Assembly (NCBI RefSeq): GCF_965363235.1
Contig: NC_134845.1
Span: 63,765,261 to 63,829,260 of the forward strand
DNA length: 64,000 nt
From: Mytilus galloprovincialis
Lineage: Eukaryota > Mollusca > Bivalvia > Mytilida > Mytilidae
Direction: 5' to 3'
A model generated the notes under the pieces. The model worked only from the letters and a program-made list of their open reading frames with translations, did not search any database and was not told the DNA's origin. The translations under genes were made by a program, and so were the position numbers. Below are positions 1-64,000 of this stretch, piece by piece (within the stretch, counting starts at the first letter, position 1; every line of letters starts with the position of its first letter).

Positions 1-1817
1 TGACAGTGCGTCTAGAGCATAAGCTTGATTGTGAGGAAACCACGTGCAAAAAAATTTTGTTTGTTTGTTGAGGATTGATGCAAACAGATCTATTGTTGGT
101 GACCCTAGCTTTAGGAATATTTTTTGTACTATAGATCTTTCTAGTGTCCATTCTGTGTGTCTTATTTTGTTTCTCGACAATAAATCCGCTAGAATGTTTG
201 CTTTGCCCGCAATGTGGGCTGCTTTCAATTGAATCTGATGATCGATTGCCAAATTCCATAATTCCCAAGTTTTTTGACAAAGAATCATTGATTTGGTCCC
301 CCCTTGACGATTGATGTATTGTACCACCGTTGAGTTGTCGCAACGTATTAATACATTTTTCCCCCTCAATTGGGATAAGAAGTGTTTTATCGTTCTTATC
401 ACTGCTTCCATTTCTAAGCAGTTGATATGGAGTTTTTTCTCCGATAGGTTCCAGGTTCCTTGTGCTATCTGAGTCCCCATGTGACCTCCCCAACCCACTG
501 ATGTTGAGGCATCTGTTGTCATAGTGGCATGGGTTTCCCAATGTTTCAATGATCTCCCCTTTTTTATGTTGGTTTGATCTAACCACCATTTTAGATGGCT
601 TCTTAGATGTGCAGTAATTGGGACTTTGAACTCCAGATTCTGTGAAACTGATTTCCAAATTTCAACAGATGTATTTGAACAGGTCTCATGTGTAATCTTG
701 CATTGGGAATTATTTCTAAGCAGGATGACATTATCCCTAGAAGGTGAAGAAAATCTCTGGCTATTACTTGATTTTGAAGGATCATTGCCTGGGATGAAGT
801 TATTAATTTGGACGTTCTTTCCACTGTTGGCAAAACGATCCCCAGATCCAAGAGAAACATTGCCCCTAAGTATGTTATCTGTTGTGATGGATCCAAAGTG
901 GACTTTTTTAAGTTTATTATGAATCCTAGTTCGACAAGGAGATTGAGTACTAATTCTCGATCTAATATTAATTGATTTTTTTCCTGATTCAGAAGGAACC
1001 AGTCGTCTAGATAGACAACCAGTCGTATGCCCCTTGACCTTAAATGGTCAGCTACTACTGCCACAATTTTTGTAAAAACTCTTGGGGCTGAGGTTGGACC
1101 GAAAGGTAGAGCCTTGAACTGAAGAGCTCTCCCGTTTTTTAGACAAAACCTCAGATATTTCTTGTGCGTTTTGTAAATTGGGACGTGTAAATATGCGTCC
1201 TTTAAGTCCAGACTGATTCCCCAATCTCCTTGTTTCACCAGATTGAGAACCGTAGAAAGAGAATCCATTTTGAAATGTTGTTTTCGGAGATACCTGTTGA
1301 GGGGTTTTAAATTTATTACTGGTCTCATGTCCCCTGTTTTCTTGGGGACAAGAAAAAATGTGCTGTAAAAACCGTTTTCTATTTCGTTCAGAGGTACATA
1401 TTCTACAGCTTCTTTTTGTACTAGCTCTCTTACTTCTGTATCTAAAATATCTAGATCTTTTGCAGATACACAGGTGTATTTTATTCCTGTGTTCTTTGGA
1501 ATCTCTTAGAATTCCAGTTTGTAACCCTCTTTTATAACAGAAAGCACCCATTGATCGTCTGTTATTTGTTCCCATTTTTTCAGAAAATAAATTAGACGTC
1601 CCCCAACAGGTATCTCCGGATGACAAGCCATGATATTGCTTACCTTTAAATAGTCATTTTCTTTGTTTGTTTTTTCCCTGGTTGCCCCATGAGGGACGAA
1701 AATTAGTTCCTGTTTTCTCGAACTTATTGTCACTCTTGTCAGGTCTGGAAACAGTGCTTGTTCTCTGAAAAGGACGCTGAGTACTTGGAGTTGATTTAAA
1801 ACTGTTCTGATTAACAT
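1..1817 (-). pseudogene. DIRS-like reverse transcriptase-RNase H reading frame, broken
   Basis: The frame opens at about 1817, inside the end of ORF1, and reads GGRLIYFLKKWEQITDDQWVL, the start of the RT region. An in-frame stop at 1506-1508 interrupts it. The same frame continues through the palm, with LDLKDAYLHVPI, ALPFGPTSAPRVFTK and YLDDW, to a stop near 603. The RNase H homology (TTDAS near 520, then CDNSTVVQYINRQGG) lies in another frame, so a frameshift falls at about 630-680. The two aspartates of YLDD are intact. A working protein would copy the element RNA; this copy cannot make one continuous product. Confidence 0.75.
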
Positions 1818-3160
1818 TTTGTTTCACACGTTTTGCTTGCCAATCATTAGAAGCAGTGTTTTTTCTTTTACCCAGAAAAGACCCAGGTTTATTTCCAATA
1901 TGTAACTCAGGAAGAAATTCCTTAAGTTGTTTGTCTTTTTCTATCCTATCTTTCAAGGTTTTTTCAAACTTGTCACCAAACACTCCACTGCTTGAAAGTG
2001 GTAAGGAAATTAAAGAATTTTTAAGTTCTTTTATGTCATTTAACCCAGTATCTTCCATTTCTAGTTTTCTTCTAATAAGGTGATGAAAAGCACCTGCTCT
2101 TGCAACCTGATCAACACTTTTTGTTGACATAGCAAAGATATCACGGACTTGTTGTACTGCCCTATCCATATTCACCTCTTTGTCTAATAATGTTTCTAAT
2201 AATGTACCTAATGCCTGTTGCATGTAAGACGATGAAACAATACCCATTTTAGCAGCAGCTTGTCCTTGATATGCCAATTTTTCAACTGATTTTAGATAAG
2301 GTGTATATAAAGTCTTTTTCTTATTAGAAATTGTAAAAGCTTTTGGACCATGTTTTTCAACTAGTAGGTCTGATGTAAAGCTATCTAGACTAGGTATATC
2401 CAAATGTTTTTCAGAACTTTCATGTACTGGGAAAGATAACTTATATTGCTCATTGTATGCAGTTATCTTTTCTGGTTTTTCACAATGCCATGATCCAGAA
2501 AGAATATCAATCTGACTTTTGTCTAAAACAAGGCCAACTGACTTAGAAACTGATTTAGTTTTGGCGTCGTCACCAAATAACTGATTAAGATTGTCAATAC
2601 CAGAGTCTGTTTCCTCAGTTTCTTGACACTTTAAATATTTACTGAACCTAGCTACAGTATTATGGTTTTCATTGTCACTTCTCATTGAAGTCCCATCTTC
2701 TTCATCTGAGAATAACCCAATGTTAAGTCTCTCCGAACGGCCTGGTGCCAGAGATATAACATCTCCATGTAAATTTTCCTCTGCCTCATTATCTGTAGGC
2801 AAATTTACATCAGGAGTTTGTGTTTCTTGTAAAGGTCTGCGCGCTCCCAAAGAGCCGCTATCCTGTTAATTACAAGTAGAAACATTTTGTACCTGCTCAC
2901 CCGAAGTGCCAGGGTTTTGACTAGTTTCCATAAAATTACATATTTTATCTAACCTTGAATCAAATTGGGCAAACCTGCTTTCCTATTTCTGTTCTAAGGT
3001 GTCTAGCTGGTCGTGTAGACCTGCTTTTATTCTTAGTCAAAGAAGAAGAACGAGTACGAGCCGCCATCTTTGTCGTTTCGTTCGCGTCAGTTGACAAACT
3101 GGGACGTTCCTGCAAAACGTCGTCTTCGCTATTTGAACCGTTCATAGCGACTTCTGCCAT
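1654..3160 (-). pseudogene. DIRS-like ORF1 (Gag-like), broken
   Basis: The best start is the ATG at 3160 (MAEVAMNGSNSEDD). The reading shifts frame near 3030, then continues to 1654 in a frame containing two stops, TAG at 2983-2985 and TAA at 2866-2868. The uninterrupted part is 398 residues: acidic at first, then helical, with a basic Gln/Asn/Lys-rich end (NQGKNKQRK) of the kind expected for a nucleic-acid-binding Gag-like protein. I see no zinc knuckle. It overlaps the RT frame by about 160 bases in a different phase. Family assignment is by position next to the RT, not by a recognised domain. Confidence 0.55.
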
Positions 3161-3489
3161 AATGTTAATTATTTTAATACTTCTTAACTCATAAACTAAT
3201 TATTTCAATGTATTTTCTCAGAGCGAAAACACGACCGGCTGGATTTTCGCCGGAAAGAAGACTGAGGTTCTAAGCGCTTAACTGATATAGATGTAGATGA
3301 TTTTTAAAAGATCAGCTAAGCGCTTGAGCGAGATAAGACCAAATACCGGAGAGAATATCCAATTATGTAAACCTATCAGGTAAGTGTAACGGAGTGAATA
3401 TAAAATTCGAGTAATTATAAGTTTTCAGTTTATACTAGTATTCACTTCTCGTGTTTAACTTATCCCATAGCTAACTATGCGATATGGGA
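3161..3489. other. 5' flank of the DIRS-like element
   Basis: This stretch has no ORF. It holds two copies of the palindromic core TAAGCGCTT, at 3271-3279 and 3317-3325, 46 bases apart, and a short CCGGC..GCCGG inverted pair near 3235-3255. It may include the element's terminal repeat, but without the other end I cannot set a boundary. Confidence 0.35.
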
Positions 3490-3600
3490 TTTGTTCATTG
3501 CTGAAGGCCGTACAGGAATATAGTTGTCAACGTCTATGTCATTTGGTCTCTAGTGTAGTGAAGTCATTGTTAATCTTACCACACATCCTTGTTTTTATTA
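3490..3600 (+). repeat. Fragment of mussel interspersed repeat R1
   Basis: The fragment contains 'ttgctgaaggccgtac', 'gtcatttggtctct' and 'accacac'. It matches the 3' part of the fuller copy at 44830-45180. R1 is the name used here for that roughly 340-bp family. Confidence 0.6.
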
Positions 3601-3670
3601 TCTGCTTTTTATTATGAACATATAATTAGTATATATTTTTGTAGATAATGTTTTTTAATTGTTTACAGAA

Positions 3671-3777
3671 ATGAAGTTATATTTGATTGGAGTTATCTCC
3701 CTTTTGGGCCTCTCGTGTGGGGACGCTAAAGATATAGGAACGGTGATCGGTATCGACCTCGAAACTACTTATTCGTG
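3671..3777 (+). pseudogene. BiP pseudogene, exon-1-like block
   Basis: The acceptor 'gtttacag' precedes ATG by two bases, as in the intact gene. The block encodes MKLYLIGVISLLGLSCG and then [18 protein letters not shown]. It ends at the donor TG|GTAAGT in the same phase as the intact copy. The reading frame is still open here. Confidence 0.8.
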
Positions 3778-4199
3778 GTAAGTAAAAAATTGTGACATTT
3801 TAATAGTATAAAGGGATGACATTATATTTCATTGTCATAAACTGAAATTGTATTCTTTGTTGCATATAATCAGAAGAAATTTTGACGGCATAAGAATTTT
3901 TTTTTTTTTTTTATAACGAATTTTCTTTATTGTAACAAATAGACTAGCACAACATGTATGAACAAAGGTGTACAGAATGGCATTTTCACACAAAAGAAGT
4001 ATTGTATTATAAAACAACAATTGAATATATATGATGGTGCAATAGTAGGTTGAAAATAAATAAATATCTTATAACATTGAAGTCTTACTTGTTCTTGCAA
4101 TATACATAAGTGGTGTATCAATAAAATTTAACATTTAGTATTTATTCTATTATAGGGGCCCAGGGACTCCAGTATTTGTTATATTCCTCTACAGAGAGG

Positions 4200-5460
4200 T
4201 TTTTAAATGAAATATATTTTTTCTAAATTCAAGTGTTCCTTTAAATAGTTTTTTAAAGCATTTAAAAATGGCAAAACTTCTTGTAGTTTTGTTCGGTAAA
4301 TGTAGTATTTTGAAAATAGAATATTTTTAACAAAATTCAATTTAACATTTTCGAAGATACCAAATAAAATAATCATAATATTCAAAGGCAGTTCAATATT
4401 TGTCATTTCAAAAATCTAAATGTTTAGTGCATGCCAGAGACTGGCGACCATAGGACAGCTCCAAGATAAATGTTCTATGGTCTCTGGTCCTTCTTTACAA
4501 AATGTACACATGTTGTTACTATTTATTTTCATCTTGTAAAGAGGTGAATTAGTTCCCAAAATTCTATGGATAATTCTATATTGGAACCAGCAAAGCTTAG
4601 TGCTTTAACTATATTTTGTACACGAAGTATGTATTTTTTTCCAGTTAATACCAGTCATATTAAGATGGTTCTCCCATTTTCCTTTGCAGTAATGTAACGT
4701 ATTTTTCATTCAATATTTTGTACATGTCCTTTGAACCTTTTTTTGATTCAAAAAAGATACTTATGTTAAAAGGTAGTATTGCATGAATTTTTTTCTCCTT
4801 TACTTCAATATTGATCGTGTTTAACCACTCGTTAAGCGAGTGTGCTATTCCATAATAATGTAAAATATTTGGCCTAAATTGATATAATTGTTGGAAATTT
4901 GATATGACATAACTTTGCCCTGGTCATCTAACAAATCTTGCACTGTCCAAATTCCCGCATTTGCCCAGTTTTTATAATAGACTCTTGAACCACCAATTTT
5001 AAGGTTTTCTACCTCCCATAAAGAATACGATAGAATTTCATCAATACATCTTGGTTTTCTAATTTGATTAAGGGTTTTCCAAGCATCAAAAACCTCTTGC
5101 CAAAATTTATTTGATGACCTTTTAATAAGCCCAATATAACTTATTTCAATAAAATTTATTTGCTCCACAATAGAGACTAATCTCACCCACTTTGAATTCG
5201 AATTATATAAACGTCTCACCCATGTAAGTTTTAGTCCCTGTATAAATGCTTTTAAATTTAGCATTTTTAAACCACCCTTATAATAATCTTGACATAAAAG
5301 ATCTCGCTTGACTTTATTTGGTTTATTATCCCAGATAAAAGCATACATTTTATTTGTTAAATTAAGTAACATATTCTCATCTGGACTAGGGATAGATAGA
5401 AACAGATGATTTAATTTAGCTATGACCAAAGTTTTTAAAATGGTAATCTTTTCAAAGGGG
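4200..5460 (-). mobile_element. LINE (L1/Tx1-like) 3' fragment in intron 1 of the BiP pseudogene
   Basis: Minus-strand frames give the C-terminal part of a non-LTR RT: KLNHLFLSIPSPDENMLLNL, AFIWDNKPNKVKRDLLCQDY, KGGLKMLNLKAFIQGLKLTW at 5429-4845. Further on come IIHRILGTNSPLYKMKINSN and a Cys-His motif (MCTFCKEGPETIEHLSWSC) around 4580-4440. Frame breaks separate the pieces. The catalytic RT core and endonuclease are missing, so this is a 5'-truncated, decayed insertion. Confidence 0.75.
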
Positions 5461-5810
5461 AAACTTTTTATACAACTTTACTTTATAGATACATACATTT
5501 CAAAATAATATTGTGTTAACATTCGACTAAAATAGTAAACTGAACCAGCATATTGTTTCCAGTGATCAGACTATACATAGAAATATGTACAACGTAAACT
5601 ATTTTCCAATAGAAAGACTTATCGGATACTATAGTCTTAAAAGAGTGAACAGTGGCGCCAATATTACAAGAATTTTATGGGTAAAACTAAATTTATTAAT
5701 TTGAAGCAGTACTCAGAAACTTTATTAATTTCTACATACACTACATTTTCTTCATTGTATGTTTAAATTTCTATTATTGAAGTTTAAACAATGTCTTTAT
5801 ACATTTTTAG

Positions 5811-6279
5811 CGTCGGAGTGTATAAAATGGAAGAGTTGAAATCATTGCAAATGAGCAAGGAAACAGAATTACTCCTTCTTATGTAGCATTTGCAAAAGAC
5901 GGTGAGCGTCAGATAGGTGATGCTGCCAAAAACCAACTGACGTCTAATCCGAAGAAAACAATATTTGACGTAAAACGTCTGATTGGTCGGGAATGGGATG
6001 ACGATGTAGTCCAATGAGACATGAGACTTTATCCTTTCAACGTATTAAACAAGAACAGGAAACCGCATATAGAAGTAAAGGTTGGAAGTTCTTCTCTCCA
6101 GAGGAAATATCTGCATTGGTTCTGAGTAGGATGAAATACATTGCAGAAGGATATCTTGGTAAAAATGTAATACACGCAGTTGTTACTGTCCCCGCCTACT
6201 TCAATGACGCACAGAGATAGGCTACCAAAGATGCTGGAATAATTACTGGTCTCAATGTTAAAAGAATCATCAATGAACC
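5811..6279 (+). pseudogene. BiP pseudogene, exon-2-like block
   Basis: The block opens after 'acatttttag' and closes at GAACC|GTTAGT, the phase used by the intact gene. It is 469 bases against 480 in the intact exon, so the frame is lost. In-frame TGA (6015-6017) and TAG (about 6218-6220) codons add to the damage. Nucleotide similarity to 47136-47615 remains high. Confidence 0.85.
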
Positions 6280-6442
6280 GTTAGTATCCAAATCTAAGGG
6301 GAAAAAGTATAAACAAAAATGCCGAACTTTAAGGAAAATTCGAAATAACTGAAGTTCATAAGAGATTAAATATTCCAAAACAAAAATTTAGTTCAGGTTT
6401 TCCACAGTTTGTAAAAACCATATAATCTAGTCTTTCAGATTA

Positions 6443-6600
6443 AATAAACTCATTATAGATACCAGGATTTAATTTTAAATTTACGCCACACGCGCGTTTC
6501 GTCTACAAAAGACTCATCATCAGTGACGCTCGAATCCCAAACAGTTAAAAAGCCCAAATAATGTACGAAGTTGAAGAGCAATTATTGAACAGGAAGCACT
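6443..6600 (-). repeat. Interspersed repeat R2
   Basis: Carries 'ataccaggattt', 'acgcgcgtttcgtctac', 'agactcatca' and 'gacgct'. A near copy lies at 11050-11190. It sits in the second intron of the BiP pseudogene. It is a short mussel repeat with no coding potential. Confidence 0.65.
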
Positions 6601-6794
6601 CTGACCACACAATAAAGAAACGTTTAAAGTGTTATCATTTTTCATTTTATGCTAATTTTTACTTTGTATAATGAAATCCAAAGTAATGATTTGTGCAGTT
6701 ATTTTTTGCAAATCGATTTCTTGCGAAAAACACTGATGTTATCAAACACAAAATAGCATTTTTGTTGTCTACATTTCTGTCTGTTTATCCTTAG

Positions 6795-7066
6795 AACTGC
6801 AGTAGCTATTTCCTATGGTCTCAATAAGGACGGAGAGAAAAATATCCCTGTGTTTGATCTTGGAGGAGGAATTTTTTATGTTTCCATTTTACTGACTATC
6901 GATAATGGAATATTTGAGGTTACCGCCACGAATGGAGACACTCATGTGGGCGGTGAAGATTTTGACCAAAGAGTTATGAACCATTTTGTAAAATTACACA
7001 GAAAGAAAACATGGAAAAGACATAAGTACGGACAAGCTAAACACGCCCTGCCGTCTCACTGGTATT
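6795..7066 (+). pseudogene. BiP pseudogene, exon-3-like block, truncated
   Basis: Starts after 'tatccttag' and reads [20 protein letters not shown], then [10 protein letters not shown] with the second phosphate loop altered (GGGTFDVS in the intact copy). It ends shortly after a small internal deletion where a foreign repeat begins. Confidence 0.8.
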
Positions 7067-7180
7067 AATAGTGGGTTGTTGTTATGACAAAAGAAACATA
7101 TCCGATATAATTTGTGAAACTTTTATTCCTTAACGGTCAACCAACTCGTGATGGCGTCTGTAAGCCAGTTGTTGTTCATT
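7067..7180 (-). repeat. RT-tail repeat fragment
   Basis: Contains 'aaacatatccgatat', 'cttaacggtcaacc' and 'ctcgtgatggcgtc', the minus-strand tail of the RT family seen more fully at 9730-10410 and 34955-35830. It cuts off the BiP pseudogene. From 7180 to 7924 I see no gene or clear repeat. Confidence 0.6.
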
Positions 7181-7924
7181 CTGTCGGTGTGTTTAGCTTT
7201 TGAATTTAACATTACATTAGGAACTCTCCGTTTTAAATTTTCCTCGGGGTTCTGTATTTATGTTATTTTACTTTTTATAGCAAACATTATCAGCAAAATT
7301 TTTTTTTTTAAATAAGCCACATAATTAGTGGATGGTGAATTGTCTTTTCATAGGTGTTATATACAGTGAACATATCTTTTATTCAAGCATATTATTTTTG
7401 AAGATATACCTAAGAAACAATAGACTGGGTTCCAGCTATGTATAATCTTTTTGTTGTATACATTAATACATGAAATATGTAATATGCACACTATCTGAAT
7501 TTTTTCGATGTCAAGGATGTAATTCAAACCAATAACCTGCTTTTGCAAGACTTTAAAAAATTTTGTTCGCTTCATTATCACAGCAAATATCAAATAATAC
7601 TGATGTTGATGAGACTGGTATATATGGTAAGAAGTAAGATCTCATTTTTTATTTTAATGAAAACTGTTTGAAAAACATGCACATTACGACTATTGACACA
7701 TTTACTACTGAAGGTCGGTATGTTTAGTTAAATACAAACATGACTAAAGACTACATTTATGAAAAAGGAAACTGCAACGTATGATTAGCCGTGCATAAAG
7801 TGCATACACTTTCAGAGCGCTTCACCGTCTTTCTTCTTTAATATTCTTTTTTGTGTTCATCAGTCAATTAATCACGAAAGCATATTAAACCTTCCTATAT
7901 CGCATCATAGCTTAATATGACGTT

Positions 7925-8175
7925 TAAGTGTTTAGATGTATTATATCAATTTAATTTTTTTAAGATTTTAACGCCACTTTTAATCACCGCTTTTGTGAAG
8001 CCGAAGTGCTCGGGAAAAAAACACCGACCTTCGAAAGGAAAACTGACAATCCTAGTCAATTACGATTGGAGTCGAGTGCACCGGCACGAGCGGGGTTCGA
8101 ACTATCAACCTAATTGTTGACTGGCTAGTGATTACAGTAGTAACTACTCAGACCACTCGGCCACCGAGGCCCCTT
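7925..8175 (-). repeat. tRNA-derived SINE
   Basis: Read on the minus strand, the 5' head is tRNA-like (Ser/Leu type). It has an A-box-like TGGCCGAGTGG and a B-box-like AGTTCGAACCC about 70 bases later, followed by a non-tRNA body ('cccgagcactccggcttc') typical of molluscan SINEs. The head has no proper anticodon stem, so this is a SINE and not a tRNA gene. Confidence 0.75.
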
Positions 8176-9084
8176 GTACCATATGACGAATCACGTGAAT
8201 GAACATTATCCAAAATCAACATATTTACATAGAATAAACAAGTCAGTCGTTATAATATAACTTTTCAGCAGGGTTACATACTTCTTAATTCTATCGAATA
8301 ATGATTATAAAGGGAGAACCCAACACCAATAAATTGTTACTATACAAATAATTGCCAACTCTTTGACTAAGACATTTTTGTCTAGTTTAAATTTCAGAAA
8401 ATTTTGACAAAATATTAATTTTGAAATGTTGACAAAAATATGGAAATTTCAAGAAATTTGAATCACACAACTTACAGGAATAATTTCGTTTGATATATAG
8501 CAATTTGAAAAACAGTTATTTGATCATTGAAAAGCTTGAATTTTCTATTCTAATAGAATATGATTAAAACGTGCATCTGGCTTTAAAGAGATAACTCCCG
8601 TAAGTGTTCTCTAACCCTTTATCTACCCACAAAGGTTGTTCCTTTATCAGGCATGTATATGTATTATCGTCTTCTCTTTTTTTTTTCTCGTACATAACAT
8701 CTTTTATGTTTTAAAATCAAATTCAAAAGTTTAGTTTTGAGGAAACTTAAATATTTTTCTGAAGATAATTTCCCGCTTACGATGAAAAGGTTCCGATAAA
8801 AAGTTCAAAACATTAGCTTACAGTGCATACGAAAGGAAAGGAAATCAACAGACCTAAATATAACTCTGAAACTAACTTTGTTCTGCCACATTTTGAAAGC
8901 AGATAGAAAATGTCGTTATTTAATAAAAGTCCTGTCTTAAAATATCTACCTTCTTTGTTAACTTATAAGAGATGGAAAATTACTGATGAAAGTTCTAACC
9001 TTATCCGTTTAACTAACTCTATATTTAACACACTTCGAACAAAGTTGTTATTTTTAATACAGAATGAAGTAATTTAAAACCAAA
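8176..9084. other. Gene-free AT-rich stretch
   Basis: No coding region, strong repeat or RNA gene was recognised here. The sequence is AT-rich with short direct-repeat-like runs of 'gacaaaatat' type. Confidence 0.4.
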
Positions 9085-9290
9085 AATGTGGTATGATTTC
9101 CAATGAGACAACTCTCCACAAGCAACCAAATGACACAGAAATGAACAACTATAAGTCACCGTATGGCCTTCAACAATGAGCCCACATTGCATAGTCAGCT
9201 ATAAAAAGCCTCAAAATTAAAATGTAAAACAATTAAAACGAGAAAACTAACGGTATAAGATATGTACAAAACGTTAACGAAAAACAAATA
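9085..9290 (-). repeat. R1 interspersed repeat
   Basis: Begins 'tgtggtatgatttccaatg', continues with 'agacaactctccac' and 'ggccttcaacaatgagc', and is the reverse complement of the 44830-45180 copy. From 9290 to 9729 I see nothing assignable. Confidence 0.7.
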
Positions 9291-9729
9291 TTTATTACAT
9301 CATCAAACGACAACTATACAGTTTTAAATCTTATCTATTGAAACGTAGAATATGGCATTTGTTTTGTAGAAAGTTAAAGTCACAATTTATGATCTGATGT
9401 CAGCTGATCAAAATCCTACTTAATAAAGTATAGACTTCAGTTGCGGTTGATTTATTGTCAAATTGACTTTTAAAACATGAATCAGTTGAATGACTGTCAA
9501 ATTTAAATCACTTTAGTGAAAATGAAAAATACAATATGTATTGCGTTTTAAACTTAAAAGCCACTTAACCCATTTACATGCCTTATAGATATATTTGTGA
9601 ATTGGAACTTTATATTCTTTTAGTAACAATTTCTGATACAATAGTGTAAAATTTATGATTTCGTCGTAAAATGCATGTACGGCATCTTAATCAAAATAGA
9701 TAAACTCATACTTTTCAAACATATCTTGA

Positions 9730-10410
9730 CTTACATCTAGAAATTAACAATAAGCGTCGGTTGAAAACAAAATTTTACGATAAACCAGGTGATTTCAACT
9801 TCCCAATTGCGAACGTTCTATTAGCATGAAGCAAAATATCAGCAGCGCTTGCATACGGAGTATATATCTCCCAATTGATACGATATTCCTGCGCTTTTAT
9901 TTCATATCATGATTTCCTTTATAGAGGGTTGCTGCTCACAAGGAAGCTATTAAACGAAGAGTTCAAATTTTGAAATTGAAATTATCCCTTTGTAAATTTT
10001 ACGGACACCATCACGAGTTGGTTGACCGTTATGGAATAACCGTTTCACAGATGATATCGGATATGTTTCTTACGTCGTAACTACAATCCTATCCCTTTTC
10101 ATGAATATGACCTTCCGAATTAGACTATTTACCGGATTTGTAATAACTTGAGCAACACAACGGGTGCCATATGCGAAGCAGGATCTGCTTACCCTTCAAG
10201 AACACCTGGGATCACCCCCAGTTTTTTGTGGGGTTCGTATTTCTCAGTGTTTTGTTTTCTATGTTGTTTCGTGTGTACTGTTATTTGTCTGTTTGTCTTT
10301 TTCATTTTTAGCCATGGCGTTATCAGTTTATTATCGATTTATGAGTTTGACTGTTCATCGTGTATCTTTCGCCCCTCTGTTGATATATATCATGTAAAAT
10401 TGCATCCCAA
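9730..10410 (+). mobile_element. RT element 3' end plus its 3' non-coding tail
   Basis: Broken frames read KTKFYDKPGDFNFP, AYGVYISQLIRYS, SYHDFL and RGLLLTRKLLN, the end of a reverse-transcriptase protein common in mussel genomes. I place it near the Penelope-like group from memory, with low certainty. A conserved non-coding tail follows ('acaacgggtgcc', 'tgtttgtctttttcattttt'). Stops and shifts make it inactive. Confidence 0.6.
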
Positions 10411-10499
10411 ACTCTGGTCAAGATTTAGAGAGGCAAAGGATACTGAGAGTAAGCACATCCTCCTTAACATGAAACATCCGTCGTGCTGATCAGTTAAGT

Positions 10500-10900
10500 A
10501 CAAACCAGGTGATAGATCTTAGTCAATTATTCACATTCGAATAACAGTAGTACAAGACTGGGGAAACGACGATTAAAAAATATATCATTTGTCATCTTTA
10601 AAACCGATATTCCGTAAAGGTCAACGATGGCGTCCAAAATTATTTCTGAAAGGATGATTTCAACTTCACCAGTTGAAAGTCTTGGTGCAATAGCTCGATT
10701 GTGAGAAGCAACACTGTACCAAGGAAAGCATCACGAGAAACGTAAGCCCTTACTATTGTATCAACTGCAAGATATATTATATAATACTCCAAATGCAGGC
10801 GCTGCTGGAATGTTGCTACAAAGAACAAGCTTATTCACAGTGACGAAGCTAAACTCATTTCTTTGGTCGTAAAGATTTGTTTTTAACCGACCCTTGTTGT
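10500..10900 (-). mobile_element. RT element 3' fragment, opposite orientation
   Basis: A diverged minus-strand copy of the same family ('gatgatttcaacttcacc', 'ggcgctgctggaatgttgctac'). It lies tail to tail with the plus-strand copy at 9730-10410. Confidence 0.5.
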
Positions 10901-11049
10901 CAATTGCTTGAGTTTGAGGCAAACTTATTTGCAGTATTTGTATTTCAAGTTTGTTATGATAGATGCTTCAAACATATTCGTCATACTTCGAACATTTAGT
11001 CAGAGGACATTTGCTTCAAATCAAAAAAGTACTCAATAGTTATCAAAAG

Positions 11050-11200
11050 TACCAGGATTATAATTTAGTACGCCAGACGCGCGTTTCGTCTACATAAGAC
11101 TCATCAGTGACGCTGAAATCGAAATAGTTATAAAGCCAAACAAGTACAAAGTTGAAGAGCATTGATGATCCAAAATTCCAAAAAGTTGTGCCAAATATGC
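11050..11200 (-). repeat. R2 interspersed repeat
   Basis: Carries 'taccaggattataattt', 'acgcgcgtttcgtctac' and 'gactcatcagtgacgct', matching 6443-6600. From 11200 to 12084 there is no recognised gene. I looked there for a RING exon upstream of the B-box exon and found none. Confidence 0.65.
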
Positions 11201-12165
11201 CTGGAATAAGAAAATCCTTAGTTTTTCGAAAAATTCAAAGTTTTGTTAACAGGAAATTTATAAAACATCAACATTTGCATTAATCTGTAAAACCAGCATA
11301 TATTCAGTTTTATTATTAGAAATACGTTGTGATATTTCAAAAACTGACAGTATCCAAATGCTCCTGTGAATCCTTGTAAACCCTTTACATATATACATGT
11401 TTATATTGTCATTAAGTATTAATCCAGGGCTGATACGAACATTCCGTATTCTAATATTCATCCATTTACCTGTAACTGGCACGGTAGTATTTCCTGGCCC
11501 AATAGGGGTAAATAGCATTTTTAGAATTTCACGACTTTCTAACACTGTCAAAATTCAACATTCACAGTTAACTGAAATTCTTTCATTTTACATGTTTTAA
11601 TAATCAGAAATGAATTTCAAAATGTATCATGACCGTTTACTTTTTTTGCTATCATTAAATCTTAGGCCACTAGCGCTTTTAGGTCTATTATAGTGCAATG
11701 AATACAAAATTTTAAAAACATTCTAAAAAGTTCATGTTCATCTGTATGTAAAATTATTTCATAATTTTCTACACCTGATTCATCCCTCAGTTTCGGAAAG
11801 TATGTTTAGTTGATACTGAATTTTTTGTCCAATAACACTGTTCAGATACATGACACACAGAAGAGCAACCTAAATTCTGGAATGCAAATACCACCGTGCT
11901 ACCTGTATTATAAATTAAAACTGTCTTTTAATGAGGAATAACGGGGCACTCATGCATATAATATAAATAATTATGATATTGAATTTTTTATTCAACACTT
12001 AACTGTCAAAACAATCATTTTGAGTCTTACAATTTGTTTTGTTTAAATTAATCCATAGGTAACTATGATTTCTGACTTTTGTAAGTTAGAGTATGGGAGT
12101 GTTTGACAACCGTTTTGTTTACAACAGGTTTATTTAAAGATTTTAGTCCAAATAAGACTGACGTC

Positions 12166-13056
12166 ATGTTTTCAACAGGGAAGTTAAATCCGTCGCTAAA
12201 GGCCAGGAAAACAGCTATCATTTCTAGAGGTGAAATGTCGTTATCAAAAAGTTCACAAAATACGGGACAAGTTGAAAAACCTTGTGAAGTATGCGAAGTA
12301 AGTTACCAGATACAGTGGAAGTGTTTTGATTGCAAGCGATATATGTGTAGTGCCTGCAAAGAAACGATCCATCCAAAATTTAAACATGCTGACAAGCACA
12401 AAATTATAAAAACAAAAGATATAACCTCAGAAGATTTGGAGGAAAAGCCTGATTTGACGTCCATTAACTGCACTGTTCATGACGATAAATTTTGCTTTCT
12501 TTACTGTAAGGATTGTGAAGAAGCAATTTGTTTATTGTGTGTTACAAAAACACATACCACACACAACATGATCGAACTGAGTGAGGGATATAATTTGTGC
12601 ATTGAAAAAAATAAGAGCTACTTGGAAATGATTAACAAAACATTTGACATTGATTTATCGAAACTGAAAACCATTGAGTTATCAGAAATAACTAGATATC
12701 AAGATGGAAAAAAGAAGATCATGATGCAGGAAAGTGATCTGATCAATTTAATTCACAGGCAATCACAAATACTAAATAATGAATTTGAAAAACATTGGAA
12801 TATTTTCCAAGATGTTATCAGTAAAGAGGAAACCATTTTAGAACAAAATGTTGAACAAACTAAAACAAGACGTAAAATATTTGATGATGCTGCTAGTTCA
12901 TCCGACGCAAATGAAGCATTCAGAGCTGCAAGAGAAGGGAAACAAAAAATAAACGAGGACAGTGAACGAAGCTATAGTGATATACAACGCCCACCAACTT
13001 TTGTTCCCCGCTTAGTTTCGCCAACAACGATACCATTAGTTCACGGATTGCTCGAG
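12166..13056 (+). CDS. Exon 1 of the fusion gene: two B-boxes and coiled coil
   Basis: B-box 1 reads CEVC, then CFDC, CSAC and spaced His residues. B-box 2 reads CTVH, then CKDC, CLLC and HTTH. A Lys/Glu-rich helical stretch follows. ATG at 12166 is the first in-frame Met. The frame stays open back to 12085, and 'tgtttacaacag' at about 12116-12127 could be an acceptor joining an unseen upstream exon. The exon ends CTCGAG|GTAAGT, and only 11 codons follow before a stop if the intron is not removed. Confidence 0.8.
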
Positions 13057-16000
13057 GTAAGTAATTTATTAAACAACTGCAGGGTATGACACTGGCAATC
13101 AATATGTCACTGGATGTGTTATTTAACATACTAACCTCTTGTCGTCTTACGGAAAATCAGTATTTTCCCTTCTGTTTTTCTTAGTACATGGCTTTTTTGC
13201 ACTATAAAATTCAATAAATGAATGATTTTTCATTGTACACCAACCTTAGAACATGCTCACCCCTTATTGTCCAATGAAAAGTAAGTTGGTTTTTTTTACT
13301 CCTTATTTCGTGCACTTCAAAATGCTGTACATGAACAACTTTTGATTGTAGATTAAATATGAAGAAGAACTCTTAATAACCACTTTAATAAAGTGTACAA
13401 TCACCTGAGACATTTCCTTAGGAAAATAGCCTACTCAGTAAACTTGAAATAGAATAGCATTTTTAAAAATATTTTCAGTATTGCAAATGTTTATCATGGA
13501 AAACAATTGTACAAAACAAACGAAAATGAACTGAGTGCAAAGGTTAAGGTAGAAAAATCTTTTATTCCTTTTTTATACCAGACATTCAAGTCATTTTTTT
13601 CTTACAAGAAAACAATGTCAGAATACTAAACATGAAAAAGCAAAGGATTTTCTTTTTTGGGAAAAAACCACAACAAATGTTCATTCATCAATAAAAAGTA
13701 CGCATCAGATGTTGAATGGTCGTAAATTAAGTTTGTTTGGCTTCAACTAGATGTCAGTAACTGCGAGTACTCTCAAATCGTATAATTCGACCTATTGATA
13801 CTGTTTATAATGCTTTTTTGTTATTTTATATTGATATGGATCTTTTCTATATACCAGCTTTGATTATTTGGAATATCTACTAATTTTCACTTCTTCGTAC
13901 TACATTTGTATGAACACCAAGATTATTCTCTTGAAATATGTACAGGGAAGTTTTAGCTAGCTCTAATTGTATAGTTTAATTGTTGATATTCACCTCAATT
14001 AGTATCTAGTGTTAAATTATGTATTAAAATGACAGAACTTTCTTGGTATTCCTAATTATTAGAAGAATTTTGTACAAATAAGTGGTATACCTAAAACGAC
14101 AAAGTTATTTTTCATTTACCTGTATATATTATTAAAAAAGGTTTTTAAAGTGATTATTTTCGAAGGGTTAAATATTTTGCGGTGGTGTCTTGTCGTGGCT
14201 TTGTTTGGACTTGTTTGTTTGCTTTTTTGGCCTTGAATGTGTTTCCCTTATATTTTATTAACTATGCATTTGCATTCATATATCGCAGATCAAATTTATT
14301 CGTTATTCGTGTATTTATTGACGTTTTTTTATTAAGTTAAGCCTTCCAATTGATATTTTATCATCTGTTTTTCTATGTTGTGTTGTTATGCTATTAAATC
14401 AGAAAAAAGGAGAAGGTTTGGTACCATTAAAACGTTTAATCCCGCTGCAAATGTTTGCACCTGTCCTAGGTTAGGAATCTGATGTACAGTATAGTTGTCG
14501 TTAACTTTGTTTATGTAAATTATACGTGTTTCTCGTTTTTTATATATATTAGACCGTTTGTTTTCCCGTTTGAATGGTTTTACACTAGTAATTTTGGGGC
14601 CCTGTGTAGCTTGTTGTATTGTGTGAGCCAAGGCTCCGTGTTGAAGGCCGTACATTGATCTGTAATGGTTTACTTTTATAAATTGTTATTTGAAAAGAGA
14701 ATTGTCTCATTTACCCAAAATATATTCACATTTCAAAAAACATTGCGTGCTTATAAAAATCAAGAAAAGGAGTAGGGTCATTAAGGCCCAGTTTTGGCCC
14801 AAGAAAATAAAATGTTTGATAACCATTTCAAATTGGCACATAATGTTTAGAAATGCATAGGGTCAAGAAATATCAATTAAAAACAGAATTTTTTTTATCT
14901 GATGACGTCACAATTACGTCATAAAATGTATTGTTTTCACAAAAACGATGTAAAATACAGAATTTATGCAGTTTTCTATCATTATTTCCGTTGAGGAAAG
15001 ATCCTGCGCAGCCGAGAAACAACAAAATAATTTAACAGAAGCTTTATTATAACTATTGGCATAATCTCACCAAATATAAAGTTGTTTCTTGGGTGCGCAC
15101 ATACTTTTTAAATCTAAAATATACTTAAAATTTGATGAAAAAACAAGGAAAATAGCCGAAATTTAACAAATTATGCAAATTAGGTCATGATTCGTTGCCA
15201 TGGTAACTTGTTCGATGTCAATTTTTTTTGTTTTTCTTAGTACCTTATACCTTAGTCAAGTTTTCAGTAATTTAAAAATATGTATGATATCTTTTAAATT
15301 TGCAGTAATTTTTGGGCCAAATAAGGTCCTTATTTCCCCTACTCCTTTGAGGTATGAAAGCATTGAAATTTACCTGAATTAGAAAAAAAACTCAATGTTT
15401 GAACAATTTATTCGTTGTGTCCCAATACATCGAAGTTAGTGCTATTTCATTCCATCTGTTGACATGATAATTACCTATGTTATGCATTCCTTTATTTTAT
15501 TCAATTCAACAACATTATAAAAAGGGAATTAAAAGGTTTAGATATTATATCGGGAAGGATGATTTTGTAGGGTCATTGAAGAGGTAAATATGGTCTAAAT
15601 TGGTCCGAAAATACTTGGTCATGTTTTATGAACACCTAAAACCCTCCCTTGGTCTTTAAATCTTCATAAAACATGACCAAGTATCGTCTAACCTATACGT
15701 AAGCTGTTATCTTTATGTAGTTTCAGGATAGATACAGAAGACAGAACGTTGTGGTTATAGAAATACGCACAAACAATATCAGAGCTGCTCTCTGTTTGAA
15801 ATGCGATTATGACGCCTTCACTAGAAATTCCAAATGTGACCTTGGTATACGTTCTGTGACATATACAAATGCCGATAGAACGTCTATAGATGTCGTTTTG
15901 AAACCAAATGGAAAAGTTCATGGCATTGATTTGAAAAATAAATTGGAGTTCGAAGAGAAAAGATCTGATATATTCAACAACTGGTACTATTTTCAAAACA

Positions 16001-19000
16001 TCGGGGAAATACTTTTAGAAATGAAGGTTAGTAAATATGGTATTGTATTTTGTAATGGAAATATACCAATCAGTGAAGGCAAATGCTTTTTAAAAATCAG
16101 ATTTCAAACTGTCCGTTTAAAAAAAACGTCGTAAATTGCTGGTTTGCAGATTTCTGCATGTGCAATTTAGTTGAGGGATACTTTATATAGAGAATAATAC
16201 ATGGCAAAATCCGTATCATATGTCGTATCATCATGAGACACCAATATCAGCCTAAGAACCTTCATGCCTGGGGGATGATATTGGTCGAGGGTGATACGGC
16301 ATGAGATACGGATTTTGTCATGTTTTATACGCTTTATCATATATTTCAAGAGAAGAGTATTATATTATATGAACTGTTGTCTGGTCCATAGAACTGGGTT
16401 ACCTTCAGTTCTACTTTTGTCTTCTTTCAAAAGCATTAAAAGAACTGCTCAATTACTTATCCGAAGCACCTGGGTAACCTTACAATTTGCGTGCTGTTGT
16501 TTTAAAAATATTTTGTTGATTATTGTATTTTTTTATTGTGTTTTTTTATAGTTGCATTTAGTGTGTCAAAAATATGATAACTTGACGTTCGTGACGTCAT
16601 ATACCAAACAATGACGTCATTCAATAAATTGCGTCACGCCCGAATTACCGTTCTGTTGGACCTATTTTGAGGAAAAATTTTCTTAAGCTTACATAAATAA
16701 AAACTGACTTGGGGTGTGATAAAGGGTATGCGATAAAGGGTGCGCATCAAAGTTGCGCGATATGGATTACACAGCAGGCTATTTATCAAATATACAAAAC
16801 TACTGTATTTACTACTAAAAATATGATAAATTGAAATATTCGCATAGTTTTACATATTGATGTTAGTCCTAATCAAGGCTATCATGGGACTGAGATTGTG
16901 TTTCGCTTTAAGGGCATACGATACAGTTTTGATCCCGTATTTACAGTTTGATGAACATTTCCATATAGGCTATTTTTTGCCTGATTAAATCAAATATGTT
17001 ATAAAAAATTATACCTTCACGTGCTACTTATTGAGTTAAATGAGGTCGAAATTTTGAATATTTGCCAAAAAAATTAGGATTTGTGGCCGTATTTTCCCTT
17101 TGGAAAGAAAACCATAACTTTTTTGTTTTAAAAGATAAACCCAAATTGTTTTTGTCAAATAATTTGTAACTCCTGTTTGTTATAAATAACTTAAAAAGTT
17201 ATGCATTTTTTATTCAGAAATAACTCATATTTATCAAATGGTCATGAATTGAGAAAAAAACGTATTTTTTTGCTGTATATTTATCAACATTAAAAAAATT
17301 GCATTATTAACAGTTTTATAAAATTTGGTTCACAAAATCTCCCTGCAAAATGAAACAAAATGTCGTTTTAAAAAATAGGTGTCCATGCACTCGTTTTCAC
17401 ATTAAATCAGTTTGAATGATAAAAATCAGTCGAAAAATGGATCTTTTCCCGGTATGTCACAGTTTGACGTCTCAAAAATAACATTTTACGTTAGCAACGT
17501 CATTACCTCCCCTGTTACTATATCGTATGCCCTTAATCTTAGCCCATCGAGAACCAAAACACTTTGTGCAACAAAATATATCAATCTGAGTAATCATGCA
17601 AAATAAGACTTTCGTGATGTTCGATGTAAAATTTATAAAAAAAACAGGGTGGTGGAGATTATTCAACAAAGTTTAATAAAAAAAAGATAAAATATCAAAT
17701 TGTGCTCAACTTCCCTCCCTTCCCCTCAACATAAAATAAAAGAATGAATTCAAATTCCTTCTTTTCATTAACTTACAATCACACTTATGAAAACAAGTGT
17801 CTTGGCTCCCCACTTAAAAAAATAAAAATGACTTCCCAATTGGCAAAATTACGTCACAAAATGAATGACAGAACCCCTTGAATTGTTATAGGATATAACA
17901 TGTTCACTCGTGTTGACATATTCTGTAAATACTAAATGCACAAATGATTAGACTACAAGTAATACATGATTTTAAAAATAATTAACGACGATTACGAGAA
18001 TGAGATTGAATAGAGAATAGGTCGTGCATTTAACAGTAACTGAAAAGCAAGACTAAAAATCATTTTTGAAATAAATATTGAACGACCATATGATTCAAGG
18101 GGTGCATTAGTTTGTATCCCTTTTACCACTTGCTTCATATAATCGCAAGTGTGGTCATATCTTTTATTAAACATTTGACCTCTAAATTTTCAAAACGTCA
18201 GCATACATTCTTTTTGTTCCGTCTCTAAGGTCGAGTTTCAATACATTTTCCTAACATTGCATTTTATGTTTATATTAAATCTTCAATCATGTTTAACACA
18301 AACAACGTATCGAAGGTAAATGTATTTTGAACTCTTTTCCCCTTATTTTCAGATATTAAATGTGTGTTCCATGTTTGCGATGTGTTTTAATTTTAATCAA
18401 AGGATCTATTCCATTCAGAATAGAAGACTGGTTTATCTGATTAAACATATTAAGAATATTTGTGTTATCATGTTATTGCAATGCATGCTCCTATTACTTA
18501 ATTCGTACCTTTCGTCAAATGTAAGAAAGGTCCATTAAAATATAAATGACCTGTTGGAGTGACCTGTTCTATGAATAGTTACTATATAATTAATTTATCG
18601 GTGTTGAAATTTGTTCATTTTAAAAGTATCGAAAAAAAGAACTAAAAAAACTCTCAGAGCAGTTTTTTAACATGTTTAAGATTCTGTTTCTTTGGTATAG
18701 TAAAACCTCGTCTGGGATACAGTAGTTAAGCAATTTTTTTTGTGTTCTAACATGAATGGGTCAATGTCACTGCTTTGACATAAATAGCATTGATACGGGT
18801 TTTTTTTTCTGAAAATCTATATATGATGACTCAGCATAAAGTCATATTTCACAATATGAATAGTTTTCCTAAAGCCGAGTATGCAAATTAAATTCAAAAT
18901 ATAAGAATTTATGTATTTAGATTGATACGAAGTGCTTATATTCACTCTTCGCAGTCAATGAAACGCAAAGATCCTTGATTGAACATTGTACAGAGGCAAA

Positions 19001-22000
19001 ACAGAGAGAAAAATCCCCAACCCAATGTTCACAAATCATATAATTTAACCTGTCATGGAAATGATCTTATAACACTGGACACTTTAAATTTGCAAAACAC
19101 TTATTTGCAAATCCGCCGCCACCTCAAATAAGAGCTACAATGTCATGTATATAACCAAAATGTGCAGAATTAAATGGGATTCAATAATTTCATTGGTTTT
19201 CTACTGTTACTATTATATTTATTTTGCTATTTGATATATAAAAACATGGGATTTTCAATATCCCATAGGACAGGGCAAAATCCCATTGGATCGACCATTA
19301 TCCCTTGGGATTTTGGTTAAATTAAATCCCATGGGATTTTTTTGGTCCCATATGATAATTGTAGTCCCATGGGATATTTGTTGCGCCATGGGACAAAAAA
19401 AATCCCATGAGACTATAATTATCCCATGGGATTTTTTATATCCCTTGGGACAAGTTAAAGATATATAAATATAAATAAACAGTAACGTGTATGTTACAAT
19501 GTATTCTTTTTGGTAGTAAATTATTATAACATGAATCTTTTTAATTAAATATCTTTTTTCTTTGGAAATGTTAATTCAACATATTGTTTTATAACTGTTC
19601 AAAACTAAACTTTTAAACAACAAAGCAGATAATGTAAGTATCAATATATGTTTATTTTTGAATTATAGAATACTTTCTTGAAACACTATTATTTACCATA
19701 TGAAATCAATGAAAAACGCTGTTATAAGGCCGAACATACTAGTACTGTAAATTCAAAAAATATTATGTGCATTTATTATTGGGATTTTGTCATTTAAGAC
19801 TAAAATGCGATTTTAATTTTTACAATTTTGAGAAAAAAAAATCCAGTTTAATTCATATAAAATATTTCAAAATGAGAGCTTAAATTATTGCGTTTACAAC
19901 TATATATATGTCGCAATTTTCGCAAAAAATAAAAACCTCACAATAATTTCTGATTTTACAGTAGCTATTTTTAAAAGTAAATCTATTTTTTTCACAATAT
20001 CCCTCCACACAAAACATTAAAAGTTTCTTATCATCCAGCATTGTGTGATCGTTTAGTCCACTTTTTGGTCATTCAGCACAGAAAATTTACATTATTGTGG
20101 TTTCAATATCCTTTGGTATTTAAAAGAACTTCAAATCATTGAATGAGTGATGAAAATAATAGCTGATCCAACTTTTGTCTTTGAAATATTCTGGTTTTGT
20201 TTCTATGTTTTCTTCATTTATTCTAGGTGATGAATGTCAATCCTTCTGAAAAAGAACCAATTAAATCTTAAGTTATGTATTATTCAAAATTGTTTGCATA
20301 CATGTAGCAATAATATGATTTTCAATCAAACAAACTAGGCATTATGGATTTTACTGATGATTAAAGGTTGTTCAGTGTCATCAGTTGCTAACCTCCTACA
20401 TCTTTTGTTCTCTGATGGAGAGTTGTCAATTAGCAATATACCACATCTTCTTATTATCATACTATATAACAATCAATTAATTTATTCTTCTTTATAACAT
20501 TTTGGTATTTTCCCAAGTTATATACATTATATATATATATCATGTAAATATGATCAATGTTAGGCAATTATTATAACATATTCCATTATTCACAAGAATT
20601 TGCAATATATTATACAAAACGCAGACAACAGAAACAATATTTCTTTAAGCTTCTGAAGTTCTGACAGAGTTCAACTTATGTTTAAAATCCCTTAAAATCT
20701 TCGGGCTTATTGGATATTATAACATTGATACAAAAAATTATATTGTTTTATCCTTATTTTGTGTGTTGTTGGCTTGCTGTTTCGTTTTTATATCAGTTAT
20801 ACATACATCAACAATCGTCTTCTTTTATATTAAAATTAAAAATGGGATAAAAAACGAATAACTTATCACCAAGTTCACACACACCAAATTGTGTTTGATA
20901 CTAATTTTAAGACATGTATAAATGTTCCAGACCATATAAGTATTTGGATACGGTCTGGAACATATAAGTATACTCACACAGTCCGACCATATGCATACAG
21001 TCAGACCATTTGAGAATACTTGTACTGTCTAGTACCTGAGCTCGACCAAACATGTCTTTTTATTTCAACTGCAATTAAACTTTTTGTATTAATCTATAAA
21101 AGATTTCAGTTATGTTGATCTGTAATGTACATTTGTTTCTAATAAACTTGACCAACTTCTTAAAATTGGACAGACTGTACACGTACAGTCTAACATCTCA
21201 TATGTTCTGGAACATAAACATGATTAACAAGCATTCGACAGGATGTCATGCTAAAATTTCATTAATATAAGTACTAAATTTTGAGTATATACATGTAAAT
21301 CCACAAGCTACTTACTGAAATTCATGGCAAACACTCACCAAAAACTTAAAGAGGATACAATTTAAAGGAAGGACTGGACAGATGAATGCACAAACACTAT
21401 TTAAACAGAGCATAAAACATACCAAAAACAAGATGTTTTACATTTATCCTTTGGAAGCAGGAAAATTGAAAAATTTTTTTTTCTTTCGCTGCTGTCCATG
21501 ATAAAAACTTTAAATTAATTCATGCAAAATATGAAAATCTACAAAGGTAGGACCTTGAACCTCAGCTTATCCACATTTTGACTTTTGAACTGCGTATTTG
21601 TTCTTTTAATCTTGCTGACAATCTAATCACAAAAAAATGATAAAAACATAATTCTAGATTAACTTTGTGTTTTCATTTTTGTTGGTACAAACAATTTTTC
21701 CAAACTTTAAACGTAAGCATCATCACAAATAATGAGGTCATACTAACCTCCGAAATATTTAAACAAACCAAGATTATTACTTGATTTAGATGTTGTTATG
21801 AATTAATAGCATTGATACTCTTATTTTTGAAGACCATATATGTCTTTTGCATACTTATATTCCTTTGTACAAGAGTATGCATATTAAGATGGATTATGAG
21901 GACTTAAATGTTAGATTAGCAAGATAAATTTTACGGTTTCTCAGCTCCATGTGTACAATTTGAGAGTTTCTTGCAATACTGTGTATTCTGATATTTAGAA

Positions 22001-25000
22001 CTTATTGTGAGGTTTTTATCAATGCAACTGAGAGCTGTATCTCATTCTCATTTCTGATACATATTTATCAACTGAAGACAAGTGCCGAAATTTTCTCACT
22101 GAATTGAAGACACATAGGTGACCTTCAGCTGCTGTCTGCTTTTTGGTTGTGTTGTTGTCTCTTTGACAAATTCCCAGTTTCCACTTCCCATTTTATAACA
22201 TATGTATGCAGATTTTTCTTAAATTACAATAATCAATCACGCAATTTTGTCCTTTATTGAAAATAAGCAAAAATAAATGCACACAAAATTTAACATTGTT
22301 ATTTAAGGCTGATTATCGAAATTCAAAACAGTTGCCTACACCGGTTACTTCCTTGTTTGATTTATTTCATATTTTAAAAAGGGGGGTTCCCAACCTAATA
22401 TTTAAGGGGGGTTTCAACTATATGTTCCCATTCAAATGCATCGATTGTCGAGTTGAACTTCCAACCCCTGGCATCCACCACTGGTATGGCTTTTGCTCAT
22501 AGTTGCATTCATATTGTTACCTATACCTTACTTGTGCATCATTTGGTCTCTGATGGGCATAGACCTACTGAAGAAGGTTCAACTTACAATTTGCTAGATT
22601 TTGAGTGAGTCTATTTATCCAAAACTGTAGAAGAAAGACATTCATAATAAAAACCAAAATTATGTTCAAACAATTAGTAATTGTAACAGGATGCTGTTTC
22701 GAAGTCTCCAAAACAAAGCTCTTATAACACCATTCCTATAATGGTCCCATATTCATTTGCTTAATATAATGGTCTCATACAACAAGAATATATATGGTTA
22801 TGGGGGAATCAGGGATCTGGAATTCCACCTAACCACTGGGGATCTCAACCATTTAAAGGTTTTTCAAACATGTGAGGGTGAGGGTGACCCCAATGGACTC
22901 TCCCTATATTTCATTTGATGTGTTTTATTGTTCCATACAAGAATATATACATACAAGAGGGAGTGGTGTGACCCCCTAGGGACTTCCCTTTTATTTCATA
23001 TCTTTTATTTTATTGTTCCCTACAAGAATACAAAATAACCCTTTATAGACCACAATGCACAGATAATTTACATTATTTTCCTTGATTTACACTTAAGAAT
23101 ACAGGTATACAATTTTTAAGATAGTACAACTGAAGACTATAGTGGTAGATCCAGAAATTGTCATATAAGTGGGGGCCCACTGACTGTCTAAGAGGGGGCC
23201 AGCTCCTGTCATGCTTCGGTGATTCCCTATATAATCATACCATACTTAATAATAGATATCTTAATAATTGGAAAGAAAATATATTTGGTGATAATAAATC
23301 AGTACACGGTAATAAAAATTAGTCTGAACTAACCTCCAAACCATCAATGATTCTGTAATGAGGAGTACCCAAATGCATTCATGCTTAAATTCGCATCGTC
23401 AAAAGTCGAATAACAGAGCTTTTGTTTATTGTTTTCAAATATTTTAAACAATTTGATATTTGTCCATGCTTACTCTTCCTTTTTTTTAAATGAATACTAG
23501 AACATATTGTATTTTCTAATTTTAAAAAGATGATGTTTTGATGACGTCACATGGCGACGTTTCAGTACATTTAAGAGTTAACTGTATTGTATTTGAAGCT
23601 TTAAGGACGTCTATCGGTAGTTTTACTGTCGCAAATTTAGTTTACCTGGCGACGCAAAGCGGAGACAGGTAAACGGGTATTTGCGACAGTAAAACTACCG
23701 ATGGACGTCCGCAAAGCTTCAAATACAATACAGTTATCTCTATTTTAATGCTAAACAAGTTCAAAATTAAATTGCAATCATTATTTCAGTGTAAAATCTT
23801 TGTTAAAGAAAATTCCTCGAAAAGATGATATCCAGCGTCAAACATAATTACCGGGAGTTTTCTGGCTTCTGTGCCGCTTCAGAATGTAATAAAATTTGAT
23901 TAAAAGAAGATTGTTATGTGCAACATGTGAGTTTTTTGGCTTATTATTGTAGAAATTACATGTCAATACATTCAGCAATTCAAAATATCTGCTTCCTTAG
24001 TTACAGTCAAGGAGAAAGAGAATTTTACGCTAACTGTCATTCAATCAGAACCATTGATACAAAATAATTGCATTAGAATTTGAAATGGGACGTTTTTTTC
24101 CTACATAAAATATAAAGAGAAAATTTCAACATAATGACTATAAACAAAAAGGAGGGATATCATCATGATCATAGATGCACACAAACTTGCAACAATGTAA
24201 TTATCAATTGAAAGAAGGAATGAATGAAAAAAATATAAGTATGTTGTTGTCTAAATAAAATTGCTTTGTCTTCTCATTTGAATTGCTCCATCCAATAAAG
24301 ATGTATGGAGGGAGATCTTTGACAAGATTGGAAAAATGTTGTGTCTAAGAATTGCGGGAATATTCTAGTGGATGAAATAATTTATTAACTTGACTCCTAT
24401 ATAGTGAACTGAATAATTATACATAGCAAGCAGCCAAAAAGAAAACTAAAACTTTAACAGAAAAAGTGTTTATATTATAAATCTGCAAATATAAGCATAA
24501 TATCATGTACACTACAAAGGTATATAATTCAAATTGTTTGCATATTCATGTATTGCAATGAAACTATAACAAGGAAAACCTTACCTCATGAACATGATGA
24601 AAAGAGTAAACTATTCAATCAGAATATTATTTTTGTTTTCAGTTCTATTTTTCATAATAAAATAAACAAGACAAAGATTTCAAAACAATATTTTTTCATT
24701 TATTTAGACATGTGATCATTTACTCTTTGACCTTATTTTTTTTCATTATACAATCCAAAATCAGAATTATTATCTTTATTGTCATAATTACAAATAAAAA
24801 ACATGTGTGTGACAAAATGAAAAAAATATTATATATTTATATGATTTTTTTTTTTAAAACTCGTATACATTTAAAACTTTTTATAACCAAACAGCATTCA
24901 TTGCAACATACACATTACTGTTTATTTATATCTATATATTATTACTTGAATCACATAGGATTTATTTTGTCCCATGGGATAATGGTCAATCCCATATTGA

Positions 25001-28000
25001 AAATCCCATGTTTTTATAAATCAAATAGCAAAATAGATATAAAAGTAACAGTAGAAAACTAATGAAATTATTGAATCCCATGTAATTCCGCACATTTTGG
25101 TACTGTAGCTCTTATTTGAGGCGGCGGCAGATTTGCAAATTAGTGTTTTGCAAATTAAAAGTGTCCAGTGTTTTATGTTTATAACGGTCTTTTGCAAAGA
25201 AAACAATAACCTTGCTTTCGAAGTCAGTTCTTTTAAATGTTTAATGGATGATATATGGTTTTATAAAGATAAAAGTTCTAAGAGGGCCATTTGAGGCAGA
25301 GTTTTTTTTTTACTTTGATAGATAAATAGGAATAAAGAAAGATGTTGACTGGAGACAGAGGCAGGATTGAACGCTTCATATAATCTTGAATATTGGAATG
25401 ATTATCTATTGACCATTAAATTTATAGTATTCTGAAATGTTTCAATTGGTTATCAGTAAAGACAACAGTAGCATACTGCTGTTCAAACCTCATAAGTCGA
25501 TAGAAAAAAACTTATCCGGGCTACATACTAATACTGAGGGAAACGTATTAAATATAAGAGGAGAACAATGACACATTATCAAAATGTAACACACACATTC
25601 TAAGCATTAGACAAAATCCGATGAGAATAACAACTATAACATCAAAACTAAATACTTGAACTTGGGAAAGAAAATACTGTGACACGTCTGATAATAATGT
25701 GAATTCACACTCAAATATAAGAGGGAACAAACGACACAAAAGAAAAACTACGTTAAAATGTAATACACACAGAAACGATCAATAATATGATAATGGCCAT
25801 ATTCCTGACTTGGTACAGGGCATATGTTTAAAGAAATAAATGGTGTGTTGAACCTGGTTTATCAGAATAATTTCATATATATACAACGTGCATATAGGGT
25901 AAGCTGATAGAAATTAAAGTTTTGTTTTCAAATTCCTAAAACATTGAACTAGATTGACTGTATCAAAGGTACTGTTAAAGAAATTAAAACTAGTCGACCA
26001 AGCATAAACAAACAAGGTCAGAAGGTTCAGTATGGGACAGCATCGTACATTGAGTTACTGAGAAACAATTATGAGTTACCAAGTTTGACAATGCATGGTA
26101 ATAAAAAATGAAAGCTAAGTCTACAGAAAAAGTAAGAAAAAAATAGCCTTAGGATAACGACTTATCAACACACCTGGATATTTAGTTCTATTAAAATAAC
26201 GACTCTGGATGTTTTTCAGTCACATGGCAACTGTTGTTATGTAAGAGAAAGTAATGTTTCTTGAAAGGAGTTATCTCCCTTAGACCATTTTGAATAAAAA
26301 AGAAATCAACTTTACTCAAAATCAGGAAAAGGCTACATATTTTATTTTTTGATATTTTTTAAAGAAAATTGTTCTCTTTAGTTTGCATAAAACCATTTTC
26401 CTTAAAACATCCGGTCTAAGGAGAAAATAGTGAAATTCTTGTACTGCAAAAAGTGGGGAAAGTTCATATTTTCCCAATATTCAATAAAGCACCAAGAGGA
26501 ACATACTGTGTTCAATGGTTTTATATTACAAATTTAGTTCTTACTTCACAAGATCTTTCAACACAAAAAGTATCGTGGATTTCTGTGATACAGTGCGTAT
26601 CCTTATTTCATTATTTTGCATGCATGATTCTTATCCAGACTGCTAAAAAGTTATGTCTCTATGAGATGCAACCTACAGATAAGAACTTGGAAGCAGTATG
26701 ACAAAAAAAAATTCTAATAGTATTCTTAATCTCCGCAAAAGAGGCGTGAGAATCAGCTGTATTTTCAAAGTGCATTCTTTAAGAAACATTTAATTTTTAA
26801 ATTAATTTGTAAATATTTTAGGATGAATTAACCACGGACATTTGGCTGATAGAATCAAGAAATGATGTTGGAGGCACATCAAAGAAAATGAAAGCATTAG
26901 ATGTTTATACAGCTGTAATGAGTTACATAATTGAAAATATTTCAAAGTTCATGTCAAGAAGAAAAGAAAACTATATGGACGATATTTTTTTGGTGCTAAC
27001 CGTTCCACGTATTTGTGGAACTCAAGGAGAACAGTTCATGCACGATGCTGCAAAAAAGGTAAACACCATACTATAACGCATGCGTGCAAGTTAAGGTAAC
27101 ACGATACCGAATGACGTTACGCCATGAGTTATCGTTCCTGACGTTATCAAATAACGTTCACACATGTATAAGCCAATGCAGCGGGTTTTGTGTAGCATTT
27201 TTAACGGTAACTTTCCCTAGATGCAGAGTGCCGAGAGTTTTGATGCAATACGTAGCGGTTATTTGACATAGATTGTTTTATCGTTTTCCGGTAATCATTC
27301 TGCTTATTGTTAATCTTTAAAAAGTATTACTTTACTTTTTAAATATTCTGTTTCTTTTGATATTTAAGCATCTGCACGTTTTATCTATATATGTTCTTAT
27401 ACATAACAGGCATAGTTTTATCACTTTTTTTTTATTCTTGGTATAGATATAGGAAGATGTGGTGTGAGTGCCAATGAGACAACTCTCCATCCAAATAACA
27501 ATTTTTAAAAGTAAACCTTGGTTTTTTTTTGCAATAAGTATTAATTCATGTTTCACGCCGTATCCCCATAAAATTTTGTTTTGAAATTAGAAATCTAATT
27601 CATAGAAGCTTAGGATGATGTGTGAAAAAACGGGGAATTTTACAACTATTAATTCGTTTTAAAATGGTCATCAAAAACACCGCTCGGACAAAATTGAAAT
27701 TTATTTGGATGAGAATACGGATATAATTAGGGGGAAAAGCACAATACAAGCAGACGTTGAAAATCATACAGAAAATAGTTTGTTTGTACTGAATGTAAAA
27801 AAGTGGTTATTTAGCCAAATAACTTTTCCTGTTTTTCATGTGTAAACAGTCTCTGAAATTCATTCGTCTGTACAGAGTAAATTCGATATAGATTGGAAAT
27901 ATTTTAAAATACAGTGCCAGCTTTGTAATCGTATAAACCACGTCTACTCAGGACGGACAGCAACATCGGAATGAAGCATTAGAAAGTTAACGAAGGCTGA

Positions 28001-31000
28001 GAAATACATGGGCACTTGATTCGGCAGAAAAAAAATAACAAAATTCAGGTTCCGTTACAGTCTGAATAAAGCCAGCCCCGAGTATCCACTTGCGTCTACA
28101 AACGCAAGTTGATAGTTGGGACTGGCTGTAGTCAGACCGGTTCCGTGTTCCATGATTCCGTTATAATTTTTTTCTCGAAATTTACATGCAAACGGCTGAC
28201 TTTTTATTATTCAAACGGCAAGAGACTGTAAAAAAGCTAGATCTTGAAATCATTTAGATTTTATATTCGTGTTAATTTACGCTTGCATGGGTATTCGGTG
28301 TCTTTTTAGTTTTGAGTTGGAAATAATGTACATGTACAAGTTGGGAGACAAAACGATTGAAAGAAAATTAACAAAGTTACCTTTTAGGGCTCTGAGGGCC
28401 ATATTGCTCGCATAATAGGCGTGGGAAAAGGCCCGGAAAGTTTCTTTCTTAAAAGTAGTTTTTAGAACAAGTATACAAGTATATATATACATGTATAGCG
28501 TCAGTTTAAATTTTCCCTTCCATCATCGTGGATGCCCTGCCTCTATTGCAAAACCTACCTATTGTATATATTGTTAACTTGTTCTCGTCCTGAACATGCA
28601 TGAACTATTTTCCACTGAACGTTAACCAACCAATAATCAAAGCTATCAATCCTACAATTTACCCCCGTCACTTGGAACTTTAGTTGTTAAAATTAAAAAA
28701 AATTCGACAAAGTTTAAACGCAGACCATGAGGAAGACCAAAATTGAAAAGTTACGCAAAACTAAATAGCTACGTTACCGCTTGCTCATTTTGGAAGTGGG
28801 TAACATGAGACTTTATCTGTAAAAGTACAAGTACAAATAAAAAAACATGTGTACATGTACATGTTATTTGTACAAAGGTTGGCTGATAGAATGATAAATA
28901 GAGATATGTGATATATGCAATTTATAAGATAGCAACAGCTGGGCATTAATTAGCTGACATCAACACCTTGAAGACATCAAGAAAATCGTGACTAATGCTA
29001 ATTGGAATAGTATCTTTACACTTCTTATTTGTAGTTTTAGTAAACGTTGGAAAAGTTTGAGTATGTGTAGTATAATTGTCACAGTAACATTTCAGTCTCT
29101 TGGTAAATATTAGTTCAAGTCTTAAAACTTTTGCTCTTCTCTAGAAAATTCAAACCCGATTATGAAATATAAGGAGATGCGGTAAAATTTCCAATTAGTC
29201 AAGTTTCCACCAAAGACGAAATGACGGAAATGCTATCCTTCTTACATTGCTACTACATTTCAGATCTCCAACTTACCATTCCATTATATGAACTGGATAT
29301 TCAAAAATATGCATTGTCACCAAATTACTTATGGAGCACGTATCATCATATTGTTTTACATTTGTCCGTTCGACCGTTAATCCCGCACATAGTATATATA
29401 TAGAGTTAATTCGGCTAATTATTTAGAACTACAGTAGTTTTGCTTCAGCTTTAAAACTATGTACCTGGTGTTACTACTCATATTATAGGTGCGCATATCG
29501 TCTGGAGTTTCTTTTTTGTTTCATGACAGGCTGCTGGATTAGGCATTTTGATAAAAATACAAAGGCACACAGAGTACAGACTCCGGCTTACATCTGATAC
29601 AGGTTGAATTTCAAGCTGGAACTTTTAAATTTCGCAGTTGTTTTACTTATGTAAAGAATGCATATATGATCTCAAGATTTGTTATGTAAATAATTTTTTC
29701 ACAAATGACAGAATGTTGAAATTTGAATCAACCCGAATAATTCAGTCCCTCCCCGTAATCGATCTCTCCTACTTACTTAATGTAGTAAGCGGAATATAAC
29801 GACTGAATTATTCGGTTTAACAGTTTGCAAGGTTTGTCCGACTTGCTGAGAAAACAAGTAACATATTTACACAACGCAGAGTCACGGTACACTATACTAC
29901 ATGTATTGTATGTACCAAGTCAAGAATATGACAGCTGTTTATCATTCTTTTGATGTTTTTCAGCTTTTGATTTCGTCATTTGATAAGGGATTTTTTCGTT
30001 TTGATTTTTTCTTGGAGTTTTGTTATTTTATTTTTTGTGGAATGTGTATTTTATCATGATCATTATTTTTCCTCATAACTTTCACAAAATCTTTTTTGAC
30101 TGGTGCATCAAATGTGTCTTTTATAAACAACTGTTTTCAAAATTGTATTGTATCGTCCCGAACATGCATGAACTATTTGCCACTGAACGTTAAACAACCA
30201 TCAAACCGAGCAATTAAAAAACTGTTAATGCAGTGATGATACCACCATTGTCTAATCTGATGGAGTTAAAAATCAGTAATTCGGATGAATCTCACGTGAA
30301 ATGTTTTATTTAATTTTCACGTAAACTTAACAAAAATCTGAAGGTATTTTTTATGGTTTTAATCAAATTTTAGAACAAAGATGTTATTTAAATAATTTTA
30401 TTTCAAATATTTACGTGAATTTAACGTGTACAAAATTCCGGTGATTTATGCATGAACTATTATCATAAGATTCACATGGAACCTGTTCACGCAAGTTTCA
30501 AGTCATGATATGCTCGTTTGATGTGAAAATCGGACGATATTGATATTAATTCATGAGTGAAATTCCATGTGCAGGACGAAATAAAATTATATCTGATTCA
30601 GTAGAATTTTATATTGCATTACTAGGAACTTTACGACAGTCGACAGGGGAAATGAAAATTAAAATATACTCATTCAGATCCCGTCACATATTTTTTTCTC
30701 CATTTCTCTGAGAAGGAATAACGTTATATTCCGTACACCATATGGTCACACGTTTTTGGTCAAATTCTAGGCCTATCGATCAACTTTGAAGCCATTTATT
30801 TCAAAAACAAGGATGGTGACATATGAGTTTCTATACGTGTATGGATTCACTATGCAATCCTGGATATTATGTTAGTTTTTTGTTTTTCTCCGTATATAAG
30901 AATATAGCCATCCATTCGAAAATCTAAAAAGGTTAGCCGAAAAAAAGGCATTTCCCCTATATACCTAAGTAAATTTGTCGCCAAAATTGACGTTTTCCTA

Positions 31001-34000
31001 TGAAAATTACAAAAAAACAAAAATGGTGACCCCCATTTTTTATTACATATTCCGATGTAACTCGATTCAAAGTACACGTATGCCAAAAATTTTGGAAATC
31101 GGGAGATATGCCATTCGGTATCGTGTTACCTTAAGAGAAACAGTTATAATCAGTTAACTCATGTTCTTATATTAAGAAAGAAATTTGTTCCACGTAACAT
31201 ATCTTTTTACCGAAAATACTAGTTACTAGATGAATTTAATTTCTGTACTTTTATATATGCGTAGATATTTTAAAATTCCCAGTCATTTATATGTTCTTTC
31301 CGTTAAAGTATATCCATACAAGCAAATAAACTCATCATAGATATTAGGACTAAATTTTGTATACATGCAAAACACCTTGAGCGATATGATACTTTATATC
31401 AATGAAAATGATTTGGAATAGTTGTGAAATTTAAAATATTCTTTTCATCCATTCATTGTCCACAAACCTCAAACTGAAACAAACTTCATATTTCGTTACA
31501 TCTCGAACTTCAATGAGTTATATCTATTGGCTGTGTTAGTGCTTAAAATGGAATTTAAATGGAAATAGTGAAAAGTTTGCAAATTAAGTAGTAATTTAAA
31601 AGTAGATACTTTTATCCTTGCAGGCAAACTTTTTAAACGAACAGATTACTATTACTTCAGAACCGGATGCTCTCGCTGTATATTGTGAATATATGTACGG
31701 TAAACTTCAACTTAAAGGGCGCGGTACACACCAATACAAAGGTTGTAAATATTTGATGTTTGATGAAGGAGGTAAGAAAATTATGCATTACACAATTGTG
31801 TACAAATAAATTTTTGGACAGTTTTCCGAACAAGTCGATTGATCAAGCAGACAAAGCTTTCAACAATATTGTTTTATATCTAAAATATTATTTGGAACGT
31901 CTTACTAAAGAACTTATAATTTTCCGCAAAACAGGCATACCTACATGTACATATACTTTACATAATTGACAAAATCACAAAAATCAAATCATATTACACG
32001 TACCGATTTTCCAATTTTCAGATGTAGAACATGATGGAATGAACCTGAGTTTATAGCACTCACTTGTATAATAGTCGCATCAAATTCCGTTATATTTACA
32101 ACGATATGTGAACAAAACAGAAATAATAGGTAAAATAGTCAACTGGCAGTCGATATTCAAAAAGGTATTAATTATGCAGTGCCCCTACATGCATGTTCAT
32201 TTGTATTTGTATTCATATGGATTTCATACGGAATCATTTGAAGAAGCATCTTTTATAGATCTTTGATTTCACTTTCATCAGATATACTGATGATGTCCTA
32301 TTACTCAATAAAATCCATTTCTGTGAATGATTACGTCACATACATGTTGTTCTTTTATATCCCATGACAAGGTTTGGGGGAGCAATTGCAAACTTATTTA
32401 ATTTCACTATTTTGTATGTGTTTGTTCCTAGTAATGGGTCTGTAAGTACATTTTCTGTTTGTTTGTTTGTTTGTTTGTTTGTTTAACTACATTATGGTTA
32501 TTTCGTTTGTTTTGTTGTTCATTTTGTCATTTCGGGGCGTTTGCTACAGTGGTAGCATCTATAATTATTTCTCATATTGTACTGGATTTTATCTATTTAT
32601 CTAGTAAAGCAAGCAATAATAATATGCAAAAGAATTCACCTCCATACCATAAAGTCTCTTCTTTTTCGCTTATACTAACAAATCGTCTAAAATAAAAATA
32701 AATTTAAAAGGGACAAATTTTAATATCATATTTACCTGAACATATCTAGATGTTGGTATTTAGTCAAATCACAACCGGGATTTGTGATAATCAAGTTTAA
32801 AATTTCCAAGAAGTTTCGTTAACAAAATATATCCTAGAATGGAAAGCTTATACGCAAAGGTTTTTTTACATCACTGGGTCGATACCTCTGCTGGTGGACT
32901 ATCAGTCCCCGAGGGTATCATCAGCTCAGTAGTCAGTGCTTTGGTACTGAGATGATTTAACAAACTTAACTTAAATTGTCTGATTATAAATTTTTGAAAT
33001 TGCTATGAAACTAAGGTTTCAACTCCCTCAGGCAAAGTTGGCTTAAGACGAATTTGGCTATTTATTTTAGGTATTTTAGACATATAGCTCTTCAACGATT
33101 TTCGGTACTTATACATCTTCGGATTTTAAATGTTTGGCTTTGAGCGTTCCTGATGAAGGTAAATCCAGAAAAGCGCTTCGGACGCAATAAATCATAAAAC
33201 GTGTTGTTTTCCATTTTTTACATCACTGGGTCGATACCTCTGCTGGTGGACTATCAGTCCCCGAGGGTATCATCAGCTCAGTAGTCAGTGCTTCGGTACT
33301 GACATGATTTAACAAACTTTACCTAAATTGTCTGATTATAAATTTTTGAAATTACTATGAAACTAAGGTTTCAACTCCCTCAGGCAAAGTTGGCTTAAGA
33401 CGAATTTGGCTATTTATTTTAGGTATTTTTGACATATAGCTCTTCAACGATTTTCGGTACTTATACATCTTCGGATTTTAAATGTTTGGCTTTGAGCGTT
33501 CCTGATGAAGGTAAATCCAGAAAAGCGCTTCGGACGCAATAAATTATAAAACTTGTTGTTTTCCATTTTTTTAAAACAGTTATTGTCCGAACTATACCTG
33601 CTTTCACTTTAGGTCTTCCTCATACTTCATTTTTTCCGCTATCGATGTGTATGTGTAAAGGTAACATTACTCTACGAGATGAATCATAGAGTGCATATCT
33701 GGAAACCAGTAGGTGAACAAATCAAAATATCTATGGATATTATATATTTCCTCAAAAGATGCGTGTTTTGTGAAACAACTGTAAAAAGTAAAACCTTTAA
33801 TAATAACTGTATTAAATTTTATTTTTTTATATGATACGAACTGTATCGTTTAAACGATTTGAAGGTTTATTGAAAAAAATACCGAACTCAAAGTTAATTT
33901 CAAAACGGAAAATATCTTATCAAAGGTAAATGTTTGAATTAAACTGCTCGATCTGACTCGCATTGATCATTCGAACAAAAATTAATATCGAATTATAACT

Positions 34001-36641
34001 TCATTTAAAAAGTTTAGCAAAGTTTTTTTCTAACTGGTCTGTAACATAAATTACAAGTATTTTAAAAAAACTAAAAAACAGAAGCGATGCGCTTTTTAGT
34101 TTTCTCCAATATTTTTTTTCAGACACAGTATATCCCATTTGCAAAATCCTTTCTAACTCCTTGCATTATTGTTATACTCAGAGGTAGGCTAACATTTCAG
34201 GACTTTTCTATTTTTTTAGTAAAGAGTCTGAATGAGATAAAATGTATATACTTTCAGTATTGCAATCAATGTTATGTACGCAATGATGGATTGGTTCACC
34301 GATCGTTTGTTCATTTTAGGAGAGACTTTGTTTTCGGTTTCTCTTTAGCACAGGTACACCAGAAAAGTCCTCTTATCGTGTTGATAGGGAACTATTTATG
34401 TTTGAGCTTTCTCTGCTCTTAGTAAGATTTTTTTTCTCAATTAACATAAGACTAAGATCACAAATAGACTCTAAAATACCCATTAGCATCTGGCAGGCGT
34501 ACTTAATTATTCATCAGCCATTTTTAGCGTTTTTAAACGAAAAGTTTAATTAGTATTATTATAGCAAAAAATGAACTATAATTGGACGATACAATCACAT
34601 CAATATCCGTTCGCTCAATCGATTTTTTTTTTACAGTTTGATTAATATTAAAAATATATTTTGGTTTTTAAGCGAGTGTCTGAAACTTATATATTTTTAC
34701 TGTAAAATCTACAAATATCTTCTGTCATTGTAAATCCCCAAGGTTTTGAGAGTGATATTTGAATAAAAGTCCCCAAAAAAGTTTAAAAGTATTTTGATTG
34801 ATTCGATTAAAATTAAATGATTCTGTTTTTGTTTCTGTTTTGCCTTTCTAGCGTATATTTTTATAAGTCTTAAATCATTTGGATTCATGAAAGGCGTTTA
34901 AAGTGGTGTAATAGTGTCAATTTGTGTTACACCTGGCTATCATAATTTCAAAATTATGATGAAGTGCTATAAGGGACGAAAGATATCAAAGGGACAGTCA
35001 AACTCATAAATCTAACATAAACTGACAACGGCATGGCTAAAAATGAAAAAGACAAACAGACAAACAATAGTACAAATGACACAACATATATAACTAAAGA
35101 ATAAACAACACGAACCCCACCAAAAACTAGGGGTGATTTAATGTGCTCCAGAAGGGTAAACAGATCCTGCTCCACATGTGGCACCCGTCGTGTTGCTCAT
35201 GTGATGACAAATCCGGTAAATAGTCTAATTCGGGAGGTTACATTCATGAAAGGGACGGGGATTGTAGTTACGACGTAAGGAACATATTCGATATCATTTG
35301 TTAAACGGTTATTCCATAACGGTCAACTAACTCGTGATGGAGTCCGTAAAATTAACGAAGGGATGATTTCAACTTCACCATTCGGAACTCTTGGTTTAAA
35401 AGCTTACTTGTGAGCAGCAAACCTCTATCAAAAAATCATGATAGGAAATGCAAGCACGGGAATATCATATCAATTGGGATATATATACCCCGTATGCAGA
35501 TGCTGCTGGAATGTTGCTACTGAGAAATGGAAAGTTCACAATTAAAAAGCTGAAATCCAATCTTTTGGCGCAAAGTTTTGTTATCAGCCGACCTTCATTG
35601 TCAATTTCTAGATACAAGTCAAGATATGAGGCCGACCTAACTGTATATATAACCTCATATTAATAAAGAAACAAGTCGGCAAGTGGAGGGGCACAATTTG
35701 TTCCCATTGGAATGCCGACAGTCTGTTGAAAAACACATCCTCCGAACGAAACAGATATGTTGTCAATCAAGAAATCAAGCATCCGGAAAATATCAGTTTC
35801 AGAGAATTTTTTGATTGAATCAGAGTGATCCTTTACAAAGAATGACTATCCCTTCCTATGACAAGATACTTGTATCTACGTTGGCCATTTTTTTTTATGA
35901 AGCAAAGCAATACCAACTCTTTCAATTTGTCTTATTTAACTATGCAGAAACTCGTTTTGTAATCTTTTCACCGGTAGAAATATGTTTCCTGCTCCATAAT
36001 TGTTGGAATATTGAATTTCTAGTTATAATTATTGTTTATCTTCAGATGGAACGACGGACATTACAGTGCACGAAGTGACATGGCCAAGATTTGTGAAGGA
36101 AATATACCGCGGTACTCGCTGGCAAAGGAACTCGTTAATTGTTGAAGAGTTTTGTTCTTTTTTGAATCAGTTGTTTGGCTATGATGTTATAGGAATTCTA
36201 AAAGAAAATATGGAATATATTGAGTTTGTACGCCGTTTGGAATTGAAAATTGAAACATTTAGCCAAAATTCCACTAAGATTGTTAGTGTATGGATTCCAG
36301 TTGTTCATTTGATACCTTTTACGACTGAACCATTCGAAGAGCTTGTACAAAAATCAAGTTACAACAAAAAAGTAGGTCTTTTGAATGATAAATTAAGAAT
36401 CACTGCATCTTTATTCAGATCATTTTTTGAGAATGGAATGAGATATGCTTCAGAAGTACTGGATACATTTATTCCAGCAATCAACAAGGAAATTACAAGA
36501 GTGTTTGCTGTGCATGATTGTTCAGTGTCACCTATCCTTACAGATGTAATTAAGCAAAAACTTGGACCTACAGTTGAAGTTATAATTCTAAAATCAAACA
36601 ATGCAGTGCTTGAGGGGGCATGCGTGTATGGCTTTCAGTAA
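12166..36641 (+). CDS. Double B-box / coiled coil / HSPA12-like Hsp70 fusion protein
   Basis: Five exons join in frame: 12166-13056, 15727-16026, 26822-27058, 31624-31771 and 36046-36641. Phases are 0, 0, 0 and 1, and all introns are GT-AG. The model protein is 723 residues. Residues 40-80 form B-box 1 and about 102-138 B-box 2, each with a full set of Cys/His zinc ligands. About 145-265 look coiled-coil. From 298 on the sequence follows the HSPA12 type of Hsp70 ATPase fold. Of the three nucleotide-binding motifs, the first is replaced by EIRTNN, the second is kept as DEGDGTTD, and the adenosine motif GGxxxSP reads HDCSVSP. The protein stops at VLEGACVYGF, about 100 or more residues before the usual HSPA12 end. 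No RING is seen. A role as a B-box scaffold or sensor in stress or innate immunity is inferred. The alternative is that exon 1 belongs to a separate B-box gene. Confidence 0.7.
14380..14720 (+). repeat. R1 interspersed repeat, full length, diverged
   Basis: Contains 'gtttaatcccgctgc', 'ctgtcctaggttaggaa', 'gaccgtttgttttccc' and 'ttgaaggccgtac'. It is collinear with the 44830-45180 copy and lies in intron 1 of the fusion gene. Confidence 0.65.
14766..15348. mobile_element. MITE-like element with 12-bp inverted ends
   Basis: The ends AAAGGAGTAGGG (14766-14777) and its exact reverse complement (15337-15348) bound 583 bp. Similarity continues inward less perfectly ('attaaggccc' against 'ggaccttatttgggcc'). 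There is no ORF, so this is a non-autonomous DNA transposon type. Confidence 0.65.
15611..15684. other. Perfect 22-bp inverted repeat 42 bases before exon 2
   Basis: Arm 15611-15632 (starting ATACTTGGTCATG) is the exact reverse complement of 15663-15684, with a 30-base loop. It ends 42 bases upstream of the exon 2 start at 15727, so a stem in the pre-mRNA would sit close to the branch and pyrimidine region. Confidence 0.7.
15727..16026 (+). CDS. Exon 2 of the fusion gene: HSPA12-like N-terminal lobe
   Basis: The acceptor is 'gtagtttcag' and the donor ATGAAG|GTTAGT, 100 codons in phase 0/0. It reads NVVVIEIRTNNIRAALCL, which aligns with the first strand pair and phosphate loop of HSPA12 (VVVAIDFGTTSSGYA). 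It then reads LKPNGKVHGIDL and NWYYFQNIGEILLEMK, which align with the HSPA12 stretch ending in FKMKL. The aspartate and the Gly-Thr-Thr of the loop are missing. There is no suitable start codon, so an upstream exon is needed. Confidence 0.75.
16193..16327. repeat. Long imperfect inverted repeat
   Basis: The arm from 16193 (ATACATGGCAAAATCCGTATC) pairs with GATACGGATTTTGTCATG ending near 16322. Inner segments 'caccaatatcag' and 'gatattggtc' pair as well. It is probably a fold-back repeat in intron 2. Downstream (16330-16720), 'gacgtcat' sites and 'gttctgttggacctatttt' belong to another repeat that I cannot delimit. Confidence 0.5.
16912..17532. mobile_element. TTAA-flanked MITE, 621 bp
   Basis: The ends GGGCATACGATACAGT (from 16912) and its reverse complement with one change (to 17532) are flanked by TTAA at 16908-16911 and 17533-17536. 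A TTAA target duplication is the mark of piggyBac-type elements. There is no transposase ORF. Confidence 0.75.
17540..19068. other. Intron 2 stretch without recognised features
   Basis: AT-rich sequence. A short shared segment ('attcaaggggtgc' near 18090 against 'accccttgaatt' near 17875) forms an inverted pair about 220 bases apart. No coding exon was found. The frame at 18320-18538 is low-complexity and unsupported. Confidence 0.35.
19240..19455. repeat. Array of imperfect CCCATGGGA palindromes
   Basis: Roughly eleven units built on tCCCATGGGAt, with variants such as CCCTTGGGA, CCCATAGGA and CCCATATGA, lie about 15-25 bases apart. The right arm at 24955-25015 carries a shorter version. The palindromes sit just inside the long inverted ends, a common place for transposase or host-factor binding sites. 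Confidence 0.75.
19470..22100. other. Interior of the 6.1-kb unit, no gene
   Basis: AT-rich with no supported coding region. It includes an R1-like fragment at about 20380-20450 ('gatggagagttgtcaatt', 'accacatcttctta'). A patch at 20930-21215 has repeated 'gtctgacc/ggtctgga' sites, including a TTCCAGACC...GGTCTGGAA inverted pair. Confidence 0.4.
22100..22200 (+). repeat. Short mussel repeat tail
   Basis: Contains 'gttgttgtctctttgac' and 'tttccacttcccattttat', the same tail seen at 46270-46345 (opposite strand context) and 59330-59420. Confidence 0.5.
22370..22500 (+). repeat. R4 repeat (G-run/'caactatatg' type)
   Basis: Contains 'aaggggggttcccaac' and 'ttcaactatatgttcccatt'. Related copies lie at 48548-48685 (minus) and 58930-59045. 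From 22500 to 23575 only minor repeat scraps are seen, such as 'gggggcccactgactg' at 23170. Confidence 0.5.
23580..23735. repeat. Large hairpin with arms of about 69 bp
   Basis: Arm 23580-23648 (starting AACTGTATTGTATTTGAAGC) is the near-exact reverse complement of 23666-23735. It has a few mismatches and a 17-base loop ('gcgacgcaaagcggaga'). Pairing extends a few bases outward. The transcript would fold into a long double-stranded stem. Confidence 0.85.
25530..25875 (-). repeat. Mussel interspersed repeat ('attcctgacttggtacagg')
   Basis: Carries 'aatatgataatggccat', 'attcctgacttggtacaggg' and 'gttgaacctggttta', a repeat block I recognise from mussel sequences. Other parts of 25175-26820 show no exon. 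The frame at 26453-26701 lacks any HSPA12 similarity. Confidence 0.5.
26822..27058 (+). CDS. Exon 3 of the fusion gene
   Basis: The acceptor is 'taaatattttag' and the donor GCAAAAAAG|GTAAAC, 79 codons in phase 0/0. It reads VYTAVMSYIIENISKFMSRR, LVLTVPRICGTQGEQFMHDA and AKK. This aligns with the HSPA12 segment with WVLTVPAIW and QFMREAA, the helix and strand after the first lobe. Confidence 0.8.
27095..31130. mobile_element. TTAA-flanked 4.0-kb element filling intron 3
   Basis: The ends GGTAACACGATACCGAATG (from 27095) and its exact reverse complement (to 31130) are flanked by TTAA at 27091-27094 and 31131-31134. These 19-bp inverted ends plus TTAA fit the piggyBac superfamily. No transposase ORF is visible, so it is non-autonomous. 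It starts 37 bases after the exon 3 end and makes up nearly all of the 4.57-kb intron. R1 (27440-27520) and other repeats are nested in it. Confidence 0.8.
28060..28137. other. 78-base imperfect hairpin
   Basis: The arms GTCTGAATAAAGCCAGCC... and ...GGCTGTAGTCAGAC pair over about 35 bases with roughly six mismatches, around an 8-base loop (TCTACAAA between ACTTGCG and CGCAAGT). The size is like a microRNA precursor, but it lies inside a transposon and may be a fold-back repeat. Confidence 0.55.
31624..31771 (+). CDS. Exon 4 of the fusion gene
   Basis: The acceptor is 'tatccttgcag' and the donor GGAG|GTAAGA, phase 0/1. It reads NEQITITSEPDALAVYCEY, the counterpart of HSPA12 EQLLIALEPEAASIYC, and ends in YLMFDEG, the start of the second phosphate motif that is completed by exon 5. 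Confidence 0.85.
31772..32865. other. First part of intron 4
   Basis: No exon is recognised. A (TGTT)n microsatellite runs from 32456 to 32484. Confidence 0.5.
32866..33570 (+). repeat. Tandem duplication of a 352-bp repeat (R3)
   Basis: Two head-to-tail copies, 32866-33217 and 33218-33570, are nearly identical; only a handful of changes are seen by eye. Each carries 'catcactgggtcgatacc', 'tatcatcagctcagtag', 'ttcctgatgaaggtaaatcc' and 'cgcttcggacgcaataaa'. Diverged relatives lie at 45205-45340 (+) and 61700-62100 (-). Confidence 0.9.
33571..34954. other. Middle of intron 4, no gene seen
   Basis: AT-rich sequence. The frame at 34087-34422 has no recognisable domain and its composition matches the surrounding intron, so it is not annotated as coding. 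Confidence 0.4.
34955..35830 (-). mobile_element. RT element fragment, about 220 bp upstream of exon 5
   Basis: On the minus strand, 35830-35690 reads FGGCVFQQTVGIPMGTNCAP, a polymerase motif. After an internal deletion come the YGVYISQL region and the non-coding tail ('ggcacccgtcgtgttgctc', 35170-35200). This is the most informative copy of the RT family in the window. It is inactive. Confidence 0.65.
36046..36641 (+). CDS. Exon 5 (last) of the fusion gene
   Basis: The acceptor is 'tttatcttcag'. The split codon completes DEGDGTTDITVHEV, close to the HSPA12 motif DAGGGTVDITVHEV. It continues with FLNQLFGYDVI, then LLNDKLRITASLFRSFFENG (HSPA12: KLRFDADLFKSFFD). The adenosine-site counterpart reads VHDCSVSP instead of GGFSESP. 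It ends VLEGACVYGF then TAA at 36639-36641. AATAAA signals lie at 36730 and 36743. In HSPA12 the protein normally goes on for about 100 residues or more after this point. Confidence 0.8.
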
Positions 36642-36749
36642 TACAATTTTACAACTTGCAATGTATCTTAAAACATTAGCTTTTCTTTAATTTGCATTAA
36701 GTAATCTCTCATTCTTGATCATTCCTAACAATAAATCGCAATAATAAAT

Positions 36750-38735
36750 GTACGCAATAATATTTGAATTTACAGTATGCATTTCTATAAATGAAAAGTT
36801 AAGAGTATCCATGATTATCCTGTCGATACTGTCTGTACAAGGTCATTGGGTTATCAGGCTGTACATGACGTTCTTACGCCAAATCCATTAAATTTATATT
36901 GATTGATACTGTATAATGGGAACATTATTTAATCATATGTTGGTTGTAATTGGCTTTCCACTAGCTCTCAGGAGCAGAGAGTATTGTTTCTTTGGAGATG
37001 TGTATCTATTGTGTTTATATTAGTTGATATCAATTGATGATCGTACCGATTTACTGAGTTTTGTCATTTTCAATTGATTTTTACAGTGTGTGCTTATTAT
37101 GTACTGTAACATCCCTGTTCCAGGCTGTACATATATCGTAAGTCAAAATGGAGGAGTTCGAACATCTGACAAAAGTCCAAAACCTGACATGACTTAATCA
37201 GTGAATTTGGGTACTAAGTATTAACTTTAGATGAAGGCAATAAATGCATATGATTTCTGCAAAATCTCAAAATTACCAAAAATAGCTGTTTGAATAATAT
37301 TGCATACTTTTGTTTTTGCTCAACTTTTGGCCTATTATTTTCAAATTTGGATAATTTTGAACACGGAATGAAATACCGTAAGTTAGACCTAAAATATAAG
37401 TATAACTAAATCATTGTTTTCTTGGACAGCGTTGTTGAATGAATAGTCAAATGACAATTATAACTTGTGTTTACTTTTCATAACAGTTCCAAAAAATGTA
37501 TGTCGAACAATGTTTGTTTACTCTTATACTAATTATAATTATAACCATGAACATGTATTCACTTTTTTGTTTTTCCACTAATTTTATGGGTTTCCTTGTG
37601 ATAAAAAGCTCTTTAAAATGTAACTCTAGATATGATAGTGTGTCCTCAATAAATAATATCATTTTTCATGTTTTTGTTTATACTCTAAATGTGTTCTGTG
37701 CAATTATATTATTTATTTACTCCTTAAAACCAAGTGTTAGAGTACATAAATCTTTTTTCAATTGCGTAAATGGATAGTGTGTCCAGTTCCCACCTCCCAA
37801 CATACCCGTTTCTTCTAAAATCAACGTAGCTGGAAAAAATAGATAGCCTAAATTGATGATAAGTGTCCGTTCTGCTCTAAAATCCATCTTATGTACTTAA
37901 TGTTTAGAAAGATTTTTATTTTGACACACTTAATGTTGGTCATTTAAGAGCTCTTTAAAACAAAAGATTATAAAACAAAATTTCCATACTATAACTTTCA
38001 ATAGCATTGACTTATTGTATTGATTATGATATGAAAAAAAAACTAAATATGATGTTATATGCCATAAAAAAAAAACGAAACAGTTAACCCAAAGACAAAT
38101 AGTCATAGACCATCCCAGCTTTTAACATGTTTAATGATTATTAGTAAAATAACACGAAAAGATGACATTCAGGGGATAAACATCAATTTGATAACTTGGA
38201 TTTTTTTCTATCGATTTATGAGTTTCGAACAGGGGTATACTACTGTTGCCTTTATAAGTCCACTTTGGACATACAAATACCGTGTTATGTTAAAAAAAAA
38301 ACCAACAATACAACAGTACAAACACCAGCCCGCAAAAGACTACAGATCAACCATATCGAACGATATGCTTAAATGTATGAATGAATTGAAATTCCTGTAC
38401 CTTGTAAGGAAATCTTGGTTTACTTGGCACTGATGGCTTAACGTCTTATTTTCTTTTCCCTTTTTTAATCTGAAAATGACATCAACTTGTGTAAATTGGT
38501 ATGCGTAATGTTTCTCCAATAAGTGTAAAGTTCTATTTACAACTAAAAAATACCATATATGAAAGATATACGAGATATAAGAGATATTCGATTAATGAGT
38601 TTATTAATTTACATTACCAAAAATCATTTATATATCATAGTTGATTTTATTTGATTGATCGTGCAATCGGATACTTAGGATAGTTATGCCTTCACAAATG
38701 GTTATTTATTTATCATTGTCATCAAGGGGTACATA
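36750..38735. other. Intergenic, no gene seen
   Basis: There are repeat scraps only. 'caggctgtacat' occurs twice (36858 and 37121). 'gagtttcgaacaggggtatac' near 38220 is a mussel repeat end. The frames at 37496-37777 and 38134-38433 lack support. Confidence 0.4.
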
Positions 38736-38739
38736 TACC

Positions 38740-38867
38740 TAGTAATTTCATTCAATAAATATAATAAGTATAGTAATTTCATTCAATAAATATAATAAGT
38801 ATAGTAATTTCATTCAATTAATATAATAATTATAGTAATTTCATTCAATAAATATTATAATTATAGT
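38740..38867. repeat. 31-bp tandem repeat, 4 copies
   Basis: The unit begins TAGTAATTTCATTCAATAAA. Copies 1 and 2 are identical; copies 3 and 4 carry small changes. It lies between the convergent fusion gene and the B-box gene. Confidence 0.9.
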
Positions 38868-39382
38868 TGAACATACTTCTTGTAATTTATTTTATTCCAA
38901 TTAGCTTAATTGTCAAAAACAACGTATTTTAGAACGCCAGAAGGGAAATGAATAAACATGATGTATAAAGCCGAAATAAACTGTAAAAACGAGCTTTATC
39001 ATTAAATTCATTTCGATTATACTTAGTTACTGTAGTATTGTACAGCCTTTATCATTTTAAAAGTAAATGAAAAAAAAGAAAAATACAAAAGTGCCTGTAT
39101 TCAGTTATTAAACTGACAAAAACAGAGAATGATCACTCTCGTCAGGTTTGTAAAAGATAACGATGCTCTGTTAAAAAGTTCATTTAGGGTAAACGCTATT
39201 TGCACGACTCTGGTATAGATATTGAAATCATCAACATCTGCAGTCGTCGTGACACCTTCATTTCTAATCAGCAAATGAAATTTCAAACATAAGGACGAGC
39301 ACGTAAACCGTCATGTGCGCGTCGATGACACTAGATGATACTCAGCACTTTTGTCTACATCGCTTCAATATTGCTTCTTTAT

Positions 39383-41035
39383 TTACGCAATAGAACACAT
39401 AGAATTATTAACATTGGGTTCATTTTTGAATATCTGTATTCCATCTTCGACAGCAATCCACAGGGAGCCTTTAACTAGTCCGACAGACTTGGGATTATTT
39501 AGACCATCTGATGCATTCACTAGACGCCGTTTATACTTTAGATTGTTATTCAGTATAAAAACACAATGATGTCGACAGTCCGACACTAAAATATTTCCTT
39601 TCGCATCAGTACATATTCCGAAACATTCAAAGTCATTTTCTGGAGCATAACCGATTACCCCTTGAAACGATTCAATAATGGTACCGGATATGGGATTTCT
39701 CTTTTGAATAAGAGATGTTGTCGGCTGACCAAAAGCTTTTACGTAAAAAAAGTATATGCCTTCCTCAGTACTTAGAATTTCGTTTGGTATGTGGCAAATA
39801 TTTTGATAAAATTCTATGCGACGAACTACCACCCCTTCTAAGTCCAAATGTATGAATGCATATTTATAACCTTGATCCTCTTGTACTGTAGATAGAAGTA
39901 AAACTATAATGCTATCTTCCATAGTGACACATGCGCAATGAGGAAAGAACGGTTGTTTTCCTGAATTGGCAAACAAAATTAGTCGATTCTCATTTACAAG
40001 TTGCATTATTTTTGTGTCTTTGATCAGTATGATAAACACACACTGGTGTCTCAACATGCCTATGTCACACACGTTTTCTGCATAAGTTTTCTCATCTAAT
40101 GTATGATTAGTGATTTTATGTAATTTGTTACCGGAAATTATCCATGCATTTTTGTCTGAAATCGGCACGATTTTCGTAATGTGTTGGTACTTGTATGATC
40201 TATCGATACTGATCTTGTAAAACATTGAATATTCTTCATGTTTGTCATTACAATCTTTCTGTTGTGTATCGGTTTTGCCTTTTTTTATACAATTGGCTTC
40301 GGAACTATTATTTTTTGAGTCAGAATAACGCTGGTTTTCGGTCTGAATAGACACGTCACGACAGAGAGGCGGGTTTTGATGTTCACTTTTATCGATCTCA
40401 TCACTTTTTGCTTCATTATTTTGACCGTGTGAAAAAATAAGTTGTCCGACTGACATTTCTTGGTCGTTTGGTCTGAAAGTGAATTGTTCAAGGAAATGCT
40501 TATGAGAATTCGCGGAAAGAAGACAAGACTTTATTTCTGTCAATATATTGACGACACTCCAAAATTCTAATTCCTGAAGATTAGTAGTATCTATTATCAA
40601 GAATGCTAATCGAACGTTTTCTATGCGATCCAATGTTTCTTGAATTGCTGTTTTCTTATTTGAGACTGTATCATTTAATTGCGTAAGAAGATCCTTTTTT
40701 AACATATCAACCCGTTTCTTCCTATTTTCCGTATGATACGCGATACTATGTTCAATCTCATCCCGTAAACCTAGAAGTCTATCTATAGACGATCCATTAA
40801 AAATTATCTCGTGTTCTTTTCTTAACACTAACCTCTTGAATTCATCACGAATGTTTGTTTCGGCATCTCGTATTTGACAAAAAATATGCTTTTGATGGAA
40901 CTGGCCTAAACAATGGAAACAAACAAAATCCATACATTCTTTGCAGTAGAGCTGACAACTTTCTTCGTGGTGAAACCTACATCGCACTAGGTTGTTCGAG
41001 TCCATTTGGTGTTTCACTGATATATTATTCGCCAT
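39383..41035 (-). CDS. B-box / coiled-coil / propeller-like protein (TRIM-like, no RING)
   Basis: A single intact exon, 550 residues from the ATG at 41035. That start has an A at -3 and a G at +4; the frame also has Met codons up to 41086. Near residue 19 a B-box type 2 is seen: CRFH, CQLYCKEC, CFHC and HQKH. Residues of about 55-165 look coiled-coil. An acidic, Ser-rich linker follows. The C-terminal half has repeated strand-turn units such as CFGICTDAKGNILVSDCRHH and GLVKGSLWIAVEDGIQIF, in the style of NHL propellers of TRIM2/3/71-like proteins. With no RING, ligase activity is not predicted; binding or scaffolding is more likely. Bivalves carry many such genes. AATAAA (minus) overlaps the stop at 39378-39383. 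It is tail to tail with the fusion gene. Confidence 0.8.
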   Translation of the reverse strand: MANNISVKHQMDSNNLVRCRFHHEESCQLYCKECMDFVCFHCLGQFHQKHIFCQIRDAETNIRDEFKRLVLRKEHEIIFNGSSIDRLLGLRDEIEHSIAYHTENRKKRVDMLKKDLLTQLNDTVSNKKTAIQETLDRIENVRLAFLIIDTTNLQELEFWSVVNILTEIKSCLLSANSHKHFLEQFTFRPNDQEMSVGQLIFSHGQNNEAKSDEIDKSEHQNPPLCRDVSIQTENQRYSDSKNNSSEANCIKKGKTDTQQKDCNDKHEEYSMFYKISIDRSYKYQHITKIVPISDKNAWIISGNKLHKITNHTLDEKTYAENVCDIGMLRHQCVFIILIKDTKIMQLVNENRLILFANSGKQPFFPHCACVTMEDSIIVLLLSTVQEDQGYKYAFIHLDLEGVVVRRIEFYQNICHIPNEILSTEEGIYFFYVKAFGQPTTSLIQKRNPISGTIIESFQGVIGYAPENDFECFGICTDAKGNILVSDCRHHCVFILNNNLKYKRRLVNASDGLNNPKSVGLVKGSLWIAVEDGIQIFKNEPNVNNSMCSIA

Positions 41036-41754
41036 GATTACACCATTTATGTTAAAACTTGAATATTTTGTGCTTGTTATCATCATCTGATAACATGAAA
41101 TAGTTAAATATTTTCGTTATCATAAAAATGAGCTTGATTTCTGATAATTTAAATCTATATATTCAGATAAGTATTTATGTGTGTGTTTGAATCAACCGTA
41201 TACTAGAGATATCTATTTTATATATCTCTGGTTATACACAATCGAGTAATAGAAATAAATTTTATATAAATTTGAATATCAACCTGATGAGGAATATTTG
41301 ATCATATTTTTTTTTATTTAAGATAAAAAATTGATACTGATAACATTTGGAAAGTAACGTTCATACCTTCGGAGTAGTTTTAGTTTAACCTAAGATAAGC
41401 TTTGATCAAATTTAGCAAAATATAATATATGTATATTCATAGTCCAATCGACGACTAATCATTTGCTAACGGGGTTTTAAATGCTTCGTCCATTTTAAAA
41501 CAAATTATTTCTCGACTTTCGCTAGCAGACAATTATGAATCGTCTCGAATATTCCAAACCTGGATCTTCCCTTTTATGAATACCTCAAGAAAATTAAAAC
41601 ATCGAGAAAATACATCGAATGGAAAATTGTTGGATAACAGAAATACGTACTGAACTCCAGAGGAAAATTCAAACCAGAACGTCCCTTAACAAAAGAAAAA
41701 ATCAATAGCTCTAACACATCAAACAAATCGAAAGCAACTCTCATATTCCTGACT

Positions 41755-42010
41755 TGGTTTATGCATTTTCTTATGGACTCTCATGCGCAACACGACGGGT
41801 GACACATGTGGAGCAGGATTTATGTACCCTTTTAAGTGATCAGCGATCACCCCAAATATTATGGGGTTCGTGTTCCTCAGTCTGTAGTTTGTTTATGTGC
41901 TGTGTTTTGTGTACTGTTGTTTTCCATCTAGTCGTTTCGGGGTTGTGTTTTGGGAAGGACATTGTCAGTTTGATTTCGATTTATTAATATTCCTTTGATA
42001 TCTTTTGTCT
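41755..42010 (+). repeat. RT-tail repeat
   Basis: The non-coding tail of the RT family ('acacgacgggtgacacatg', 'tggggttcgtgttcctc', 'ttgatatcttttgtc'). From 41100 to 41750 only AT-rich 5' flank of the B-box gene is seen. Confidence 0.6.
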
Positions 42011-42289
42011 TTTTTATGACCGGTATTTTAACTGTAGTTTTAAAAGTTTAAAAAAAGAAAGTAGTATGAAGGATCTGTATATAATATAAATTAAAGCAAC
42101 AACATTTGGAGCAGCGTAAACTGCTGGACACCTTTTTTGTCATGCTTAAGAGGATTTAAAATCAAACGTTGTTCAAATCTTACTTTAAGTACACTTATGA
42201 TGGACAAATCATGTTAAACACAATAAAAACAAATACATCAGTCGAAAAAGAAACTGTACTAATATAAAAAGAAATGCATGAATTACGCT

Positions 42290-43000
42290 CCTTTGAATTG
42301 TACATCTGTTTTAGTTGAGGAGCTAAAGACACCAGAGGAACATTCAAATATTTTGAAAATGAACAGACAAACAAACAATAGTAAACAACTCACAACATAG
42401 AAAACAAGAGACTGAGAAACACAAACCGAATCATAAAGTGTGTGGTGATCTCTGGTAATCCGGAAGGGTACGAATATCCTGATCCACATGTTGCACTCTT
42501 CGTCTTGGAAATCTAATCACAAACCTGGTAATAAGTCTAATTATGAAAAGGGTGCGGTATTCAAATCAAATCAACAATAGTAATACATGTAGTATCAATT
42601 AAAATCTATGAAACGCTATTTCATAACGGTCAACCAAGTCGTGATGGTGTCTTTAAAGCTTACGAAAGATGACTTCAATATCAACGCGTGGGACTCTTGG
42701 TTTAGTATGTTCCTTAGCAACCCTTTATCAAGGAAATTGTGATAGGAAATACAAGCCCTGGAATATCGTGTCAACTGGGAGATAGATACTCCGTATGCAG
42801 GCCTTACTAAAATATGGTTCTACATAGAAATGGAAAGTTCACAATTCGAAGCTGAAATCATCACGTCTGTCGTAAAGTTTTGTTTTCAACCGGCCCCCAT
42901 TATCAATGTAATGTCTAGATGTAAGTCAAGATATGAGGCAGGCTTAACTGTATCTGTTATATCCTTTATCTCAAGTTCGATGGGATAGATTCGTTCAACA
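42290..43000 (-). mobile_element. RT element 3' fragment
   Basis: A minus-strand copy of the same family. The tail is at 42290-42540, then 'cataacggtcaaccaagtcg' and 'atgacttcaatatc', and the YGVYISQL-like region near 42780. It faces the 41755-42010 copy tail to tail. Confidence 0.55.
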
Positions 43001-43828
43001 TAGTCACCAAATTTAGTGAGATCATTTGCTGACAACGCCAACGTATATTTGGGTATAAAATTAGTTTACAGAGTGTATTGTGTTATTCGTTATTGTATGT
43101 ATTTGCATCAGAATATCAATGCAATGTTTGCCACTTAAAGATAAAAAAAGGGGGGTGAGTTACCGAAGGTATTCATATTCAAAGTGGAAAACAAACTGGC
43201 AATAAAAATAAAACACTAATTATAATAAAAGACAAACAACAAGTACACAAAGCCCAACATGGAAAACTAAACACTGAGCAGCAAGATAAGCAAGTAGTCA
43301 TTTTCCAGGATAATGCAATTTTCATTTGTGTGAACTATACAAGCAATTACATGCATGTGAACTATTGAGATTTGAAAATAGTAAAATTTTAGAATATTTT
43401 GATGGCAGATCTTTTCTCCATCTCATGTAGATAATTCAATACAGAAATAAAACAGAATTACAAATAATCACAATTTTATTTAAATTAATTATAAATAACA
43501 ATAACAACAGAGACATTAAATAAATATGAATCACATTTATAAAATATTCATTCACTTACAACATTTGCAAAAATAAAATATAACTTTGATTTGAATCGAT
43601 CAATGAAAACATATTTACAATATTATGCATACAATCATATGTGTGAAAAAGGTATGGGTATCACATAAAAACGTTGATTCAGAGGAACATTTATAATACT
43701 ACAATGAAAGTGTGAACAGATACATAGATAAATAATCATTCTGTCCAATTTAGGGATTCATCAAAATTCCCTTTGAATAGAAATTATTATTTAGAATGAA
43801 AGACAAAGGTTTTGGACTAGAGTTTTAT

Positions 43829-44632
43829 CTATAATTCACTTTTTTCTCCTTCTGATGAAGAACCAGACCCTTGATATACTTTACTGACAATAGGATTAGC
43901 AATGTCTTCTAAGGATTTCTTCTGTTCTTTAAGTTCTTCTAACGAAGGATCTGAATTATTTTCCAACCATTTAATTTTTTCTTCAATCGCATTTTCAATG
44001 GTTGACTTGTCGTCATCTGTCAGTTTTCCACCTAATTTTTCTTTATCACCGATTTGATTTTTGAGGTTATAGGTCAAACTTTCAAGTTCATTTTTAGCAT
44101 CAACTTTTTCTTTTATAGCCTTATCTTCATCTGCAAATTTTTCAGCATCATTTATCATACGATCAATATCTTGTTGTGAAAGTCTGTTATCATCCTTTTG
44201 AATAACAATATTGTTTTTCTTACCCGTACCTTTATCTTCTGCACTTACTTCTAAAATCCCGTTAGCATCAACAGCGAACGTGACTTCGATCTGTGGTATT
44301 CCTCGTGGAGCTGGTGGGATTCCAGTCAAATCAAATTTTCCCAATATGTGATTGTCTTTTGTCATTGTTCTTTCACCTTCAAAAATCTGTATTGTTACGG
44401 CATTTTGGTTATCGGCTGCTGTTGAAAATATTTGTGATCTTTTTGTTGGTATTTGGGTGTTTCGCGGGATCAGTTTTGTCATGACACCACCAACGGTTTC
44501 AATACCAAGTGTTAGGGGATTAACATCCATCAATAACAGTTTTCCGGTCTCTTCCTCTCCACTCAGGATGCCACCTTGAACAGCGGCACCAAAAGCCACA
44601 GCCTCATCTGGATTTACCCCTCTGTTTGGCTC
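43829..44632 (-). CDS. HSPA5: BiP exon 5 (last coding): end of ATPase, substrate domain, KSEL tail
   Basis: Starts after 'aattttatag' with [17 protein letters not shown], phase 0. It includes [20 protein letters not shown], the substrate-binding strands and the helical lid. Stop TAG at 43829-43831 follows KSEL. Confidence 0.93.
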
Positions 44633-47600
44633 CTATAAAATTATAAATTTGAAATGACCTAACATTAAATATCTTTTTTGTCTTGATCATGTTGACCTTA
44701 TTTTTCGTTGTTGGGATATACAAATACCCGACCACGTCCACTCTGTGTTTTTGTTATATTTATTTCTATTTGTATCCATCGGATAATTTACGGTTTTTTA
44801 ACTGATTTTTTTATAGTTTTTTCTTATATTGTACTGTTACACCACTATCCCATTTTAGGGGGAGGGTTTGGTATCCCGCTAACATGTTTAACCCCCGCCA
44901 CATTCTAAATGTATGTGCCTGTCCCAAGTCAGGAGCCTGTAATTCATTGGTTGTCGTTTTTCATTCATTTGTTGTACATAAATTAGGCCGTTTGTTTTTT
45001 CGTTTGAATTGTTTTACATTTGTCATTATGGGGCCTTTTATAGCTGTTTATGCTGTATGGGCTTTGCTCATTGTTGAAGGCCGTACCGTGACCTATAATT
45101 GTTAATTTCTGTGTCATTTGGTCTCTTGTGGAGAGTTGTCTCATTTGCAATCATACCACATCTTCTTTTTTATATTTATATGGTTCCGGCTAAATTTTTT
45201 TTTACATAGCTCTTCAAATGTTTCGGTTCACATTAATTTTTGGCTTTAAAATATTAGATCTTGAGCAATCCTGGTGAAGGTAAATAAAGAAAAGCGTTTT
45301 GGTTGCATGAAATTTGAAACGTGTTGTTTTCATATTATTAAAGAAAATGCAAACAACATAGAAACTTCTTGAGAACATTTTCTTTTTTAAACAAATATAT
45401 ATATATAGAACCCCTTAAAAAATATGAAAAGATGATAAGATTAATAAGAACAAAAACAAACACTCACCTTGCCGCTAAAGTAGTCTTTGAGAAGTTGCTG
45501 AACTTTAGGAATTCGTGTAGAACCACCAACAAGGACTACTTCGTCAATATCAGATTTCTTCATGTTGGCGTCATCTAATACTTTCTGTACTGGTTTCATG
45601 GTAGATTTGAATAAATCCTGAAAGACAAAGTTTCATATTCATTAATACAATAGGTTCCTTGTCTACATTAATTTGTTGTGGTTGGCAAATTGAATGTATT
45701 AGAAAATTTGTATTAAGAAGTGAAATAAAAAAAAAGCCGAATTTTCTATTCAAGAAAAAAACATTCTACATTTTCATTAGCTTAATTTGACCCCATGCTT
45801 AGCCTGTACAGTACCAAAATTCGATAAAAAGTTTAAAATGCACCATTGATTGATAAATTGTTCTTCCCTCAACGTCTAGTGACAAATGTTTCATGCATAT
45901 CCTTTTCGATCTTTTCAAATGTAATTTAGCATACACAAAAGAATTTTAATTGTCTGAAGAGTTGCAATTCTAATCTCTTTCGTCCTATATTGCAGAATCG
46001 GTTAATGCATAATTAAGGGTTTTTTTCTACGAGCATGCCAGTGTAACAAAAAGTTTACTATTTACATGGTGTATGTCAATATTCTCAAATCTGTTATGAT
46101 ATACATAAAAAAGAAGATGTGAAGGACAGATTGTCAATGAGACAACTCTCCACAAGACACCCACATGACACCGAAATAACAACTATATTATGTCTAACCA
46201 TACAGCCTTCAACAATGAACAAAGCCCATACCATATAGTTACCTATAAAAAAAACGAAATGACAAATGTAAAACAATTCGCACTTAATGCTGGTGTCTGT
46301 TATATGGTCGAGTTGTTGTCTCTTTGGCACATTACCCATTTCCATTCTCAATTTTATTAAATTTCAAAACTTACCATATTTAATTCTTCAAACTTGGCCC
46401 TAGAGAGTGTTTCTGAGAAATCATTTCCTTCAAATAATGATTCAATTTCTACTCTTGTTTGATGTGCAGACGACAGGGCTCTTTTAGCTTTTTCGACCTC
46501 ACGTCTCAGTTTCTGCATGGCATGTTTATCTTTTCTCATGTCTTTTCCTGTTTTCTTTTTATAGACTTTTATAAAATGTTCCATAACTCTCTGGTCAAAA
46601 TCTTCTCCTCCCAAATGTGTATCGCCATTCGTTGCTATGACTTCGAATATTCCATTATCGATCGTTAAGATGGAGACATCAAAAGTTCCTCCTCCAAGAT
46701 CAAACACAAGAACATTTTTCTCCCCTTTCTTATCAAGTCCATAAGCAATAGCTGCTGCAGTTCTGAAAAGTAAGAGGATATCAATGCAATGCACAACGAA
46801 TCAAATATAAAGGATCTGTCATATTCCAGAAAATGTTTCTGAAGATCCTTTTTTATATTATTAATGATACTGCTACTTTAGTTATAGGTGTTATTCGGTG
46901 ATTGTTATCTGTAGTGGCTTTGCTGTCAAATAATTTATTATTTGCTGAAATTAAATAATAACAGAAAAATATTGTGAGAGGAGTATATAAAGTTTAGATT
47001 TTATCTACAATGTAAATAAAGATTTGGTAAGTGGTAACTTATGTTTAACCCCATAACTTAGAGCGGCTACATAATCCTTGTTCAAAAATAGAGTTACTTT
47101 TCTTTGATTATACAATACTAGCATATTATACTTACGGTTCGTTGATGATTCTCATAACATTGAGACCAGCAATCCTTCCAGCGTCTTTAGTGGCCTGTCG
47201 CTGGGCGTCGTTGAAGTAAGCCGGGACAGTAACAACAGCATTGGTCACCCTTTTACCAAGATAGCCCTCAGCAATGTCCTTCATCTTACCCAAGACCATT
47301 GCAGATATTTCCTCTGGTGCGAACACTTTCAAAGAATCTCCAACTTTAGCTTGTATATGTGGCTTGTTTTTCTTATTGACGACTTTAAATGGATAATGTT
47401 TGATGTCTTTCTGTACAGCTTCATCATTCCATTCTCGACCAATCAGACGCTTGACGTCAAATATCGTATGTTCAGGGTTGGTTGTCAGCTGGTTTTTAGC
47501 TGCATCTCCTATAAGACGATCGCCTTCTTCAGTAAACGCTACGTAAGACGGAGTGATTCTGTTTCCCTGGTCATTTGCGATTATTTCAACTCTTCCATTT

Positions 47601-48243
47601 TTGAAAACGCCAACACTAAAATAAAGAAACTCGATTTTATATAATAGATTCATCATATAGTGTAGCAGTGATGCTAAATTGTGTTAGTTTTGCATGTCCC
47701 TGTAACCTTCTATTGATATATTATATGTGAAAATCATATTTGATGAAGTGAAAAAAAAACAGGAAAAAAGCGGAAGCCGTGGTGTTGTTTGTTAAAGTTC
47801 GAGTTTTGGGGGATATATCAATGGAATCCAATCAGAAAAAAATGGATTGTTAATGGAAAGAACATCATTAATATATCTGAAAGTGAAATTAAACGGTCTG
47901 GCTTCTTTGGTCTTTCTTGTTTTGACAAGTGTCTGAAGGAACTCCAATTCATATGAAAGTAAGAAGAGGTAGACAAGGAGATGCGCACAGTTTGTTCCCA
48001 TAGGAAAGCTGAAAATTTATAAAATCTTGAAATTAGGCACTGTAAATGCTTTGAACACGGTTTTCATAATGAAATATTATAATAAAGGAAAAAATAGTAA
48101 TTGTTATGACTTTGAACTTACCAAGAATAAGTAGTTCCAAGATCTATACCAATAACTGTTCCAATATCCTCGTCTTTTGCCATTGCGCATGACAGGAACA
48201 CAAGCACACTAACTCCAATTATAAGAAACTTCATCATGTGCAT
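43829..48243 (-). CDS. HSPA5: BiP/GRP78, endoplasmic reticulum Hsp70 chaperone
   Basis: Five coding exons on the minus strand: 48243-48122, 47615-47136, 46762-46375, 45617-45468 and 44632-43829. They join in frame to 647 residues (human GRP78 has 654). There is a signal peptide at about residues 1-21 ([19 protein letters not shown]). The nucleotide-binding domain has intact motifs: [20 protein letters not shown] and [10 protein letters not shown]. The substrate-binding domain and the lid follow. The protein ends EGEKSEL, an ER-retrieval signal of KDEL type with Asp replaced by Ser. The product folds and holds proteins in the ER lumen and restrains stress sensors. The acceptor 'cctctcttatag' sits 2 bases before the first ATG, so there is a non-coding 5' exon. 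A minus-strand AATAAA lies at 43475-43480. All motifs are intact, so it is likely functional. Confidence 0.93.
44830..45180 (+). repeat. R1 interspersed repeat, fullest copy
   Basis: Runs from 'gggggagggtttggtatccc' to 'gagttgtctcatttgcaatc' and 'accacatcttct', about 340 bp. It lies in intron 4 of BiP. ORFs within it are chance frames. No terminal inverted repeats are evident; it is probably a SINE-like family. Confidence 0.75.
45205..45340 (+). repeat. R3 partial copy
   Basis: Contains 'catagctcttcaaatg', 'ctggtgaaggtaaat' and 'gaaaagcgttttggttgca', related to the tandem pair at 32866-33570. It is in intron 4 of BiP. Confidence 0.55.
45468..45617 (-). CDS. HSPA5: BiP exon 4
   Basis: 150 bases in phase 0/0, acceptor 'ctttcag', donor AAG|GTGAGT. 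It encodes [20 protein letters not shown] to LLKDYFSGK and contains the adenosine motif GGSTRIP. Confidence 0.93.
46095..46350 (-). repeat. R1 repeat plus short tail
   Basis: Begins 'agacaactctccacaag', with 'cagccttcaacaatgaac' and then 'gttgttgtctctttggcac'. It lies in intron 3 of BiP, ending about 25 bases from exon 3. Confidence 0.65.
46375..46762 (-). CDS. HSPA5: BiP exon 3
   Basis: 388 bases, acceptor 'cttttcag', donor AATATG|GTAAG. It reads [19 protein letters not shown], the second phosphate motif [29 protein letters not shown] and KFEELNM. Confidence 0.93.
47136..47615 (-). CDS. HSPA5: BiP exon 2
   Basis: 480 bases, acceptor 'tttattttag', donor GAACC|GTAAG. It reads [20 protein letters not shown], then [20 protein letters not shown] and MRIINEP. 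It is the counterpart of the broken block at 5811-6279. Confidence 0.93.
47790..48015 (-). mobile_element. RT element fragment in BiP intron 1
   Basis: Reads [38 protein letters not shown] and [12 protein letters not shown], the palm region of the RT family. The catalytic pair that would be Asp-Asp reads YIND, so this copy is dead even where the frame is open. Confidence 0.7.
48122..48243 (-). CDS. HSPA5: BiP exon 1 (first coding): signal peptide and first phosphate loop
   Basis: Three nearby ATGs (48243, 48237, 48234) give MHMMKF, MMKF or MKF starts, and any of them leaves a good signal peptide. The exon ends TATTCTTG|GTAAG within TTYSC. The acceptor lies 2 bases before 48243, so translation starts just inside this exon. 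Confidence 0.9.
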
Positions 48244-48547
48244 GTCTATAAGAGAGGAAATAAAATACACATAATTTTTTTTTTCTAATTAACATCTTCG
48301 AAGAAAATGTTGAACATGATGGTATTGAGAATTTTACAATAACTTCAAAAAAGTTACTTGAACACATATCTAGCATATACAATTTTAGGTTGAGATTTGT
48401 TCGTTTCTTCATTAAATAAAATCGACCAATATTTGATCCAAAACTTTGAAATTCCATATACGTAATATATTCAATTCAATTCAATTCAAATATTCATTGT
48501 CACTTAAAATATTAACAATGAGTTTGTGACAAATTATATAAACATAC

Positions 48548-48690
48548 CATTGGCGGATCCAGGGAGGGGAGGTGTATTCCGGGGGTTGGACCCCCTTTTT
48601 TTGGCCGATCAATGCATTTGAATGGGGACATATAGTTGGAACCCCCCCCCCCCTTTAAAATGGCTGGATCCGCCCCTGCATACACAAAAT
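48548..48690 (-). repeat. R4 repeat
   Basis: Contains 'ggcggatccagggaggg', a run of C and 'ggatccgcccctgc', with 'caatgcatttgaatgggg'. The outer parts ('ggcggatcca'/'tggatccgcc') are inverted to each other. A TTCAA microsatellite lies just left, at 48474-48491. Confidence 0.6.
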
Positions 48691-49245
48691 ACATTTCACA
48701 GACAAAACCATAAGAAGCGGCTGAAACCTCGAGGAAAACATATTATAGAAATATAGAAAAGTTATATATATATATAACATGTATAATGATACATGTAATA
48801 CAATATGCACTCACTTATTTGTATTTAGTTTTAAATGATATTTTGTTTACGGTGTGGTCTTTAAGTATACACCATAATAAAATATATACAACTCCTAATG
48901 ATTTAAAAAAAAATGTTGAAATAATTATATAATCGCGAATGTCCAATGGTAGATTATTCTATTTTAGAGCTTTTCGTTTAGTTACGGACCTAATTTATCT
49001 ACATGTATATCAGGTGGTACACGAAATATGGGATGATATATTCTTGATATTTTCAAATCATCAAACTTCCCTAACAAATATTCCTTTACAACTTTTAAAG
49101 GTATTCGGTTTTTATAAAACTGAAATATCCCCAAGAAAAAAAAAACATATCTAAATAGTGAACTGAAGAACCGAATACCTTCTGTAACAAAAATAAAAAT
49201 CAAATTCAATTTTACCTGTATTTTCAATGATGAGAACCATCATAG

Positions 49246-49300
49246 TCTATGTTCGTCCTGAAATTGCATGAAATATTTGCCACTGAACTTTAAGCAATAT
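49246..49300 (+). repeat. Short mussel repeat ('cgtcctga...catgaa')
   Basis: Contains 'gttcgtcctgaaattgcatg' and 'tttgccactgaac'. Near copies lie at 28580-28640 and 30152-30210, both inside the TTAA element. Confidence 0.5.
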
Positions 49301-49343
49301 TAACTAATCGTATATAATTATACTATGTAATATATGTACTTAC

Positions 49344-49480
49344 TGTGAGATGTTAAATCAGGTTTTGTAATTATTTAACAGTTTAGGTATACTAATTTCT
49401 TTCTTCCGGTAAACAATAAAATAGTTGAAGTCTGAGGTTGAAGATCTCCGGTATAGGTTGATTGAATTGTAAGCTTTGTA
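49344..49480 (-). other. Candidate non-coding 5' exon of BiP
   Basis: A consensus donor, ACA|GTAAGT, occurs on the minus strand at 49344/49343, about 1.1 kb upstream of the first coding exon, which itself begins at a splice acceptor. The upstream border is a guess. Transcript ends would settle it. Confidence 0.3.
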
Positions 49481-49605
49481 TCAAAGGTGAATAAAATAAT
49501 ATGAATTTGCATTTGATTTTATACTAAATTATTTCTCATAGTACTTAGTATAAGTTGTCGTGTCATTTATTTATTTGTCGTAATCATTTTCGTAGTAAAT
49601 TCATT

Positions 49606-49640
49606 AAGTATACGTGTTATTGATAAGTACACGTGTTATT
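49606..49640. promoter_or_regulatory. Direct repeat with ACGTGTTATT core upstream of BiP
   Basis: AAGTATACGTGTTATT (49606-49621) and AAGTACACGTGTTATT (49625-49640) differ at one base and are spaced 19 bases start to start. The ACGTG core is shared by bZIP (XBP1/ATF6-type) and bHLH sites. I did not find a canonical ERSE (CCAAT-N9-CCACG). Function is inferred from position only. Confidence 0.35.
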
Positions 49641-49649
49641 TAAATTCTA

Positions 49650-50895
49650 TACGCCGGTAAAATGTAAACAAACAAAAGTTGCATCATTCAGTATAGAAAG
49701 CTGACGTAATACATCAATATATTAGATATCTATTTTTAGATCGGAGTGAATTATTACCTAGAAAATTTTATGCGCATTTCTATAAAGCTGGTCACCCAGT
49801 CAACAGGCTTAAACTAAAGCTTGTTTTTCATTAAAGAAAATGGAACTTTTAAAATAAAACAGAGGTATAGAAAAATCTAGAAATATCATAAGTAACTGTA
49901 TATAGCATATTTATATACAATCTTGACAATCTTGATATCGGGATTTCCCATAGTTTAAATAGAGAAAAATTAAATAGGTCAATGTAAAGGTAAAAATATC
50001 AACTAGAAAATACTAGTTGATCTATTGGAACATTTGATCTATTGGAACATTTGATCTTCTTTTCAAATTTGTCGAATCAATTATGTACAGTCAAACATAT
50101 AATACTATACACTGCACAGTCAATAGCATTTTTTTTTATACTTTAGATATATTTTCTTTTTTTTTAGGCTAGAAATAACAGAAAGCATGCGTATACATGT
50201 ATATGCAATACAATTAAAGTATATTGAAAATTAGACAGGCATTTCGGGGGCATGTACCCGTCTTTTTTGTGTTTACATTCTTAAGCGCACAATCTTAAAT
50301 TATATCGTTGTTAATACATGTCCCCACCGCAACCCATGGCCACCATCTTATTTCTGAATAATTCGAGAAGTGGGATGCACGTTTAAATTAAATCTTAACT
50401 CGTTAAATGTGATGTGTCACTTAATTTAACCTGTTAAGCTGTTTAATGTGATCTTAAGGAAGCTTGAAAGTGAACGGAAATTGTGGTTCCATATAACGAC
50501 ATTTTGAAGCTGCAGTTGTGATGTGTCATGAAAAAATATCTTTCATAATATAAGTTCCAAGTGAAAAAAAATATTCTGTAGTACATGTATTATTCTCACT
50601 GGAACACATACAGTCAAACGGAACTAAGGGTATAAAACATCCAACTGGAACTTACATGGCATTGTTTACAATGAAGGTTCGTGTAGAACTGGCACGCCCC
50701 CTTTATATATAGGAAAAATTTGGTAGATTATATATATAAGGATTCAATGAAGCAAGACTGGAGTAGCCCCCTTAGGTCAGTCAGCGCCCCCCACCCCACT
50801 TTTATAAAGTTCTGGCCATGATCCGCCAATGTGATATCTGTGTTCTATAGGGCGGAGTGATATTTTTATAAAGAAGGATTTATCTCTCCCTAAAG
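49650..50895. other. Intergenic, no gene seen
   Basis: AT-rich sequence with 'tgatctattggaacat' repeated at 50027 and 50043 and short homopolymer runs. No coding region or known repeat could be delimited. Confidence 0.4.
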
Positions 50896-50896
50896 A

Positions 50897-52260
50897 CCCA
50901 GTCCCACTAGACCACGATTGCACCACGTTCACCGCGATCTAAAATAAATTCCGATCGTGGTGAGGTCGCGGTATGAGCGGCATGAAAATGTATATTTTCA
51001 TTGCTTTCACGATGCTACTACGTTCTCATTACGCTTCTACGACGATCCTTCTACGATTATACCACGTTCTCACCGCGCTTATTCTGCGACCTCACAACGC
51101 TTATAAGATCTTTCTACGCTCATCACGTTCTCACCACGACCCGATACCACGAGCTATCCACTAACCACGCTTCTACTGCGATTATAGTACGTTCTTACCA
51201 CGATTAATATTATACTACGTTCATAACGCGATCTTACTATGTTCTCAGCAATAACGTCAACATCATGTTCCAAATCAATACAGTTCCATTCCTTCTGTTT
51301 CTGTTTAATACGTAGATTTCTCAGAAACAATACAGTCATGCCACCAAAATCGACTAAAACACGTGGGTGTGGTGGTAGGGGTTGACGTAGAGGCAAAGGG
51401 AGCTCTGATAGTAACGAATCCTGATCCAGCAGAGATGTCGGACCGACCAATCCAACCTAAATTACAACCTATTGCTGGTCCATCAAACTAAAATGACGAT
51501 ATTTTAATGAACAAAAGCAGAGATGACACAGATGTGTCAATAGATATAGGAAGATGTGGTATGAGTGTCAATGAGACAACTCTCCATCCAAGTAACAATT
51601 TATAAAAGTAAACCATTATAGGCCAAGGTACTGCCTTCTACACGGAACCTTGGCTCACACCGAACAGCAAGCTATATGGGACCCCAAAATTAATAGTGTG
51701 AAACCATTCAAACAGGAAAACCAACGGTCTAATCTATATAAAAACGAGAAGCATGGTTGAGCCGTTAGAGAAAAAGAAGTCCTAATTACATACAGACAAA
51801 TAAAACCTGTAGAGATTTAATATATTTTAAGTGAAAATGACAATGAGAATGATGGTCATAGTATGAACGTAGTGATGTCGTAAGAAGAGCGTGATGAGGA
51901 CGACAAGGGCGTACTACAATCGTACTGTGGTCTTGAACTGCGAGTTGTAAACGTGGTATGATCGTAGTGGAAGCGTAGTTAGGTCGCGGTGAGAACGTGA
52001 TGGTCGTAGTGAGGTCATAATAACGTCGCTGTGAGATCGTAGCGCTGTCTCTCCGAATAGAATCACGCTTTCGCTCGCTCTCGCTACGATGGTACAGCGA
52101 CCTTTGCGATCTTACCACGACATAAGTGCGCTCTCACTACGCTTCTAATACGACCTGATTTCACCACGACCGCACCACGATTGTTTTGAACATGTTCAAA
52201 GTTTGTCACGCTCATCACGATCTTGAAGACCTCACCACGACCGTGATACGATTTGTTTTT
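50897..52260. mobile_element. Degenerate transposon-like region dense in ACCACG/CGTGGT motifs
   Basis: The left block (50900-51250) and right block (51850-52260) are packed with 'ttctcaccacg', 'accacgattg' and their complements. The orientation changes within the right block. The middle has a short basic ORF start (ATG at about 51339, MPPKSTKTRG) that is broken by a stop. An R1 repeat (51539-51790) is inserted between. Termini are not certain. Confidence 0.5.
51539..51790 (-). repeat. R1 interspersed repeat
   Basis: Starts 'agatataggaagatgtggt', then 'caatgagacaactctccat' and 'aaccattcaaacaggaaaac'. It separates the two ACCACG-rich blocks. Confidence 0.7.
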
Positions 52261-52649
52261 AATTTTTAAGACATATAAACTAAATATTTCCTGTATACAA
52301 TTACCTTAGTCGTCCAAGTACAGGCTAAGGGTCCCTGTTTACAAAATGAACCATCTATCCTGGGTTAATAGAAGGCTATAAAAATGTAGTCCACTTATTA
52401 CCTTGGATATACAATTCGTGTAAAAACTATATCCATACAATGTTAGAAGCATCTAACAGTTCTATTCTTTAATTTCAAAATAGTATAAGTAAATAATAAG
52501 ATATTCACACTAAAGATGTGCATTTACTACAATAAACATGATAGGCTAAATTACATTTTTTTTCTATGTTTGTATAAATAGATAAAATCTGTATTCTTAT
52601 ACGATAAACCATAAAAAATGTACTTTGACTCATGACAAGCTTAATACTA

Positions 52650-53275
52650 TATTTACTGTCTAAATTTTCCTTATAACCGACTCCAATTTTGTCTTCTCAA
52701 TGATGTCAACGCCTTTCAAAAGAAATCAAAATTTAGATTAATTTTCAAGTTTTGTTTCCAGATTTTATAAATATCTTGCGGTGCTTTAGGCGTTTTGTCA
52801 AATTTTATTGAATTCCTAATTTTCCATAGTGTCAATTTAAAATATATGATAATTATGTTTAAAAAATTATCATATTTTAATTCTTTTCGTGTTTTTACCT
52901 AATAGAATGTCCTTTTCAACAAAAGGATTATTTATTGGAGATTTTTTTAAATTAACTGTGATGTACTACACCTGAAAAATAAGTGTTGCAGGGTTTCTAT
53001 ATCACTGTCATTTTGACAAATGTGGCATTTTCCATTTGATATCTTCATTTTGTTTTAATCTTTCTTCAGTATATAAAGTATTGTGCATGGATCTCCATTG
53101 AAATTCTTTTACTTTATTTTCAATTTTCAAATGTTCTTATCCCGACCATATATTTTCTCGAGGTATATTTGTTCCAAATAAGTACATAAATCACTAAAAG
53201 TTCATTGTCTATAACATCCATTCCTTGAATTCACATACTTCCATTTGCATTTCACTTGACTTCTAAATTCTTTAG
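52650..53275 (-). mobile_element. Decayed LINE 3' fragment
   Basis: Minus-strand scraps read LYTEERLKQN, DIKWKMPHLSK and similar text, the C-terminal zinc-region surroundings of a LINE RT protein ('MHNTLYTEE...CHICQNDSDIETLQ' style, in several frames). No intact motif remains. The stretch 52260-52650 shows nothing. Confidence 0.45.
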
Positions 53276-53279
53276 AAGT

Positions 53280-56200
53280 TGTATGCGGCAGATATGTATT
53301 TTGTAACAGAAGTCTCTATATAGCCAGTGACTCAATATTCATCTTCTGGGTTTTGCTGAGGTTTTGCAGATTGCAGAAAACTGAAAAATCAAGCAAAAGT
53401 GCTACAATGTTTTGGTTGATGTTAAAGAGTTGTTCCCATCCTTTGCAGCCTATGATATTTGTGACCAGGACTTTGAGAGGAAGGAAATACTTCATACGAG
53501 TTTCCCTTAAAGCTGGACAAAATGTAAAGACGTGCATTAAATCTTCGTCCTCCCTATGGCACAGCAGACATGTTGCATTTTGTCGGCCTGTACCAAGTAT
53601 GTATCAGTGAGCATACTAGCTTTGATCATGCTTTTCCGTACGACTAATAAGCTCTGTGATGCGAATTCCCAGACTGGGTGAACAATACCTATCTCTAAGA
53701 TGGTTGTGTTAAGGAATCTCAATGAGGATTTTGCATCTGCCGTTTCTTGTAGTTCAGAGGTCCAGTATTTGTTGATTGTGGATCTCAGGCTTTTTTCCAT
53801 ACAACTTTTGAAGGCAGTTTTCTACTGGAGTCAAGAATGTTTGGCAGGTTGTATTGTTGTACCAATAAGATTGATTGATGAAAGAAGCTTTTAGGATTTT
53901 TGGAATTGACGGATATTTGTCTTTTAAGAATTTCCATAATTTAGAGTTGTCACAAGATAGAATTCCATGTAAGAGAGTCAGTTTCTTTCTGTGGATTTCT
54001 CCTTCTACATGTAGGACACCCAATAGTAAATAAATGACAGGTATAGCCGTTCTTTTAAAGAATGATTGTATGGATCTAAGAGTTTCTTTGTGAAACTTTT
54101 CCAGTAGTTCCATTTGAGCATTGGTAAGACTTCTAAGCCATATACGAGTCTAGGCAATACATAGCTTTTGTATATTGTAACGGAGATTTTGGGATTTAAG
54201 CCGTTGGTTCCATGTAGACCTGAGTTCATTAGAGTTCTTCTTGCAGATTTGATGCGTTCCTCTATGTTGATATCACATTCATTTCTAGCTGTTCGTTTTA
54301 TACCCAGATGTACAATTTCTTCAGAAGCAGACTTGGGGTAATTGTAATTGTAATCATTAATCAGCTGTAATTGATTACAATTTTTCAAGTAATCAGTGTA
54401 ATCATTAATCAGCCAAAAATCTGATTACATGTAATTTAATTTAATCAATTACTTTTCAAAATACCCTGTAATCATGATTACTTTTTGATTACTTCTGATT
54501 ACAATGAAAAAAATCTAAAATTGTGTTTTGGTCATTAAATGAACCTCTTTGTTATTCATATTTGATAAATTTTTAACATACTAAAATGGTTTGGTTACTT
54601 TACGCATGTCTACTTCAGTAAAAAATAAACTGTTACAGTATTGAAAAGTCATCTTTAGCCTAAGCAGAGACATATAATACAATTATATACCTTTTATCTT
54701 GGTAAAAGATATTGTACATACATGTATATTCATCATTTTATAATGATCTTCATATTAATATTTGATAATAACTGTAATATATTCAAGTAATACTTTTCTT
54801 TAACCCTGAATTATAATCTTTTGTTAATGTTTGTGATTTTTATCAACTTTGAATTGACAGGTAGGAGACTAATTAAGGTTTGTTTTTATTGCAATTACAA
54901 ATTGAGTATAGCTGTAGGGAAATATATATGATAAAAGATAAATCAGACATGAACATTTATCTAATTAGCAAAAGCTAACAAATATGTTGTTTAATTTTTG
55001 TTTGTATTTGGACATGTAAAATGCAATGATTTTTAGTACTTATATATTGTTTACAATTTGATTAAACACTTCTATTCAAATTTAACATAGTTTTAACTGG
55101 TAACTTTATTTCATCCATACTTAAACTTCCATAAACTGCAACTTGGAATACATATAAATTATGAAAGAGGTCAAAAGACAACAAAAAACTCTTGATTATG
55201 ATTTATCTTTATTAAATTTAATTCAAAATAATTCAGAGATCATTGGTGATAAAATGTAATGTATATATATGTAGTGAAATTTGGTGTTTATTTAAATAAA
55301 TGAAGTGAAATTTGGTGTTTATTTAAATAAATGAAGTTTAATTTGAAGTTATCATTTTATAATTGAACCAATTAAAATACTTTCTCAAAAATGCTATAGT
55401 GTTATTGAACGTTTATTCATTCACATCATTCAAAATGTGTTGTTTTTAAATTCATTGTAATCATGATTACTTTGCCAATGTAATCATTAATTTAATCAGA
55501 TACTTTCAGAAATGATGTAATCATTAATTTAATCGTACAAATGACAAAGTAATTGTAATTTAATCAATTACATTGAAAGTAATCGGACCCATCTCTGTTC
55601 AGAAGCAGAAATTACCTTTCCTGACATGTTCCAGGAGTAAGGCTTGGGATTTTTTGATGATTTATAGTGAATAATTTTGGATTTAGTTATGAATAGTATA
55701 CTGATGTTGATTTGCATATCTCTGTAGAATGTTAAGCATCACCTGAAGTTCTTCTGGATTTGAGCTCAGTAGTGCTACATCATCAGCACACGTTGGTGCA
55801 CCACAGTATATTGTGCCTAATATAAAGCCTATAAAGAGTTTTCTTACAGTTCTTTAAGAAGATCTTCAACAAATATTTTATATAGGTGGGTTAATAAAAT
55901 ACCCCTTGTCTAACTCCTTGTTGGATGTTAAAGCTGTCACTGAATTCTCCCTGCCATTTAACTTTGGAGGTAAAGACCGCTGTAGAAGTCTTTGATTAGT
56001 AACCATATATCAGGGTGTTCCACGGTCGAGAAGCTTGTCAAGAAGAATGGTATGTTGGACGACATCAAAAGCTGATTGGACGTCGACAGTAGCAAGATAT
56101 AAGGATAATGCACTGCTTATTTTACATTTACACTCTGAGATAATTAGACTTGCGAAGAGTGGCCAAAGACCTGCAGTAAATCCAAATTGTAAGTCAGTAT

Positions 56201-57830
56201 CGGCGTTGATAAAGAGTTTGCCAAGAATGCAGAACTCGTGTAGCCACGGTAACTATTAACCAGAGATGGATTTTTTCCTTCTTTAAGACTAGCGTCAAGA
56301 TTCCTGATTTGAAGTCAACTGGGACTTTTCTTTCCTGCAAGATTTTATTGAAAATTTTTGTCAGCACTGGTACCACGGTATGTTGAGCATATTTTAGATG
56401 TTCTGCACAGATACCGTGTTCGTCCGCTGATTTTCCTGTGTTTATAAGTACTCAATTGCTTGTTTTACTTCCTTTTCTGTGTATGTCAATTGATGGCATA
56501 GTCTGACTGAATGTTTCCTTGAGCAACTATTTTCTGTCTTATTTGGCAGAGTTCCAGATATGCGTTGTCATATGAGTTCTCTTTTGGAAGGCTGAGATCT
56601 TCGTAGTAGTTTGGGAAGAGAAGTCAAATTTACCGTCAATTTCCAAGCCAGATGTTTCCGTTTTAGATTTTGATTTATTTCTATTAATGAGTTTGAAGAA
56701 GAGTTCAGATGAAGGATTGTGTCAATAATTTGCTCATATAGCTTTCTCCTGTCAATTGCATGTTCTTGTCTTTGTGATGCAGCTACGGAGTTTCTTTTCA
56801 ATTTTGAGATCTTGCTTGCTTTGATGATTTTCTGGTTTGCCCAGAGCTTTCCATGTAGAATAGAGCAGTTTGCAGGTTTTGAGATGTTTCCTGACTTTCG
56901 GTGAGGCTTTCCATTTTGGACCTTTTAGCTTGGTCATTTTTGTTTGGACTGCCAGATGCGAAGCTTTTAACAGAATAGATGTCAGAGTTTTAATGCTCTC
57001 TGAGGTTGTTTTGTCTTCCCTAATGTCAGTTAGTTTTTCTGAGATAGTATCCCGGTACAGTTGTTCATCAATCTCGTTTCATTTCAGTCTTTGAACAGTC
57101 TTTTTATTTTGATAAGAAAAAAATTTCAAGCAGAGGGACAGCAATATTGGTGACCATTGAGACAGGTACATGAGAGGAGACATTAGATGATGTATTTTCC
57201 CAGATCTTATGATTACAATAAATATCCTTGTTGTTGGTCAGTATGTAGTCAATTTGAGAAGAAGATTGCCCTGAATGGTGGAAGAATGTTTTTTGTTCAC
57301 CATAATTTCCGACAGTAAATAGGTCCATTTCCAGAACAAATTGTTTCAAAAGCTGATCATGTTTGTTATTCCTACAGTACTAGTAGCAAGAGTACCATTT
57401 AGATCTCCACAGACAATTACTTGGTAAGTTGATTGATATTTCTTTATAATTGAGCGGATTATATCCAAACAGTCGCCATATTCATACTGTGAATCGGTTT
57501 CCCTTGTTGGCATGTAAGGGGTACCACGATTACTCGGGATATTACGTTTTTCTCGTATTTCTCGGGAAATCGTGATACATGAAAGTGTTAAATAATTAAG
57601 CAGATATTCCAATTTGAGTGTATAAAATAGCGACAATTCTTTCGTTTCCGTCTGGAAGTACAGAACCTGATACGAAAATGAAGACATTCACATAGTTTCT
57701 TTCCCCTAATCTCATTGATCCCGCAAGAGCCACATGCACATGTTTGTGACACAGATAAACATTCAGAATGATTTTAAGTAAACTTTGTCTGTCTGATCAT
57801 GACTATCTTGTGTTCGTATCTTTGATTTTT
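53280..57830 (-). mobile_element. Decayed LINE with endonuclease and RT, split by an hAT insertion
   Basis: From 57690 downward: an endonuclease part with YMPTRETDSQYEY, VIVCGDLNGTL, SSSQIDYILTNN and SSHVPVS (apurinic-type nuclease motifs). RT scraps follow at about 56380-56200 (VLTKIFNKILQERKVPVDFK) and 56040. After the insertion (54328-55597) come EEIVHLGIKRTARNE, YKSYVLPRLVYGLEVLPM and a terminal Cys-His region near 53590-53490 (CHREDEDLMHVFTFC). Many stops and shifts make it inactive. The order EN-RT-zinc fits a CR1/L2/Jockey-like non-LTR element; the clade is uncertain. Confidence 0.7.
54328..55597. mobile_element. Non-autonomous hAT element inserted in the LINE
   Basis: An 8-bp direct duplication, TTCAGAAG, lies at 54320-54327 and 55598-55605. 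The ends are CAGACTTGGGG on the left and the complement of CAGAGATGGG on the right, the CAGnG style of hAT ends. The interior is AT-rich with repeated GTAATCATTAAT-like words and a 30-bp tandem pair near 55270-55335. No transposase is present. Confidence 0.85.
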
Positions 57831-58300
57831 TTCAGTAAGTTTATTATAAATATTGGGGGGGGGTTTCCCTTCGATTTCCTTACTTTAAGAAACATCAGTA
57901 TTGCTTGAACCTGAAAGCAACTTTTATGCAAAAATAAGCTGAGATTGCTGTTCGGGGTGAGCCAAGGCTAGCTCTGTCTTGAAGGCTGTACTTTGACCTA
58001 TAATTGTTAACATTAAATACATTGTGACGGTGGACTTTTTCTCAAATGATATAGCTAAAATTACCTGTTTTCCTTCGATTTTCTTACTTTAAGAAAGATC
58101 AGTTTTGCTGGATCCTTGGATCAATTTTCATGCAAACAATTATTATCTGTATTTTCTGTATTTAAAAATATTTTTTTTAGAAACTGGTAAGTTCAAAAAA
58201 CATATAAAGCAAGATTATAAAACGCAAGATATTTTTTTTTGATCGAGGATCTTGAATTTCAATATTGTTGAAAGCTGAACAGACATGTATATAACTACAA
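57831..58300. other. Repeat-rich spacer
   Basis: Includes an R1 tail at about 57955-58020 ('gagccaaggctagctctg', 'gacctataattgttaac') and a duplicated phrase, 'cttcgattttcttactttaagaa', near 57873 and 58075. No gene is seen. Confidence 0.45.
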
Positions 58301-58301
58301 C

Positions 58302-58351
58302 CAGGGACTTTCTATACTAGTCTAGTATATAATTAGTATAGAAAGTCCCTG
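58302..58351. repeat. Perfect 18-bp inverted repeat
   Basis: CAGGGACTTTCTATACTA (58302-58319) and its exact complement (58334-58351) surround a 14-base loop. Confidence 0.85.
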
Positions 58352-58849
58352 CTACAACGAAAGGGAGTGTTTACCTACTAAGGCATTGACCATAATCTGA
58401 TAATGTTCTCTTACGATCGGAAAACTTAAAAAAAAACGATCCAACAGCTGATTCAGCCGGTAACGAATTTCCGATATCTTAAAAGATTCACAATACAAAA
58501 GGAACTTCCTCTGCTTAAATAATTGAGCCCCCAAATAAATGTGAATAGTTAAGTTTTTATTCAAAATTATAGAAATCAAAGTTTCATATGTGTTCTCATA
58601 TGAATACTGACCCCCTCAATACTGAATAACAGACGGACGGCCACACGAAAAAAAATAAAACAAATACTGAAACGGTTTACTTTAGATAAAAAATCCCAAT
58701 AATGACAGACATATCCCGTATCATGATAACACTGTTAAAACTGTTAACTTGTGTTGTTTATAATATAAATTCAAGTTCTTCGTGTACACATATATTGTCA
58801 ATATTTTTATTTTTTGACTTCAAAAAAAAATTTTGGTTTAGAAAATTCA

Positions 58850-59300
58850 GGGGAGGCTGTTGCCTCCCCTGCCTGCCTCCCCTGCCTCATAGGTAGTTAC
58901 GGCCCTGGTATGGATAGTCGACCTTCCAATGGATAGAAACAAGTGCCTGTGGTTCCAACTATATGTGCCTTGATCGTCAAAAAAAGGGGGGATTCCAACC
59001 CCCCCCCCCCCCCGAACTCTCCCCCTGCATGCCCTGGATCTCATTATGCCACTGAGAATGTTAATGGGTTAAACATGCATGTGAGCACTTAACCCTTCCC
59101 TAACAGAGAAGGTCCTGATCCTGAAATCCCGGCTTAAAAACATGAAATCCTGAGGACCTAAATTTAGAAAAATTTAAATCCAGAAATGCTGAAGTTGTAA
59201 AAAAGAATTCCTGGATCCTGAAAGGGTAAATCCCGAAATCCCAAACTTAAAAACACCCAATCCCAACGTCACGAAAAAGGTCCTGCTCCCCCATAAGTAG
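58850..59300 (+). repeat. Composite of low-complexity mussel repeats
   Basis: Contains 'ttgcctcccctgcctgcc' (58859), an R4-like stretch with a C-run (58930-59045), then a patch of reiterated 'gaaatcc', 'tcctgaaa' and 'aaatcccgaaatccc' phrases (59090-59270). A repeat tail ('gttgtctctttgacac') follows at 59370-59420. No coding content is seen up to 59785. Confidence 0.5.
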
Positions 59301-59784
59301 ACACTCTAAATTATTAGCAAGGAGCTGTGTTGAAGACTCATTGGTGGCCTTCTTTTTTTCCTGTCCTTTGGTCACCTTGTTGTCTCTTTGACACATTGCC
59401 CATTTCCCTTCTCAATTTTTAGATCTACTTAAACAAATCACATTTTACTGATATAGGCAGTACGGCTGTCACTCTTTTAATATAGAAGTGATTGCCCATC
59501 CTCTTAATGAGGATTTTTTTTTTACCCTCTTTTGTGTTGTGAGCAAAATCCACTGAAGATAAAGAGAAATTAAACAGACTAAAATGATCAGTAAAGCTGC
59601 CTTTGTCAAATATGCACACCAAGGTGAGCAAGCAAATCAGTTTCTTTATAGAGCCTCTAGTCTTCAAATGCACGTTTATCTAAACGAATTACACAACCTG
59701 AATTGTTTTAAAAGCATGAAAAGAAACTGTTGAGCAGGGGTGGGTTATCTTTCTTTGACTTTTCTGTACTTATGAAAACAAACT

Positions 59785-59790
59785 TTTATT
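59785..59790 (-). terminator. Polyadenylation signal of the precursor gene
   Basis: AATAAA on the minus strand, 107 bases downstream of the stop codon at 59897-59899. Confidence 0.5.
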
Positions 59791-59896
59791 ATGTTGCTGT
59801 GCTCACCAATTCTACTGACTCACTTATTAGGGTCTGATGGTTACATTTAAATGTAATAAAATTGTTTTCTGGGTTCATTTTTAATCATATTTCACT

Positions 59897-60179
59897 TTAC
59901 AAAAGCAAGTAAATTGCAAGTTGGCAAATTTTGTATCCTATCCATCTGGAAATACCAAATCTGGATGCAACACTTGCAAAGAAGTTACATGTTGCAGTTT
60001 CATATCTGTCAAGTCTAGCAGCTACTCCTTCTATAACAGCTGTAATCCTATTTGCACTCAGACGACCTCCAGTCCAGGATTCAAGTCTTCTAGCAGCTCT
60101 TCTTGCTAGTGATCCATTTCTTCTCAGGTCTCTTGCCAGTTTTTTCAAAACCAATTTAGTTAGTCTTATTTTACCCCAT
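59897..60179 (-). CDS. Exon 2 of the precursor gene: basic C-terminal peptide
   Basis: 283 bases after 'tttcattttaag'. It encodes the basic part, with LARRAARRLESW, GRLSANRITAVIEGVAARLD, CNFFASVASRFGISRWIGYK and a hydrophobic tail, then TAA at 59897-59899. Frames on the plus strand here are shadows. Confidence 0.65.
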
Positions 60180-61128
60180 CTTAAAATGAAAAAAAAACAC
60201 AAATTTTTAGAATATTTATTTTTATCATGTTTATAGGCCTGTTCACAGGAGATACCGGTACCAGTATTATGGTAAACAGTCATCTGTCTGTCCGTCCTAC
60301 TTCAACATTTCAGACAATATCTCAAAAACACTTGAAATAATTTTCATGAAACTGTGATTAGTTATTTATATCTATTAACCATGTTGACCTAAGCTAGCTT
60401 TCCATTATAATGAATTTCAGATTTTTAGTTTCCGAGTTATTCATAAAAAAGGGGGTAGTATCCAGTTTTCAGACAACAACTCAAAAATGCTTTGAGCAGT
60501 TTTGGTTAAACTTTGGTGACTGGTTTATATTTGCTAGAATAAGCTCCTTTTAGTTTTTATTTTAAATTTTTGATATGACAGTAATGGAACTTTATTTTTT
60601 TGAAAAATGGACAGGAGTATCATGCACTCATGGTGCAGCTCTTTATTTATCCTTCACCTACCTTAACTTTGGGAACAGTATCTCATTAATATCCAGTCAT
60701 GTTTTTATATTAAAGAAATATAACATGAGTTCATGGTCTATTATTCAGATATATGTATTTAATTTCTGTTGATGAATTTTAATTTTGCTTTTATTAGCAA
60801 AAATGATTAGATATACATTTCTTCTTTAAGGATGTTAAGTATGTAATTACAAATGCTGTACCTAAGAGGCTAAGGCCAGCATGTAAGTTTACCTTTTCTC
60901 TACTCTATGATCGTTCTCTTCTACATCCCTTTCATCAATGTCATTTATTTCATCCAAATCATCCTCGTCCGATACAGCAGCTCTCTTTCGGTCAGTTTCT
61001 TCTAGTTCACTTTCATCAATGTCATCAATAGATTCTAATTCATCTTCTTCAGGTAAAGCTGATCCATTAGATGTAGATAAGATGCACAAAACAAAGAAGC
61101 ACCTAGAGAGAAGAAAATGTAAATACAT
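59897..61128 (-). CDS. Secreted precursor: acidic pro-region, basic C-terminal peptide (antimicrobial-like)
   Basis: Two exons, 61128-60893 and 60179-59897, join at AAAAG|GTAAAC and 'cattttaag' in frame (split Arg codon), giving 172 residues. Residues 1 to about 24 form a signal peptide (CFFVLCILSTSNGSA). Residues of about 25-79 are strongly acidic and consist of two imperfect repeats, each closing with a dibasic site (DRKR and VEKR). Cleavage after VEKR would free 93 residues starting WGKIRLTKLVLKKLARDLRR. By hand count these hold 19 Lys/Arg against 5 Asp/Glu, a helix-prone Ala/Leu/Arg stretch, two Cys 21 apart and a hydrophobic end (LAIYLLL). The plan matches host-defence peptide precursors, whose acidic part masks a membrane-active basic part. 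I cannot assign it to a known mussel family. A strong acceptor ('cttctctctag') just inside the ORF start means the true first exon may lie further upstream. Confidence 0.65.
60180..60892 (-). other. Intron of the precursor gene
   Basis: 713 bases, GT-AG. No exon inside. Contains 'caacatttcagacaatatctc' and 'cagttttcagacaacaactc', two related phrases about 155 bases apart, possibly an old duplication. Confidence 0.55.
60893..61128 (-). CDS. Exon 1 of the precursor gene: signal peptide and acidic pro-region
   Basis: Encodes MYLHFLLSRCFFVLCILS, then ALPEEDELESIDDIDESELE and a second similar block, DLDEINDIDERDVEEN. The donor follows the second dibasic site directly, so the exon border separates pro-region from mature peptide. 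Confidence 0.65.
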
Positions 61129-61699
61129 GTACTGAACGAAACACCTTCATATACAGATTTGATATGCAGGTATATGTAGAGTGTTGTTTTTGTCATGCCT
61201 CAATGAAGTTGCAGAGGCAAGATTATGGGTATTCAATTCTAAAAATATATACTTTGGATTCATTTATTTTTGTTGTTATCGATTTTTGTGGATTGAGGAA
61301 AACTTGCATGTTTCGTAGATTCTTAATTTTGTGACTAAATATTCAAAGTTTGCATACATTCCATAGAAAATTTGGAACATTCAAATTCATGGTTACCCAA
61401 TACAAAAATTCCATGAGAACTGATATCCATTGTATATTAATGAATCCACAATACCTTGTGATTACAAAACTCTTTAAAACAAGGAATCATTTGAATCTGG
61501 AGAAATTTTGAATTCTGGAAATTTGATTATAATTGTATGATGAAACCTTACCCAAATATTTAGGGTTATAGTCATGATGTTCAGTTAACTTTCACAGAAA
61601 TTTCAACATGAAGTAACTAACCTCTCTTTGTCATGTACACAAAGCTTACCCTATATATTTAGTTGGGTTGTAGTTTTCATCATAAATACATTTTATGTC

Positions 61700-62100
61700 A
61701 ATTTTCCAGAATTTGATATTTCTCCAGATTCATATTCTTTTTTGGATTTCCCTTCATCAGGAACCCCAAAGTCCAAAATTGGAAATCAAAGGATATATAT
61801 ATGAACAGAAACATTTGAAGAACTATATAACCAAAACTTCCTAAAGTAGCTATAAATAGCCAAATCCATCTGAGGTTAACTCTGCCTGAGGTAGTTGAAA
61901 CCTCAGTTTCTTCAAAATGAATTTTAGAAAGTTTGTTATAAATTATATCAGTACCCAAGTAATGACTACAGAGATGATAATACCCCAGGGACTTATAGCC
62001 CATCACCATATTGACCAGTGCTGTAAAAAATAAAAACAACACCTTATTTAATAATTTAATGTGTACGAAGTGTGTTTTCTGGATTAACCTTCATCAACAA
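61700..62100 (-). repeat. R3 repeat, diverged
   Basis: Minus-strand text 'gaggtttcaactacctcagg', 'atttggctatttat', 'ttcctgatgaagggaaatcc' matches the 32866-33570 unit. A second tail lies at 62056-62096 ('gtgtgttttctggattaacc'). The 114-residue frame across it is therefore a repeat artefact. Confidence 0.65.
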
Positions 62101-64000
62101 GACAACAAAATAGCCACAAAATGAACATAACTCAAAAATGTTTGACTGATCTTCTGAAAGATTAAGTATGAATATTAAACTTACCAAACAAGTTTCCTGT
62201 TTTGTTTATTACAGGAACTAAATGATCTCTTCCCTTTGAAATCAGAACTGGATAGTAACGAAAGTTTATACTTTTATCTAAAAGTACCATCCAAAATGCT
62301 GGACAACACCTGTTATTTGTAAGTATTAGGTTTTTTTTGTTTCAAGGAAAAATTGTTTATTTTGTTTTCCTGTTAATTGATCTTTGTTTACAATTTTTCC
62401 TTGTTTGGACTATTTTTAAAATTCTAATCAATTATTGAAAGGTTTTCAAGTTCTAAAGTTAGATCAATACTTGGCAGACAAGTTTTTTTCCCCAGATTTT
62501 AAATAAAATGATTTTGGTCAGGCTTGTTTATGTATTCTTGAAAATATTAGCTTTCATTTGTTACAAAATTGACACTTCAAATTTTATAAGAGGTTTGGGA
62601 GCACTGACCGTTGGCTAATTGAGAAGTAAGGCTACTTTTAAAAGCTTCAAATAATTTTGTAAACCATAGGAAGCTACATGTAGATCATAACCTATTGTCT
62701 TACAGTTTCCTCCCCAGGCCGTTTTAGCGTCGCAGCAACGTCCTATTTAAGACCTTGATTTCAGCACTTTTGGCTATATAGTGGAAGTCAGTTTTTTAGG
62801 TGGAAATTTCACCCGGAGAGAACCACTATCTTTAGTAGGAAAAACTGCTGATCTTTGTTCAAACTAACAACATCATCATTGACTGTACAGTGATACTACT
62901 TAAATGGCTCAACAATCAAGGCCCCTTGTTATTTTAGATAATGTACTTTTTATTGTTTAGTTACTTTGTCTTGCACATTTATGCTCGGTTTACTTATTGT
63001 CCATGCAGATTGGATTGCAGTAAAAAAAGCTTTTAAAATTTAAATACTTAAAAAGTGACATGTCAAAATTATTTCAGGAAAAAGGTGTTCTACTGAAATC
63101 TATTGCTTTTATGTTGTATCCTGATTTTTTCAAGGAAATAGAATTTGATACAAGTTTTGTTTTTAACCATGTTAACCTGATTATTCAAATAATATTGGTC
63201 TAGATTAAGTATATTAGTATTCCTCACAAATACATAAACATGATATGATTTTCAATACGTCTTTTGGTAAAAATTTATTGTTCTCAATATTGAGGTTTCA
63301 TTATTATAGTGACATCAAAATTTATTTTAATTATTTCAATTAGAATGATATATATACATCGCCAATTGAATGTATTATAAAATTAAGAAATCTCAACTTA
63401 AAACAAATCAGGGTCATTGTTAATTATAATTTTAAGAGGTAATGATATGCCCATTCCTGATTGTGAGTTGACTAGATACTGTCCCTGATGTGAACTGACA
63501 TTATCCCATCTATTAAGGATAAGAATTACATTTCATTTAGTGTGACAAAACTTGATTAATTGGATTTAAAACCTTGGGAGAAAGAAAAAATAATTCCCAG
63601 GTTCATCTTCAGATGTGACCTTTAGTTTAATACCACAGTATACAAATATATATATATAAGTATATAAGTACACATTTCAATTATGACTTACAGTTTAATT
63701 TCGAGGTATACCTTTATAAGTACATTAATTTCATTGTGATTAAATTTCAAATTCAAATTCTACCAAGATTTCAGTCTGCTGATACTCAGAGGTGAAACAA
63801 GAAATGATATTTACATAAGGAACCTTTAGGATATAAAAATTTAGATATGCAAAAGCCCTTCTACATAATTTTGTGTAATTACTGTATTTTACGCTGCAGA
63901 AAATAGCCGAACCTAGCAATTTATAGCACGTCAACGTGATTGTTATCGCCATCTGTGGGAAATAGACAATTATTCAGAAGTATATATTATTTCGGCTGTA
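62100..64000. other. Right end, no gene recognised
   Basis: AT-rich. 62700-62850 is less AT-rich ('cgttttagcgtcgcagcaac', 'aatttcacccggagagaacc') and may be repeat or conserved sequence. The frame at 63740-63952 on the minus strand has no recognisable domain. A first exon of the precursor gene could lie here but I could not identify one. Confidence 0.35.

Follow-up and report, generated by a model that had tools for sequence, protein, structure and literature searches.

A predicted Mytilus gene joining a B-box/coiled-coil module to a degenerate HSPA12-type nucleotide-binding domain

The Mytilus galloprovincialis DNA analysed here (a stretch of 64 kb, referred to as the window) carries on its plus strand a predicted gene of five exons, in which a TRIM-like B-box module is followed by a nucleotide-binding domain (NBD) of the HSPA12 type. 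The exon model, rebuilt from the letters of the window by splicing, gives 723 codons and a TAA stop, with phases 0, 0, 0, and 1 and GT-AG borders on all four introns, just as the original prediction had read it. In that prediction exon 1 spanned 12166-13056. However, the three relatives with a complete N-terminus all begin at MSLSK, which corresponds to position 12235; this makes the 23 codons from 12166, absent from the relatives, doubtful, and a protein of 700 codons from the ATG at 12235 appears more likely than one of 723 from the ATG at 12166. Exon 1 (12235-13056) encodes B-box 1, B-box 2, a helical stretch, and a 'TFVP' linker, as assigned from Pfam, zinc-ligand patterns, TIF1-beta structures, and P0001, a M. 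californianus protein described below. It ends in phase 0 at GAG, followed by the splice donor GTAAGT (13057-13062). The donor had been called strong, and the exact word GAG|GTAAGT is found a single time on the plus strand of the window, the one strand scanned, at 13054. The frame of exon 1 stays open for 10 codons beyond this donor and then meets a stop, and intron 1 contains 12 AATAAA or ATTAAA words, which make termination after exon 1, or shorter transcripts, possible.

Exon 2 (15727-16026) starts the NBD; its phosphate-1 motif is degenerate, with EIRTN where canonical proteins have DFGTT, and the lysine of the FKMML loop is lost. This exon lacks a start of its own, as had been claimed: it is preceded in frame by ATG TAG TTT CAG, with the stop two codons off, and its sole methionine is its second-last residue. 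The six bases TTTCAG (15721-15726) would be exonic if an upstream acceptor were used. At the exon 1/2 junction P0001 carries two additional residues, FQ, that P0002-P0004 do not have there; this fits an acceptor 6 nt upstream (15720|15721), so that exon 2 may start at 15721 instead of 15727. Exon 3 (26822-27058) continues the NBD and is 73% identical to P0001 and 45% to the canonical HSPA12A-like protein P0006 (E 1e-10). Exon 4 (31624-31771) takes the NBD up to the phosphate-2 motif (FDEG|DGTTD), where it ends in phase 1, and exon 5 (36046-36641; 82% identical to P0001) encodes the remainder of the domain and ends in GFQ-stop. The first AATAAA 3′ of the stop (36730-36735) is a possible poly(A) signal, others being found at 36743 and 37239. 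The possibility of a missing exon was rejected after P0001 had been mapped on the window. Intron 4 also holds two tandem 352-bp units, 97% alike (32862-33571), a diverged relative of which (72-74%) lies at 61737-62096; scans of the window for tRNAs, Rfam families, and tandem repeats gave nothing bearing on the chimera.

The N-terminal module is recognized by Pfam (zf-B_box in exon 1, 3.2e-10), and the zinc-ligand patterns of both B-boxes are complete in all four members of the group that have B-boxes. A full TRIM (RBCC) module is not borne out: a scan of all contiguous frames of the window, which an intron-split RING would escape, gave no RING pattern, and the models of the relatives begin just before B-box 1. 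Among solved structures exon 1 comes closest to two entries of TIF1-beta (E 1e-5 and 2.3e-5), presumably RING/B-box/coiled-coil constructs, the former match covering residues 4-197 of the 274 encoded by the exon. The remaining 19 of 21 matches are weaker, mostly TRIM/Midline B-box entries and some of them chance (MCM7). The stretch that follows the B-boxes is probably a coiled coil, judging from the periodicity of its hydrophobic residues, which is helix-like: of 1000 shuffles, 11 to 47 reached the observed value in four overlapping segments within residues 130-270, against 145 to 984 in three NBD controls. The protein thus resembles the TRIM family, especially TIF1-beta/TRIM28, in having B-box 1, B-box 2, and then a helical stretch, and differs from it in that no RING was found and that the C-terminal domain is of the HSPA12 type, which is not known to occur in TRIM proteins.

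A search with exon 1 returned P0001-P0003 and, from M. galloprovincialis, P0012 (29% identity, E 2e-24) and P0013 (24%, E 2e-8), and a profile of the fusion proteins matched the latter two at E 2e-35. P0012 and P0013 have the same N-terminal module with the FVP linker and, as in the window protein, no RING in Pfam. Both ligand patterns are present in P0012, while P0013 fails both even though Pfam gives it one B-box. Their C-terminal halves are different: that of P0012 has no similarity to HSPA12 and no named domain in Pfam, and in that of P0013 a weak match to NHL is seen instead (0.0032, below the cut-off); a beta-propeller may be present in this half of both. P0003 and P0012 align at 31% identity over 280 residues and the alignment stops at the FVP linker, which places the fusion breakpoint shortly after the usual end of the module. 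From these comparisons, exon 1 is predicted to be a RING-less TRIM-like module common to Mytilus B-box proteins with other C-terminal halves.

For the second half of the protein, four HSPA12 halves were aligned and used as the query; the 11 proteins obtained included the canonical HSPA12A-like Mytilus proteins P0006-P0010, together with P0011, a fragment without a Mytilus name. The NBD is 30-36% identical to P0006-P0010, and hhalign against these five proteins gave a probability of 100% (E 6.7e-76, 422 columns), with homology along the whole length of the domain; the HSPA12-type assignment of the original prediction is thereby supported. This assignment came from the Mytilus homologues, the silence of the domain libraries being explained by the divergence of the branch. 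The domain search proposed for the 723-residue model recovered the B-boxes and, whether exon 2, exon 5, or the half as spliced was given to Pfam, no Hsp70 domain; Pfam and NCBIfam on the NBD half alone gave nothing above the cut-off, and DUF5894 and Schlafen AlbA_2, both below it, were taken as chance. As to an Hsp70/actin fold, the NBD half compared as a single sequence with solved structures had chance matches only, a profile of four fusion sequences alone reached DnaK structures only at E 0.029, and a profile that took in canonical HSPA12 sequences reached DnaK at 1.7e-6.

The motifs expected to bind the nucleotide are altered in every fusion sequence that covers them, with the exception of the connect-1 glutamate. 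The Hsp70 contacts assigned here to the phosphate-1, phosphate-2, connect-1, lysine-loop, and adenosine motifs are those ascribed to them in Hsp70 proteins generally, and the M. edulis protein P0005 was included in the counts where it covers the motif. Phosphate-1 (DFGTT) has become EIRTN, KIHPN, EIGTN, EIGAN, or EIRAN, with loss of the aspartate in 5/5; the FKMML lysine is replaced by G or W in 6/6; and phosphate-2 (GGGTTD) reads GDGTTD, GDGKTD, or VDGTTN, so that GGG is changed to GDG or VDG in 6/6. The CGGxWGG loop is two residues shorter and without its glycine pairs in all six, and the adenosine motif VGGFS appears as VHDCS, FGDCS, VGNCS, or VGECS, its second glycine being lost in the five sequences that cover it (the sixth is P0005). 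On the other hand, the connect-1 glutamate (LEPEAAS) is kept in 5/5 and the first aspartate of phosphate-2 (DQGGG) in 3/5. The canonical proteins, in contrast, keep DFGTT, FKMML, GGGTTD, CGGxWGG, and VGG, the exceptions being DFGTA in P0007 and FFHSGG for FDQGGG in the fragment P0011. P0006-P0010 also differ from the window protein in having no B-box in Pfam and in continuing after the NBD. All five fusion sequences compared end one residue past GF/GL, whereas the other six run on for 100-152 residues; P0005, whose end is an RNA ligase, was left out of this comparison. No remnant of the HSPA12 C-terminal part came to light downstream of the gene when the window was searched with the six canonical tails, which matched nothing in it (best E 0.88). 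The HSPA12 half is, as far as can be judged from the sequence, an NBD alone, without its C-terminal region, and this NBD is probably a pseudo-ATPase.

These features bear directly on the mechanism first proposed for the gene, in which sensing of a ligand, or of its own ATP state, by a functional HSPA12 domain drives assembly through the B-boxes. The homology of the NBD along its length speaks for it, and the retention of the connect-1 glutamate and, in part, of the phosphate-2 aspartate makes some nucleotide binding possible. Nevertheless, the loss of the phosphate-1 aspartate, the FKMML lysine, the phosphate-2 GGG, the CGGxWGG glycine pairs, and the second adenosine glycine, together with that of the whole region after the NBD, makes ATP-linked ligand sensing unlikely. 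What survives of the proposed coupling is a single protein with B-box and HSPA12 halves in the same order as in three named Mytilus species; the working Hsp70 domain does not.

The presence of the same architecture elsewhere was explored with the whole model against approximately 5.8 billion proteins (7318 candidates, E up to 0.001), and four proteins, all from Mytilus (P0001-P0004), were returned; as searches of this kind need shared 5-residue words, the absence of matches outside Mytilus says little. P0001 (704 aa) is 77% identical to the window model over 97% coverage, has a B-box, and is named "heat shock 70 kDa protein 12A-like", a name that covers the HSPA12 half alone. By tblastn it is collinear with the five exons of the window (61-82% identity, E 2e-20 to 4e-139); its residues 1-279 match 12235-13065 at 80%, and the whole protein spans 12235-36638, the two residues 375 and 376, where exons 2 and 3 meet, being the only ones left unmatched. 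Identities for exons 1 to 5 are 223/273, 59/98, 58/79, 39/49, and 164/198, exon 2 being the least conserved. With the same architecture and the nearest position on the tree, the extra FQ at the junction notwithstanding, P0001 is very likely the orthologue of the window gene. With the same query, a tblastn search of plasmids turned up a single weak match, in Streptomyces (E 1e-5). P0002 (M. trossulus, 698 aa) and P0003 (M. coruscus, 724 aa) are 48 and 43% identical to the window model, respectively. Over its first 80 residues P0002, a paralogue, shares 97-100% identity with the window (12235-12474), and in later 40-residue blocks only 23-75%, a pattern suggestive of gene conversion or of an exchange among paralogues. 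P0004, also from M. coruscus (406 aa, 55% identity over 27%), begins within the coiled coil and lacks the part encoded by exons 3 and 4; it is probably an incomplete model, in which the join of coiled coil to NBD is kept.

Thus, the B-box and HSPA12 order for which the original prediction suggested a search was found in database proteins of M. californianus, M. trossulus, and M. coruscus. In P0001-P0003, B-box 1 and B-box 2 come first and are followed by the helical stretch and then by the HSPA12 domain, so that four of the five members, the window included, run from B-box to NBD. This makes the join probably real, and not the result of reading two neighbours as one. It is important to note that the relatives P0001-P0005 are database gene models, to which errors of method may be common. 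In this sense, a merger, by the reader and by annotation pipelines alike, of a B-box gene with a neighbouring HSPA12 gene whose first exon was not seen has to be considered. P0005 (519 aa) joins an NBD of the fusion branch to a C-terminal part of RNA ligase 1 (RLIG1, 8.7e-36), being either a misjoined model or another rearrangement, and it suggests that mussel models can be wrong and merge neighbours; the open frame past the donor and the poly(A)-like words of intron 1 would also be compatible with a short B-box-only form. However, the repetition of the order in the models of three species, the lack of a start in exon 2, and the position of the sole plus-strand GAG|GTAAGT exactly at the join make such a merger improbable, and the B-box/HSPA12 join is taken, on the predicted proteins, as an architecture common to Mytilus. 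No mention of such a fusion was found in the titles and abstract openings searched, a set mostly without subscription papers and preprints. PMC12692333, in which the motifs diagnostic of each Hsp70 group, among them Hsp70-12, are placed in the ATP-binding domain, does not contain the word 'fusion'.

On an unrooted tree of 12 NBDs (no outside sequences; P0005 cut to 250 residues), the five fusions and P0005 are separated from the six canonical sequences by one fully supported branch. Within the fusion branch, the window protein groups with P0001 and P0004 (support 89/89), and P0002 with P0003 and P0005 (99/98). As the model of P0005 is without a B-box, two changes of the fusion label, and not one, are required on this tree. 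The simplest reading is that one fusion was followed by a duplication before these species split, P0005 being probably incomplete or misjoined. The coding sequence also shows signs of constraint. When the window sequence was evolved neutrally to 78% protein identity, none of 200 simulations remained free of stops (mean 9.3 stops, minimum 2), a test that loads all the divergence on one lineage (the tree gives branch lengths of 0.23 for the window and 0.10 for P0001) and in which the annotated relatives are open frames by construction. That turnover of HSPA12 and B-box genes has left the chimera as a decaying product without function, as might be argued from the lost motifs and following part of the NBD, the low conservation of exon 2, and the many HSPA12 transcripts of M. 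edulis in PMC8774603, is very improbable, given five exons without stop or frameshift against 0/200 in the simulations, intact B-box ligand patterns in 4/4, and the persistence of two paralogue groups.

The reading that we favour, with somewhat better than even confidence, is one functional gene encoding a RING-less TRIM-like scaffold in which an HSPA12-type NBD, now probably a pseudo-ATPase head, stands in place of the usual C-terminal half. Its basis is the order of the exons, which recurs in database proteins of several Mytilus species, together with the erosion of the nucleotide motifs and the absence of the region that follows the NBD in HSPA12. As in TRIM proteins, the coiled coil would form an antiparallel dimer and the B-boxes would let dimers associate, so that the dimeric scaffold might bear two degenerate Hsp70-type heads. 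Each pseudo-ATPase NBD could then bind a protein or another ligand with no ATP cycle involved. As no RING is present, ubiquitin ligase activity would not be expected of the protein alone, and it might act as an adaptor, a decoy, or a partner of other TRIM-like proteins. A broader proposal, more tentative and held at somewhat less than an even chance, is that mussels have turned an Hsp70 NBD into a non-ATPase recognition head, giving a lineage-specific class of immune or stress adaptors in which it takes the place of NHL or PRY-SPRY domains. If this were true, a TRIM-like scaffold would have acquired an Hsp70-type ATPase domain for use as a binding module, and some of the mussel 'HSPA12' genes counted by name would be neither ATPases nor complete HSPA12 proteins. 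The proposal, if true, would also have consequences for transcriptomic work in which HSPA12 transcripts are interpreted as regulators of stress. The expansion of HSPA12 in mussels, which the original prediction had assumed for bivalves, is in print: it is referred to, from an earlier study, in PMC8774603, which also describes many HSPA12 transcripts strongly expressed in M. edulis under heat and low salinity. On the expansion of TRIM proteins in bivalves, likewise assumed there, the literature listed comprised one paper on Aplysia.

Other features of the window deserve mention in their own right. Adjoining the chimera on the minus strand, a one-exon frame of 577 codons (39383-41116) has a weak B-box match (0.0025, below the cut-off) and an NHL match (0.0001, above it), and it appears as a B-box/NHL-type gene. 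Further on the same strand, three exon-like frames with Pfam Hsp70 matches are found at 43829-47683, the last ending in KSEL; the only one compared with solved structures (47132-47683) is closest to BiP/HSPA5. Two of these Hsp70 exons recur, in an incomplete and diverged form, on the opposite strand at 5805-7051 (+), with 5805-6287 being 76.5% like 47621-47128 and 6793-7051 being 80% like 46764-46515. Finally, a reverse-transcriptase frame (PF00078, 3.4e-22) beside a 403-codon frame without a Pfam match, at 603-2865 on the minus strand, is probably a retroelement.
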